A stretch of 46,415 nt of DNA, from contig NZ_WHOL01000002.1 of assembly GCF_009745975.1 (NCBI RefSeq), positions 1 through 46,415 of the forward strand, written 5' to 3'. Under the pieces are notes generated by a model. The model was given only the letters and a program-made list of their open reading frames with translations. It was not told the origin of the DNA and did not search any database. This DNA comes from Actinokineospora pegani (GTDB taxonomy: Bacteria; Actinomycetota; Actinomycetes; Mycobacteriales; Pseudonocardiaceae). Made by a program: the position numbers and the translations under genes. Position 1 is the first letter of the stretch. Each line of letters opens with the position of its first letter. Shown here piece after piece: positions 1 through 46,415 of this stretch.

Positions 1-75
1 CTGACCCTGGACCGGCACAGCGGACTGGTCGGAACCAGAGGTGGTCTGGCCCTGGACCGGCACTGCGGCCTGGTT
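1..75. repeat. 45-bp direct repeat at the window edge
   Basis: Positions 1-30 and 46-75 are near-identical, a 45-nt period that encodes 15 residues. On the minus strand both copies read AVPVQGQ. The repeat lies in the tail of the partial toxin-type gene and may continue beyond the window. Confidence 0.6.
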
Positions 76-1722
76 GGCGCCACCCGTGACCACACCGCCC
101 GCGTTCTCAGTGCCCACAGTGGGATCGACGGTCCTGACGTCGCGGCTCGACTGGTCGCCGTCCGCACGCCCGCCGGCGTTGGACTGGCCACCGTCCTCAC
201 CGACGGTGCCACGGTTACCGACACCCGACTGATCGCCCGCCTCGGTGGAGCCGCCACGACCGCCCGCGCCCGACTGGTCACCGACGCTCGCGCCGGCCTG
301 CCCGCCGCCATCGCCTGCAACGGTGCGACCGCCGGTGTCCGACTGGTTGCCCGTGCCACCACCGGCCACAGCGGTGCGGCCATCGGTCTCAGCGGCGCCC
401 GCACGGCCCCCGGTGTTGGTCTGGCCGCCCGCGGTGGCTGTCGCGGGCTGGGCCGTGTCGTCGCCCAGGGTGACCGGTTCGAGCTTGTCGTTGGTCGAGG
501 TGGGGGATTTGCCCTCGGAGACGGTCGACGGCTTGTCCTGGGTCTCGGCGCCGCCTCGGGGCGAGGACGTGTCGCCGTTGCTCTCGGTCTTGATCTGCGG
601 GGGGTCGAAGACGGTGCCGAGGGGGTTGCCGGTCTCGTCGACGACCGGCTGGCCCGCCCGCGGGGTGGGGCCGCCGTCCGCCTCGGTCAGCACGGGGTTG
701 ATCGGCACGCCCTTGGTGATCTTGTCGAAGACGGCGGCGAGCTTGGCGCCCGCGCCCCGGGAGTCGCCGTAGCCGGTGTACTCGTTCTTCTTGTACATGC
801 CCTGGGCCGGGCCCATCGCGCCGAGCAGGCCGTCCCAGACGTCGCCGTCGCCGCCGGTGGCGATGTTGACCACGGGGTTGGAGGCCGCGACCATCGCGAC
901 CTGGCCGACGGCGTAGCCCATGTTGCCGCCGACCTTCAGGGCGATCATCCCGCCCTTCGACAGGCCCGCGCCGCCGTTGAGGCCCGCGACGAACTTGGGG
1001 TTGATCTGCTTGGCGATGCCCTTGGCCACACCGTGGAACACGCCCGCGGCCGCGCCGCCGATGGCGCCGCCGATGACCGCGCCCTTGACCGAGTCCCAGT
1101 CCATCTCGTCGCGGCCGCCCGCCGCGATCTGGCCCGCCTGGATGCCCGCGTCCAGGGTGAACATGAAGGCCGCGCCGAAGGCGCCCATCTTGAGGGCGTT
1201 GAGCAGGACGGTCTTGGCGACCTGCTTGATGGTCTGCTTCGCGATCTCCTGCAGCAGCAGGTTCAGGATCGCCTGCAGGCCAGCCCGGGCCGCGGCGATC
1301 ACCGGGCCGGTGAACAGCGCCCCGAACAGCGAGGCCAGCAGCGCGACGATGGTGGCCAGCGCCATCGCCGCCATCGCGATGAGCATGATCTTGGCCTTCT
1401 GGATGTCGGCCGCGGCGGTCTTCGCCGTCTTCGCCAGGTCGTCGGCCTGGGCGGCCAACTCCTCCAGCGCGGTGATCATGTCCTTGTTCAGGTAGTCGAC
1501 CGCGTTGGTGGCGGTGACGCCGTCCATCGCGCGGTCGACGGCGCGGGAGGCCCCGGTCACCTCGTCCTTGACCGCGCGCAGCTCCTCGGCGAACTCCGTC
1601 CAGGCGCCGCTCATGGCCTTGAGCCCGCCCTCGTGGCCCTCCGGCCACTCCATGCCCAGGGTGACCTTGAAGAACTTCTGCAAGCTGTCCGGCAGGCGGG
1701 TGACCTCGTCTGCGCCGCTCAT
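1..1722 (-). CDS. WXG100-like N-terminal domain protein, polymorphic-toxin type, C-terminus outside window
   Basis: The frame is open from the ATG at 1722 to the left edge (574 codons, no stop), so the gene is partial. It begins MSGADEVTRLPDSLQKFF. Residues 1-100 are a helical WXG100-like region with a GMEWPEG motif. Residues about 110-170 hold a strongly hydrophobic, alanine-rich stretch, followed by a glycine-zipper region with repeated GGAIGG-type motifs (about 200-290). From about residue 350 the protein becomes a low-complexity tail rich in Gly, Gln, Asp, Ser and Thr, with recurring DQSG and GGR units. This order (WXG100-like head, hydrophobic middle, long disordered linker) is typical of large actinobacterial ESX substrates that end in a toxin domain, such as the CpnT type. 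The end of the protein is not visible, so toxin activity is inference. It is the last visible gene of the minus-strand secretion operon. Confidence 0.75.
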   Translation of the reverse strand, partial: MSGADEVTRLPDSLQKFFKVTLGMEWPEGHEGGLKAMSGAWTEFAEELRAVKDEVTGASRAVDRAMDGVTATNAVDYLNKDMITALEELAAQADDLAKTAKTAAADIQKAKIMLIAMAAMALATIVALLASLFGALFTGPVIAAARAGLQAILNLLLQEIAKQTIKQVAKTVLLNALKMGAFGAAFMFTLDAGIQAGQIAAGGRDEMDWDSVKGAVIGGAIGGAAAGVFHGVAKGIAKQINPKFVAGLNGGAGLSKGGMIALKVGGNMGYAVGQVAMVAASNPVVNIATGGDGDVWDGLLGAMGPAQGMYKKNEYTGYGDSRGAGAKLAAVFDKITKGVPINPVLTEADGGPTPRAGQPVVDETGNPLGTVFDPPQIKTESNGDTSSPRGGAETQDKPSTVSEGKSPTSTNDKLEPVTLGDDTAQPATATAGGQTNTGGRAGAAETDGRTAVAGGGTGNQSDTGGRTVAGDGGGQAGASVGDQSGAGGRGGSTEAGDQSGVGNRGTVGEDGGQSNAGGRADGDQSSRDVRTVDPTVGTENAGGVVTGGANQAAVPVQGQTTSGSDQSAVPVQGQ

Positions 1723-1781
1723 CCGCCTGCCCTCCTGACCCGTGCTGACTGGGAACCGCCAGTGGCTGGCGGGTGGTGCGA

Positions 1782-2105
1782 CTACTCCGGCGGCGGGGTC
1801 CGGTCGATCCTGGCCGCGTGGTCGTGGTCGACCGACTGGAAGACCTCCGAGGCCTCGTCCAGGCCCTCGGCGGTCAGGACGAGCCCGGTGCCCGCGTCCG
1901 CGCCGTAGGTGCGCACGTCGGTGGCGGGCTGGACGTAGTTGGTCGCGAAGGCCTTGCCGATGTCGTCGGTGCCCCAGCAGCCGTCGTGGTCGTCGAGGAC
2001 GACGTTGAGCGCGGCCACGGCCGAGGTCAGCCGCGTGCCCGCGGCGTCGAGCTTCCTGGTGCCCGCGGCGAGGCCGTCGGGGTCGAGCCGGAACTCCTCA
2101 GCCAC
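1782..2105 (-). CDS. WXG100-like ESX protein (107 aa)
   Basis: A 107-residue, mostly helical protein starting MAEEFRLDPDGLAAGTRKLD. The central CWGTDDIGKAFATNY segment has the W-G...G..F...Y pattern found at the helical turn of many actinobacterial WXG100-like proteins. Size and motif fit a small ESX substrate or a partner of the large toxin-type protein whose start lies 59 bp downstream. Its start overlaps the end of the YbaB-like gene by 8 nt (2098-2105), which indicates translational coupling. No C-terminal YxxxD/E signal is evident. Confidence 0.75.
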   Translation of the reverse strand: MAEEFRLDPDGLAAGTRKLDAAGTRLTSAVAALNVVLDDHDGCWGTDDIGKAFATNYVQPATDVRTYGADAGTGLVLTAEGLDEASEVFQSVDHDHAARIDRTPPPE

Positions 2106-2547
2106 GGGACGTGCCCCCCTCGGCGCGGGCGCCGACCCCGAGGTCGCCCAGCAGCGGGCCGAGCAGCGAGTTGACCATCTCCATCGGGTCGACCCTGCCG
2201 CTGGCGATGCCGTCGATGTCGATGCCGGGCACCGAGGACTCGCCCATCGCCGCGCTGACCTTGGCCGCGCTCTCCGCCTTGGCGCGGGCCAGCGTCTCGA
2301 CGATGACGTGGGCGAGCTGGGCGGGGGGCATGGTCTTGTGCTTGGTGCCGGTGAACGCCATCTCCAGCAGCTCGCCGCGCCCGTCGACGGTCATCGACAG
2401 CGAGCGGTCCTTGGCGTGGACGGTGGTGTGCGCCGACCACAGCTCGCCGAGCTGGCCGAGCCTGGCCCGCTCGCGGTCGAGGTCGGCCATGGCGTCGTCG
2501 GCCATCCGCCGCAGGTCCGCCTCGGACATCGAACTCCAGTTCGTCAT
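2098..2547 (-). CDS. YbaB/EbfC-family nucleoid-associated-like protein in the ESX operon
   Basis: A 149-aa protein starting MTNWSSMSEADLRRMADDAM. Residues about 15-110 match the YbaB/EbfC fold: a long N-terminal helix, a beta hairpin around GRGELLEMAFTG, and a C-terminal helix (LAHVIVETLARAKAESAAKV). Canonical YbaB binds DNA as a dimer. YbaB-like proteins also occur in mycobacterial ESX loci as EspL, where they affect substrate stability, so the role here could be chaperone-like instead. The C-terminal 40 residues are a variable tail. One base separates its start from the stop of the upstream 557-aa gene, and its end overlaps the 107-aa gene, so it sits inside the operon. Confidence 0.75.
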   Translation of the reverse strand: MTNWSSMSEADLRRMADDAMADLDRERARLGQLGELWSAHTTVHAKDRSLSMTVDGRGELLEMAFTGTKHKTMPPAQLAHVIVETLARAKAESAAKVSAAMGESSVPGIDIDGIASGRVDPMEMVNSLLGPLLGDLGVGARAEGGTSRG

Positions 2548-2548
2548 C

Positions 2549-4222
2549 TCATCGCTCCCGTTCGCTCGTGCGGCCGATCATCTGCAACGCGCGCTCCCGC
2601 GCCTGGTCGAGCGGCGTCTTGTCCTGCTCGGACCGCTGGTCCCCCTCGGCGGGCTGCTCGGCGGAGTGGCTGCCCGACGACGGCGCGGACTTCTGCTCGG
2701 CGGCCACCGGCCTGCCGAGCACCGTCGCGCCGATCGGGGATTGCCACACGCCTGCCTCAGCCTCCATCGGGATCTCGGCGAAGCGCCCGTTGTCGCGCTC
2801 ATCAGGACCACGGATGCCCGCCCCCATCGGGTTCATCGGTCCGTACCCGGGTGTCATGGGCACCCCCGAGTGCCCGTTGAACGTCGTCTGCGACGAGGTC
2901 CCCCCTGGCGGCGGGGCCGCGAGTGCGACCTCGGGCGCCGCCGCGGCCAGCGGACGCACCGGGGGCGGCCCGAACTGCGCCGACGCCGGGAGCGTCGTGC
3001 CGTGCTCGAGGGTGACCGGCTCGACCGCGGGCACGGAGATGGCCGGGATGGTCGAGCCCCCGCCCGCGTGCGCCACCGGGGCGGCGGACGCGGCGAGCGT
3101 GGCCGGGGCCTGGACCGGCTCGGTCACCGGCGGGGCGGAGACCGTCACCGGCAGGGTCGGGGCCACCAGCGCGATGGCGGGCTCGGCGGTGACCTTGACC
3201 GGCCGCTCCCCCGGGTCCACCTCCGGCGCCCGCTGCCGCTCGTCCGAGTCGGCGGCGCGCTTGCGCTTCGGCGCGGGGGCGGCAGAACCGGGCGCGCGGC
3301 CGAGCACCGCGGGCGGCAACCCGACGGCCCCGGCGACGACGCCGTGCGCCGGTGCGGTCGCCGCGGCCCAGGAGCCGCCCACGGCCGGGCCGCACGTGTA
3401 CGCCGCCTGCACCGTGGGCTCCGGGGAGACCTCCACCGAGCGGCCCACCACCGGGGAGTCCCCGAAGCCCAGCGCCGCCACGGGAACCGCGGCCCTGCGC
3501 CGGTCGGGGGCGCCTGGACCGGAACCGCCCGCGCCGAAGCCGCCCGCGAAGAACGCGCCGGACCCGGTCCCGCCGCCCTCCCCGCCGGGAGAGCCCTCCC
3601 CGAAGCGGGGCTGGTCGCCGCTGGTGGCCGCGAGGGTGTTCGTCTGCCCGAGTGCCGATGTGGACTGCTCGGGCACGTCCCAGCCCTGCCCGCCCGGGAG
3701 CAGGGGCAGCGGGGTGAACCTGGCGCCGATGTCCCGGTAGGCGGTGCCCAGGTCGAGCACGATCTGCAGCGCCGACTCCGCGCGCTGGGCGTGCAGCACC
3801 TCCGGGGCGGGGGCGCCGTCGACCGGCGGCGCGGCGGCCTCCTCGGCCTGCTGGCCCCGCAGGTCGCGGAAGCGCTGCTGGGCTGTCGCCAGGGCGTCGC
3901 CCGCCGCGCGCAGGGTCGTCGCGTAGTCGGGGTTCCATGCGGTCTGGAGCACGGTGTCGACCGAGGAACCGAGCTGGTGCGAGACGTCGTCGAAGGCGGT
4001 CAGCGACTCGCCGCTCAACCCCTCGTGGACCACGCGGGCCTCGCGCCGGATGCCGTCGAGCACCTGCTGGAGCCTGCCGGTCGCGTCGTCGAACGCCTGG
4101 GCGAGCTGGTAGTGGACCTCGGGGTCCATGGCGAAGACGAGTTCGGCGAGCTGGTCGGCGGACATGGTCGCCAGCGCGGGGTCGTCCGGCGGGGGCGGCG
4201 GGTCCTGGTGCGCGGGGGCCAT
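2549..4222 (-). CDS. PPE-like helical domain protein with long Pro/Ala/Gly-rich linker (557 aa)
   Basis: A 557-aa protein starting MAPAHQDPPPPPDDPALATM. Residues about 20-170 form a helical domain (SADQLAELVFAMDPEVHYQL, then regularly spaced hydrophobics) that resembles the WXG/PPE-like N-terminal domains of ESX substrates. Residues about 190-520 are low-complexity Gly, Pro, Ala and Val with no recognisable fold. A short charged C-terminal helix ends in LDQARERALQMIGRTSERER. Three bases separate its start (4222) from the stop of the 913-aa gene. I infer a secreted or envelope-associated ESX substrate. No catalytic motif is visible. Confidence 0.65.
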   Translation of the reverse strand: MAPAHQDPPPPPDDPALATMSADQLAELVFAMDPEVHYQLAQAFDDATGRLQQVLDGIRREARVVHEGLSGESLTAFDDVSHQLGSSVDTVLQTAWNPDYATTLRAAGDALATAQQRFRDLRGQQAEEAAAPPVDGAPAPEVLHAQRAESALQIVLDLGTAYRDIGARFTPLPLLPGGQGWDVPEQSTSALGQTNTLAATSGDQPRFGEGSPGGEGGGTGSGAFFAGGFGAGGSGPGAPDRRRAAVPVAALGFGDSPVVGRSVEVSPEPTVQAAYTCGPAVGGSWAAATAPAHGVVAGAVGLPPAVLGRAPGSAAPAPKRKRAADSDERQRAPEVDPGERPVKVTAEPAIALVAPTLPVTVSAPPVTEPVQAPATLAASAAPVAHAGGGSTIPAISVPAVEPVTLEHGTTLPASAQFGPPPVRPLAAAAPEVALAAPPPGGTSSQTTFNGHSGVPMTPGYGPMNPMGAGIRGPDERDNGRFAEIPMEAEAGVWQSPIGATVLGRPVAAEQKSAPSSGSHSAEQPAEGDQRSEQDKTPLDQARERALQMIGRTSERER

Positions 4223-4225
4223 GGG

Positions 4226-6967
4226 TCAGCCACGTCCCAGCACGGGCGGCCGGGGGCCGTCCTTCTCGTCGTCCCACGCGCCGTCGTCGGCCTGGATCCA
4301 GATCTGCGGTTCGCGCTCCTTGTCCTGGCCGCCGCCCATCCCGCCCATGCCGCCCATCCCGCCGCCCATCGGCATCCCGCCCATGGGCATACCGCCCATG
4401 CCGGGCCCGCCATGGGAACCGAGCCCGCCCGGGCTCCCGGGGATCGCCGCCGAGGCGGTGACAGCGCCCCCGGGCACCGTCAGGCCGCGGTCCTGGGAGA
4501 CGTCGGTGTCGAAGCGGGTCCCCCCGTCCACACCGCCGCCCCCGCCGAGGCCGCCGCCTCCTCCGCCACCGCCGAGCGACGGCATGCTCAAGCCGCCGCC
4601 CGCACCGCCACCGGCCCCGCCGCCGGAGGAGGTCTTGATGTCGGGCTTGTTCCCGCCGAGCGGGTTGAGGAAGCTCTCCAGCGGCGACCTGGCGCCCGGC
4701 TCCGCGCCCGCGGCGCCGATGTCGTCGATGGCCTTGCGGGCGGCCTCCTTGGCCGCTTCGAGCGCCGCGGTGCGCTCCGGGCTGTCGCCGTCCTGGGCGA
4801 GCGCGTCGATCGCCTTGTCCGAGGCCGCCTTGGCGTCCTCGACGGCCTTGGCGTACTCCGGGTCGTCGGGGTCGATGGCGCTGTCGAGGCCGTCGATGGC
4901 CTCCCGCGCGGCCTTGGCCGCCTCGTCGAGGGCCTTCTGCTGCTCCGGGGTGTCGCCGGGCCTGGCCAGCTTGTCGATGGCGGTCTCGGCGGCGTCCTTG
5001 GCGTCCTCGACGGCCTTGTGGTGCTCGGGGTCGATGAGGTTGTCGATGGCGTCTTGCGCGGCCTGCTTGGCCTGCTCCAGCGCCGCCTTCTCGGCCGGGT
5101 CCCCGGTGCCCGCGATGAGGTCGTCGAGCGCCTTGGTGGTGGCGTCCTTGGCGTCCTGGAAGGCCTCGCGGGCCTCCGGGTCGAGCGGCTCGCCGTCGGG
5201 GCCCTCGGAGGAGGTGAGGGGCTTGTCGTCGTCCGCGCCGCCGGTGATGTCGTCGATCGCCTTCTGCGCGGCCTCCTTGGCCTCCTCCAGCGCCTTCTGG
5301 CGCCCGGGGTCCTCGGTCTGGCCCGCGAGGTCGTCGATGGCCTTGCCCGCGGCGTCCTTCGCCTCGCCCAGCGCGGCCTCCTGCTCGGGGCTGAGCTCGC
5401 CGCCGCCGTCCGCGCCGCCGCCGAGACCGCCGCCCGAGCCGCCGCCCGTGATGTCGTCGATGGCCTTGTTCGCGGCGTCCTTGGCGTCCTGCAAAGCCTT
5501 CTGCCGCTTCTGCTCGGCGGGGTCCGACCCGGAGCCGGGGCCGCCGCCCACGCCCGGGCCGCCGCCCATGGCCGGGCCGCCACCGCTCGCGCCGCCGCCC
5601 GCGCCCTCCTCGCCCAGGGGATCACCACCGCCGCCGCCCATGAGACCGTCGATGGCCTTGCCCGCGGCCTCCTTGGCGTCCTGCAACGCCTGGTCGCGCT
5701 GTGCCTGCTCCGCGGCCTCCGCACCGCCGCCCGCACCGGATTCGCCCCCGCCACCCGCGCCGGTGTCACCGAGGCCGCCACCGCCGCCCTTGAGGTCGTT
5801 GATCGCGTCGTTCGCGGCAGCCTCGGCCGCACCGCTGTCGCCACCGCCGGAGCCGCCACCCGTGCCGCCGCCCGTGCCGCCACCTGTGCCGCCGCCGCTC
5901 CCACCGCCGGTCTCGTCGTCATCGCCGCCGCCCGCGCCACCGCCCGAGCCACCGTCGGTCTCGAGCTCGTCGATCGCCCCGGTGATGGCGTCCTTGGCGG
6001 CCTCGAGGGCGGCCTTCTCCTCGGGGTCGTCGGTGTTGGCGATCAGCTCGTCGATGGCGTCGAGGGCTGCTTGCTCGGCGTCGTCGAGGCCCTCCTGGTA
6101 GTCCTCGTCCTCGCTCCCGCTCCCGCCGCCGCTCCCCTCATCGTCGCCGTCCGTGTCGTCGCCGTCCGTGTCGTCGTCGCCCCCGCCGCCCGTGTCGTCG
6201 TTGTCGCCGCCGGTCGAGTCGTCGTAGCGGGGGTCCTCGGACTTGGGCAGGCCGCTGATGATCTTCAGCGGCGCGAGCTCCTGGCCGCGGGAGTCGTACT
6301 GGGTGCCCAGACCGGCCGTCAGCTCCTGCAACTCCTTGAGCAGCTTCTCCTCGGCGGCGTCGTTCATGGCCTCGACCGCCTTGGTGGTCTCCTCGGCCAG
6401 CTTGTTGATCAACTGCTGGATCTCGCCGGCGTTCACGTCATCGGACAGGTCGGCCAGCTCCTCGATGCCCGAGATGCCCGCGGCCTTGATGCGCTCGGCC
6501 TCGCTCGCGCGGTCGAACTCGGCGGCGTCGACGATCTCCCACCACTTCGCGGCGAAGGCCTGGATCGCGTGGCCGACGTTGCCGATGGTGGTGCCGTACT
6601 GCTTGGTGGAGAGCGTCTCGTGCAGCGCCTCGCTCTGGCTGAGCAGGTCCTTCGCGTAGGTCTCGAAGGCGTCGCCCGCCTCACCCTCCAACTCCGCGCG
6701 CACGTCCTTGATGTGCTTGGCGAAGTCGGTGTTGACCTGCTCGAGCCGCGTGGTGGCCGCCTTGACCGCGAACTCGAGGTCGTACCAGGTCTCCGCCGTG
6801 TTGTTGGTGGACAGGCTGCCCTCGACACCGCGGTCCCGGTGCGCGGTGTAGAGCAGGTCCTTCACCGCCGCGCTGAGGTCCTTGTAGGACTTGTAGCCCC
6901 TGGGGTCGAACGCTGGGGCGGATTCCTGGTAGACGCCCACGAACTGGGTGGCTTCATCGTCGGCCAT
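4226..6967 (-). CDS. Large ESX-operon protein with about 13 tandem helical repeats (913 aa)
   Basis: The protein starts MADDEATQFVGVYQESAPAF. Residues 1-240 are a helical, WXG-like head containing ELEGEAGDAFETYAKDL and AFAAKWWEIVD. An acidic Asp/Gly linker follows (about 250-290). Residues about 292-760 hold roughly 13 copies of a unit of about 27 residues close to KALEDAKDAAxKAIDDL, separated by Pro/Glu/Asp or Gly-rich spacers. A Gly/Met-rich tail repeats GGMPMG and GGMGGM and ends QIWIQADDGAWDDEKDG and a short basic tip. The repeats look like short helical hairpins, as in FIVAR or GA-type surface modules, but I cannot assign them to a named family. Its position between small WXG proteins and a PPE-like gene argues for a secreted or surface protein. 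The start has a GAGGAAG-like ribosome site upstream. Confidence 0.7.
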   Translation of the reverse strand: MADDEATQFVGVYQESAPAFDPRGYKSYKDLSAAVKDLLYTAHRDRGVEGSLSTNNTAETWYDLEFAVKAATTRLEQVNTDFAKHIKDVRAELEGEAGDAFETYAKDLLSQSEALHETLSTKQYGTTIGNVGHAIQAFAAKWWEIVDAAEFDRASEAERIKAAGISGIEELADLSDDVNAGEIQQLINKLAEETTKAVEAMNDAAEEKLLKELQELTAGLGTQYDSRGQELAPLKIISGLPKSEDPRYDDSTGGDNDDTGGGGDDDTDGDDTDGDDEGSGGGSGSEDEDYQEGLDDAEQAALDAIDELIANTDDPEEKAALEAAKDAITGAIDELETDGGSGGGAGGGDDDETGGGSGGGTGGGTGGGTGGGSGGGDSGAAEAAANDAINDLKGGGGGLGDTGAGGGGESGAGGGAEAAEQAQRDQALQDAKEAAGKAIDGLMGGGGGDPLGEEGAGGGASGGGPAMGGGPGVGGGPGSGSDPAEQKRQKALQDAKDAANKAIDDITGGGSGGGLGGGADGGGELSPEQEAALGEAKDAAGKAIDDLAGQTEDPGRQKALEEAKEAAQKAIDDITGGADDDKPLTSSEGPDGEPLDPEAREAFQDAKDATTKALDDLIAGTGDPAEKAALEQAKQAAQDAIDNLIDPEHHKAVEDAKDAAETAIDKLARPGDTPEQQKALDEAAKAAREAIDGLDSAIDPDDPEYAKAVEDAKAASDKAIDALAQDGDSPERTAALEAAKEAARKAIDDIGAAGAEPGARSPLESFLNPLGGNKPDIKTSSGGGAGGGAGGGLSMPSLGGGGGGGGLGGGGGVDGGTRFDTDVSQDRGLTVPGGAVTASAAIPGSPGGLGSHGGPGMGGMPMGGMPMGGGMGGMGGMGGGQDKEREPQIWIQADDGAWDDEKDGPRPPVLGRG
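4690..6095 (-). repeat. Tandem array coding about 13 AKxAAxKAIDDL-type units
   Basis: On the minus strand, units of about 27 codons recur with a conserved core (K-A-L/V-E-x-A-K-x-A-A-x-x-A-I-D-x-L). Some are directly adjacent and others are split by Gly-rich spacers (around 5400-5450, 5530-5640 and 5720-5930). The copies have diverged in DNA, so the array looks old and maintained by selection. Confidence 0.7.
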
Positions 6968-7037
6968 GACTCGGCTTCCTCACCGGGAGGCGGTTGACTG
7001 GGTGTGGTCGGGGTGGGCGGCTGGCGGGCGGACCAGG

Positions 7038-7460
7038 TCACACGTGGTCGTTGTAGCCGTCGCCGTCGGTGTTGGTGCCCTCCGGGCCGCCGCCGAAGTT
7101 GTGCTGGGTGTTCTCGGTGTTCTCGTCCAGCGTGCTGATGCTGGTGGTGATGTCCTTCTTGAGCTGGTCGAGGCTGTCCTTGATCTTCCTGCCGTTCTCG
7201 CCGTCGGTGTCCTGGAAGTCGTTGGCGATCTTGGTGAGCGTGACCTCCATCTCCTCGAGGGCGATCTTGAGGTGCTCGGCGTGCGCGACGATGCCGTTGC
7301 GGCGGTCGTCGACGACGCGCTCGACCCACTGCGCGAGCGCGAAGCCGCCCGCGTTGGGCCAGTGCGGCTTGAGCTTGGTGAACGCGTCCATGTCGTCGAG
7401 CAGGGCGCCGAGCTTCTTGGCCGAGGCCCGGATCAGGTCCGGGTCGAACTTGGTGGACAT
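7038..7460 (-). CDS. Small helical ESX-operon protein (140 aa)
   Basis: A 140-aa protein starting MSTKFDPDLIRASAKKLGAL. Two predicted long helices (about 5-30 and 55-120) flank a loop with a Trp (KPHWPNAGGFALAQWVERVV), so it looks like a longer relative of WXG100 proteins without a strict W-x-G. The tail is rich in Gly, Asn and Asp and ends GYNDHV. It lies between the WXG100 gene (hairpin in the gap) and the 913-aa gene, 70 bp upstream of the latter. I infer a secreted partner or adaptor. No enzymatic motif is seen. Confidence 0.65.
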   Translation of the reverse strand: MSTKFDPDLIRASAKKLGALLDDMDAFTKLKPHWPNAGGFALAQWVERVVDDRRNGIVAHAEHLKIALEEMEVTLTKIANDFQDTDGENGRKIKDSLDQLKKDITTSISTLDENTENTQHNFGGGPEGTNTDGDGYNDHV

Positions 7461-7501
7461 GACTGCGACTCCTCACTGTGTGTTCGAACTGGGGCACACC
7501 A

Positions 7502-7542
7502 GGTCCGCGGTGTGCGGGCGCGGGGCCCGCACACCGCGGACC
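7502..7542 (-). terminator. 18-bp perfect hairpin between WXG100 gene and the next operon gene
   Basis: Left arm 7502-7519 and right arm 7525-7542 are perfect reverse complements around a 5-nt loop. The hairpin begins 2 nt after the WXG100 stop codon on the minus strand. There is no T-tract. It may be a partial terminator or an mRNA 3'-end stabiliser that raises the WXG100 transcript relative to downstream genes. Confidence 0.55.
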
Positions 7543-7544
7543 GG

Positions 7545-7853
7545 CTAGCGGCCGCCGCCTGCCATGATCTTCTTGGCCCACTCGACGTCCGCGCCGTTCA
7601 TGCCCGTGGCCGCCGCCCGCAGCTCGTCCTTGAGGTCCTCGAGGTAGAGCTGGTGGTTGTCCAGGTCCTTGCCCAGGTCGAGCGACAGCGAGTTGTAGGA
7701 CTCGGCGCTGTCGCCGGTCCAGCCGGACAGGAGCTGCTGGACGTCCCCGCGCAGCTTGGCGACGTCGGCCTCGATCTCCTCGGCCTTCTCCTTCATGATC
7801 CGGACGGTCTGCTCGATGAGGTCGTAGTCGTAATTCACCGTGTCGTTGCCCAT
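7545..7853 (-). CDS. WXG100-family protein (EsxA/EsxB-like, 102 aa)
   Basis: A 102-aa protein starting MGNDTVNYDYDLIEQTVRIM. It has the WXG100 layout: an N-terminal helix, the SGWTGDSAESYN turn with W-T-G at about residues 44-46, then a second helix to about residue 90. Length is canonical. WXG100 proteins are small helical-hairpin substrates secreted as dimers by the EccC motor. The upstream 111-aa gene is the likely partner. No clear C-terminal YxxxD/E signal is seen, so that signal may be supplied by the partner. A strong hairpin immediately after the stop could set its level. Confidence 0.88.
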   Translation of the reverse strand: MGNDTVNYDYDLIEQTVRIMKEKAEEIEADVAKLRGDVQQLLSGWTGDSAESYNSLSLDLGKDLDNHQLYLEDLKDELRAAATGMNGADVEWAKKIMAGGGR

Positions 7854-7928
7854 GGTCCTGCCCTTTCCTTCGGTGCTGCGGGGATGTGTCGTTCGGTGCC
7901 GTGCGGTGGCGCCGGGCGCCGGGGGCTA

Positions 7929-8264
7929 TCAGGTGCCGGAGAGGAAGCTCGCGCCCGCGGGGGACATCGTCAGGGCGGAGATCTTGTTGGCGTTCTGCCT
8001 GTCCATGTCCATCTGGCCCTCGGCGGAGCCCTTGATGGCCTGGATCATGCCGTTCATGTTGGTGATGACGCCGTTCTTCATCTGCTGGATCCAGACCTCG
8101 CACACCTCGTCGAGGGCGCGGGTCGCGGCGTTGGTGCTCTGGTCGAGGGTCTCCGAAACCCGCTGGCGCAGCGTCTTGAGGTGGACCTCCTCGAGGTTGT
8201 TGATGAAGTCCGTGTGCATCCCCGCGGTGGTGTCGATCTGCGTCTGGCTGAACTTCGTCGCCAT
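7929..8264 (-). CDS. WXG100-like small ESX protein (111 aa)
   Basis: The start is ATG at 8264 (MATKFSQTQIDTTAGMHTDF), supported by AAGGAGG 6 nt upstream and by the promoter motif at 8310-8338. The longer in-frame start at 8312 would overlap that promoter. The protein is 111 aa and wholly helical (VHLKTLRQRVSETLDQSTNA, CEVWIQQMKNGVITNMNGM), with a single Trp in the second half instead of a central W-x-G. Size and place beside the 102-aa WXG100 gene suggest the other half of an Esx-type heterodimer. It is the first gene after eccB and has its own GGTGAACC-N17-CGTG promoter. Confidence 0.75.
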   Translation of the reverse strand: MATKFSQTQIDTTAGMHTDFINNLEEVHLKTLRQRVSETLDQSTNAATRALDEVCEVWIQQMKNGVITNMNGMIQAIKGSAEGQMDMDRQNANKISALTMSPAGASFLSGT

Positions 8265-8270
8265 TGCGTT

Positions 8271-8277
8271 CCTCCTT
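8271..8277 (-). promoter_or_regulatory. Ribosome binding site that fixes the start at 8264
   Basis: The minus strand reads AAGGAGG, 6 nt before ATG 8264. The alternative start at 8312 has no comparable site. Confidence 0.8.
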
Positions 8278-8309
8278 GGTGGTTTCCTTGCGGCCGCTTG
8301 CATCCCTGA

Positions 8310-8338
8310 CACGGGTGGGGCCCTGCGGGCGGTTCACC
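8310..8338 (-). promoter_or_regulatory. ECF-type promoter P1 (GGTGAACC-N17-CGTG)
   Basis: On the minus strand GGTGAACC occupies 8338-8331 and CGTG occupies 8313-8310, with exactly 17 nt between. The -10 end lies 45 nt before the ATG at 8264. Four other sites in the window share the motif and spacing. Confidence 0.75.
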
Positions 8339-8351
8339 CGGGTCCGGAAAT

Positions 8352-9764
8352 CTAGGGTCCTGACACCTGCAGGGCGGTCTGCGTGCTCAGCAGCGGACCG
8401 CTGGGCAGCAGCGCGAGCAGGCTGGCCGGGACGGGCACCGCGGCGTCCTCGCCGTAGCCGAGGGCGGCCAGGGCGTCGGCGTCCGCGATGGGGTAGCGCA
8501 CCCCGGTCTCGGTGATCAGGTGCAGCGCGCCCGGCGCGGCGCCGGGGGCGGGCAGGTCGCGGGCGAGCACGCCCCCGCCGGTGGGCACCGCAGTGCGGTC
8601 GGCCATCGTCCCGGCCTCGTGCGGGGCCGCCGGGACGGCCTTGGCGTCTACCTCGGCCGCGGGCAGCACCGCCACCGCCACGTCCATGTCGCCGGTGCCG
8701 TTCGGTCCATAGCGGACGCAGGCCTGGGCGCCGCGTGGCGGGGTCACCAGGTCGGGCGGTCGCGGCGGCAGGCCGCTCACCAGGTCGACGCCCGGTGAGG
8801 TCGCGATCCCCTGCAGGGCGGCGGGTCCGACCTCGATGGGGGCCACCGGCCCGCTCGGGTAGGCGCGCTTGGTGTCCGGCGCGGCGAGCAGCAGGGCGGC
8901 GGTGGTCGGGCTCAGCGGGGTGACGCCGTCGGCGCGCAGCAGGTAGAGCTGGTCGGAGTCGATCGCGGGGTTGCGCACGCGGAAGACCTGGCCCACCACG
9001 GCGGCCTCGCCGTCGATCCGCGGGCCGGTCTGGCCGGTGCCCGGTGTCGCGGGCGCCGCGATGTCGCGACCCTGCTCCAGCGGGTTGAGCCAGGCCGCGG
9101 ACACCGGCAGCGGGTGGGTGTCGCCGTAGCCGAGGGTGTCGAGCACGGCGCGGTCGCCGACGCGGTGCCGCTTGCCCTGCCACACCAGGTGCGTCGACCC
9201 GTCCGGGGTGGACACCAGCAGCGCCTGGCCCTCGGTCAGGCCCGGTCGGGTCGGCCCGCCGATCAGCACGGTCACCCGCGGGCCCGCCTGCGGCGAGGCG
9301 CCGGGCGCCACGCACACCGTCCAGGGGCCGCGGTCCAGCTTGTCCGCGCCGGGGATCATGTCCGGCGCGCCCATGATACCGATGGGCTGGCCGACCGGGG
9401 TGTCGCCGAGGGAGTTGCGCGACACCGACTTCACCTCGCCCCCGCCGCCGGTCGCCAGCCGCGCCGAGGCGTAGTTGAGCACCGGGCGCAACTGGCCGCC
9501 GAGGAAGACGTAGCGGGTGCCGGTGGACTTGTCCATGACGATGGCGCCGTCCTGGCGCCAGGTGTTGTCCCCGCCCGGCTTGAACAGCCCGTAGATGCCG
9601 AAGACCGCCATCAGCACGGCCGCCAGCAGGACGCCGAACACGGTGCCGGTGTTGAGCCGCCGGTAGGGCGACTGGAGCGCGTCGGGCCTGCCGGTGGTCA
9701 CCGCGGACACCAACCGCCCCACCACGAAGAAGTAGGCTTGGACCTGGTCCCTGCGCGACTGCAT
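8352..9764 (-). CDS. eccB: Type VII secretion protein EccB
   Basis: A 470-aa protein of normal EccB length. It starts MQSRRDQVQAYFFVVGRLVS, the conserved cytoplasmic head with QVQAYxFVxxRLVSA. One membrane helix follows at about residues 43-63 (NTGTVFGVLLAAVLMAVFGI). The large extracytoplasmic part carries EccB signatures such as GTRYVFLGGQLRPVLNYASA, GIMGAPDMIPGADKL and a WTVCV segment. EccB is a core component of the ESX membrane complex and contacts EccC and the periplasm. Its start lies 1 nt after the eccD stop, so the two are co-translated in one operon. Confidence 0.95.
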   Translation of the reverse strand: MQSRRDQVQAYFFVVGRLVSAVTTGRPDALQSPYRRLNTGTVFGVLLAAVLMAVFGIYGLFKPGGDNTWRQDGAIVMDKSTGTRYVFLGGQLRPVLNYASARLATGGGGEVKSVSRNSLGDTPVGQPIGIMGAPDMIPGADKLDRGPWTVCVAPGASPQAGPRVTVLIGGPTRPGLTEGQALLVSTPDGSTHLVWQGKRHRVGDRAVLDTLGYGDTHPLPVSAAWLNPLEQGRDIAAPATPGTGQTGPRIDGEAAVVGQVFRVRNPAIDSDQLYLLRADGVTPLSPTTAALLLAAPDTKRAYPSGPVAPIEVGPAALQGIATSPGVDLVSGLPPRPPDLVTPPRGAQACVRYGPNGTGDMDVAVAVLPAAEVDAKAVPAAPHEAGTMADRTAVPTGGGVLARDLPAPGAAPGALHLITETGVRYPIADADALAALGYGEDAAVPVPASLLALLPSGPLLSTQTALQVSGP

Positions 9765-9765
9765 G

Positions 9766-11163
9766 TCAGCCCGCCAATCCGCGCATGGCCGCGTACACGC
9801 CCAGCACCTGCAGCAGGATCGGCACCACCGCGATGGCGGTGACCGACTCGAGGATCTCCACGGCCCGGCCCCAGTAGGGGCGCAGCCGCTTGCCGGGCAG
9901 GCGCTCCCCGGCCAGCAGGAGCAGCAGCCCGACGACGAGCACCGGCAGGAACACCACCAGCAGCCGCGTGCCGCCCGCCTGCTCGGCGCCGACGTGCAGC
10001 AGCGTGACCACGACGGGCACGAGCGCGGGCACGACGAACGCCCACCGCGCCGCCAGCCCGCTGGGGTGGCGGGACCGCAGCAGCAGCAGGAACGACATCA
10101 CCAGCGACAGCACGATCGACCAGCCGTGGCCGCCGACGACCAGCAGCGGCATCAGCACCGCCTGGGCCAGGCCGAGGCCGGTGTGCAGGGCGGTGGCGTA
10201 GCCGACGGTCGCGGCGCCGCGCTCGACGACCAGCTTGTGCGGGACCGGGTCGATGTCCTCGCTGAGCTCCTCGGCGCCGGTGGGCAGCATCGGCAGGGTC
10301 AGCCCGGAGAGCCGGAACGCCGTGGAGGGCACGAACGCCCCGGCGATCAGCGTCAGCGCCAGGCCGATGGCCACCGCCTGCGGCCCGGTGACCGGGGCGA
10401 GCGAGCCGATGAGCCCGGTGACCACCATGACCGAGGTGAACAGCAGGGCGCCCGCGAACAGCAGCGCGGCGTCGGCGACCGCGACGAGACCGGCGGCCAG
10501 CACGACGACCGCGGCGGTGGCCGCGGCGCTCACCCGGACCATCGGCGCCGCCTCCGGGGCCAGCACCGCCACCAGCAGGTCGCCGCCGAGGGCCGCGTAG
10601 ACCGCGGCGGCGAAGGCGAGCACCGAGGCGGGCTGCGGCTTGGCGGCGCCGCGCGCCACCAGGGCGCCCGCCCCCAGCAGCAGCACCGCGACCACCCCGG
10701 CGACCAGGGCCTGGACGCCGACCGCGCCCACCCCCGGCACCAGCAGCACCCCGAGCGCCAGCGCGGCGCCGGAGACGACGCGCAGCAGCACCCTGGTGCG
10801 GGCCGCGGTCCACGCCCCGGGGTGGTCGCGCACCTGCTCGCCGACCCCGTCGACCAGGTCGTCGAAGTCGATGGCGGCCAGCTCGTCGGCGCGCGGCCGG
10901 AAGTGCACCGTCTCCCCGTCGAGGACCTGGAGCTCGGCCAGGGTGCGGTCCTCGTCGAACGGCTGCTCGCCGACGCGCTGCACGACCCACCCCTCGTGGT
11001 CGGCGCCCTGCTCGACCCACTCCGCCCCGAACTGGGGCAGCACGGCGGGCAGCAGGTCGGTCAGCGGGACGTCGGCGGGCAGCGCCACGTCCGTCGACTT
11101 CTTCCCGAGCACGAACCGCAGCCTCACCGCGGTCCTCGTGCGTTGCTGTGTCTGCTCTTCCAT
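9766..11163 (-). CDS. eccD: Type VII secretion integral membrane protein EccD
   Basis: A 465-aa protein from the ATG at 11163 (MEEQTQQRTRTAVRLRFVLG), preceded by GGAAAGG and by the promoter at 11201-11229. The frame extends upstream to 11466 but that part overlaps the promoter and eccC. Residues about 10-95 are the ubiquitin-like YukD-type domain (KSTDVALPADVPLTDLLPAV). The rest is a chain of about 11 hydrophobic segments. EccD forms the membrane vestibule around EccC in ESX complexes. Length and domain order are normal. The eccB gene starts 1 nt after its stop. Confidence 0.93.
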   Translation of the reverse strand: MEEQTQQRTRTAVRLRFVLGKKSTDVALPADVPLTDLLPAVLPQFGAEWVEQGADHEGWVVQRVGEQPFDEDRTLAELQVLDGETVHFRPRADELAAIDFDDLVDGVGEQVRDHPGAWTAARTRVLLRVVSGAALALGVLLVPGVGAVGVQALVAGVVAVLLLGAGALVARGAAKPQPASVLAFAAAVYAALGGDLLVAVLAPEAAPMVRVSAAATAAVVVLAAGLVAVADAALLFAGALLFTSVMVVTGLIGSLAPVTGPQAVAIGLALTLIAGAFVPSTAFRLSGLTLPMLPTGAEELSEDIDPVPHKLVVERGAATVGYATALHTGLGLAQAVLMPLLVVGGHGWSIVLSLVMSFLLLLRSRHPSGLAARWAFVVPALVPVVVTLLHVGAEQAGGTRLLVVFLPVLVVGLLLLLAGERLPGKRLRPYWGRAVEILESVTAIAVVPILLQVLGVYAAMRGLAG

Positions 11164-11200
11164 CGGAGTCCGGGTCCTTTCCTGGCTGGGCACTGCGGAC

Positions 11201-11229
11201 CACGGCCGGGGGCGGCCGGGGGGTTCACC
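11201..11229 (-). promoter_or_regulatory. ECF-type promoter P2 of eccD
   Basis: On the minus strand GGTGAACC lies at 11229-11222 and CGTG at 11204-11201, 17 nt apart. The -10 end lies 37 nt before the eccD ATG. Confidence 0.78.
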
Positions 11230-11239
11230 CGCGGCCGCC

Positions 11240-11268
11240 GATGACCCTTTCCGGGGTCGGCGGCCGTG
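11240..11268 (+). promoter_or_regulatory. Weak candidate copy of the same promoter in front of eccC
   Basis: The plus strand reads GATGACCC at 11240-11247, then 17 nt, then CGTG at 11265-11268. Six of 8 bases match the -35 consensus, with the same spacing. The -10 end is 37 nt from the eccC GTG, the same distance as for eccD. Confidence 0.4.
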
Positions 11269-11305
11269 CAGGGGGTGACGAGCACCGACCGACCGAGGAG
11301 AGCAC

Positions 11306-14300
11306 GTGGGCACAGTCCTGTTCGCGCGGAGGTCGCGGCGGCCCAAGCCGACCGCCCCCGACTCCGAGATCGAGATCCAGGAGCCGCCCGCCGTACCGGA
11401 GGACACCGGCGGCGGCATGAGCTCGGTGCTGATGTACGCGCCGATGGGCCTGGGCTCGATGGCCATGGTGATGATGTTCGTCCGGCCGGGCGCCGGGGCG
11501 ATGGCCTACATCGGCGGCGGCATGATGGTGCTGTCGGTGGTCGGCATGCTCGTCGTGCAGCTCATGCGCAACTCCGTGACGCACAAGCAGAAGCTGCACG
11601 GGCACCGCCGCGACTACATCCGCTACCTGGCGCAGTTGCGCGGCCGGGTCCGCCGGTCGCTGCACTCCCAGCAGCGCGCGGCGCGCTGGGTGCACCCGGA
11701 CCCGCGCGCGCTGTGGTCGATCGCCTTGGGCTACCGGCTCTGGGAGCGCAGGCCCGCGCACGAGGACTTCGGCGAGGTCCGCCTGGGCCTGGGCGCGCAG
11801 CGCTCCTCGCTCAAGCTGCTGCCGCCGAGCACCAAGCCGATCGAGGACCTGGAGCCGATGTCGGCGCACGCGCTGCGCCGGTTCCTGCGCGCCTACTCGA
11901 CCCTGCCGGACGCGCCGATCGCGGTGTACCTGCGCGGCTTCGGGCAGATCCAGCTCAGCGGCGACGACGACGCGGTGCTCGGCCTCGTCCGCGCCCTGCT
12001 GGCCCAGTTCGCCACCGCGCACGCCCCCGGTGACGCCCGGATCGCGGTGTGCGCCTCCCCCGAGCGGGTGGACCGGTGGGACTGGGTCAAGTGGCTGCCG
12101 CACAACCAGGACCTGGACAGCCGCGACGCCGCGGGCCCCCGGCGGCTGGTGGCCGACGGCGTCGACGAGGTCGAGCTGCTGCTGGGCGGGCCGTCGTTCG
12201 CCGGCAGGCCGCGGTTCGAGGCGGACACCCCGGTCACCGCGTCGGAGCCGTTCGTGGTGCTGGTCGTCGACGGGGTGCGCGTGCCCGGCGACCACCGCGT
12301 CGCCGACGAGGGCTACCGCAACGCCGTCGTGCTCGACGTGTCCGGCTCGCTGCCCTGGCAGCAGCGCCCCGGGGTGCTGTTCCTGGAGGTGGACGCGGAC
12401 GAGGCGCGCACGGTCTCCTTCGACCGGCTGGGCAAGCCGCAGACGTCCCCGCTGTGCAGGCCGGACCAGCTCAGCGCCGGGGCGGCGGACGCGCTGGCGC
12501 GCACCATGGCCCGGTTCCGGGTCGGCGAGGCCGCCGAGGACGACGAGCCGATGGCCGCCGACTACGACCTGGCCGGGCTGCTCGGCCTGGGCGACGTGGG
12601 CCGGTTCGACCCGGTCAGGTACCGCCGCGAGCGGATGACGGCCAAGCGGCGGCTGCGGGTGCCCATCGGCATCGCCGCCAACGGCACGCCGCTGGAGCTC
12701 GACATCAAGGAGGCCGCCGAGGACGGCATGGGCCCGCACGGGCTGTGCATCGGCGCCACCGGCTCCGGCAAGTCCGAGCTGCTGCGCACGCTGGTGCTGG
12801 GGCTGGCCGCCACGCACACCTCGGAGGACCTCAACTTCGTGCTGGTGGACTTCAAGGGCGGCGCGGCGTTCCTCGGCTTCGACGAGCTGCCGCACACCTC
12901 CGCGGTGATCACCAACCTGTCCGAGGAGCTGGAGCTGGTCGACCGCATGCAGGACGCGCTGGCGGGCGAGATGAACCGGCGCCAGGAGTACCTGCGCGCG
13001 TCGGGCAACTACGCCTCGCGCCGCGACTACGAGGCCGCGCGCGCCCAGGGCGTGCCGCTGGAGCCGATGCCCGCGCTGTTCATCGTCGTCGACGAGTTCT
13101 CCGAGATGCTCTCGGCCAAGCCGGACTTCATCGACCTGTTCGCCATGATCGGCCGCCTCGGCCGCTCGCTGGGCGTGCACCTGCTGCTGGCCTCGCAGCG
13201 GCTCGACGAGGGCCGCATCCACAAGATCGAGACGCACCTGTCGTACAAGATCGGCCTGCGCACCTTCTCCGCCATGGAGAGCCGCAGCATCCTGGGCGTC
13301 CCGGACGCCTACGAGCTGCCCAACAGCCCGGGCAACGGCTACCTGCGCCCGGACACCCAGACGCTGGTCCGGTTCAAGGGCGCGTTCTCCTCCTCGCCCT
13401 ACCACACGAAGCCGCGGGTGCGTCCCGACGACGGCGTGGAGCAGCGGGTCGTGCCGTTCGGCACCGCCTACATCGAGCCGCCCACCGCCCCGGAGCCCGA
13501 GCCGGAGCCGGAGCCCGCCACCGGCGAGGTCACCGAGACCATGCTCGACGTGCTCATGGGCAGGCTGCGCGGGGTGGGCCCGCGGGCGCACCAGGTGTGG
13601 CTGGCGCCGCTGAAGGAGTCGGCCACGCTCGACCAGTTGCTGCCGCCGCTGGTGGACGACCCGGAGCTGGGCCTGCGCCCGGTCGGCGACCTGATGGCCT
13701 CGGAGCTGACCGTGCCGCTGGGCCTGGTCGACCTGCCCGCGCAGCAGAAGCGCGACCTGCTGGTGGCCGACCTGTCCGGCGGCAAGGGCAACGCGGCGGT
13801 GATCGGCGGCCCGCAGAGCGGCAAGTCGACGATGCTGCGCACCATCATCGCCTCGCTGGCGCTGACCCACAGCGCCGCGGAGGTGCAGTTCTACTGCCTG
13901 GACTTCGGCGGCACGCTGAGCTCGCTGGCGAAGCTGCCGCACGTGGGCAGCGTCGCCAACCGGCTCGACCGCGACCGGGTCACCCGCACCGTGCTCGAGG
14001 TCGCCAACATCATGGCCAAGCGCGAGGAGCTGTTCGCCGAGCACAACATCGACTCGATGGGCACCTACCGGCGGGCCCGCCGCTCGGGCCGCTTCCGCGA
14101 CCTGGACCCCTACGGCGACGTGTTCCTGGTGGTCGACGGCTGGTACACGATCAAGCAGGACTTCGACGAGCTCGAGGAGCAGTTCACCGAGATCGCCGCG
14201 CGCGGGCTCAGCTTCGGCGTGCACCTGCTGATCTCGTCGAGCCGGTGGGCGGAGATGCGGCCGTGGCTGCGCGACGTGCTCGGCACCCGGTTCGAGCTCA

Positions 14301-15289
14301 AGCTCGGCGACCCGACCGACTCCGAGATCAACAGCCGGTTCGCCGCGACCGTCCCGGCCATCCCCGGCCGCGGCATCACCCCGGACCGGCTGCACTTCCT
14401 CGCCGCGCTGCCGCGCATCGACGGCCAGTCCGACACCGACGACCTCGCCGAGGCCACGGTCGAGCTGGCCGAGGCGCTGGCCGTCCCCGGCGGCCCCGCG
14501 GCCCCGAAGGTGCGCCTGCTGCCGCACACCCTGTCGGTCGCCCAGCTCCCCGCCCCCACCGCGCCGTCGAAGGCCGCCGAGGTCCGCATCCCCCTCGGCA
14601 TCGATGACGTCGAGCTCGGCCCCCTGTGGCACGACTTCGACGCCAGCCCGCACCTGCTCGTCTACGGCGACGCCGAGACGGGCAAGACCAACCTGCTGCG
14701 CCACATCGCCCGCTCCATCGTCGCCCACCACGGCAACGACGAGGCCCGCATCATGTTCGGCGACTTCCGCCGCGAACTGCGCGACTGCGTCCCAGCCGAC
14801 CACCAGATGGAGTACGCCGTCGGCGCCGAGGCCCTGACCAAGTCCATCGCCGGCGCCGCCACGGTCATCCAGCAGCGCGTCCCCGGCCCGGACATCCCCC
14901 CGAGCCGCCTCCCCAAGCGCGACTGGTGGCAGGGCGGCCGCCTCTACATCATCATCGACGACTTCGAGATGACCGAGGGCGCGGGCAGCGCAGGCCCCCT
15001 GGCGCCCCTCGTCCCCCTCCTCGCCGACGCCGCCGACGTGGGCGTGCACATCATCATCGCCCGCAGCACCGCGGGCGCCGGCCGCTCGATGTCGAACCAG
15101 GCGATCCGGAAGATGTGGGAGCTGGGGACGCCCGCGCTGCTGCTGTCGTGCCCGAAGCAGGAGGGGTCGTTCCTGGGCACCCTCAAGCCCCGGACGCTGC
15201 CGGTGGGGCGTGGGCAGTACATCAACCGGCGGCGGTCGGTGCGGTTGGTGCAGACGCCGTTGGTGGAGGTGCCGGAAGCCGTGGAGTAG
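11306..15289 (+). CDS. eccC: Type VII secretion motor ATPase EccC (FtsK/SpoIIIE family)
   Basis: A 1327-aa fused EccCa/EccCb protein starting at GTG 11306 behind GAGGAG. Two hydrophobic helices (about residues 38-88) anchor it in the membrane. Three nucleotide-binding domains follow. The first has GATGSGKSELLRTL at about 485, FVLVDFKGGAAF and LFIVVDEFSEML. The second has GGPQSGKSTMLRTI at about 834 and FYCLDFGGT. The third has YGDAETGKTNLLRHI at about 1119. Walker A lysines are present in all three, while the third Walker B region (YIIIDDFEMTEG) is atypical. EccC recognises substrates through its distal ATPase and drives export. It is divergent from eccD across a 142-bp region and ends in a 25-bp stem. 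Confidence 0.96.
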   Translation: MGTVLFARRSRRPKPTAPDSEIEIQEPPAVPEDTGGGMSSVLMYAPMGLGSMAMVMMFVRPGAGAMAYIGGGMMVLSVVGMLVVQLMRNSVTHKQKLHGHRRDYIRYLAQLRGRVRRSLHSQQRAARWVHPDPRALWSIALGYRLWERRPAHEDFGEVRLGLGAQRSSLKLLPPSTKPIEDLEPMSAHALRRFLRAYSTLPDAPIAVYLRGFGQIQLSGDDDAVLGLVRALLAQFATAHAPGDARIAVCASPERVDRWDWVKWLPHNQDLDSRDAAGPRRLVADGVDEVELLLGGPSFAGRPRFEADTPVTASEPFVVLVVDGVRVPGDHRVADEGYRNAVVLDVSGSLPWQQRPGVLFLEVDADEARTVSFDRLGKPQTSPLCRPDQLSAGAADALARTMARFRVGEAAEDDEPMAADYDLAGLLGLGDVGRFDPVRYRRERMTAKRRLRVPIGIAANGTPLELDIKEAAEDGMGPHGLCIGATGSGKSELLRTLVLGLAATHTSEDLNFVLVDFKGGAAFLGFDELPHTSAVITNLSEELELVDRMQDALAGEMNRRQEYLRASGNYASRRDYEAARAQGVPLEPMPALFIVVDEFSEMLSAKPDFIDLFAMIGRLGRSLGVHLLLASQRLDEGRIHKIETHLSYKIGLRTFSAMESRSILGVPDAYELPNSPGNGYLRPDTQTLVRFKGAFSSSPYHTKPRVRPDDGVEQRVVPFGTAYIEPPTAPEPEPEPEPATGEVTETMLDVLMGRLRGVGPRAHQVWLAPLKESATLDQLLPPLVDDPELGLRPVGDLMASELTVPLGLVDLPAQQKRDLLVADLSGGKGNAAVIGGPQSGKSTMLRTIIASLALTHSAAEVQFYCLDFGGTLSSLAKLPHVGSVANRLDRDRVTRTVLEVANIMAKREELFAEHNIDSMGTYRRARRSGRFRDLDPYGDVFLVVDGWYTIKQDFDELEEQFTEIAARGLSFGVHLLISSSRWAEMRPWLRDVLGTRFELKLGDPTDSEINSRFAATVPAIPGRGITPDRLHFLAALPRIDGQSDTDDLAEATVELAEALAVPGGPAAPKVRLLPHTLSVAQLPAPTAPSKAAEVRIPLGIDDVELGPLWHDFDASPHLLVYGDAETGKTNLLRHIARSIVAHHGNDEARIMFGDFRRELRDCVPADHQMEYAVGAEALTKSIAGAATVIQQRVPGPDIPPSRLPKRDWWQGGRLYIIIDDFEMTEGAGSAGPLAPLVPLLADAADVGVHIIIARSTAGAGRSMSNQAIRKMWELGTPALLLSCPKQEGSFLGTLKPRTLPVGRGQYINRRRSVRLVQTPLVEVPEAVE

Positions 15290-15296
15290 GCCGGGG

Positions 15297-15350
15297 GCAC
15301 ACCAAAGAGGACGGTCACCGCAGGCGCGGTGACCGTCCTCTTTGGTGTGC
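15297..15350 (+). terminator. 25-bp perfect stem after eccC
   Basis: Arms 15297-15321 and 15326-15350 are perfect reverse complements with the 4-nt loop AGGC. The stem starts 7 nt after the eccC stop. No T-tract follows on the plus strand, but the stem is long enough to act as a factor-aided or bidirectional terminator. Confidence 0.75.
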
Positions 15351-15595
15351 GGGGCCTTCGGGTGGCGATCGGCGTCTGGTCCACGGCACCGGTCGCGCCG
15401 CGGTCTGACCCTCCGCCGCCCTCCGATGGCGACCCCGAGGAGTGCGCCGAGCGGTTCGGAGGCCATGTCCAAGGCGTTGGCAACGCACCTCGAGGTGCAC
15501 GGGCTACCCCGGCCGCGATGGGTCTGCACCGGCACAGCGGCTCGATCACCACCCGCGCCCTGCCCGGCTGCCTGCGACGGTGGCGGCACGACAAA

Positions 15596-15620
15596 GCCGC
15601 CACCCGTCCTGGGTGGCGGC
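15596..15620 (-). terminator. Intrinsic-type terminator after mycP
   Basis: Arms 15596-15605 and 15611-15620 form a 10-bp GC-only stem with a 5-nt loop. It begins 14 nt past the mycP stop on the minus strand, and TTTGT follows the stem. Confidence 0.7.
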
Positions 15621-15634
15621 TTCCGGAGTCGGTG

Positions 15635-16864
15635 TCAGCCCTTGGCGGGCCGGGGTGGCGCGACCTGGACGGTTCTGGCGCGGCGCCACTGGCGGGTGCG
15701 GGCCGCGGACATGAGGCGGGAGCCCATGACCAGGGCGGGGATCAGCAGGACCACGGCGACCACTCCCGTGCCCGCCAGCACCGGGCCCACCTCGTCGTGC
15801 GGGGCGGGAACCGGGGGTTGGGCCGCCGGTGGGGCGACGACGGGGGCGGCGGTGGTTGATTCCCCCGGGAGGATGGCGGTGACGGCGGCCATGGGGTTGA
15901 CCGTGCCCCAGCCGAGGCCGGGGTCGGGCAGGGTGGTGGCGGGGTGGTTGGCGGTGGCCTCGAGGCGGTGCTTGACCTGGGCCGCGGTCAGGTGCGGGCG
16001 GTAGGCGCGGACCAGGGCGGCGGTGCCCGCGACGAACGGGGCGGCGTAGCTGGTGCCGCTGCCCTGCCAGTGGCCGGGGCCCTTGGGGCCGAGGCTGACC
16101 ACGTCCACGCCGGGGGCGACGAGGGACAGGTGGGGGCCGGTCTGGGAGAAGTCGGCGCGGGCGCCTGCGACGTCGACGGCGCCGACGGCGATCACGCTGG
16201 GGTAGGACGCCGGGAACGGTGTGGTCGCGCCGTCGCGGGCGCCGTTGGAGGCGGAGGCGACCACGACGACGTCGTTGGCCTCGGCGTGGTCGACCGCGGC
16301 GGCGAGGTCGGGTGAGTCGATGGCGGTGCTGGCCGAGATGTTGACCACCCGGGCGCCCGCGTCGACCGCCGCGCGGATGCCCTGGGCCATGCTCGCGGGC
16401 GTCAGGGCGCCGGGCTTGCCCTCCCCGACCGCGGTCGCGACGCGGATCGGCAGGATCGTGGCGTCCGGGGCCACGCCCACGAACGCCGTGCCCTCCCCCG
16501 CGCCCGCGGCGATGATGCCCGCGAGGAACGTGCCGTGCCCGTAGCAGTCGCTGTCGGCCCGGGCGCCGGGCGCGATCACGTCGATGCCGGGCAGCACCCG
16601 GCCGCCCGCGAGCTGCGGGACGCTCGAGTCCACCCCGGTGTCGACGACGGCGACGACGACGCCCGCGCCGCGGCTGACCGGCCAGACCCGGTGCGGCGCG
16701 AGCTGCTTCTGCGCCCAGGGCACCTCCGTGGCGCTGCCCTGCGGAGCGGGCAGGCAGGCGTCGTTCGACGTGGGCAAGCCGGGCACGGACTGCTGGGCGG
16801 CGGCCGTGGGCGCCAAGACGACGGTGGCCGCCGCGGTGGCGAGGACGAATCGCAGCGCGCGCAT
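15635..16864 (-). CDS. mycP: Mycosin, type VII secretion-associated subtilisin-like serine protease
   Basis: A 409-aa protein from the ATG at 16864 (MRALRFVLATAAATVVLAPT), which is a Sec signal peptide. The S8 catalytic triad is visible as Asp75 (VVDTGVD), His110 (GHGTFLAG) and Ser272 (GTSYAAPFVAG), with Asn207 in ASASNG as the likely oxyanion residue. A Pro-rich linker leads to a C-terminal membrane helix (about 355-380, GTGVVAVVLLIPALVMGSRL) and a basic tail. Mycosins are membrane-anchored proteases required for ESX complex stability. The start overlaps the upstream stop by one base (TGATG). A frame continuing further upstream is shadow of the neighbouring gene. Confidence 0.95.
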   Translation of the reverse strand: MRALRFVLATAAATVVLAPTAAAQQSVPGLPTSNDACLPAPQGSATEVPWAQKQLAPHRVWPVSRGAGVVVAVVDTGVDSSVPQLAGGRVLPGIDVIAPGARADSDCYGHGTFLAGIIAAGAGEGTAFVGVAPDATILPIRVATAVGEGKPGALTPASMAQGIRAAVDAGARVVNISASTAIDSPDLAAAVDHAEANDVVVVASASNGARDGATTPFPASYPSVIAVGAVDVAGARADFSQTGPHLSLVAPGVDVVSLGPKGPGHWQGSGTSYAAPFVAGTAALVRAYRPHLTAAQVKHRLEATANHPATTLPDPGLGWGTVNPMAAVTAILPGESTTAAPVVAPPAAQPPVPAPHDEVGPVLAGTGVVAVVLLIPALVMGSRLMSAARTRQWRRARTVQVAPPRPAKG

Positions 16865-19629
16865 CAGGCACCCACCGCGGTGCGCTCGGCGCCCACGTGC
16901 TGCCAGCGCACGAGGGACGAGGTCAGCCGGGTGGCCGCCTCCTGGTCGTCGACCAGCCGGAGCGTGGCGCGCTGCCTGCGGGCGAGCACGCGGTCGAGTT
17001 TGGCGAGCACGGCGAGGTCCTGTTCGTCGAGGTCGGTGGTGGTCGGCAGCTCGCCGGGCGCGAGCTCGCGGAACAGCGCGGCCACCCTGGGCGGCGGCCC
17101 CTCGCGGTCGGGGTCCTCCTCCCCCTCGGCGGTGCGCACGGCCAAGGCCTTGAACCGCCCCGCGGCGCCGAACACCGCCTCCCGCACCGGGCTGCTGATC
17201 ACCAGCTCGGAGGTCCGCCGCGCGGTCGTCGGCCAGATCAGCACGTCGAGGTCCGCACCGGAGACGACGACGTCGAGGTCCATGCTGGCGCTGAGGAACC
17301 CCGGCTCGGTCAGCACCGCGCCGGGGGGCGCGCTGTGCTCGGCGGAGCCCAGCTTGCCCTGGCGCAGCACCGCTCGGCGGTGCACGGGCAGCCTGCGGAT
17401 CCCGGAGACCAGGCAGGGCAGCAGATCCGCGACCCCGGCCCCGTCCCCCGCCCGCACGGCTTGGTTCAGCTCGGCCCCGGCCATGGCCCCCCGCCCCAGG
17501 TAGAGGCACACCGCGACGTAATCGGCCTTGATCCCGGCGGAGTCCCCCTGCCGCAACGCCGGCCACGTCGCCAACGCGGCGTTGACCGTCGCCAGCGCCT
17601 CCCCGAACACCTCGCCCGTCGACGCCGTGAACCGAGCCTGCTCCGCCGCCGTGCTCACCCGGTCCGCCAGCGCCAACGGCTCCGCCTGAACAGGTTCGGG
17701 CGCCACACCACCAGGCGTCGCCGACGACGTGGTAACGACCGCGGGCCCACCCGACAGCGACTCGGCAGGCAGCCGGGCGGCGCCCGCCGCGGGGGCGGTG
17801 CTGGGCGGGGTGACCGGACTGAACCGGATGGTCGCCTCACCCCCGGCGGCAGGCTCCACGGCCGGGCGCTCGGCGATCGGGCCGGGGCCCGAGGCGAGGT
17901 CCGAACCAGCCGCCCGCGCCCGCGGTGGACGCTCAGCGCCGCCCGAACCGGAAACCGGCCCCAACTCCGTCTCCACGGGCGAATGCCCAGCGGCCACCGA
18001 CGCCAGGCGCGACCGCTCGACGGCGGACAGGCCAGACCCAACCGGCACAGGCGCCGCCGCAGCCGGCGATCGCCCACCAGGCACCGCGACCGGCACAACC
18101 TCAGCCGCGACCGGACCGGAAGCAGCAGACCCAACCGGCACAGGCGCCGCCCCCACCGGCAAACCCCCACCAGCCACCACGACCGGCACAACCTCAGCCC
18201 CAACCGGACCGGAACCAGCAGACCCAACCGGCACAACCGCCGAGCGAGCCGCGCTCTCCACGGGCGACCCGCCGGAAGCGCCCGAGGCAGGACGAACCAG
18301 CTCGAGGCTCGACGCCGAGGGCGGGCGCCCGGCGGGGCCAGGGGCCAATGGCCGAGGCTCAGCCGCGAACGGCTCGCGAACTGGTCGGGGCGGCGCGGAG
18401 TCCACGCCGGGCGTCGATTCCAGAGCGGGCCGCTCGGCCGCGAGCGGCAGCGGGGGGTGGGTTCGGGAGCGGGAGAGGGTGGCTTCGGCCTGGGGATCGA
18501 GGTCGCCGAGGACCTCCACCCGGACGGTGGCCCGCAGGCGGGGGTCCAGGGCGCCCAGGAGGGTGTCGGCGGCGGCGAGGGTGGGCAGGTCGACCGGTTC
18601 TCCCGGGTTTCCCAGGTACAGGTGCCACCTGGTGGGGTCGAAGGGGCGCGGGGTGGGCGCGGCGGTGGTGGTCGGCGGGTGCAGGACCAGGCCGGAGGGC
18701 ACGACCTCGGCGAGCAGGTTGTCGTTGTCCAGTGGGCGGTAGGCGCGGACCCCGTGGCGGGCCCAGCCCCGGGGGGCGGGGGCGATCTCGACGACCTGTT
18801 GGGCGCCGTTCACGTGCTGGCGCAACCGGGTCGGGAACGGGGGGAAGGCGGCGTCCGCGGGGGTCGTGGTGAACAGGACGTCCGTGCCCGCGTGGGTGGC
18901 CAGGGCGTGTTGCCAGCCGTGCGCGCAGATCTCCGCCACCGCCGGGACCACCAGGGCGCCGGGGCGCAGCCTGGCCAGCACCGGGGCGACCGACGCGGGG
19001 GTGGGGGCGGGGCCGCCGCCGATGAGGACCTGGGGGAAGCGGGGGTCGGCGGTGGTGGTGCGGGCGGCGCCGGGCAGGGGGGTGGTCGCGTCCGCTCGGA
19101 CGAGGATGCCCGCGGGCACCGGTTCCACGGCCAGGCCGCCCACGGAGACCGGGGTTGTGGGCAGCAGGGACTCCCAGGGCGCAGCGGGCCAGCGGGCGCA
19201 GGCGAAGGCCACCTCGTCGCCGACGCGCCACCAGCCGGTGCCCCCGGTGCCGTGGCCCGCGTAGAGCACGGCGCCCGGGCCGGTGACCACCGGACCGTCC
19301 GGCGCGAACAGGTCGACCGCGAACTCCCGGGCCAGCCACCGCGCCGCCGGGTCCCGGGCCAGGCCGGGCAGCCCGAGCCACAGCGCCCGCGCCCCGACGT
19401 CGGCGAGCACCGGGCGCAGCAGGGCGGGCAGCGAGCCGACCAGGGACCTGTCCCCCTGGGCCCGCTCGGACACCAGCACGAGCAGCTCACCGGTCACGGC
19501 GGGCACCCTGGCGGCCGGGTGGTGGCCGTGGGCGGCCTCGTTGCGGTGGCGGACCAGCACGTGCGCGCCGATCGGCTCGGCGACGAGCGCCTCGATCACG
19601 TCCTGGGCGAAAAGCCGGTGCATCATCAC
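16864..19629 (-). CDS. ESX-locus protein with degenerate ADP-ribosyltransferase-like C-terminal domain (921 aa)
   Basis: The start is GTG 19629, or the ATG codons directly after it (MMMHRLFAQDVIEALV). Residues 1-390 form an unassigned alpha/beta region shared with the 691-aa neighbour (compare VEPVPAGILVRAD here with VEPLPAGVWLRPD there). Residues about 400-690 are a disordered Pro/Ala/Val linker with 31-residue repeats. The C-terminal region (about 690-850) resembles the R-S-E ADP-ribosyltransferase fold: PVHRRAVLRQG at about 748 (Arg), GFLSAS at about 777 (the S-T-S position), and VREAVFGAAGRFKALAVR at about 814 (the E-x-E position, where the first Glu is Val). One catalytic-type Glu remains, so activity is uncertain. 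It is translationally coupled to mycP. A structural or regulatory role in secretion is inference. Confidence 0.6.
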   Translation of the reverse strand: MMMHRLFAQDVIEALVAEPIGAHVLVRHRNEAAHGHHPAARVPAVTGELLVLVSERAQGDRSLVGSLPALLRPVLADVGARALWLGLPGLARDPAARWLAREFAVDLFAPDGPVVTGPGAVLYAGHGTGGTGWWRVGDEVAFACARWPAAPWESLLPTTPVSVGGLAVEPVPAGILVRADATTPLPGAARTTTADPRFPQVLIGGGPAPTPASVAPVLARLRPGALVVPAVAEICAHGWQHALATHAGTDVLFTTTPADAAFPPFPTRLRQHVNGAQQVVEIAPAPRGWARHGVRAYRPLDNDNLLAEVVPSGLVLHPPTTTAAPTPRPFDPTRWHLYLGNPGEPVDLPTLAAADTLLGALDPRLRATVRVEVLGDLDPQAEATLSRSRTHPPLPLAAERPALESTPGVDSAPPRPVREPFAAEPRPLAPGPAGRPPSASSLELVRPASGASGGSPVESAARSAVVPVGSAGSGPVGAEVVPVVVAGGGLPVGAAPVPVGSAASGPVAAEVVPVAVPGGRSPAAAAPVPVGSGLSAVERSRLASVAAGHSPVETELGPVSGSGGAERPPRARAAGSDLASGPGPIAERPAVEPAAGGEATIRFSPVTPPSTAPAAGAARLPAESLSGGPAVVTTSSATPGGVAPEPVQAEPLALADRVSTAAEQARFTASTGEVFGEALATVNAALATWPALRQGDSAGIKADYVAVCLYLGRGAMAGAELNQAVRAGDGAGVADLLPCLVSGIRRLPVHRRAVLRQGKLGSAEHSAPPGAVLTEPGFLSASMDLDVVVSGADLDVLIWPTTARRTSELVISSPVREAVFGAAGRFKALAVRTAEGEEDPDREGPPPRVAALFRELAPGELPTTTDLDEQDLAVLAKLDRVLARRQRATLRLVDDQEAATRLTSSLVRWQHVGAERTAVGA
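18038..18244 (-). repeat. 93-bp tandem repeat in the linker of the 921-aa protein
   Basis: A CCAACCGGCACA motif recurs at 18038, 18131 and 18224, a constant 93-nt period equal to 31 codons, with high identity between units. The repeat codes for units such as PVPVGSAxSGPVxAEVVPV. The high DNA identity suggests recent slippage or unequal crossing-over. Confidence 0.7.
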
Positions 19630-19662
19630 TCCCGCTGCGTTGGGTTCCTGCGCGGCACCGGC

Positions 19663-22074
19663 CTACTGGGGCACGGGCTGGGCGGCGATCTCCAGGTCGT
19701 CGACCGTGAGCAGGGTCAGGTCGGCGGCGTCGACGGTGGCGTTGGCGGCCAGCCGGGACGCCTGCCGGTCGGTCATCCGCTCGAAGACGCGCCTGGCCGT
19801 GCGGCCGTTGCCGAAGGTGCCGTCCTTCGGGATCTCCTCGAAGTGGCGCAGCAGCGCGTCGGCGGCCGCCTCGTCGAGGCGGTAGTCGTGCCGGGCGCAC
19901 TGGGACTCGACGATGGTCACCAGCTCCTCGGCGGTGTAGTTGGCGAAGTCGATGGTGCGGCTGAACCGCGACTCCATGCCGGGGTTGGCCGCGAGGAAGC
20001 CCGCCATCTCCTTGGAGTAGCCCGCGGCGATGACCACCACCTCGTCGCGGCGGTCCTCCATCAGCTTGACCAGGGTGTCGATGGCCTCGCGGCCGAAGTC
20101 CGGGCCGGTGCCGCCGCCGCCCTGGCTGAGCGTGTAGGCCTCGTCGATGAACAGCACGCCGCCCAGGGCGCTGGTGAACGCCTCGGTGGTCTTGATCGCG
20201 GTGCCGCCGATGATCTGCGCGACCAGGTCGGCGCGGGCCACCTCGACCAGGTGCCCCTTGGCGAGCACGCCGAGCTGGGCGAGGATCTGGCCGTAGAGGC
20301 GGGCGACGGTGGTCTTGCCGGTGCCCGGGGCGCCCGCGAACACCAGGTGCCTGGCCATCGGCGGGGCGGACAGGCCCGCGTCCCTGCGGCGCTTGGCCAT
20401 CTTGTTCAGGTTGACCAGCGAGGTGACGTCGCCCTTGACCCCGGCGAGGCCGACCAGGCCCTGCAGCTCCAGCAACGGGTCCGACCCGGCGGCGACGCGC
20501 TCCCTGGGCTCCTCGGGGGCGGCCGGGCCCGCGTCGGCGGTGGCCGCGGTGCCGAAGGCGTCGGCGACCCGGTTGCCGCTGGTGATCAGGTCGATGACCT
20601 CGATGGCCGAGCCGGGCCGGGTCTGGCGGACGCCGCTGCCCGCGTTGTCGCGCACGGTGCAGCCCGACACCCGCACCGACTCCCCGGTGTCGATCCGGAT
20701 GCCGTCGGCTGAGCCGGAGGAGAACTCCGAGCCCGTCACCGACCCCGAGGACCCCTCGGCGAACAGCAGACCCGGGCCCGTGCTGCCGTGCACGCGGCAC
20801 CGCAGCACGGACACGTCCGCCCCGGCGCCCGCGTGCAGGCCCTCGGCCCCCGCGGCCTCGACCGCGGAGTCGACCAGCGTCAGCGCCGCCTCGACCACGC
20901 GGACCCCGGCCGCGGCGGTGTTGCGCACGCCCAGCCCGCTGACCGAGGGCCGCGCGCCGCCGGACACCACGAGCCCGCCCGCGCGGCCGCCGTCGACCTC
21001 GACGTTCTCCAGGGTGCCCCGGGCCGAGCCCGCCACCTCGATGGCGTCGCCGTCGCAGCCGATGACGCGCAGGCGGCGCAGCAGCGGGTCGGCGCCGTCG
21101 TCGAGCAGGACGCCGGTGCCGCAGCCGGAGACGGTGGTCCGGTCGAACTCGGTGACGCTGCGGCCGCCGACCGCGAGGCCGACGCCGTCGACGTCGGCCA
21201 CCGCGCAGTCGGACACGGTGCCGCCCGCCCGGCCGCCGAAGAACACACCGCGACCGCGCGCGCCGCGCACGGACAGACCGCGCAGCACCGGCGCGCAGCC
21301 CTCGGCGACGAACACGCCCTCGCCGCCCGAGCGCTCCACCGAGCAGTCCTCCAGGACGACCTGGTCGCTGCTGGCCAGGTAGAAGCCGATGGCCCCGACG
21401 TCGGACACCGCGAGCCGCGACGCGGTCAGCGCCGCCTGCTGCTCGATGGCGATGGCGGGCTTGCCCGTGCGGGACACCGCGGTGTCCTCGACGGTGAGCC
21501 TGCCGCGGCCGTTGAGGCAGATGCCGTTGCCCCCGGCGCCGTCCAGCGAGCACGCGCGCATCAGCAGGGCGCCGTCGTCGGCGACGACCACCGCGGAGGT
21601 GCCCAGTTCGACGAAGCGGCAGTTGTCCAGCACCCCCCCGCGCGGCGAGGTGACCACGACCCCCGCCCCGACCTCGTTGCGGACCTCGCAGTCGCGCATC
21701 ACCACGCTGCCGTCGTCACGGGCGAACACGGTGGTCCAGCTCGACGCCGTCAGCGAGCACTCGGTCAGGCCGAGCTGCCCGGCGCCCACGAGCACGGCGG
21801 GGCTGTCGGCGTCGGCGGCCACCACGACCAGCCCGGACAGGGCGGCGGAGTCGGCGGTCAGCGCCACGGCCACACCGGAGGCGGCCACCAGGCGCACCGT
21901 GCCGGGGCCGTCCTCGGCGGTGATGGTGACGGGGCGGGTGATGACCAGGTTCTCGCTGTAGCGGCCGGGGCCGACGAGGATGACCGCGCCATCGGGCGCG
22001 CCCGCCACGGCGTCGCCGATGCTGCGGTGCCCGCGGCCAGGGGTCTGGGAGACCTGCACGACGTTGCGGCTCAC
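19663..22074 (-). CDS. Right-handed beta-helix / AAA+ (EccA/CbbX-type) fusion protein (803 aa)
   Basis: It starts at GTG 22074 ([20 protein letters not shown]) behind GAGGAGAGG. Residues about 10-510 are parallel beta-helix repeats of 22-25 residues, with ladders such as [20 protein letters not shown] and recurring CEVRN, CSLDG and CAVAD turns. This fold is common in carbohydrate-active and surface proteins. Residues about 535-800 form a CbxX/CfqX AAA+ module: [11 protein letters not shown], Walker [10 protein letters not shown] at about 579, Walker [10 protein letters not shown] at about 638, and the arginine-finger region [10 protein letters not shown] at about 704. EccA has an N-terminal TPR domain instead, so the beta-helix replaces the usual adaptor. 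It has its own ECF-type promoter and precedes the 921-aa gene by 34 bp. Confidence 0.85.
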
Positions 22075-22137
22075 GGTCGGTTCCTCTCCTCATTCGGTCC
22101 ACTGTCAGCCGTCCCGTCACCGGGCAGGCAACACCTG

Positions 22138-22166
22138 CACGCGCCGCCGCGCGGGTTTGGTTCACC
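22138..22166 (-). promoter_or_regulatory. ECF-type promoter P3 of the beta-helix/AAA gene
   Basis: On the minus strand GGTGAACC lies at 22166-22159 and CGTG at 22141-22138, 17 nt apart. The -10 end is 63 nt before the GTG at 22074. The -35 element contains the stop codon of the upstream SseB-like gene. Confidence 0.75.
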
Positions 22167-22707
22167 CGGCCGGGGCCACCGCCGCGATCGACCGGACGAC
22201 CTCGGCCGGGACGCGCATGGCGGCGGGTCCACCGAGGTTGAGCACCACGTCGATCCCCCGCTCGGGCAGCGCCTCGGCGAGCCACCGCACGTCGACCCGG
22301 AGCCAGCCCGCGGCGTCCACCGGCGCGCGGTGGCCCGCCGCGGTGGTCACCAGGACCGAGGGCACGCCGTCGGGCGCCGCGCCGACGAGCACGTCCCCCT
22401 CCTCGTCCACCGCGACCCCCAGCACGGCGTCGCGCAGCAGCACGGGCAGCTCGTCGGCGGACTCGCCGCGGGCCGCCGCGCGCAGCACCGCGTCGACCGG
22501 GTCCAGCGGCGAGTCGGGCGAGGACGGCGTGTAGACGGGGTTGGGCTGGAACCCGCCGCGCACCCCGTCGGTGACCGGCCAGGCGCCGAGCACGGCGGAC
22601 ACCGGCGGGTCGGGCTCGGCGTCGGTGGACTCCCAGGCGATGTCGATGAGCAGGAGCAGGCCGTCCGTCTCCGGCTCGGGTGCGCTCGTCACGGGACTTC
22701 CTCTCAT
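22162..22707 (-). CDS. SseB-like type VII secretion-associated protein (181 aa)
   Basis: It is compact and acidic. The C-terminal half matches the SseB N-terminal-domain pattern seen in actinobacterial ESX loci: DEEGDVLVGAAPDGVPSVLV, a middle WLRVDVRWLAEALPERG, and the closing VVLNLGGPAAMRVPAEVV. SseB was named for a type III secretion chaperone, and the actinobacterial versions are of unknown function. Two starts are possible: ATG 22707, which overlaps the upstream stop as ATGA, or GTG 22692 (VTSAPEPETDG), which has AGAGGAAG just before it. Both fit coupling to the 691-aa gene. No membrane segment is present. I infer a cytosolic chaperone or regulator. Confidence 0.65.
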   Translation of the reverse strand: MRGSPVTSAPEPETDGLLLLIDIAWESTDAEPDPPVSAVLGAWPVTDGVRGGFQPNPVYTPSSPDSPLDPVDAVLRAAARGESADELPVLLRDAVLGVAVDEEGDVLVGAAPDGVPSVLVTTAAGHRAPVDAAGWLRVDVRWLAEALPERGIDVVLNLGGPAAMRVPAEVVRSIAAVAPAG

Positions 22708-24779
22708 GGCAGCAGGCGGAATTGGTGCGCGACGGCGGCGGGAACGCGCTCGCGCGGCTCATCACGCGCCCAGCGCTCGACCGCGCGTTCCAACGACGTG
22801 CGGGCGAAGCGGTCCAGCGACGCCTTGTTCGGGTCGGCGGCGCCGTCGGCGTCGACCTCCAGCGGGGAGAGCTCGCGCAGCACGACGCGGCCGCGCCCGT
22901 CCCCTGTGGGCTCGCTGAGGTCGAGGACCTTGAAGTGGGTCCCGGGGAGGAACAGGACCCGGTCGGCCACCGCGCCGTCCGCGGGTTCCAGCGCAGCCGA
23001 ACGGCGGCCGGTCATCGACCACACCAGGAGGTCGACCTCACCCCGCTGCGTGGCGCAGGGGGCGGCCAACAGGTGCAGGAGAGTCGGCTTGGACAGCACG
23101 TCCCGCTCGCGGAAGAGGTCCCACTGCGCGGGCGTCGGGGAGAAGGTGGTGAGGGTGCCGCCCCGGTGGACGGGCAGGCGCGCGGCGGCGGAGGCCGCGC
23201 GGCGGTCGAGCTCGGCGTCGCCGGGGAGGCCCTGGAGGTGGAGCTGGAGGGCGATGGCGTCGGTGAGCGAGTCCTCTGGCGCGGCGGGGTCGGTGAGCTT
23301 GGGGTGCCCGGCCAGGACGGAGGCCACGGGCTCGCTGGCGGCGGCGAACTCGGCGGGCCAGGTGGCGCGCACGTGCTCTTGGTCGCTCTGCCTGCTCGGC
23401 TCGGTGTCGTCGGCCGACTCCCACACCTCGTCGGCGGCGGGGTCCAGCTCCGGTTCCGGGAGGGGGATGGTGGTGAACGCGCCACGGAGGGCCTGGGAGA
23501 TGAGGGAATCGTTGCTGTCCAGGGGCGCGGGGGTGGTGTGGATGAGCTGCGCGAGCCACGGCAGGGATACCTCGGCCGCCGGGGGCCGGGGTGCGGTCCG
23601 GGGCGGCGCAGGCAGGTGGGTCGGGGCGGGGACCACGCGGTTGACCAGGCGGACCTGGACGTCGAGGCGGGTGGCGAGGGCGTGGGCCAGGTCGCGCATC
23701 CGCTCGCCCGGGTCGTGGAAGAGGTGGTGGGTGGCCGGGTTGGCGGGGGCGGCGCGGACCGTGGGGGCGTGCGCGGGCTCCTTCGGCGAGCGGACCCAGA
23801 GCCCCGCGCGGACGACCTCCACGACGGCGTCCAGCTCCCAGCCGTAGACGCCGGGGGCGACCTCCTCGAGCCCGGCCGCCGGCGGGCGGTGTCCGCGGAG
23901 GCGGGGGGCCGCCGGGGCGGCGCCGGGCTCGTGCGGGCGGTGGGAGTAGAGCTGCGCGAAGGTGTTCCAGCCGAGCGAGCCGTTCGACTGGACGGTGTGG
24001 ACACCCGCGCTCGTGGGCAGGCCGTTGTAGCAGGCGACCTCCTCGCCGAGCACGTCGGCGAGCGCCTGGCCCAGGTCGTGCCCGGGCAGCCGCACGCGGC
24101 CGTAGCGGGCGAAGCGGGCCCGGGCGCGGTCGGCGGGGGCCAGGGTGGACCAGAAGCGCGCGACGGTGTCCAGGGTGAGCGGGGGCAGGTGCTGGCCGCC
24201 GAGGACCAGGGTCAGCGTGCCGGGCAGGTCCGGCACCGCCGCCAACTCAGCCCGGTTGACCGCCATCCACCGCGGCTCGCCGTCGGGCCGCAGCCACACC
24301 CCGGCAGGCAGCGGCTCGACCGTCTCAGGCTCCCCCGGGGCCCGCCCACCCGCGACGACCCACGCGAACCCAGCCGACCGGGGAAACCCCACCCACCCAC
24401 CCTCGCGACTCGCACCCAGGAGCAGCACCGCACGCGCCCCCCGCGGCAACGGCTCCACCGCCACCTCCACCGACCGGTCGAACCGGGTGGCCAGGTCGGC
24501 CGGGGGCTCCACGGTGGTCCCGGTGATCACCAGCCGGATGCCGCGCGGTCCCCGCGGGAGCGCGGCGGCGAGCGCGCCCCAGGCGGCCGCGGTCGGGTCG
24601 CCGGGCAGATCGGCGACCACCAACTCCCGCTGGGTGTCGGCGGGCAGACAGGGGGCCAGCGCCCGCGCGGTCTCACCCATGCCCCCGGGGCCGTGCAGCA
24701 CCAGCGCGTGCCCGACCGGGGTCGCGGCGAAGTCGACGTGCCCCTGGTGCCGGGTGCGGAGTCTGGCCAGCAGCGACAT
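22704..24779 (-). CDS. ESX-locus protein, paralogue of the 921-aa protein, with degenerate ADP-ribosyltransferase-like C-terminus (691 aa)
   Basis: It starts at ATG 24779 (MSLLARLRTRHQGHVDFAAT) behind GGAAGGGA. The N-terminal region begins with VGHALVLHGPGGMGETARAL, which looks like a broken P-loop without the usual Lys-Ser/Thr. It shares phrases with the 921-aa protein (VEPLPAGVWLRPD, TLTLVLGGQH). The C-terminal region keeps ART-fold signatures: PVHRGGTLTTF at about 536 and DRVLFLPGTHFKVLDL at about 602. At the catalytic E-x-E position there is A-D-R, and the S-T-S strand is unrecognisable. It is therefore probably inactive as a transferase. It is coupled (ATGA) to the SseB-like gene and driven by its own ECF-type promoter. 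It may be a scaffold or sensor of the secretion module. Confidence 0.55.
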   Translation of the reverse strand: MSLLARLRTRHQGHVDFAATPVGHALVLHGPGGMGETARALAPCLPADTQRELVVADLPGDPTAAAWGALAAALPRGPRGIRLVITGTTVEPPADLATRFDRSVEVAVEPLPRGARAVLLLGASREGGWVGFPRSAGFAWVVAGGRAPGEPETVEPLPAGVWLRPDGEPRWMAVNRAELAAVPDLPGTLTLVLGGQHLPPLTLDTVARFWSTLAPADRARARFARYGRVRLPGHDLGQALADVLGEEVACYNGLPTSAGVHTVQSNGSLGWNTFAQLYSHRPHEPGAAPAAPRLRGHRPPAAGLEEVAPGVYGWELDAVVEVVRAGLWVRSPKEPAHAPTVRAAPANPATHHLFHDPGERMRDLAHALATRLDVQVRLVNRVVPAPTHLPAPPRTAPRPPAAEVSLPWLAQLIHTTPAPLDSNDSLISQALRGAFTTIPLPEPELDPAADEVWESADDTEPSRQSDQEHVRATWPAEFAAASEPVASVLAGHPKLTDPAAPEDSLTDAIALQLHLQGLPGDAELDRRAASAAARLPVHRGGTLTTFSPTPAQWDLFRERDVLSKPTLLHLLAAPCATQRGEVDLLVWSMTGRRSAALEPADGAVADRVLFLPGTHFKVLDLSEPTGDGRGRVVLRELSPLEVDADGAADPNKASLDRFARTSLERAVERWARDEPRERVPAAVAHQFRLLP

Positions 24780-25182
24780 CGAATCCCTTCCGATCGGACC
24801 CCGGCGGGCGGGGTGGCTCTACCTCCTCCACGGGCGGGGTCTTCCTGGGGGTTCACCGTTCGGCGCACCAAGCCCGACTGGGCGGCCTCCGTGGCCACGG
24901 CCGTCAGCGGCGCCATCCGCGAAGCGGTTCCATGGGCCTTCCGGAAGGTCCGCAAGGACCGGAGGGGCAGGCCGGTTCTCCGCGCCGAGACCGCACGACC
25001 TCGAACAGGCCGGCGGCTGTGGCCCCCCATCCCCTGTCTAGGCCGTGTTTCGGAAGTTCGTTCGATGAGAGTCGTGATCGGTGGGGCTCGGTGGCGGTGC
25101 GGGGTGGAGGTGCCGGTACCGGTGTTCCGTCAGGGGCCGCATCCGGCGCGGCTATCGCGGACAGCGGCCTTCGAAACACGGC
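24780..25182. other. 403-bp noncoding region upstream of the pseudo-ART/SseB operon
   Basis: It contains promoter P4 (24829-24857), a 12-bp palindrome CCTTCCGGAAGG (24937-24948), and a small inverted-repeat element (25038-25186). No gene is supportable. Confidence 0.6.
24829..24857 (-). promoter_or_regulatory. ECF-type promoter P4 of the 691-aa gene
   Basis: On the minus strand GGTGAACC lies at 24857-24850 and CGTG at 24832-24829, 17 nt apart. The -10 end is 49 nt before the ATG at 24779. Confidence 0.76.
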
Positions 25183-25186
25183 CTAG
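25038..25186. mobile_element. 149-bp MITE-like element or insertion sequence remnant
   Basis: The ends are perfect 15-nt inverted repeats: CTAGGCCGTGTTTCG at 25038-25052 and its complement at 25172-25186. CTAG at both outer ends could be a target duplication or part of the repeat. The inside has no transposase. The right-end CTAG supplies the TAG stop codon of the gene at 25183-27348, so insertion touched that gene's 3' end. Confidence 0.6.
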
Positions 25187-27348
25187 GCGCGGCCGAGGCC
25201 TTCGCAGGTGCGGATGGCGATTTCGCAGGCGTGGCGGGCGCGGGGGCCGGTGGCCGGGTGGGCGGCCAGGGCGCGCCAGCGGTCGGCCGCGGTCGCGGCG
25301 GCGGCGTGGACCTGGTCGTCGGGGGTGCTGGGGGGCAGGCCGAGGCGGGTGCGGGGGTCCGGGCCCTTGGCGCCCAGGAGGCGGGTCAGCTCTGTCCAGT
25401 CGTCGTGGGCGGGGAAGGTGGCTCGGTCCAGCTCGTCGAGGAGGTCCAGTTCGGTGATGTCGTGGGATTCGAGGCGGAGGCGCTCGGTGGCCCAGCGGAT
25501 GGGGTGATCGGCGGGGAGGGCGCGCACGGCGCTGTCGACGGCGGTGAGGGCGCGGCGGGCGGTGATGAGGTCGGCGCGGTTGAGGAGTTCGTCGGCGATG
25601 GTGCGGCGCAGGGCGGTCAGGCCGCTCTGGTTGGCCAGGGCGGCGGCGAGGGCGGCTGGTTCCTGTTCGGCCACTCCCCTGGCCACGGCGATGGCGGTGG
25701 GGCGTTCGGTGGGCGGCACGCGTTCCAGGCCGGGAGACATCGGGTCGCCCAGGCGCAGCGCTCGGAACTCGTCTTCGCGCAGCGTGGCGGCGACGAGGGC
25801 GAGGCGGGGGCGCAGGGTGGTGTTGGGTTGCAGCACGGCCACGCGGTGCGGGCAGGCGCGCAGGGCCGCGCGGAAACCCGGCAGGGGCCGCGACAGGCAC
25901 AGCACGGCGTCGACGGCGGGCGCCGAGCCCTCGACCCGCGCGCACAGCGCGTCCGCGAGCGGGGCGTCCGGCGCTCCCGGGAAGTCCACAATGGTCAGTC
26001 CATTGAGGATGTCCACGGGCAGCCGGACCACCGCGCGGCCGTCCGGCTCGGTGCTGGTCCCCGGCTCGCCGAAGGCGTACCAGGTGGGCTGGGCGGCCTC
26101 GGGGACCTCGACGCCCAGCAGGGCGCCCACGACGGGCGCCCGCGCGGCGCCGACGACGGCCAGGCGCACCGGCCTGCCGAGGCGGTCGGCGGCGGCGGTC
26201 CAGCGCGCGCGTTCCGCCTCGTCGCGCGCCGACTGCCAGCCCTGGGCCAGCAGGTCGCGGATGCCCTCCAGCAGCACGGCGCGGGTGTCGGCCGCGGCGG
26301 CGGGCGGGCTGAGCCGTTCGGGAAGCAGCACGGTGATCACCGTGTCACCGCCGGACTCGACGCAGGTCAGGGAGCCGCCCAGGACGGTGAGGCGCTCGGT
26401 GTCGTCGGCCAGCGCGGTGGCCAGGTCGGCGGCGCGGCGGGACCGGGCGGTGCTGGCCGCGACGCGCAGGACGCCGTCCGCCCTGGCCAGCTCGACCGAC
26501 ACCGGGGTCGGCGCGGACCCGGAGGCGACGAGGCCGAGCACGGCCGCGGCGGCGTGGTAGAGCCCGGACTCGACCTCCCAGCCGACCCGGCCGCCGAAGG
26601 ACCCGGTGAAGCGGACCGGCCGGGGCAGGGTCGCGGCCAGCTCCTCCAGTGCCGCCTGCGGCCCGCGCTCGGGCAGCATCGCCGGGTGGACGTCGCGCAC
26701 CACGGCGCGGAAGGTGTCGATCAGCTCGTCGAGCGCGTCGCGCACCCCCTCGACCGCCAGCACCGCGGCCGCGGTGTCCACCTCGCCGTCGACGGCGGAG
26801 CGCAGCTCGCCCGCGCGGGCCCGCACGTCGGCGAACTCGCGGGTGGTCACCGCCGTGATCGACCCGACGAGCCTGCGCCGCTCCAGGTCGCGGACCTGGG
26901 CCAGCCGCTCGCGGGCGGCGGCCAGGTCGGCGTCGAGGCCCGCGGCGCGGCGGGCGGCCAGGTCGCGGGCGGCGCGCGTGCGCTCGAGCCGCGCGGCGAG
27001 CCCGAGCCAGGCGGCCGTCTGGCGCAGCGCGGCGCTGTCCGAACCGGTGACCCGGCCCGGCTTGGCGATGAGCACGGCCCCGCCGCCCGGCACCGCCTCG
27101 ACCGCGGCCACGCCGGGCAGGTCGGCGACCTCGGCCAGGTCGGCGCCCAGCCGCTCCCCCGGGGGCGATCCCGCCCGCGCGGGCCAGCTCGCCGCCGTGG
27201 CCAGGCCGTCGGAACCGGGCAGCGCGAACACGGCCTCGCCGGAGACCAGGTCGGCGAGGTTGTGCACCAGGGCGGAGACCAGCAGGGCGGCGGGCGCGTC
27301 GGCCGCCACCTCGTGCGGTGCGCGTCCGCGCGCACGCCACCCAGCCAC
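25183..27348 (-). CDS. Histidine-less sensor-kinase-like protein fused to a GTPase-like region (721 aa)
   Basis: It starts at GTG 27348. Residues about 1-130 look GAF-like (AAVEAVPGGGAVLIAKPGRV). Residues 130-260 are a coiled coil and a dimerisation helix. The segment LERRRLVGSITAVTTREF occupies the H-box position of NarL-type kinases (normally ERRRLxRDLHDG), but the phospho-accepting His is absent. An ATPase-like region follows to about 360, with weak G-boxes. Residues about 388-560 resemble a dynamin-like GTPase: VRLAVVGAARAPVVGALLG in place of a P-loop (Lys-Ser missing) and GLTIVDFPGAP as a good G3. The last 100 residues are helical. Its start is 8 bp after the response-regulator stop, so it probably acts with that pair. 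Its stop lies in an inserted element. No enzymatic activity is assured. Confidence 0.6.
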   Translation of the reverse strand: MAGWRARGRAPHEVAADAPAALLVSALVHNLADLVSGEAVFALPGSDGLATAASWPARAGSPPGERLGADLAEVADLPGVAAVEAVPGGGAVLIAKPGRVTGSDSAALRQTAAWLGLAARLERTRAARDLAARRAAGLDADLAAARERLAQVRDLERRRLVGSITAVTTREFADVRARAGELRSAVDGEVDTAAAVLAVEGVRDALDELIDTFRAVVRDVHPAMLPERGPQAALEELAATLPRPVRFTGSFGGRVGWEVESGLYHAAAAVLGLVASGSAPTPVSVELARADGVLRVAASTARSRRAADLATALADDTERLTVLGGSLTCVESGGDTVITVLLPERLSPPAAAADTRAVLLEGIRDLLAQGWQSARDEAERARWTAAADRLGRPVRLAVVGAARAPVVGALLGVEVPEAAQPTWYAFGEPGTSTEPDGRAVVRLPVDILNGLTIVDFPGAPDAPLADALCARVEGSAPAVDAVLCLSRPLPGFRAALRACPHRVAVLQPNTTLRPRLALVAATLREDEFRALRLGDPMSPGLERVPPTERPTAIAVARGVAEQEPAALAAALANQSGLTALRRTIADELLNRADLITARRALTAVDSAVRALPADHPIRWATERLRLESHDITELDLLDELDRATFPAHDDWTELTRLLGAKGPDPRTRLGLPPSTPDDQVHAAAATAADRWRALAAHPATGPRARHACEIAIRTCEGLGRA

Positions 27349-27356
27349 CAGCGGCC

Positions 27357-28022
27357 CTACCCGTCGATCCGGCGGGCCTGCAGGTACGCCAGCACCGCCA
27401 GCACCCTGCGGTGGTGCACGGAGGGGTCGCCGGAGAGGTCGAGCTTGGTGAAGATGGCGGCGATGTTCTTCTCCACCGCCTTCACCGAGATGAACAGCTC
27501 CCCCGCGATGGCGTTGTTGGTGCGGCCCTCGGCCATCAGCCGCAGCACGTCGTGCTCGCGCTCGGTCAGCTTGTCCAGCGCGCCGCCGTCGCGGCCCGCG
27601 GGGGTCTGCACCAGGCGCTTGGCCAGCACCGGCTCGATGACGATCTCGCCGTCGCAGATGCGGTCGAGGGTGTCGTTGAGGACCTGGACGCCCGCGACGC
27701 GCTCCTTGAGCCGGTAGCCGATGCGCTCGGTGCCGATCTCCAGCACGCGCATGAGGTAGTGGGTCTCGGCGTAGTGCGACAGCAGCAGCAGACCGGTCTG
27801 CGGCCGCATGGCGCGGATGCGCTCCGCGGTGACCAGGCCGCCGTCGGGCTCGGGGGGCATGCGGATGTCGAGGATGGCGACGTCGACCTGCTCGGTGGCG
27901 ATCAGCGCCAGCAGCCGGTCGCCGTCGTCGACGCAGCCGACGACCTGGTGGCCCGCGGCCTCCAGCAGCAGGACCAGGCCCTCGCGGAACAGGGCGCCGT
28001 CCTCGGCGATCGCTACGCGCAC
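27357..28022 (-). CDS. NarL/LuxR-family response regulator
   Basis: A 221-aa protein starting at GTG 28022 (VRVAIAEDGALFREGLVLLL). The receiver domain has the acidic pair ED at 7-8, phospho-acceptor Asp52 in AILDIRMPP, a Ser in LLLSHYAE, and Lys106 in GYRLKERV. The C-terminal LuxR helix-turn-helix (about 150-205) carries LTEREHDVLRLMAEGRTNNA and SVKAVEKNIAAIFTKL. It is the expected partner of the small kinase, whose end overlaps this start by 10 nt. It lies upstream of the histidine-less kinase-like gene. Its targets are unknown. The divergent Hsp70 promoter region with its 14-bp palindrome is a candidate. Confidence 0.9.
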   Translation of the reverse strand: MRVAIAEDGALFREGLVLLLEAAGHQVVGCVDDGDRLLALIATEQVDVAILDIRMPPEPDGGLVTAERIRAMRPQTGLLLLSHYAETHYLMRVLEIGTERIGYRLKERVAGVQVLNDTLDRICDGEIVIEPVLAKRLVQTPAGRDGGALDKLTEREHDVLRLMAEGRTNNAIAGELFISVKAVEKNIAAIFTKLDLSGDPSVHHRRVLAVLAYLQARRIDG

Positions 28023-28600
28023 CGGACCACCGCCCAGTGCCTGCGCCCGGACCCGGCCTCGGAGATGCCGACGCGCACGTACCGCTTGCCCGCGCGCACC
28101 CGGACCGCCACCGCGGCGCCCTCGGCGAGGGTGCGCAGGTGGTCGGCGATGAGCAGGCAGGTCCGGGCGCGGGCGCCGGGTTCCAGGTCGGGCGCGCTGA
28201 GGTCGAGGTCGAGGGTGATGCCCTGGCGCTCGGCCACCGACCGCAGCGCTGGCTCGATGCCCGCGCCGGTCAGCACCGGCGGGTAGAGCGCCTCCCCGAC
28301 CCGGCGCAGGTCGTCGAGCACGAGGTGGACTGCGTCCTGGGCGGCGTCCACGCGGTCGCGCACGCAGGGGTCTGTTGCGGTCACGGCGAGCAAGCCTAGC
28401 TCCAGGGACAGGGCCGACACGCGCAGCGCCGGTCCGTCGTGCACGAGCTGCTCCAGCCGGTGCCGCAGCTCGGTCGTGCCGGGCGACGGCGGGCGGAGCC
28501 GGGTGGGCAGGGCGCCCAGCCGGCTCAGCAGCAGGCCGTGCAGCCGTCCGAACACCACCCCAGCGTGGTCGAACGGGGTGCCGGTAACAAGGGGGAACAC
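28013..28600 (-). CDS. Short NarL-type sensor histidine kinase (195 aa)
   Basis: It starts at GTG 28600 (MFPLVTGTPFDHAGVVFGRL), although an internal GTG is possible. The H-box LEQLVHDGPALRVSALSLEL contains the H-D-G motif with the phospho-His and a downstream Arg, as in HisKA_3 kinases. A second helix (VHLVLDDLRRVGEALYPPVL) completes the dimerisation domain. The ATPase region (about 120-190) is short, and clear N, G1 and G2 boxes are not visible. The protein has no membrane segment or sensor domain. It may be a cytosolic phosphotransfer protein or a reduced kinase that needs the histidine-less kinase-like protein encoded downstream. Confidence 0.7.
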   Translation of the reverse strand: MFPLVTGTPFDHAGVVFGRLHGLLLSRLGALPTRLRPPSPGTTELRHRLEQLVHDGPALRVSALSLELGLLAVTATDPCVRDRVDAAQDAVHLVLDDLRRVGEALYPPVLTGAGIEPALRSVAERQGITLDLDLSAPDLEPGARARTCLLIADHLRTLAEGAAVAVRVRAGKRYVRVGISEAGSGRRHWAVVRCA

Positions 28601-28644
28601 CCCGTGTCTGGTAGGGATGTCCCCATATCGCCGAAGACACGATT

Positions 28645-28658
28645 ACGATCCGGATCGT
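28645..28658. promoter_or_regulatory. 14-bp perfect palindrome in the divergent kinase/Hsp70 region
   Basis: ACGATCCGGATCGT is a perfect palindrome in an AT-richer patch of the 145-bp region between the kinase start (28600) and the Hsp70 start (28746). It is a candidate operator. Confidence 0.45.
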
Positions 28659-28745
28659 TTCCCTGGGTGAGCGGGACGAGCAAGGCGCCGACGGGATAAT
28701 GGGCCGGGAACACGTGCAGGGAACGCAACGCAGGGGAGTGCGGCA

Positions 28746-30611
28746 GTGGGTTACGGGCTCGGCATAGATCTCGGCACGACGTTCACCGCCGCCGCGGTCG
28801 CCCGGGATTCGGGCACGCGGATGGTGCCGCTGGGCGATGAGGTGATCATTCCCTCGGTCGTGTACTCGACCGCGAAGGGCGCGCTGCTGACCGGCAACGC
28901 CGCGGAGGTGGTCGGGGCCAAGGACCCGGCGCGGCTGTCGCGCGGCTACAAGCGCAGGCTCGGCGACCCGACGCCGCTGGTCATCGGCGGCGTGGCCTAC
29001 TCCCCCGCCGCGCTGCTGGCCGCGCAGCTCGAGGAGGTGGTCGCCTACGTGACCGCCGTGGAGGGCGGCGGCCCGGACTCGGTCGTGCTGACCTGCCCGG
29101 CGGTGTGGGGCCCCTACCGGCGCGAGCACTTCGACGAGGTGCCGAGGCTGGCCGGGCTGCCCGGGGCGCGGATCGTGACCGAGCCGGAGGCGGCGGCCAC
29201 GCACTACTCGATGGAGCGCAGGCTCGGCGAGGGCGAGCTGGTCGCGGTCTACGACCTCGGCGGCGGCACGTTCGACACCACGATCCTGCGCGCCCGCGAC
29301 GGCGGCATGGAGATCCTGGGCACGCCGGAGGGCGTGGAGCGGCTGGGCGGCATGGACTTCGACGAGGCGCTGATGGCGCACGTCAACTCCCGCCTCGACG
29401 GCGCGGTGACCGCGCTGGACCCGGCGGACCCGGACTCGGCGCAGGCGCTGGCGGCCATCCGCGCGCTGTGCGTGAAGGCCAAGGAGGAGCTGTCCTCCGA
29501 GCCGGACGTGACGCTGCGGGTCCCGCTGCCCAGCGGCGAGCGCGAGCTGCTGGTGTCCCGGGTCGAGTTCAACGAGATGATCAAGCCCTCGGTGGAGCTG
29601 ACCACCGAGGCGCTCAACCGCACCATCGCCTCGGCCGGGCTGCGCCCCGACGACCTCGCGGCCGTGCTGCTGGCGGGCGGGTCGTCGCGCATCCCGCTGG
29701 TGGCGCAGATGGTGTCCGACGCGTTCGGCAGGCCGGTCCGCGTGGGCCTGCACCCCAAGTACACCGTCGCCCTGGGCGCGGCCGCGGTCTCGCGGACGCC
29801 CGCGATCGCCCAGCTCGACCCCACGGTCACCCCGCCGTCCGGCCAGCGGCTGCCCACGGGCGGCCCGGGCTCGCCGCCGTCGCTGCCCGGTCCGTCCAGC
29901 GGCAGGCCGAAGTGGCTGGTGCCGGTGGCCGCGGCGGCGTCGGTGCTGCTGGTGGCCGCCATCGCCACCGCGTTCCTCACCAGCGGCGGGGACGACGCCC
30001 CGGGCGGGGAGGTCACCCCGGCCGCGGGCGGTACGGACGCCTCGGACATCTCGGAGGTCAAGATCTACGACCGCGCCGACGTCGCCCCGTTCAAGAGCAT
30101 CATCGGCTCCGCGCAGAACTGGAGCGGCACCTACCTCGGCGGCGCGCGGACCGCCGAGCACGCCGAGATCAAGGTGGAGCCGGGCAAGGTCGGCGACGAG
30201 GACGGCCTGCACGCCACGTGGGCGGGCCAGGGCCCGGCCCAGCTCTACTTCCAGGACACCCGCGGCGGCCGGGACATGAGCGCCTACCTGACCGCCGAGA
30301 CCGCGCTGGTGTTCGACGCGGTCGTGACCACCCCGCCCGCCTCGAACGTCTCCATCGGCGTGCACTGCGAGTACCCGTGCGGCGGCCACGTGGACGCGAC
30401 AGCGCTGTTCAACAGCCTGCCGCCGGGCGAGAAGTCGACTGTGCGCATCCCGCTCTCGTGCTTCGTCGCGGACGGGCTCGACGCCGAGGAGGTCGACACG
30501 TTCCTGCTGATCTACTCCGAGGCCGCGCTGGACCTGTCGGTGGCGAACGTGCGGTGGACGCCGCAGGCGGCGACCGAGCCGGGCGCCCTCAACTGCGACG
30601 GCAGCAGCTAG
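28746..30611 (+). CDS. Membrane-anchored Hsp70-type ATPase with extracytoplasmic carbohydrate-binding-like domain (621 aa)
   Basis: It starts at GTG 28746 (MGYGLGIDLGTTFTAAAVAR) after GGGGAG. Residues 1-375 are a complete DnaK-like nucleotide-binding domain: IDLGTTFTAAAV, TCPAVWGPYRREHF, the VTEPEAAATHYS motif, YDLGGGTFDTTIL at about 169, and LLAGGSSRIPLV. The substrate-binding domain of DnaK is absent. A Pro-rich linker leads to one membrane helix (about 390-411, VPVAAAASVLLVAAIATAFL). Residues about 440-621 resemble the galactose-binding-like jelly roll at the end of some GH3 glucosidases (QNWSGTYLGG, RGGRDMSAYL, RIPLSCFVADGLD), with paired cysteines. It is divergent from the two-component genes. 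I infer an envelope sensor or chaperone. Confidence 0.85.
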   Translation: MGYGLGIDLGTTFTAAAVARDSGTRMVPLGDEVIIPSVVYSTAKGALLTGNAAEVVGAKDPARLSRGYKRRLGDPTPLVIGGVAYSPAALLAAQLEEVVAYVTAVEGGGPDSVVLTCPAVWGPYRREHFDEVPRLAGLPGARIVTEPEAAATHYSMERRLGEGELVAVYDLGGGTFDTTILRARDGGMEILGTPEGVERLGGMDFDEALMAHVNSRLDGAVTALDPADPDSAQALAAIRALCVKAKEELSSEPDVTLRVPLPSGERELLVSRVEFNEMIKPSVELTTEALNRTIASAGLRPDDLAAVLLAGGSSRIPLVAQMVSDAFGRPVRVGLHPKYTVALGAAAVSRTPAIAQLDPTVTPPSGQRLPTGGPGSPPSLPGPSSGRPKWLVPVAAAASVLLVAAIATAFLTSGGDDAPGGEVTPAAGGTDASDISEVKIYDRADVAPFKSIIGSAQNWSGTYLGGARTAEHAEIKVEPGKVGDEDGLHATWAGQGPAQLYFQDTRGGRDMSAYLTAETALVFDAVVTTPPASNVSIGVHCEYPCGGHVDATALFNSLPPGEKSTVRIPLSCFVADGLDAEEVDTFLLIYSEAALDLSVANVRWTPQAATEPGALNCDGSS

Positions 30612-30629
30612 ACGAGTAATGCGCGAGTC

Positions 30630-31088
30630 AGGGCGGTGACCGCCTGGCCGGTGGTCGGCGTATGGGCAGGCCACCGAAGCTGCCCGATTCCGAACTGGTC
30701 ACCCTGGCGGTGGCCCAGGCGTTGTTGGGGTTCGCCTCCGAGGCCCGCTGGTTGTGGGCGGTGCCGGTGCGCTTCCCGGGGGCGTTTCGGCAGCTGCCCG
30801 GCCAGTCCGGCTACAACCGCCGCCTGCGGCCCTCGGCCTTGACCCGGTCACCTGGGCGTTGGCCGACCCCAAGATCGACGAGCGGCAAGTGCTCATGACC
30901 CTCTGCGACCCCGAACCCCACCTGCTCGACCAGTGCCCTGGACTGTTGATCATCGCCGACAAGGGCTACGTCTCCCGCGAACTCGACCACTTCCTGCACC
31001 ACGCCTCCTCGCGTTGACCGCCGCCATCTGGCACAACCACGTCACCGGACAACCCGTCACCCGATCCCTGACCGCCTACGACCACTGA
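30630..31088 (+). pseudogene. IS982-family transposase remnant, internally deleted and frameshifted
   Basis: Three pieces in different frames match an IS982 transposase. The N-terminal part (from about 30662) reads LPDSELVTLAVAQALLGFAS and GQSGYNRRLR. The C-terminal catalytic part (about 30830-31017) reads ALADPKIDERQVLM and LLIIADKGYVSRELDHFL. The tail (31014-31088) reads LTAAIWHNHVTGQPVTRSL before its stop. The middle third is missing and at least two frameshifts are present. No terminal inverted repeats were identified. It separates the Hsp70 gene from the hypothetical/sigma pair. Confidence 0.8.
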
Positions 31089-31097
31089 CCGACTTGT

Positions 31098-31697
31098 CTA
31101 GCTGGCCTGCGACAGCGGCGCGGGGGCGGGCGCCGAGCGGTGGCGGTCCAGGTGGGTCAGGGTCGCCATCGGGGCGGGGACCGGGTCGACCGCCTCGTCG
31201 CCGAGGTAGTCCAGCAGGTGCTGGCGCTCGTCGACCTCGGTGATCAGGTCGTGGGCGATGGTGTCGGACCACAGGAGCGTGGCGGCCAGCAGGGCGGCCT
31301 CGTGGTAGTCGGGCAGCGGTGTGGACGGGCCGAAGACCTCGACGCGCGGGACGCTCTCCCCCGCAGACTCCAGCGCGCGCTGCACCGCGGCGGTGACGGC
31401 GGGCAGGTCGGCGGCTGCCGCGGTCCGGACGAGGTGGACCGGGTCGCGCGCGTCCCGCAGGGCGACCCAGCAGGCCGTGACCGGCAGGTGCGCGAGCGCC
31501 TCGACGACGGCCGCGTCCGTCTCCGCCGGAGCGGCCGGGGCGAAGTCCGGGACGCGGGGGACCTCGTCGGTGAGCAGCGCGAGCAGTGCGCTCATCCGCT
31601 CGGTCTCGCCGTCGGCCAGCGCCTCGCGGGCGACGACCAGCAAGCTGTCGGGCGCCGCGCCCGCCAGGGCGAGCAGCCGCGTGTGCGGTGTGGGCAT
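31098..31697 (-). CDS. Hypothetical protein of the ECF-type promoter regulon (199 aa)
   Basis: From the ATG at 31697 (MPTPHTRLLALAGAAPDSLL) it is a soluble, acidic, largely helical protein without a signal or membrane segment. I do not recognise a family. Visible features are an alanine-rich N-terminal half, the segment HLPVTACWVALRDARDPVHL, and a Pro/Ala tail ending PAPLSQAS. The longer in-frame start at 31739 is rejected because the promoter motif lies at 31737-31765. Sharing that promoter with eccD and other secretion genes, and being divergent from the ECF sigma gene, suggests a role in the type VII module or in control of the sigma factor. There is no zinc-binding HxxxCxxC anti-sigma motif. 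Confidence 0.6.
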   Translation of the reverse strand: MPTPHTRLLALAGAAPDSLLVVAREALADGETERMSALLALLTDEVPRVPDFAPAAPAETDAAVVEALAHLPVTACWVALRDARDPVHLVRTAAAADLPAVTAAVQRALESAGESVPRVEVFGPSTPLPDYHEAALLAATLLWSDTIAHDLITEVDERQHLLDYLGDEAVDPVPAPMATLTHLDRHRSAPAPAPLSQAS

Positions 31698-31736
31698 CGG
31701 AGCCGTCCGATCTCCTCGGGGCCAGGACGACCGGCA

Positions 31737-31765
31737 CACGGGCCCCCACCCGCCGTGGGTTCACC
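31737..31765 (-). promoter_or_regulatory. ECF-type promoter P5 beside the ECF sigma gene
   Basis: On the minus strand GGTGAACC lies at 31765-31758 and CGTG at 31740-31737, 17 nt apart. The -10 end is 39 nt before the ATG at 31697. The sigma gene starts 210 nt away in the opposite direction. Confidence 0.76.
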
Positions 31766-31974
31766 CCGGCCCGGCCGCCCGCGCGGGCCCGGCGCCGGGC
31801 CGGCCCCGCCTGACCTCGGGCGTTCGGGATATCCCTACCCCGGGGCCGGGGCCACCCCTGGGGACATCGGCGGGCCCACCCCCGGGGGTGGAGGGCTCAG
31901 CCCACCGATTCCGCCCGCGATCTCCGCGAGTCTTTCCCCAACGCCGAAACGGCCGGAGACCAGGGGAGACCGAG

Positions 31975-32478
31975 ATGACCACCAGCACCCACCTCGACGA
32001 CATCGTCCGCGCCCACGGCCCCGCCCTGCTCGCCTACGCCACCCGCGTCACCGGTGGCGACCGGCACCGCGCCGAGGACGTCGTCCAGGAGACCTGGCTG
32101 CGCGCCTGGCGCAACCTCGCCCGCCTCACCGACGACCAGGGCTCGGTCCGCGGCTGGCTCAAGCGCGTGGCCCACAACATCGCCGTCGACCAGCACCGCG
32201 CCCGCGCCGCCCGGCCCGCCGAGGTCGAGATGCCCGACACCGACCCGACGACCGCCCCGGAGCGCGCCGACGAGGTCGTCGACCGCCTCTTCGTCGAGGA
32301 CGTCCTCCAAGCCCTGCCCACCACCCACCGGGCCACCCTGGCGGAGGTCTACCTGGCCGACCGCACCACCGCCGCCGCGGCCGTGGTGCTGCAGGTCCCG
32401 GTGGGCACCGTGAAGAGCCGCGTCCACAACGCCCTGCGCACCCTGCGCACGACCGTGCCCGCCCTGGAAGCCGCCTGA
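31975..32478 (+). CDS. ECF RNA polymerase sigma factor (167 aa)
   Basis: It starts at ATG 31975 (MTTSTHLDDIVRAHGPALLA) behind GGGGAG. Region 2 is seen in RAEDVVQETWLRAWRNL (about 33-49) and GWLKRVAHNIAVDQHRARAA. Region 4 is seen in LPTTHRATLAEVYLADRTTA and VPVGTVKSRVHNALRTLR (about 130-158). Length is normal for an ECF sigma factor without extra domains. No anti-sigma gene lies directly downstream, where only fragments are found. The divergent gene carries the GGTGAACC-N17-CGTG promoter found before several secretion genes, so this sigma is the best local candidate to read it. That link is inference, and no consensus copy lies in front of the sigma gene itself. Confidence 0.92.
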   Translation: MTTSTHLDDIVRAHGPALLAYATRVTGGDRHRAEDVVQETWLRAWRNLARLTDDQGSVRGWLKRVAHNIAVDQHRARAARPAEVEMPDTDPTTAPERADEVVDRLFVEDVLQALPTTHRATLAEVYLADRTTAAAAVVLQVPVGTVKSRVHNALRTLRTTVPALEAA

Positions 32479-32503
32479 GCGCTGCCTCCTGAGTGGTCGC
32501 CGC

Positions 32504-32602
32504 TCACGCCTGCCGGGGCTTGCCCGGGGTGAAGGCGATGGGCAGGTGGCGCAGGGCGTGGATCTCGCCGCTGTCGGCGAAGCGCTCGCCCGGGGCGGTG
32601 AT
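32504..32602 (-). pseudogene. C-terminal fragment of a cytochrome P450
   Basis: The minus strand codes ITAPGERFADSGEIHALRHL and then PIAFTPGKPRQA before a stop. This looks like the last 30 residues of a bacterial P450 (LHALRxLPVxFTPG type). The heme Cys loop and everything before it are missing. The fragment abuts an ABC-ATPase fragment on the other strand, which marks a deletion junction. Confidence 0.4.
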
Positions 32603-32824
32603 GGCGTGCGGGCGGCGGCCACGGTGCTCGGCTCGGTCGCCCTCACCCCGCCGCGCGCGGCGGACGACGGGCGCGGGGTGTCCGTACAGCTCCCGGACGG
32701 GCTCGGCGCGGTCGCCGCGGCCGCGACCGCGCTGGACGCGGCCGGGATCGCGGTGTCGGAGTTCGCGCTGCGCCAGCCCTCGCTCGACGACGTGTTCCAC
32801 GACCTGACCGGGAGGAAGTCGTGA
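32603..32824 (+). pseudogene. C-terminal fragment of an ABC transporter ATPase (DrrA type)
   Basis: The frame reads VRAAATVLGSVALTPPRAAD and then PDGLGAVAAAATALDAAGIA, ending in RQPSLDDVFHDLTGRKS. This is the typical end of a drug-export ABC ATPase. The Walker A, signature and Walker B regions are absent. Its stop overlaps the permease GTG (GTGA), as in intact drrAB-type pairs. Confidence 0.65.
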
Positions 32825-33611
32825 ACGGCGTGCTCGGCGACACCGCCGCGCTCATCGGCAGGCACCTGCTGCACCTGCGGCGGACGCCGACCAGGGGCCT
32901 CGGCGTCACGCTGACGCCGCTGACGATGGTCCTGGTGCTGGGGGCTACATGCTGAACAACGCGATCTCCGTGCGCGGGGGCGACTACCTGGACTACATGA
33001 TGGCCGGGGTCGGCGCGCAGGTCGCGCTCGCGTGCGTGGGCAGCATCGCCATCGGCACGGCCACCAGCCTGCGCAACGGCCTGGTCGACCGGTTCCGGTC
33101 GCTGCCCACCTCGCGCGGGGTGATCCTGTTCGCGCACACGGTGTCCGACCTGGGCCTGGCGGTGATCGGCATCGGCATCGCCTCGGTCGTCGGCGTGCTG
33201 CTGGGCTGGCGGCCGGACACCGGCGCGCTGTCGATCGCGGCGGGTTTCGGCCTGCTGGTGCTGTTCACCTTCGTGATGCTGTGGTTCGGCGTGCTGCTGG
33301 GCCTGCTGGTGCGCAGCCCGGAGGCGCTGGGGGCGCTGTCGGGGCTGGTGCTGGTGTGCGGGTCGTTCCTGTCCAACGCCTTCGTGCCGCTCGACGGCCT
33401 GCCCGCGTGGCTGCGGACGCTGTCGGAGTGGAACCCGATCAGCGCGGTGACCACCGCGTGCCGCGAGCTGTGGGGCGGGCCGGGTTCGGCGAGCACCGGC
33501 AGCGTCGTCTCCGAGCACCCGCTGGCCACCGCGCTGGTGGTGCTCGCCGTCATCGCGGCCGTGACCGTGCCGCTGAGCTGCCGCGCCTACGGCAAGGCCG
33601 AGCACCGGTAG
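32821..33611 (+). pseudogene. ABC-2 type permease (DrrB type) with a frameshift near its start
   Basis: From GTG 32821 the frame reads VNGVLGDTAALIGRHLLHLR and then LTPLTMVLVLG before a stop at 32953-32955. The remainder continues in another frame (ATG 32949: MLNNAISVRGGDYLDYMMAG) to 33611. It keeps five hydrophobic segments and the motif FLSNAFVPLDGLPAWLR of ABC-2 permeases. A single missing base near 32940 explains the shift. The 220-aa downstream part could be translated alone but lacks the first membrane helix, and the partner ATPase is broken. It is convergent with the LuxR fragment. Confidence 0.75.
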
Positions 33612-34301
33612 TCACCAGTCGTCGTCCGCGTTGACGACGTCGATCAGTTGGGACCGCTCGGTCAGGCCGAGCTTGCGGTAGCTGTTGGTGAGGTGGAACT
33701 CCACGGTCCGCCGCGCCACGAACAGCGATTGCGCGATCTCCTCGTTGCTGCTGCCCTGCGCGGCGAGGGCCACGACCTGGCGTTCGGCGGGGGTGAGCGC
33801 GTCGAGCCCGTGCAGGCGGTCGCGGCGCGGCCTGCCGCCCGCGGCGACCAGTTCGGCGCGCGCGCGGGCGACCAGCGCCGACGCGCCGCACCCGGCGGCG
33901 AGGTCGAGGCCGCGGCGCAATGCCCTGCGCGCGGCCTCGTCGTCGTCACCGCGGTGGGCGACGCCGAGTTCGACCAGCGTCTTCGCCAGTTCCAGCCGCG
34001 CCGGGGACTTCTCGCCGTGGGTCACCGCGTCGTGCAACAGCATGGTGTCGCCCTCGACCACCCCGAGGGTGCGCAGCGCAGACCCGACAAGACCGTCGGT
34101 GCCCCACCGCGCCGCCAGGTCGAGGGCCGCCCGCGCCAGCAGGCTGGCCGCCTCCGCCTCCCCGAGCCGGTGGTGCAGCAGCGCGGCCCGGCCCCGCCAG
34201 GGGAAGTACGCCTCGCCTTCGATGTCCCACCGGGCCAGCGCCCGACCGCAGGTCAGGACCTGCTCGAGCGCGCCCCGCAGGTCCCCCCGCGCCTCGAGCA
34301 C
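33612..34301 (-). CDS. C-terminal part of a LuxR-family (LAL-type) regulator, N-terminally truncated
   Basis: The open part is 229 aa from GTG 34301. The LuxR-frame similarity begins further upstream, at about 34325. Residues 1-150 are helical repeats of the LAL sensor region (GEAEAASLLARAALDLAARW, RLELAKTLVELGVAHRGDDD). Residues about 165-225 are the LuxR DNA-binding domain (LTPAERQVVALAAQGSSNEE, ARRTVEFHLTNSYRKLGLTE). Full LAL proteins are about 900 aa with an N-terminal ATPase, which is missing here. The gene is fused head-on to the truncated end of the AAA ATPase gene upstream, so it is probably a deletion product. It may still make a DNA-binding fragment. Confidence 0.65.
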   Translation of the reverse strand: MLEARGDLRGALEQVLTCGRALARWDIEGEAYFPWRGRAALLHHRLGEAEAASLLARAALDLAARWGTDGLVGSALRTLGVVEGDTMLLHDAVTHGEKSPARLELAKTLVELGVAHRGDDDEAARRALRRGLDLAAGCGASALVARARAELVAAGGRPRRDRLHGLDALTPAERQVVALAAQGSSNEEIAQSLFVARRTVEFHLTNSYRKLGLTERSQLIDVVNADDDW

Positions 34302-35070
34302 CTCCGCGCGCCACCAGCAGCCAGCACCAGCGGTAGGACCGCTCCGCGTCGCGCGGGACCGCGGAGCGCACGAGGTCGGCCGCCTCGTCGTAGGCGACCG
34401 GCTCGACCTCCCCGGCGCCGTCGATCTGCAGGATCAGCGCGCCGGGGACGGCCAGCAGGACGGGCGAGTGGGTGGCGATGAGGAACTGGCAGCCCCGCCC
34501 CGCGAGCTCGACGACCCGGGACACCAGGGCGAGGCAGCCCCGCACCGACAGCGCGGCCTCCGGTTCGTCGAGGACGTAGAGGCCGTCCGGACCGAAGCGG
34601 TGCGCCACCACGTCGAGGAAGGACTCGCCGTGGGAGCGTTCGTGCGGGGACACCCCGCCGTAGGACGAGAGCAGCCCGCCGCCTTCCCGGTGCAGGCGCT
34701 CGATCTCGGTCGCCACGTTGTAGAACGACTCGGCGCGCAGGAAGAACCCGGTCCGCGGCTTGCGCACGCCCCAGCGCAGCACCACGTGGTCGCCGAGGCT
34801 GGACTCGCTGGCGCGGGTGGCGAAGCGGAAGGACTGCGAGCCGCCCTCGGGGTTGAACCCGGCGGCGACGGCGATCGCCTCCACCAGGGTGGACTTGCCG
34901 CTGCCGTTGTCACCGACCAGGAAGGTCACGGCCGGGTCCAGGTCCAGTCCGCCCGCCGCGGCCAGCCACCGCACCACCGGCAGCGTGAACGGGTAGCCGC
35001 CCGGGGTGTCGTGCGCGTCCAGCCGGACCTGCCGCAGGAACCCCCCTGGACGCGCGCGCACGACCCCCAC
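33946..35070 (-). CDS. AAA-family ABC/SMC-like ATPase, C-terminus replaced by read-through into LuxR fragment (374 aa)
   Basis: It starts at GTG 35070 (MGVVRARPGGFLRQVRLDAH). Residues 1-245 match small AAA_21-type ATPases of the COG3910 kind: Walker A VGDNGSGKSTLVEAIAV, a signature-like SHGESFLDVV, Walker B GLYVLDEPEAALS, and the switch His in FLIATHSPVLL. Family similarity stops near 34325, after AVPRDAERSYRW. The remaining 125 residues are out-of-frame LuxR sequence and read as Arg/Gly/Ala-rich filler. The core fold looks nearly complete, so function may persist. It lies 36 bp downstream of the DUF5996 gene on the same strand. Confidence 0.7.
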   Translation of the reverse strand: MGVVRARPGGFLRQVRLDAHDTPGGYPFTLPVVRWLAAAGGLDLDPAVTFLVGDNGSGKSTLVEAIAVAAGFNPEGGSQSFRFATRASESSLGDHVVLRWGVRKPRTGFFLRAESFYNVATEIERLHREGGGLLSSYGGVSPHERSHGESFLDVVAHRFGPDGLYVLDEPEAALSVRGCLALVSRVVELAGRGCQFLIATHSPVLLAVPGALILQIDGAGEVEPVAYDEAADLVRSAVPRDAERSYRWCWLLVARGGARGAGGPAGRARAGPDLRSGAGPVGHRRRGVLPLAGPGRAAAPPARGGGGGQPAGAGGPRPGGAVGHRRSCRVCAAHPRGGRGRHHAVARRGDPRREVPGAAGTGEDAGRTRRRPPR

Positions 35071-35106
35071 CCCAGACCTCGTCGCAACCGCACCCAGCGT
35101 AGCGGG

Positions 35107-36033
35107 TCAGCCGAGCGCCACCACCGGGTCCGTGGTGCCGTTGGCGCAGGCGAGGGCGTCGACGTCCCAGCCCGCCAGGGTGGCGCCCGCGCGGTAGGCC
35201 GCCTCGAAGAAGTCGAGGACCGCCTGACGCGGGCCCGGGGCCGTCCTGGCCGCCTCGTAGGGCAGGACGGCCAGGTGGCTGTCCTTGCGGGGCAGCCAGG
35301 TCGCGCCCTCGGGGAGGGGGTGGTCGGCCAGGCCCTCGGGCTCCGGGGCGGTGTAGGAGTAGAACGCGGGGGCCGGGTAGTCCGGGTCGCCGAACCAGAA
35401 GCCGGAGCTGACGACCTCGCGGGAGTAGGCCTCCCTGGTCACCGGGTCGGTGCTGGGGGGCTGGTCGACCGGGGTGTCGGCGAAGCGGGTGACGGCGATG
35501 TCGAAGGTGTGCCAGAAGTGGTGCACGGGGCTGGTCTTGCCGGAGAAGCGTGCCGCGAACTCCTCCAGGACCAGGTTGACCTGGCTGAGCACCTGCCAGT
35601 AGCGGGTGACGGCGTCGGGGTCGTAGGTGGCGTGCTCGGTGTCCTCGGCGAACGGGCGGTCGGCGTCGGGCAGGTCGAACGGGCGGGCCCGGGAGATGTC
35701 GAGGTCGACGCCGACGGCGCGCAGGGTCTCGGTCAGGTGGGCGTGGAAGGTGGCGACCGAGTTGCCCGGCAGCGCGAACGACGACGTGCGGCCGTCGGTC
35801 GCGGTGGCGGTGAGGGTGTGCGCGAGGAAGTCGAAGTCCACGGCGAACGTCGGCGCCAGGCCCATCGGGCGGGTGGTGATGCCGCGGCCGGTCAGGTGGA
35901 AGGGCACGTTCCACCAGTGGTTGCGGCGCACGCTCGCGGCGAGGCGGACCTTGCCGACGAGCTGCGCGTACCGCTGCAGCGTGGGGATGGTGTCCGACCA
36001 GCCCTCGTACGGGATCGACGGGAACAGCTCCAT
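35107..36033 (-). CDS. DUF5996 family protein (308 aa)
   Basis: It starts at ATG 36033 (MELFPSIPYEGWSDTIPTLQ), overlapping the NmrA stop by one base (TGATG). The conserved features of the family are present: YEGWSDTIPTLQRYAQLVGK, RNHWWNVPFHLTGRGITT, DFDFLAHTL, VHHFWHTFDIAVTRF and FWFGDPDYPAPAFYSYTAPE. There is no signal peptide. Function is unknown. The many conserved Trp, His and Asp residues suggest a binding or enzymatic fold. It is part of the hydrolase/NmrA operon. Confidence 0.88.
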   Translation of the reverse strand: MELFPSIPYEGWSDTIPTLQRYAQLVGKVRLAASVRRNHWWNVPFHLTGRGITTRPMGLAPTFAVDFDFLAHTLTATATDGRTSSFALPGNSVATFHAHLTETLRAVGVDLDISRARPFDLPDADRPFAEDTEHATYDPDAVTRYWQVLSQVNLVLEEFAARFSGKTSPVHHFWHTFDIAVTRFADTPVDQPPSTDPVTREAYSREVVSSGFWFGDPDYPAPAFYSYTAPEPEGLADHPLPEGATWLPRKDSHLAVLPYEAARTAPGPRQAVLDFFEAAYRAGATLAGWDVDALACANGTTDPVVALG

Positions 36034-36902
36034 CAGGCGGTACCTCCGGGGAACGCGCGGTGGGCCCAGGCGTCGAATGACGTCCAGCCCACGGCGGGGT
36101 GGTCGCGGCGCAGGGCGGCGATGTCGACCTGGTAGCCGTCCGCGGACAGGAAGCGCCACATCGCGGACATGTCGGCGCCGCGGATCGACTCGAGCGGGAC
36201 CGGCTCGTGCCGGACCGGCCGGTCGAGGGCGGCGCCGAGCGCGGCGGCCATGGCGGCGGGCGTGGGCGCGTCGCCCGCCAGCTCGTACCGGGCGCCGAGG
36301 TGCTGCCCGGGCGCGGCCAGCACCTCGGCGACGAACCGGCCGAGGTCGTCGCGGTCGAGCTGCTGCAACGGCTTGTCGGCGGCCAGCGGCAGCGCGAGGA
36401 CGCCCGCGCGGATGTCGTCGGCCCCGCCCAGGGCGTTGTCGTAGAAGTACGCGGGCGCGACGATCGTGTGCGGGAGGTCCCCGCCCACCAGCTCGCGCTC
36501 CACCACGGCCTTGCTCTCGAAGTGCGGCACGCCCGTGCCCGCGGTGGCGCCCGCGACCGAGGCGAACACCAGGTGCGGCAACCGGGCGTCGGCGGCGGCG
36601 CCGAGGATGGCCCGGCCTTGCGCCAGCTCAGCGTCCACACCGGACTCGAACGGGGTGGTCAGCGCGAACGCCGCCGCCGCCCCGGTCATGGCGGTGGCGA
36701 GGGCCGCCCGGTCGGTGAACCCGCCCTGGGCCAGTTCGACCCCCTGGGCGGCCAGGCGGGCGGCGGAGGCCGACGCGGTGTCGCGGACCAGGGCCCGCAC
36801 CGGACGGCCCGCGGCCAGGAGGGCGCGCAGGACCGCGCCACCCTGTCCGCCGGTCGCCCCGAGCACGAGGACCGGCGCGGTCTCAGCCGTGGAGCGCGTC
36901 AT
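36033..36902 (-). CDS. NmrA-like NAD(P)-binding protein (289 aa)
   Basis: It starts at ATG 36902 (MTRSTAETAPVLVLGATGGQ). The Rossmann dinucleotide motif is GATGGQGG at about 15-22, followed by VRALVRD, the typical NADP-discriminating Arg strand. Other family marks are AFALTTPFESGVDAELAQGR, HLVFASVAGA, HFESKAVVER, and APAYFYDNALGG. The active-site YxxxK of short-chain dehydrogenases is replaced by HFESK, as in NmrA/HSCARG proteins, which often act as redox sensors instead of enzymes. It overlaps the hydrolase gene by 20 nt and DUF5996 by 1 nt. Confidence 0.9.
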   Translation of the reverse strand: MTRSTAETAPVLVLGATGGQGGAVLRALLAAGRPVRALVRDTASASAARLAAQGVELAQGGFTDRAALATAMTGAAAAFALTTPFESGVDAELAQGRAILGAAADARLPHLVFASVAGATAGTGVPHFESKAVVERELVGGDLPHTIVAPAYFYDNALGGADDIRAGVLALPLAADKPLQQLDRDDLGRFVAEVLAAPGQHLGARYELAGDAPTPAAMAAALGAALDRPVRHEPVPLESIRGADMSAMWRFLSADGYQVDIAALRRDHPAVGWTSFDAWAHRAFPGGTA

Positions 36903-37839
36903 GCAGGAACTCCCCAGCCTGTCGGGTCGCGGCGCGCGCGGCGCGCGTGTCGCGCAGCGCGTCGAGCATCACGAAGTCGTGGATGATCCCCTGGTAGCGC
37001 ACGGCCGTGGTCGGCACGCCCGCCGCGCGCAGCTTGGCGGCGTAGGCCTCGCCCTCGTCGCGCAGCACGTCGGCCTCGGCGACGATCACCAGGGCCTGCG
37101 GCAGCCCGGCGAGCTGGTCGGTGGTGGCGCGCAGCGGGGACGCGGTGACCTCCGCGCGCTGGGCCGGGTCGGTGGTGTACTGGTCCCAGAACCAGCGCAT
37201 GCCCTCGCGGGACAGGAAGTAGCCGGTCTCGAACTGGTCGTAGGACGCGGTGTCGAACGCGGCGTCGGTCACCGGGTAGAACAGCACCTGCGCGGCCAGG
37301 GCCGGGCCGCCGCGCTCCTTGGCCAGCAGGGTCGTCGCGGCGGTCATGTTCCCGCCGACGGAGTCGCCCGCCACCGCGATCCGGCCCGCGTCGAGGTCGT
37401 GCTCGGCGCCGTGCTCGGCGATCCAGGTCAGCGCGGCGTAGACCTCCTCGACGGCCACCGGGTAGCGGGCCTCGGGCGAGAGGCTGTAGTTGGTGAACAC
37501 CACGGCGGCGTCGGCGCGCACGGCCAGCTCGCGGACCAGGCGGTCGTGGGTGTGCGCGTTGCCGAAGACCCAGCCCGCGCCGTGGGTGTAGAGGACCACC
37601 GGCAGCACGGCGGTCGAGCCCGCCGGGCGGACGATGGTGAGCGAGACCTCCCCGGTCGGTCCGCCCGCGACGGTCAGCTCGGTGACGTCGGCGTCCGGCC
37701 GCTCGACGCCCGCGCCCGCCTGCACCTCGTCGACGGTCTTGCGCCCCTCGACGGGGCCGAGGTCGTGCAGGAACGGGGGTTTGCTCGTGGCGTCGGCGAA
37801 TTCCTGGGCGGCGGGTTCGAGCACGGGTTCGGCGGTCAT
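36883..37839 (-). CDS. Alpha/beta hydrolase, hormone-sensitive-lipase type (318 aa)
   Basis: It starts at ATG 37839 (MTAEPVLEPAAQEFADATSK) behind GAGGGTGGGGG. The earlier ATG at 37875 has no ribosome site. The oxyanion motif is YTHGAGWVFG (usually HGGG). The nucleophile elbow is GDSVGGN, the acid lies in EADVLRDEGEAY, and the His is in IIHDFVML. Together these give a complete Ser-Asp-His triad of an HSL-family esterase acting on small acyl or aryl esters. It is paralogous to the adjacent upstream hydrolase and separated from it by 55 bp. Confidence 0.9.
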   Translation of the reverse strand: MTAEPVLEPAAQEFADATSKPPFLHDLGPVEGRKTVDEVQAGAGVERPDADVTELTVAGGPTGEVSLTIVRPAGSTAVLPVVLYTHGAGWVFGNAHTHDRLVRELAVRADAAVVFTNYSLSPEARYPVAVEEVYAALTWIAEHGAEHDLDAGRIAVAGDSVGGNMTAATTLLAKERGGPALAAQVLFYPVTDAAFDTASYDQFETGYFLSREGMRWFWDQYTTDPAQRAEVTASPLRATTDQLAGLPQALVIVAEADVLRDEGEAYAAKLRAAGVPTTAVRYQGIIHDFVMLDALRDTRAARAATRQAGEFLHDALHG

Positions 37840-37894
37840 GCCCCCACCCTCGTCCCCCGGGGCGGTCCCGCGCATCGGTCGATCGACGCAAGTG

Positions 37895-38875
37895 TCACCC
37901 GGTCAGCGCCTCGGCGAGGAAGGCCGCGCCCTGGGCGACCGCGGCCTTGGTGGCGGGGATGTCGCGCAGGGCCCGCAGGGAGACGAAGTCGTGGGTCGTG
38001 CCCAGGTAGCGGGTGGCGGTGACCGGGACGCCCGCGGCCAGCAGGCGGCGCGCGTACTGCTCGCCCTCGTCGCGCGCGACGTCGGCCTCGGCGGTGACCA
38101 CCAGCGCGGGCGGCAGCCCGGCGAGCTGGTCGAGGGAGGCCAGCAGCGGGGCGGCGGTGGGTTCGGCCAGGTCCGCCGAGCGGTCGGCGTACTCGCGCCA
38201 GTACCAGGTGGCCTGCTCGCTGGTCAGCAGGTAGCCGTCGGCGAACCGCTCGTGCGACCCGCTGGCGCAGCGCGGGTCGGTCAGCGGGTAGTAGAGCACC
38301 TGCGCGCGGACCCGCGGGCCGCCGCGCTGTTTGGTGAGCATGGTGAGCGCGGTCGCGATGGTCGCCCCCGCGCAGTCGCCCGCCACCGCCAGCCGGGAGC
38401 CGTCCAGGTCGAGCCCGGCCGGGCCCGTCGCGGCCCAGGTCAACAGCGAGTAGCACTCCTCGATGGCGACCGGGAAGCGCGCCTCCGGGGTGCGGGTGTA
38501 CTCGGGGACGAGGAAGACCGCGCCCGAGGCCAGCACGAGTTCGCGGACGAGCCGGGCGTGCGTGCGCGCGTCGCCGAGCATCCAGCGCCCGCCGTGGACG
38601 TAGACGACGGCGGGCAGCGGCCCGGGGACGTGCGCGGGCCGGAACACCGCGTAGCCGACCAGCCCGGCCGGGCCCTCCGGCACCACCCCGAACCGCACGT
38701 CGACCCGGTCGTCGCCGTTGTCCTCCTGCGACTCCACCAGGGCGAGCCTGCCGTCGTCCGGGCCGAGTTGCTGCAGGTACGGCGGCGCGGAGGAGGCCGC
38801 GACCAGCCGGGCCACCCGCGGGTCGAGCACGATCGGCGCCTCATCCGGCGAACCGCTGCCCACGTCCGATCCCAT
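37895..38875 (-). CDS. Alpha/beta hydrolase, HSL type, with Cys at the nucleophile position (326 aa)
   Basis: It starts at ATG 38875 (MGSDVGSGSPDEAPIVLDPR) with AGGTGAGG upstream. The HSL marks are YVHGGRWMLGD, EYTRTPEARFPVAIEE, EADVARDEGEQYARRL for the acid and TTHDFVSLRAL for the His. The nucleophile elbow reads GDCAGA instead of GDSAGA, and the codon is TGC. It could be a thiol hydrolase (as in dienelactone hydrolase, which uses Cys) or a poor enzyme. It is the first gene of the operon running to the AAA ATPase and is divergent from the LAL regulator gene, 66 bp away. Confidence 0.88.
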   Translation of the reverse strand: MGSDVGSGSPDEAPIVLDPRVARLVAASSAPPYLQQLGPDDGRLALVESQEDNGDDRVDVRFGVVPEGPAGLVGYAVFRPAHVPGPLPAVVYVHGGRWMLGDARTHARLVRELVLASGAVFLVPEYTRTPEARFPVAIEECYSLLTWAATGPAGLDLDGSRLAVAGDCAGATIATALTMLTKQRGGPRVRAQVLYYPLTDPRCASGSHERFADGYLLTSEQATWYWREYADRSADLAEPTAAPLLASLDQLAGLPPALVVTAEADVARDEGEQYARRLLAAGVPVTATRYLGTTHDFVSLRALRDIPATKAAVAQGAAFLAEALTG

Positions 38876-38941
38876 CCGCCTCACCTCTGGCCTGATCGTA
38901 CAGTTGGGGCAGAGTGGGGTTGGGCTTCCTGGGAGGGCGCG

Positions 38942-41626
38942 GTGGACCTCATCGGTCGCGACGAGGAGGCGGCCGCCGTGAGCGCGGTCGTCGACGCGGC
39001 CGCGCCGGGTCCGCGCGCGCTGCTGCTGCTGGGCGAGGCGGGCGCGGGCAAGACGGCGCTGCTGGCGTTCGCGCGGGCGGCGGGCGGGCGGCGGGTGTTG
39101 GCCGCGCAGGGCTGCCCCGCCGAGGCCGAGCAGCCCTTGTCCGGCCTGCACCAGTTGCTGCGCCCGCTGCTCGACGACCTCGACGGCCTCGCCGCGCACC
39201 TGCGCGCGGCCGTGCTGGGCGCGTTCGGGTTGGCGGGCTCCCCCGAGCCGGCCGCCCTGCGGGTGGCGGTGCTCACCCTGCTGGCCCAGGTGTCGGAACG
39301 CACGCCGCTGCTGCTGCTCGTCGACGACGTGGCGCTCATGGACCGCGATTCCCTCGACGTGCTGACGTTCGTCCTGCGCAGGCTCACCACCGAGCGGGTG
39401 GCCGTGCTGCTGGCCGCGCGCGGCTCGGTGCGCCCACCGGGCCTCGACTCGACCGTCCCGGTGCTGGTGCTGGGGCCGCTGACCGAGCAGGCCGCCGCCC
39501 GGCTGCTCGACGGCCTGCCCGGCTCCCCCACCGGCCGGGCCAGGCTGGACGTGCTGCGCGAGGCGGCGGGCAGCCCGCTGGCGCTGGTCGAGTTGGCGCG
39601 CGCCGCGGCGGCGGTCCCGCCCGGCGGGGACTCGCCGCGCGGTGTGCGCATCCAGGAGATGTTCGCCGACCGGCTGCGCGACCTGCCCGCCGCGACCCGG
39701 CGGCTGCTGGTCTACGCGGCCGCCGCCGAGCACGAGGACCTGGCGGCCACGATGGCCGCCGCCGGGGTCGACGACCTGGCGGCCTGGGCGCCCGCGGAAC
39801 GGGCGGGCCTGTTGTCGATCGCCGACGGCCGTGTCCACTTCCCACACCCGCTGGCGCGCCGCGCCGCCTACGCGGGCGCGCCCGCGGGCGACCGCGCCCA
39901 GGTCCACTCCGACCTCGCCGCCGCGCTCACCGACGACCCGGCCCGCCGGGCCTGGCACCTGGCCGAAGCGGCGGTGGGACCGGACGAGGCGGTCGCGGCG
40001 GCGTTGGAGGAGACCGTGGAGCGGGCCAGGCGCCGGGACGGGGTCCACGCGGCGGCGCGGGCGCTGGAACGGGCCGCCGAGCGCACGCCGGACCCGGTGC
40101 GGCGCGCCCGCCGGTACGCGAAGGCGCTCACCGCCGCCGCCGACCTGGGCGACCCGGCGTGGGTCAGGGAGCTGCACGGGCACGTCACCCGGCTGACCGA
40201 CGACCCGGCCGTGCTCGGCGTGGCCGCCGCGGGCGCCGGGCACGCGTTGTCCCTCTCCGGCAGACAGCGAGAGGCGTTCTCCTTGCTGCACAACGCTTTG
40301 CGTCGACCACACGACGACGGCACCACGCTGGCGCTCGCCGAGGCACTGGCGGCGGTGTCCATCCAATCCGGACTCCCCGAGCACCGGGCGCCGCTGGCCG
40401 CCCTGCTGGACCGGCTCGACGCGATCGGGGCGCGCGCCGCGTTCCGGGAGAACCTCGAGGTGCAGAGCGACCCGGTGGCGCACGCGGTGCGGGTGGCGAG
40501 GTCACCCTCCGCGGCCGTGCACCGGGTTCTGACCGGGGAGGCGGAGGTCTCCCGGTTGCTGAGCCTGGGGTCGGTGGCCTGGTTCGCCGACGAGTCCGAC
40601 ACGGCCGTCGCCGCGTTCCGGCAGGCGCTGGGCCAGTCGCACGACCCGCACGCGATCGGCGGGGTGGTGGGGTGCGTCCCGGCGCTGGCCTCCGCGCTGA
40701 TCGCCACGGGCCACTGGTCCGACGCCGACGACCTCCTGGCGGAGTACGCCGCGATCGCCGCCGTGCACCGGCTGTCCCCCCTGGCCGTCGACGTCGCGGC
40801 GCTGGCCGCGGAGCTGGCGGCCGCTCGCGGGACCGGCCCCCGCGCGCTGCCGTGTGACCGCGTCCCCCTCGACGAGAACCTCGCCACCCACGCCCGTCTC
40901 CTGCGCGCGGCGGGCGTCACAGCCCTGTCCGAGGGCGACGGCGAATCCGCCTACCGGCACCTCCGCGCCCTCTTCGACGACGACGGCGCACCCCTGCACT
41001 TCGTCCTCTCCGACCGCTCGGTCGCCGACCTGGCCGCCGCCGCCCGGCTCGCGGGCAGGCCCGAGGCCGCCGCGGCCGTCGTCTCGGCCGTCCGCGCCCG
41101 CCACGGCGACCAGCCCACGACCCGGATGCGCCTGCTGCTCCACCACGCCGTCGCCCTGGCGGGCGAGGGCACAGCCCTCTCAGCCGAGACCGAGCGCGAG
41201 CACCGCCTGGCCGTGATCGACCCCGAGGCCGAGCAGTGGCCCCTGGACCGGGCCCGGGCCCGCCTGGACTACGCCCGCTGGCTGCGTCGACGACGCCGCG
41301 CGCTGGAGGCCCGCCCCCTGCTCGGCGCGGCCCTGGACACCTTCACCCGCCTGGGCGCGACCCCGTTGGCCGCCGCGGCCGCCACCGAACTGCGGGCCAG
41401 CGGCGCGGCGGTCACCGCCGCACCGCGCCCGGCCGCCGACCCGCTGGGGGACCTGACCCCGCAACAACGCGAGATCGTCCGCCTGGCCGCCCAGGGCCTG
41501 CGCAACCGCGAGATCGCCGAACAGCTCTTCCTCTCCCCCCGCACCGTCGGCTCCCACCTGCACAACGCCTACCCCAAGCTCGGGATCAGCGGCCGCCACC
41601 AACTCCGCGACGTCCTGGGCGGCTGA
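38942..41626 (+). CDS. LuxR-family LAL-type transcriptional regulator (894 aa)
   Basis: It starts at GTG 38942 (VDLIGRDEEAAAVSAVVDAA) after GGGAGGG. Walker A GEAGAGKTALLAFA is at about 31, and Walker B is LLLLVDDVALMD. A long helical-repeat middle region follows. The C-terminal LuxR domain carries LTPQQREIVRLAAQGLRNRE and SPRTVGSHLHNAYPKLGISG. Length is that of full LAL regulators. It is divergent from the two-hydrolase operon, so it likely controls it. The stop lies 4 nt from the convergent XRE gene stop. Confidence 0.93.
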   Translation: MDLIGRDEEAAAVSAVVDAAAPGPRALLLLGEAGAGKTALLAFARAAGGRRVLAAQGCPAEAEQPLSGLHQLLRPLLDDLDGLAAHLRAAVLGAFGLAGSPEPAALRVAVLTLLAQVSERTPLLLLVDDVALMDRDSLDVLTFVLRRLTTERVAVLLAARGSVRPPGLDSTVPVLVLGPLTEQAAARLLDGLPGSPTGRARLDVLREAAGSPLALVELARAAAAVPPGGDSPRGVRIQEMFADRLRDLPAATRRLLVYAAAAEHEDLAATMAAAGVDDLAAWAPAERAGLLSIADGRVHFPHPLARRAAYAGAPAGDRAQVHSDLAAALTDDPARRAWHLAEAAVGPDEAVAAALEETVERARRRDGVHAAARALERAAERTPDPVRRARRYAKALTAAADLGDPAWVRELHGHVTRLTDDPAVLGVAAAGAGHALSLSGRQREAFSLLHNALRRPHDDGTTLALAEALAAVSIQSGLPEHRAPLAALLDRLDAIGARAAFRENLEVQSDPVAHAVRVARSPSAAVHRVLTGEAEVSRLLSLGSVAWFADESDTAVAAFRQALGQSHDPHAIGGVVGCVPALASALIATGHWSDADDLLAEYAAIAAVHRLSPLAVDVAALAAELAAARGTGPRALPCDRVPLDENLATHARLLRAAGVTALSEGDGESAYRHLRALFDDDGAPLHFVLSDRSVADLAAAARLAGRPEAAAAVVSAVRARHGDQPTTRMRLLLHHAVALAGEGTALSAETEREHRLAVIDPEAEQWPLDRARARLDYARWLRRRRRALEARPLLGAALDTFTRLGATPLAAAAATELRASGAAVTAAPRPAADPLGDLTPQQREIVRLAAQGLRNREIAEQLFLSPRTVGSHLHNAYPKLGISGRHQLRDVLGG

Positions 41627-41630
41627 CCGC

Positions 41631-42218
41631 TCACCCCGAGCGCGGCGCGACGCGGATGTGGGCCCGTTCGCCCTGCCTGCCGATGAGGCTGAGGAACTCG
41701 ACGGGGCCCGCGCTGGTGGCGCCGAACCAGTGCGGGGTGCGGGTGTCGAACTCGGCGGCCTCGCCGGGGGTGAGCATCAGGTCGTCCTCTCCGAGGACCA
41801 GGCGGAGGGTTCCGTTGAGGACGTAGACCCAGTCGTGGCCCTCGTGGGTGCGCAGGTCCGGTTCGCGGTCGTCGGGGGCGGCGGGGAGGACGAACTTGTA
41901 GGCCTGGATGCCGCCCGGCCTGCGGGTCAGGGGCAGGACGGTCGAGCCGTCGCCCCCGGCGACGGGGCGCAGGTTGACGCGGGGGTCGCCGGTCAGCGGG
42001 GCGTCGACGAGTTCGTCGATGGTGACGCCGTGGGCGCGGGCGAGCGGGAGGAGCTGTTCGAGCGTGGGGCGGCGCAGGCCCGCCTCCAGCCTGGACAGCG
42101 TACTGGTGGAGATGCCGGTCTCGGCCGAGAGCTCGGTGAGCGTGGTCCCCCGGCGGGTCCGGAGGTGCTTCAGCCTCGGTCCGACGGCGTCGAGCGTGCG
42201 ATCCAGGTCCCCTGCCAT
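41631..42218 (-). CDS. XRE-family regulator with C-terminal cupin domain (195 aa)
   Basis: It starts at ATG 42218 (MAGDLDRTLDAVGPRLKHLR). The helix-turn-helix (about 14-67) reads TTLTELSAETGISTSTLSRL with EAGLRRPTLEQLLPLARAHG. A cupin-2 domain (about 115-190) has THEGHDWVYVLNGTLRLVLG and LTPGEAAEFDTRTPHWFGA, with metal-ligand-type His residues. Such proteins sense a small ligand through the cupin. It is divergent from the methyltransferase gene, with a TTGCC-N4-GGCAA repeat between them. Confidence 0.93.
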   Translation of the reverse strand: MAGDLDRTLDAVGPRLKHLRTRRGTTLTELSAETGISTSTLSRLEAGLRRPTLEQLLPLARAHGVTIDELVDAPLTGDPRVNLRPVAGGDGSTVLPLTRRPGGIQAYKFVLPAAPDDREPDLRTHEGHDWVYVLNGTLRLVLGEDDLMLTPGEAAEFDTRTPHWFGATSAGPVEFLSLIGRQGERAHIRVAPRSG

Positions 42219-42227
42219 GCCCCGATT

Positions 42228-42241
42228 TTGCCATTCGGCAA
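42228..42241. promoter_or_regulatory. Inverted repeat TTGCC-N4-GGCAA between XRE and methyltransferase genes
   Basis: The repeat lies in a 65-bp AT-rich divergent region, 10 nt upstream of the XRE start. It is a plausible autoregulatory operator. Confidence 0.5.
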
Positions 42242-42283
42242 TTTTCTTTGCAGATCCGCGGCCCCGCCGGCCACGATGGACCC

Positions 42284-42880
42284 ATGACGCACGGATTCGA
42301 CAAGGACTACTGGGACCAGCACTGGCAGCAGGCGCACGCGGGCGGCCCCGGCGGCGCGGCGCACCCGTACCTCGCCGAGGAGACCAGCGGCCTGACGCCG
42401 GGCACCGCGCTGGACGCGGGCTGCGGCACCGGCGCCGAGGCGGTCTGGCTGGCCGCGCACGGCTGGCAGGTCACCGCCGTGGACATCGCCGCCGAGGCGC
42501 TCGCCCGCGCCGCGCGCCTGTCCGACCGCGTGCGCTGGGTCGAGGCAGACCTGACCACGTGGTCCCCCGGCACCCGGTTCGACCTGGTCACGACGCACTA
42601 CGCGCACCCAGCCATGCCACAACTGGCCTTCTACGACCGCATCTCCGAGTGGGTCGCGCCCGGCGGCACCCTGCTGCTCGTCGGCCACCTGCACACCCAT
42701 GGCGGGCACACCCCCGCCGAGGCCTCGGTCACCCTCGCCGACATCACCTCGGGCCTGGACGACACCCGCTGGGAGATCACCACCGCCCACGAGCGCCTGC
42801 GCCGGGTCACCGGCAAGCCGGACCCGCTGCACGACGTCGTCGTGCGCGCCACCCGCCGCGCCGACGCCCCTGCGCCGTGA
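42284..42880 (+). CDS. Class I SAM-dependent methyltransferase (198 aa)
   Basis: It starts at ATG 42284 (MTHGFDKDYWDQHWQQAHAG); an in-frame ATG at 42248 would run into the operator region. Motif I is ALDAGCGTGAEAVWLA, motif II is VTAVDIAAEALARA, and then FDLVTTHYAHP and VAPGGTLLLVGHLH. It is of the methyltransf_25/TehB-like size class. The substrate cannot be told from sequence. It shares a divergent promoter region with the XRE-cupin regulator, a pairing common in actinomycetes. Confidence 0.9.
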   Translation: MTHGFDKDYWDQHWQQAHAGGPGGAAHPYLAEETSGLTPGTALDAGCGTGAEAVWLAAHGWQVTAVDIAAEALARAARLSDRVRWVEADLTTWSPGTRFDLVTTHYAHPAMPQLAFYDRISEWVAPGGTLLLVGHLHTHGGHTPAEASVTLADITSGLDDTRWEITTAHERLRRVTGKPDPLHDVVVRATRRADAPAP

Positions 42881-42951
42881 GCCAGGTCACCGCGACGCGG
42901 GGTTGAGTGTGCCGCAGCGGCCAGGTGTCCCCTGGACCCCACCAGCCACCC

Positions 42952-42957
42952 AGGAGG
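42952..42957 (+). promoter_or_regulatory. Ribosome binding site of the CocE-like gene
   Basis: AGGAGG lies 5 nt before GTG 42963 and decides this start. Confidence 0.8.
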
Positions 42958-42962
42958 ACACC

Positions 42963-44630
42963 GTGACCGGAACTCGAGCGACAGCTTCGGCGTTCGCCGC
43001 CCTCACCCTCGCGGGCCTGCTCGCCGTCCCCGCCGCCGCGCAGCAGGCGGCCTCGGCCGCCATCACGCACGAGGAGAACGACCGCGTCCCCGAGGGGGCG
43101 GCGTGGACGCAGCACTACTTCCCGTCCTCGGACGGCTCCGACACCGAGTTGCACGCCGACGTCCTGCTGCCGGAGGGGCGGGCCCCGGACGAGAGGCTGC
43201 CGGTGATCCTCTCGGTCGGCGCCTACTTCGGGCACGCCGGGCAGTCCGCGCCGGAGGACTGGTCGCACACCGGCCCGTCCAACCGCTTCCAGGACCTCGT
43301 CGAGGGCGCCGACCTGTTCGACCGGGGCTACGCGCTCGTCCTGGTCGACCTGCGCGGGTTCGGCGGCTCCTCCGGGTGCCTGGACTTCGTCGGGGAGGGC
43401 GAGCAGGCCGACGTCAGGGCCGCGATCGACTGGGCCGCGAGCCAGCCGTGGTCCACCGGCGCGGTGGGCATGTACGGCAAGTCCTACGACGCCATCACCG
43501 GCCTGGTGGGCAACAACCTCGACCAGGACGCGCTCAAGGCCGTCGTCGCCCAGGAGCCCATCTGGGACCTGTACCGCAACTTCCGCTCCAACGGCGTCCC
43601 CCGCACGACCATCGCCAACGTGGCGACCAGCTACGCCAGGATCGCCACGATGCCCCCGCTGCCGGATGCCGACGAGCGCTACCGGGCCAACGCGGAGTAC
43701 GAGAAGGCGCACCCGGAGTGCCTGGCGCGCAACGAGTCCGGCTACCGGATCGCGGACCCGGAGTCCGAGTACTGGAAGACGCGCGACCTGGCGGCGCGGG
43801 CCGAGGGCACCGACACACCGCTGTTGGTCACCCAGGGCCTCCTGGAGTGGAACACCGAGCCCGAGGCCATCCAGGAGTTCCTGGACAACCACGAGGGCCC
43901 GCAGCGCGGGTGGATCGGCCCGTGGGACCACGTGCGCGGCAACGACCGCGTCGCCGACGGGCGGCTGGCCATGGGCCGCGCGGGCTGGTTCGAGGAGACC
44001 ATGTCCTTCTTCGACGAGCACCTCAAGGGGGTCGAGCCGCCGGTCGACCACCCGGACTTCGCCATCCAGGACAACACCGGCGCGTGGCGGGCGCAGGACA
44101 CGTGGCCGGTCGTGGAGGAGTCGACGACCGTCGAGTTCGGCGGCGGCTCCTATGTGGACCACGGCGGCGAGGACGACCAGACGCCCAGCTTCACCGCCCG
44201 GTCCCAACCGCTCGCGAAGGCCACCAGGATCACCGGCACCCCCCGCGTGTCCCTGACCGCCGAGGGGCGCGGCAACGTCATGGTCAACCTCTACGACGTC
44301 GCCCCCGACGGCACCGCCGTCATGTTCGACGAGCAGGTGTCCCTGCTCAAGCCGGGTGCCACCGCCTTCGACCTCAAGTCCACCGAGTGGACCCTGGCCG
44401 CGGGCCACTCCCTCGCCGTGGAGGTCGGCACCGTCCAACCGGGCGGCGACTGGATCGACACCCCCACCCACGACACGATCACCGTCACGGCCGCCGGCCT
44501 CGACCTGGCCTTGGACGACCCGGCCGACGACACCCCCACCCAGGGTGACCGGGCCCCGTACCTCGACCTCTACCTGGCGGGCTACACCCGCCCCCTGCCC
44601 GCGGGGCCGGTCACGTTCACCCTGCCCTGA
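42963..44630 (+). CDS. Secreted CocE/NonD-type hydrolase (X-Pro dipeptidyl-peptidase family S15, 555 aa)
   Basis: The signal peptide is VTGTRATASAFAALTLAGLL, followed by an Ala-x-Ala site near residue 23. The S15/CocE catalytic domain has VDLRGFGGSSGCLDF, the nucleophile in GMYGKSYDAITG, an acid near LLVTQGLLEWNTEPEAI, and a His in GPWDHVRGND. The C-terminal jelly-roll domain (about 390-555) contains ATRITGTPRVSLTAEGRGNV and ends VTFTLP. The family hydrolyses esters, amides or X-Pro peptides. The protein is exported, probably extracellular. A 15-bp hairpin follows. Confidence 0.92.
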   Translation: MTGTRATASAFAALTLAGLLAVPAAAQQAASAAITHEENDRVPEGAAWTQHYFPSSDGSDTELHADVLLPEGRAPDERLPVILSVGAYFGHAGQSAPEDWSHTGPSNRFQDLVEGADLFDRGYALVLVDLRGFGGSSGCLDFVGEGEQADVRAAIDWAASQPWSTGAVGMYGKSYDAITGLVGNNLDQDALKAVVAQEPIWDLYRNFRSNGVPRTTIANVATSYARIATMPPLPDADERYRANAEYEKAHPECLARNESGYRIADPESEYWKTRDLAARAEGTDTPLLVTQGLLEWNTEPEAIQEFLDNHEGPQRGWIGPWDHVRGNDRVADGRLAMGRAGWFEETMSFFDEHLKGVEPPVDHPDFAIQDNTGAWRAQDTWPVVEESTTVEFGGGSYVDHGGEDDQTPSFTARSQPLAKATRITGTPRVSLTAEGRGNVMVNLYDVAPDGTAVMFDEQVSLLKPGATAFDLKSTEWTLAAGHSLAVEVGTVQPGGDWIDTPTHDTITVTAAGLDLALDDPADDTPTQGDRAPYLDLYLAGYTRPLPAGPVTFTLP

Positions 44631-44640
44631 CCTGGGACGA

Positions 44641-44674
44641 CCGCTTGCCCCGGCCGCTCGGCCGGGGCAAGCGG
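44641..44674. terminator. Bidirectional hairpin between convergent CocE-like and TetR genes
   Basis: A 15-bp perfect stem (44641-44655 and 44660-44674) encloses the 4-nt loop GCTC. It lies 10 nt after the hydrolase stop and 2 nt from the TetR stop. Confidence 0.75.
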
Positions 44675-44676
44675 TC

Positions 44677-45312
44677 TCAGTCGGCGCGCGGGGTGAGCAG
44701 GCGCATGGCGAGGTCGCCGTAGAGGGTGGGGCGGACGGCACCGGGGGCTATCCAGCGGAACAGGCCCAGGCCGACGGCCAGCCCGTAGAGGCCCAGGGCC
44801 AGTTCGCCCGGGTCCACGTCGTCGGCCGCGTCCGAGGTCGCCTCGATCAGGGAGCGGATCGTCTTGGGCAGGTGGGCGACGCGGGCGAGGAAGCCTGCCC
44901 GCAGCTCGGGGTCGCGGGCGGCGAGCACGGCGAACTCGACGTGCAGCAGGAAGCGGTCGGAGTCCTCGGCGAGCAGGGCCTCGCTCAGCCGCGTCAGGGC
45001 GCGGACCCGGTCGACCGGGGCGCCGGGGGTGGCGGCGTGCTCGTCGGACAGGGCGGTGGCGAGGTCGCGGACGCGCTGTTCGAACAGCTCGAGGAACAGC
45101 TCCTGCTTGCCGGAGAAGTGCGTGTAGAGGGCGCCGTGGGTGTAGCCGGCCTCCTCGGCGATCTCGGCGACCGACGCGGCGGCGTACCCGCGGCGGGCGA
45201 AGACGCGGCCCGCCGCGGCCAGGACGTCCTGCTTGGTCTGCGCGGCGCGTTCGACGCGACTGGGACGCGGCAACGCGACCTCGCTCTGGCCGGGGACGGG
45301 GATTTCCGACAC
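44677..45312 (-). CDS. TetR/AcrR-family transcriptional regulator (211 aa)
   Basis: It starts at GTG 45312 (MSEIPVPGQSEVALPRPSRV). The N-terminal helix-turn-helix (about 22-70) reads QTKQDVLAAAGRVFARRGYA and VAEIAEEAGYTHGALYTHFS. The ligand-binding domain is helical and normal in length. It is divergent from the second ESX substrate pair across 86 bp, so it may repress that pair. Confidence 0.93.
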   Translation of the reverse strand: MSEIPVPGQSEVALPRPSRVERAAQTKQDVLAAAGRVFARRGYAAASVAEIAEEAGYTHGALYTHFSGKQELFLELFEQRVRDLATALSDEHAATPGAPVDRVRALTRLSEALLAEDSDRFLLHVEFAVLAARDPELRAGFLARVAHLPKTIRSLIEATSDAADDVDPGELALGLYGLAVGLGLFRWIAPGAVRPTLYGDLAMRLLTPRAD

Positions 45313-45337
45313 TAACCCACGATCCGGCCCGACACCC

Positions 45338-45357
45338 GGAGCGATAGATTATGCTCC
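45338..45357. promoter_or_regulatory. Candidate TetR operator
   Basis: GGAGC-N10-GCTCC is an interrupted inverted repeat in the AT-richest part of the divergent region. Confidence 0.3.
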
Positions 45358-45398
45358 CAATTCAGATTGCAGTCACCATCTCAAGGTGAGGGGTCGGC

Positions 45399-45812
45399 AT
45401 GATCGAGTCGGGGGCGCGTGGGCCGGGGCTGGGCGACGAACGCCTGGTCGGCGGGTTGGACGAGGTCGAGCGCCGGTGGCTGGCAGGCGGCGTGGCGGTG
45501 GAACCGGACGCGGCCCGGCGGGCCGCCGCGGCGTGCCGCAGCCAGCTCGCCAGGATCGACGAGGCCCTGGCGACCGCGCGCGGGCTGGCCCAGGAGAGCC
45601 GCTTCGGCGACTGCGCGGTCGGCACGGCCCTGCGCGACAAGTTCGCCGCGAAGGCCACCGGCGGCCCCGCCTCCCTGGTGGCGCTGCTCAGCCGCAGCCG
45701 CGACCTGCTGGCGGTCATGGCCGAGCGCTACGACCGGACCGCCGAGGGCTACTCCGACGTCGAGGAGCAGACCGCCGACCGGATGCGGTCGCTGACCGGG
45801 CGGGTGGGCTGA
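45399..45812 (+). CDS. Small helical ESX-associated protein (137 aa)
   Basis: It starts at ATG 45399 (MIESGARGPGLGDERLVGGL) behind AGGTGAGG. It is Ala/Arg-rich and has two long helices (about 33-65 and 80-130) with no W-x-G at the turn. This resembles EspC-type ESX secretion-associated proteins. A YSDVE sequence near the C-terminus fits the YxxxD/E export signal. It overlaps the next gene by one base (TGATG), forming a substrate/partner bicistron. Confidence 0.7.
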   Translation: MIESGARGPGLGDERLVGGLDEVERRWLAGGVAVEPDAARRAAAACRSQLARIDEALATARGLAQESRFGDCAVGTALRDKFAAKATGGPASLVALLSRSRDLLAVMAERYDRTAEGYSDVEEQTADRMRSLTGRVG

Positions 45813-46415
45813 TGGACGCCGTGGAGCGCGCGCTGCTGCCGGTGCTGGAGATCCAGTCCGCGCTGGTCGGCACGGACGGCCCGACCGCCCGCGCGGCCAG
45901 GGAGCAGGCCGCGGCGGCGCGGACCGCCTGCGGCGGGGCCGTGCACGAGGACCTGTCCCGGCTGGGCGACCGGCGGGCCGACGCGGCGGGCGCGGGCTAC
46001 GACGCGCCGTCGATCACCGACCTGGACGACTGGCGGGCGTGGGAGCTGGAGGAGCTGCACGCCATGGTCGACGGCGTCAGCGCCGAGGCGCTCGACGCCG
46101 AGGGCGAGCGCTGGCAGGCGCTCGGCGCGGCGCTGGCCGACGGGTTCGGCGCGTTCGCCAGGGAGATCACCGAGGCCGTCGACGAGCGGTGGGATGGCGC
46201 GGCCGCCGCGGCGGCGGCGACCACCACCGCGGCCTTCGCCGAGTGGGGCGCGCGGCTGGGCGCCGCGGTCGACGGGACCGGGGCGCGCATCCGGCAGGCG
46301 GCGACGGCGGTCGAGATGACCAAGCTCAACCTGCCGCGGCCGCAGGAGTTCAACTGGCAGCGGATGCTGGTGGTGGCGGGCGAGGGCGCGCTGGTCGGCG
46401 GGGTGGCCGGGGCGG
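45812..46415 (+). CDS. PPE/WXG-like ESX substrate, cut by the right edge
   Basis: It starts at ATG 45812 (MDAVERALLPVLEIQSALVG) and stays open to the window end (201 codons). The first 180 residues are helical, with ERWDGAAAAAAATTTAAFAE as a WXG-like turn. After NLPRPQEFNWQRM a hydrophobic glycine-zipper (VVAGEGALVGGVAGA) begins. The left-edge toxin-type gene is similar, with a helical head followed by a hydrophobic glycine-rich part. I infer an effector-type ESX substrate. Its C-terminal domain is not visible. Confidence 0.65.
   Translation, partial: MDAVERALLPVLEIQSALVGTDGPTARAAREQAAAARTACGGAVHEDLSRLGDRRADAAGAGYDAPSITDLDDWRAWELEELHAMVDGVSAEALDAEGERWQALGAALADGFGAFAREITEAVDERWDGAAAAAAATTTAAFAEWGARLGAAVDGTGARIRQAATAVEMTKLNLPRPQEFNWQRMLVVAGEGALVGGVAGA

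Follow-up and report, generated by a model that had tools for sequence, protein, structure and literature searches.

A putative ECF sigma factor promoter motif with a fixed 17-nt spacer across a type VII secretion locus of Actinokineospora pegani

The DNA analysed here, referred to as the window, is a 46,415-nt stretch of a contig of the soil actinobacterium A. pegani that carries an actinobacterial type VII secretion locus: eccB, eccC, eccD, a mycosin, and a WXG100 protein all score above the curated cut-offs of their models, whereas the proteins scanned included no eccE. The genes relevant to the argument are as follows.

7545..7853, minus strand: WXG100 protein (TIGR03930, above cut-off)
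8352..9764, minus strand: eccB (TIGR03919, 361.9 bits, cut-off 154)
9766..11163, minus strand: eccD (TIGR03920, 197 bits, cut-off 94.95)
11306..15289, plus strand: eccC (TIGR03924 and TIGR03925, both above cut-offs)
15635..16864, minus strand: mycosin, mycP (TIGR03921, 322.6 bits, cut-off 278.75)
19663..22074, minus strand: beta-helix and AAA protein (Pfam Beta_helix and AAA above cut-offs; C-terminal part EccA/SpoVK-like, with the EccA model itself below its cut-off)
22162..22707, minus strand: p181, type VII secretion system-associated protein (NF033532, 133.3 bits, cut-off 85)
31975..32478, plus strand: predicted SigL-group ECF sigma factor, 167 aa (Sigma70 r2 and r4 above Pfam cut-offs)

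The motif GGTGAACC-N17-CGTG has five exact matches in the window, all on the minus strand, which are listed here as putative promoters together with a variant before eccC and one possible further site.

8310..8338, minus strand: promoter 1, exact; CGTG 45 nt from the start of a WXG-like gene (7929-8264)
11201..11229, minus strand: promoter 2, exact; CGTG 37 nt from the start of eccD
11240..11268, plus strand: variant promoter GATGACCC-N17-CGTG, two mismatches; 37 nt before the eccC GTG start
22138..22166, minus strand: promoter 3, exact; 63 nt from the start of the beta-helix/AAA gene
24829..24857, minus strand: promoter 4, exact; 49 nt from the start of p691
31737..31765, minus strand: promoter 5, exact; 39 nt from the start of a hypothetical gene (31098-31697)
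2809..2837, minus strand: possible further site GATGAACC-N17-CGTG, one mismatch; inside ORF 2549-4222

A renewed search recovered the five exact sites at the positions and on the strand proposed in an earlier note on this DNA, each with a spacer of exactly 17 nt, and the measured distances agree with the 37-63 nt that it gave between CGTG and the start codon; the weaker plus-strand copy that it described before eccC is likewise present. The units downstream of the five sites encode WXG proteins, eccD-eccB, beta-helix/AAA-p921-mycosin, p691-p181, and a hypothetical protein, the last with a predicted structure (mean pLDDT 75.4) for which Foldseek returned no match in the PDB at E <= 0.001. Orthologous sites for promoters 1 to 4 occur in the congener G004, that of promoter 1 before the same gene, and a site orthologous to promoter 5 precedes the homolog of the hypothetical gene in G002. 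The further site at 2809..2837 lies 262 nt before a YbaB-like gene and is kept in G004; exact sites are found 53-80 nt before the ORF of a YbaB-like homolog in two other genomes (G011 and G015), and a site with one mismatch lies near such a homolog in G006. It could be a real site or a coding coincidence.

The genome-wide search that the earlier note had called for returned eight exact matches in 6,438,191 bases, five of which fall within the 46 kb contig analysed here, and the relaxed pattern GTGAACY-N17-CGTG gave 11 matches in the 6.44 Mb genome, again with five in this contig. Among the six relaxed matches outside the window, the sole likely regulon member is a gene on contig C68 (site at C68:57328), a paralogue of p181 that probably belongs to the set. 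The remaining matches were rejected as members: that on C60 is directly followed by a very small ORF, those on C86, C99, and C101 are not closely followed by the start of any predicted gene on the same strand, and that on C43, before a sigE-like gene, has the complete motif only in G000, the genome of the window.

Spacing and position in related species provide a broader view of the motif. In 735 kb of loci from 10 congeners, there are 46 sites of the form TGAAC[CT]-Nk-CGTG with k = 17, compared with a mean of 3.6 and a maximum of 12 at the other spacers from 6 to 30 nt. The congener stretches were chosen partly for known motif matches, and the site density in them is thus biased, as is the finding that they contain 36 of the 72 relaxed N17 matches in the 10 genomes vs 1 of 42 for an N20 control; the comparison between spacers is made within the same DNA and is free of this bias. 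Counting homologs of window genes, with eccD homologs missed throughout, 23 of the 46 N17 sites lie less than 150 nt upstream of one, vs 1 of 70 sites with other spacers (8-26), and outside the genus just 2 of 21 N17 sites could be linked to one, which counts against the promoter reading. Distances from site to start in the congeners are similar to those in the window. The collection of 43 motif sites includes the window's own and probably a few chance sites.

A comparison of eccC copies, in which loci were picked by EccC similarity and hence without bias from motif choice, also gave a division. From 37 matches listed, 30 loci were taken and 29 scored, L218 being unscorable. The motif lies 36-60 nt upstream of eccC in all 11 copies of the sigma-associated clade, and within 100 nt upstream in none of the 18 other scorable copies. 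By its predicted variant promoter, eccC belongs to the regulon set, which refines the original list of five sites.

The sigma factor of the locus is a short protein with regions 2 and 4 only, as is typical of the ECF type. Orthologs are encoded in 11 of 16 genus genomes, in eight congeners 1.3-4.5 kb after eccC. Among non-genus orthologs, 17 of 18 have genes of this locus inside the stretch read, a count in which eccD homologs were missed, and a contig scan found at least two Saccharopolyspora loci (L181 and L184, among 80 listed) with eccC and mycP near a sigma homolog. The best PDB match of the window sigma is mycobacterial SigL (3.6e-24), and sequence comparison indicates that it is a SigL-group paralogue rather than the SigL ortholog: C54-type and L059-type sigmas outscore it against SigL, SigL lies across a branch of 85/98 from it in the tree, and the SigL-type model NF007227 is its best NCBIfam model at 153 bits, yet below the cut-off of 202. 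Of the SigL specificity residues, the Asp is kept and His54 is replaced by Asn. SigM was rejected as its closest relative, the NCBIfam SigM model giving 66.8 bits with a cut-off of 190, and the protein does not qualify as the SigM ortholog of a SigM/ESX-4 regulon. No Pfam anti-sigma match was found among the nine neighbour genes scanned (seven congeners). In G001, a gene approximately 3 kb from the sigma gene (L098:2102-3157) has no family match. Two-component genes and hsp70 also lie in the neighbourhood.

Could the sites be a product of chance or of high GC content? The window has no excess of sites at three or fewer mismatches (54 observed vs a mean of 84.35 expected), so the signal is carried only by the near-exact sites, and matches to the relaxed pattern turn up a few times per genome as background. 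Against this, shuffling with any spacer of 14-20 nt allowed gave a mean of 0.05 sites where five are observed, none of 100 shuffles produced five, and the same spacer range searched in the window itself returned only the known five. Together with the spacing control, the eccC control, and the placement of sites before orthologous genes, this led us to reject a chance origin, to which we attach almost no probability. It is also quite improbable that the sites are bound by a transcription factor, activator or repressor, at two half-sites 17 nt apart. The octamer GGTGAAC(C/T) is indeed conserved before the sigE-like gene in 16 of 16 genomes, where it lacks CGTG and lies in an apparent inverted repeat. 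However, the two boxes of the window sites are unlike in sequence, they lie 37-63 nt before start codons here and at similar distances in congeners, CGTG fits a published ECF -10 element, and an ECF sigma gene accompanies the motif.

A stronger alternative, although one we still consider unlikely, is that these are ECF promoters read by another SigL-group sigma, such as that of C54, the window sigma being a passenger or having other targets. G000 indeed encodes this second SigL-like protein, with a better SigL match (8.9e-31 vs 3.6e-24), and an N17 site before a non-secretion operon is common to three genomes that lack the window sigma. But C54-like matches (42-45% identity) also occur in G007, G010, G013, and G014, which lack the window sigma and whose scored eccC copies have no motif in front; at SigL-like loci without eccC, the peak is at N16 rather than N17; and the motif tracks the window sigma from genome to genome, even in G002, where the two are unlinked.

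We therefore consider it likely that the five sites and the eccC variant serve a single ECF sigma factor as promoters, the best candidate being the SigL-group protein at 31975-32478. The proposal that an ECF-type regulon spans the type VII locus is supported by the fixed spacing, the position before type VII genes, and conservation in congeners, as well as by the correspondence between the presence or absence of the motif and that of the sigma gene. Each promoter would consist of a GGTGAAC(C/T) -35 box, a 17-nt spacer, and a CGTG -10 box, with region 4 of the polymerase-bound sigma reading TGAAC and region 2 reading CGTG, and transcription is predicted to start ~8-9 nt past CGTG. Structural and substrate units of the secretion system would thus be switched on together, presumably by an inducing signal. 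The motif is found upstream of the sigma gene itself in none of 30 loci, but because the gene follows the promoter-bearing eccC in eight congeners, its product could there boost its own production; in the window, it stands apart from eccC with no site in front, and the loop may be lost. A wider proposal, which we put forward tentatively and hold to be somewhat doubtful, is that a SigL-related ECF clade is dedicated to one type VII system, insulated by a spacer of 17 vs 16 nt, and, in most sigma-bearing species of the genus, located behind the eccC-mycP that it activates as a positive feedback switch.

In the literature searched, the switching-on of type VII systems outside mycobacteria is little described. 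With a code that marks the units of the system and a candidate sigma in the same locus, the regulon can be predicted from DNA and lends itself to clean genetic testing; code and sigma gene are both retained in related species. Such a code can also reveal unlinked substrates, having already pointed to the candidate on C68, and the contrast of N17 here with N16 in related sigmas offers a testable case of promoter insulation via spacer length.

The -35 element of SigL is TGAACC. Its published -10 element, (CG)TGN(C/A)AG (PMC6372665), shares CGTG with the window sites; the CG-then-TG arrangement occurs at all five exact sites, and the whole element is matched by just one of them. SigL acts with the anti-sigma RslA (PMC2877774), whereas no such partner was found beside the window sigma in the scan above. 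The two also differ in spacing, window-type sites having N17 and SigL-like loci without eccC nearby N16, and the targets of SigL are not those predicted for the window sigma. SigM has a -10 of the CGTC type, and sigM is located outside the esx-4 locus. The earlier note had cited SigM as a precedent, and this holds for the kind of control, since SigM is described as an ECF sigma activating the type VII locus ESX-4 (PMC10117145); it does not hold for lineage, as the closest solved relative here, by best match, is SigL. In Streptomyces coelicolor, the listed -10 boxes of the sigmaE regulon are mostly CGTC and its targets belong to the cell envelope, but the -35 AAC and the spacers modelled at 16 or 17 (PMC6767563) compare well with the window sites.

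The earlier note had proposed five ECF-type promoters in the window, and re-reading the sequence recovered all five 29-mers, each on the minus strand with a GGTGAAC(C/T)-type -35 box, a 17-nt spacer (N17), a CGTG -10 box, and a start codon 37-63 nt further on; the weaker copy placed before eccC on the opposite strand is also present. The predicted promoters, the genes behind them, and the sigma factor that is the candidate reader are as follows:

8310-8338, minus: predicted promoter 1, before WXG-like 7929-8264, WXG100 7545-7853, and further minus-strand genes
11201-11229, minus: predicted promoter 2, before eccD (TIGR03920) and eccB (TIGR03919)
11240-11268, plus: variant copy, before eccC (TIGR03924/5)
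22138-22166, minus: predicted promoter 3, before the genes for a beta-helix/AAA protein, a 921-aa protein, and mycosin 15635-16864 (TIGR03921)
24829-24857, minus: predicted promoter 4, before the genes for the 691-aa protein p691 and the 181-aa protein p181 (type VII secretion system-associated protein, NF033532)
31737-31765, minus: predicted promoter 5, before the gene for a hypothetical protein adjoining the divergent sigma gene
31975-32478, plus: SigL-group ECF sigma factor, 167 aa

The motif or its variant heads the units of eccB, eccC, eccD, mycosin, and the WXG genes, all of them, and we infer co-transcription within each unit from gene order and strand. A family search with WXG-like 7929-8264 gave no match. 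No such site precedes the Hsp70 gene (28746-30611) or the kinase- and regulator-like genes (27357-28600) of the window. A one-mismatch copy at 2809-2837 (minus) lies within ORF 2549-4222, is retained in the congener G004, and is possibly an internal promoter of a YbaB-like gene.

The rarity claimed for the sites held, as shuffled windows averaged 0.05 sites with spacers of 14-20 nt and five were reached in none of 100 shuffles; freeing the spacer to 14-20 nt in the window itself returned the same five sites and no others. With three mismatches allowed, the window is not enriched (54 observed vs 84.35 expected). The genome-wide search that the note had called for found eight exact sites in 6.44 Mb, five of them in the window, which is one entire contig, while the relaxed pattern GTGAACY-N17-CGTG occurs 11 times, again with five in the window, and its N20 control version three times, with none there.

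The spacing also recurs in congeners, the genus being taken as Actinokineospora because a G003 locus matches Actinokineospora sp. NBRC 105648 without a difference over 3453 nt. The type VII and sigma loci read in 10 congeners total 735 kb and contain 46 copies of TGAAC[CT]-Nk-CGTG with k=17, compared with a mean of 3.6 and a maximum of 12 (k=19) at the other k of 6-30; each k in codon phase with 17 (8, 11, 14, 20, 23, 26, and 29) has 0-3. These stretches were partly picked via motif hits, a choice of which the spacer-vs-spacer comparison is independent. A homolog of a window gene begins less than 150 nt downstream of 23/46 N17 sites vs 1/70 at other k of 8-26. In other genera (21 loci, 414 kb) there are 21 sites at k=17, with a runner-up of 10 at k=7, and since only 2 of these 21 are tied to homologs of window genes, target conservation there is either weaker or undetected.

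The paralogous eccC genes of the genus provide a natural experiment. Loci were picked by EccC similarity alone (30 taken of 37 matches in 16 genomes, 29 scorable) and scored for an N17 motif with at most two mismatches within 300 nt upstream. The motif lies 36-60 nt before the start in 11/11 members of the sigma-associated clade and within 100 nt upstream in 0/18 remaining copies (Fisher p 2.9e-8, which overstates independence because the genomes are related). These 18 comprise paralogous systems from those genomes (one of them on contig C117 of the window's genome), additional clade members carried by G002 and G008, and the member of the clade in G014, a genome without a close sigma ortholog; one of the 18, L205, has a two-mismatch match 244 nt from eccC.

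The protein encoded at 31975-32478 carries sigma regions 2 and 4, and among proteins of solved structure it matches M. tuberculosis SigL best (3.6e-24), with SigE next (1.7e-14). Orthologs of at least 63% identity occur in 11/16 genus genomes, the window's own counted, and none was found in G007, G010, G012, G013, or G014 (best match 53% identity). In eight genomes (G001, G003, G005, G006, G008, G009, G011, and G015), the sigma gene follows eccC at a distance of 1.3-4.5 kb; both genes share a strand, and mycP is located between them or close by. The G002 sigma gene is on a different contig from eccC. Two copies are present in G004, at C14:1-432 and C245:1629-2114; they share 90% and 77% identity with the window sigma gene, and a contig end truncates one of them. 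Among 200 genomes sampled at the family level, 26 from 7/46 genera have a match at 1e-40, and 17/18 non-genus orthologs have eccC, eccB, mycP, or other locus genes (hsp70, beta-helix/AAA, the hypothetical, p691, or the 721-aa p721) within the stretch read, all of eccC, eccB, and mycP being near only at L239 and L248. The exception, L249, and the SigL-type comparison loci L257 and L258 have no genes of the window locus within the stretch read.

In the tree, the window sigma clusters with 10 type VII-linked rows (support 99/81), and a branch supported at 85/98, which falls short of the tool's star, separates this group from the other SigL-like rows, including M. tuberculosis SigL. Type VII linkage is strongly clustered on the tree (2 changes vs 22.0 in shuffles); a single origin of these rows is recovered in only 17% of bootstrap trees, and the SigL side includes two Saccharopolyspora rows that have eccC nearby. 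From this placement, we take the window sigma to be a paralogue within the SigL group rather than SigL itself. Nine neighbour genes in seven congeners gave no anti-sigma match. The 25183-30611 stretch encodes an Hsp70 with a C-terminal galactose-binding-like domain, kinase-like and response-regulator-like proteins, and the 721-aa protein, which has weak histidine-kinase similarity; in other genera, homologs of Hsp70 and of the 721-aa protein accompany the sigma. By position only, the Hsp70 gene and the two-component-like genes are candidates for control of the sigma.

The -35 element of SigL is reportedly TGAACC. SigL-like loci without eccC nearby peak at N16, with 23 sites vs 4 at N17 (72 loci among the matches listed, 1.35 Mb), and an N16 site stands upstream of 8/80 such sigma genes (L109-L188, among the matches listed), 3/12 SigL-type genes of the genus and family, 0/6 genes of the type found on C54, the contig with the genome's second SigL-like sigma, and 0/30 type VII-type genes. 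TGAACC-N16-CGTG precedes the SigL-like sigma gene at both L236 and L237, where type VII genes are absent. Together with the 8/80, these two hint at self-activation of SigL-like sigmas without type VII genes through a 16-nt spacer. According to the available part of PMC6372665, the SigL -10 element is T-12 G-11 N C/A A G with CG preferred ahead, specificity depends on His54 and Asp60, and starts prefer T+1 G+2. Because of that -10 element, CGTG can be read as CG plus TG; a full match is found only at the 8310 copy (CGTG then TCAG), the other four lacking one. In the window sigma, the aligned counterpart of Asp60 is Asp53 and that of His54 is Asn47, a position with His in 7/8 congener rows of a separate alignment. 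T occurs 8 nt past CGTG in 70% of the group's 43 sites and G at 9 nt in 77%, a pattern that suggests that transcription may start ~8-9 nt past CGTG.

Beyond the window, the relaxed motif at C68:57328-57355 is followed after 26 nt by the start of a gene whose 202-aa product is a paralogue of p181 (42% identity) and belongs, like it, to the type VII secretion system-associated family; this gene is a probable unlinked regulon member. A hit before a sigE-like gene (contig C43, ~9065-9093 of L009) was rejected, as the complete motif is not conserved across the genus; GGTGAAC(C/T), often followed by AAGGTCACC, is upstream of that gene in 16/16 genus genomes (L009, L278-L293) and appears to be a different, inverted-repeat-like conserved element. 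The rest of the six relaxed hits beyond the window look like background; directly after the one at C60:76406-76433 is a very small ORF, potentially coding for a short peptide. G007, G010, and G014, all without the type VII sigma, have in common a TGAACC-N17-CGTG site ahead of a non-secretion operon (L294:10343, L295:8423, and L296:8744). Given such sites and the further SigL-like sigma groups in the genus, related sigmas may read similar sequences.

Nothing on this motif was found in the available parts of PMC10449499 and PMC9205884, and the accessible portions of the open-licence literature on type VII secretion and sigma factors yielded no report of a sigma factor that both lies in such a locus and is dedicated to it. 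Mycobacterial esx-4 is activated by SigM, as stated in the available text of PMC10117145. The promoters of S. coelicolor sigmaE, as far as the accessible part of PMC6767563 describes them, carry AAC and mostly CGTC.
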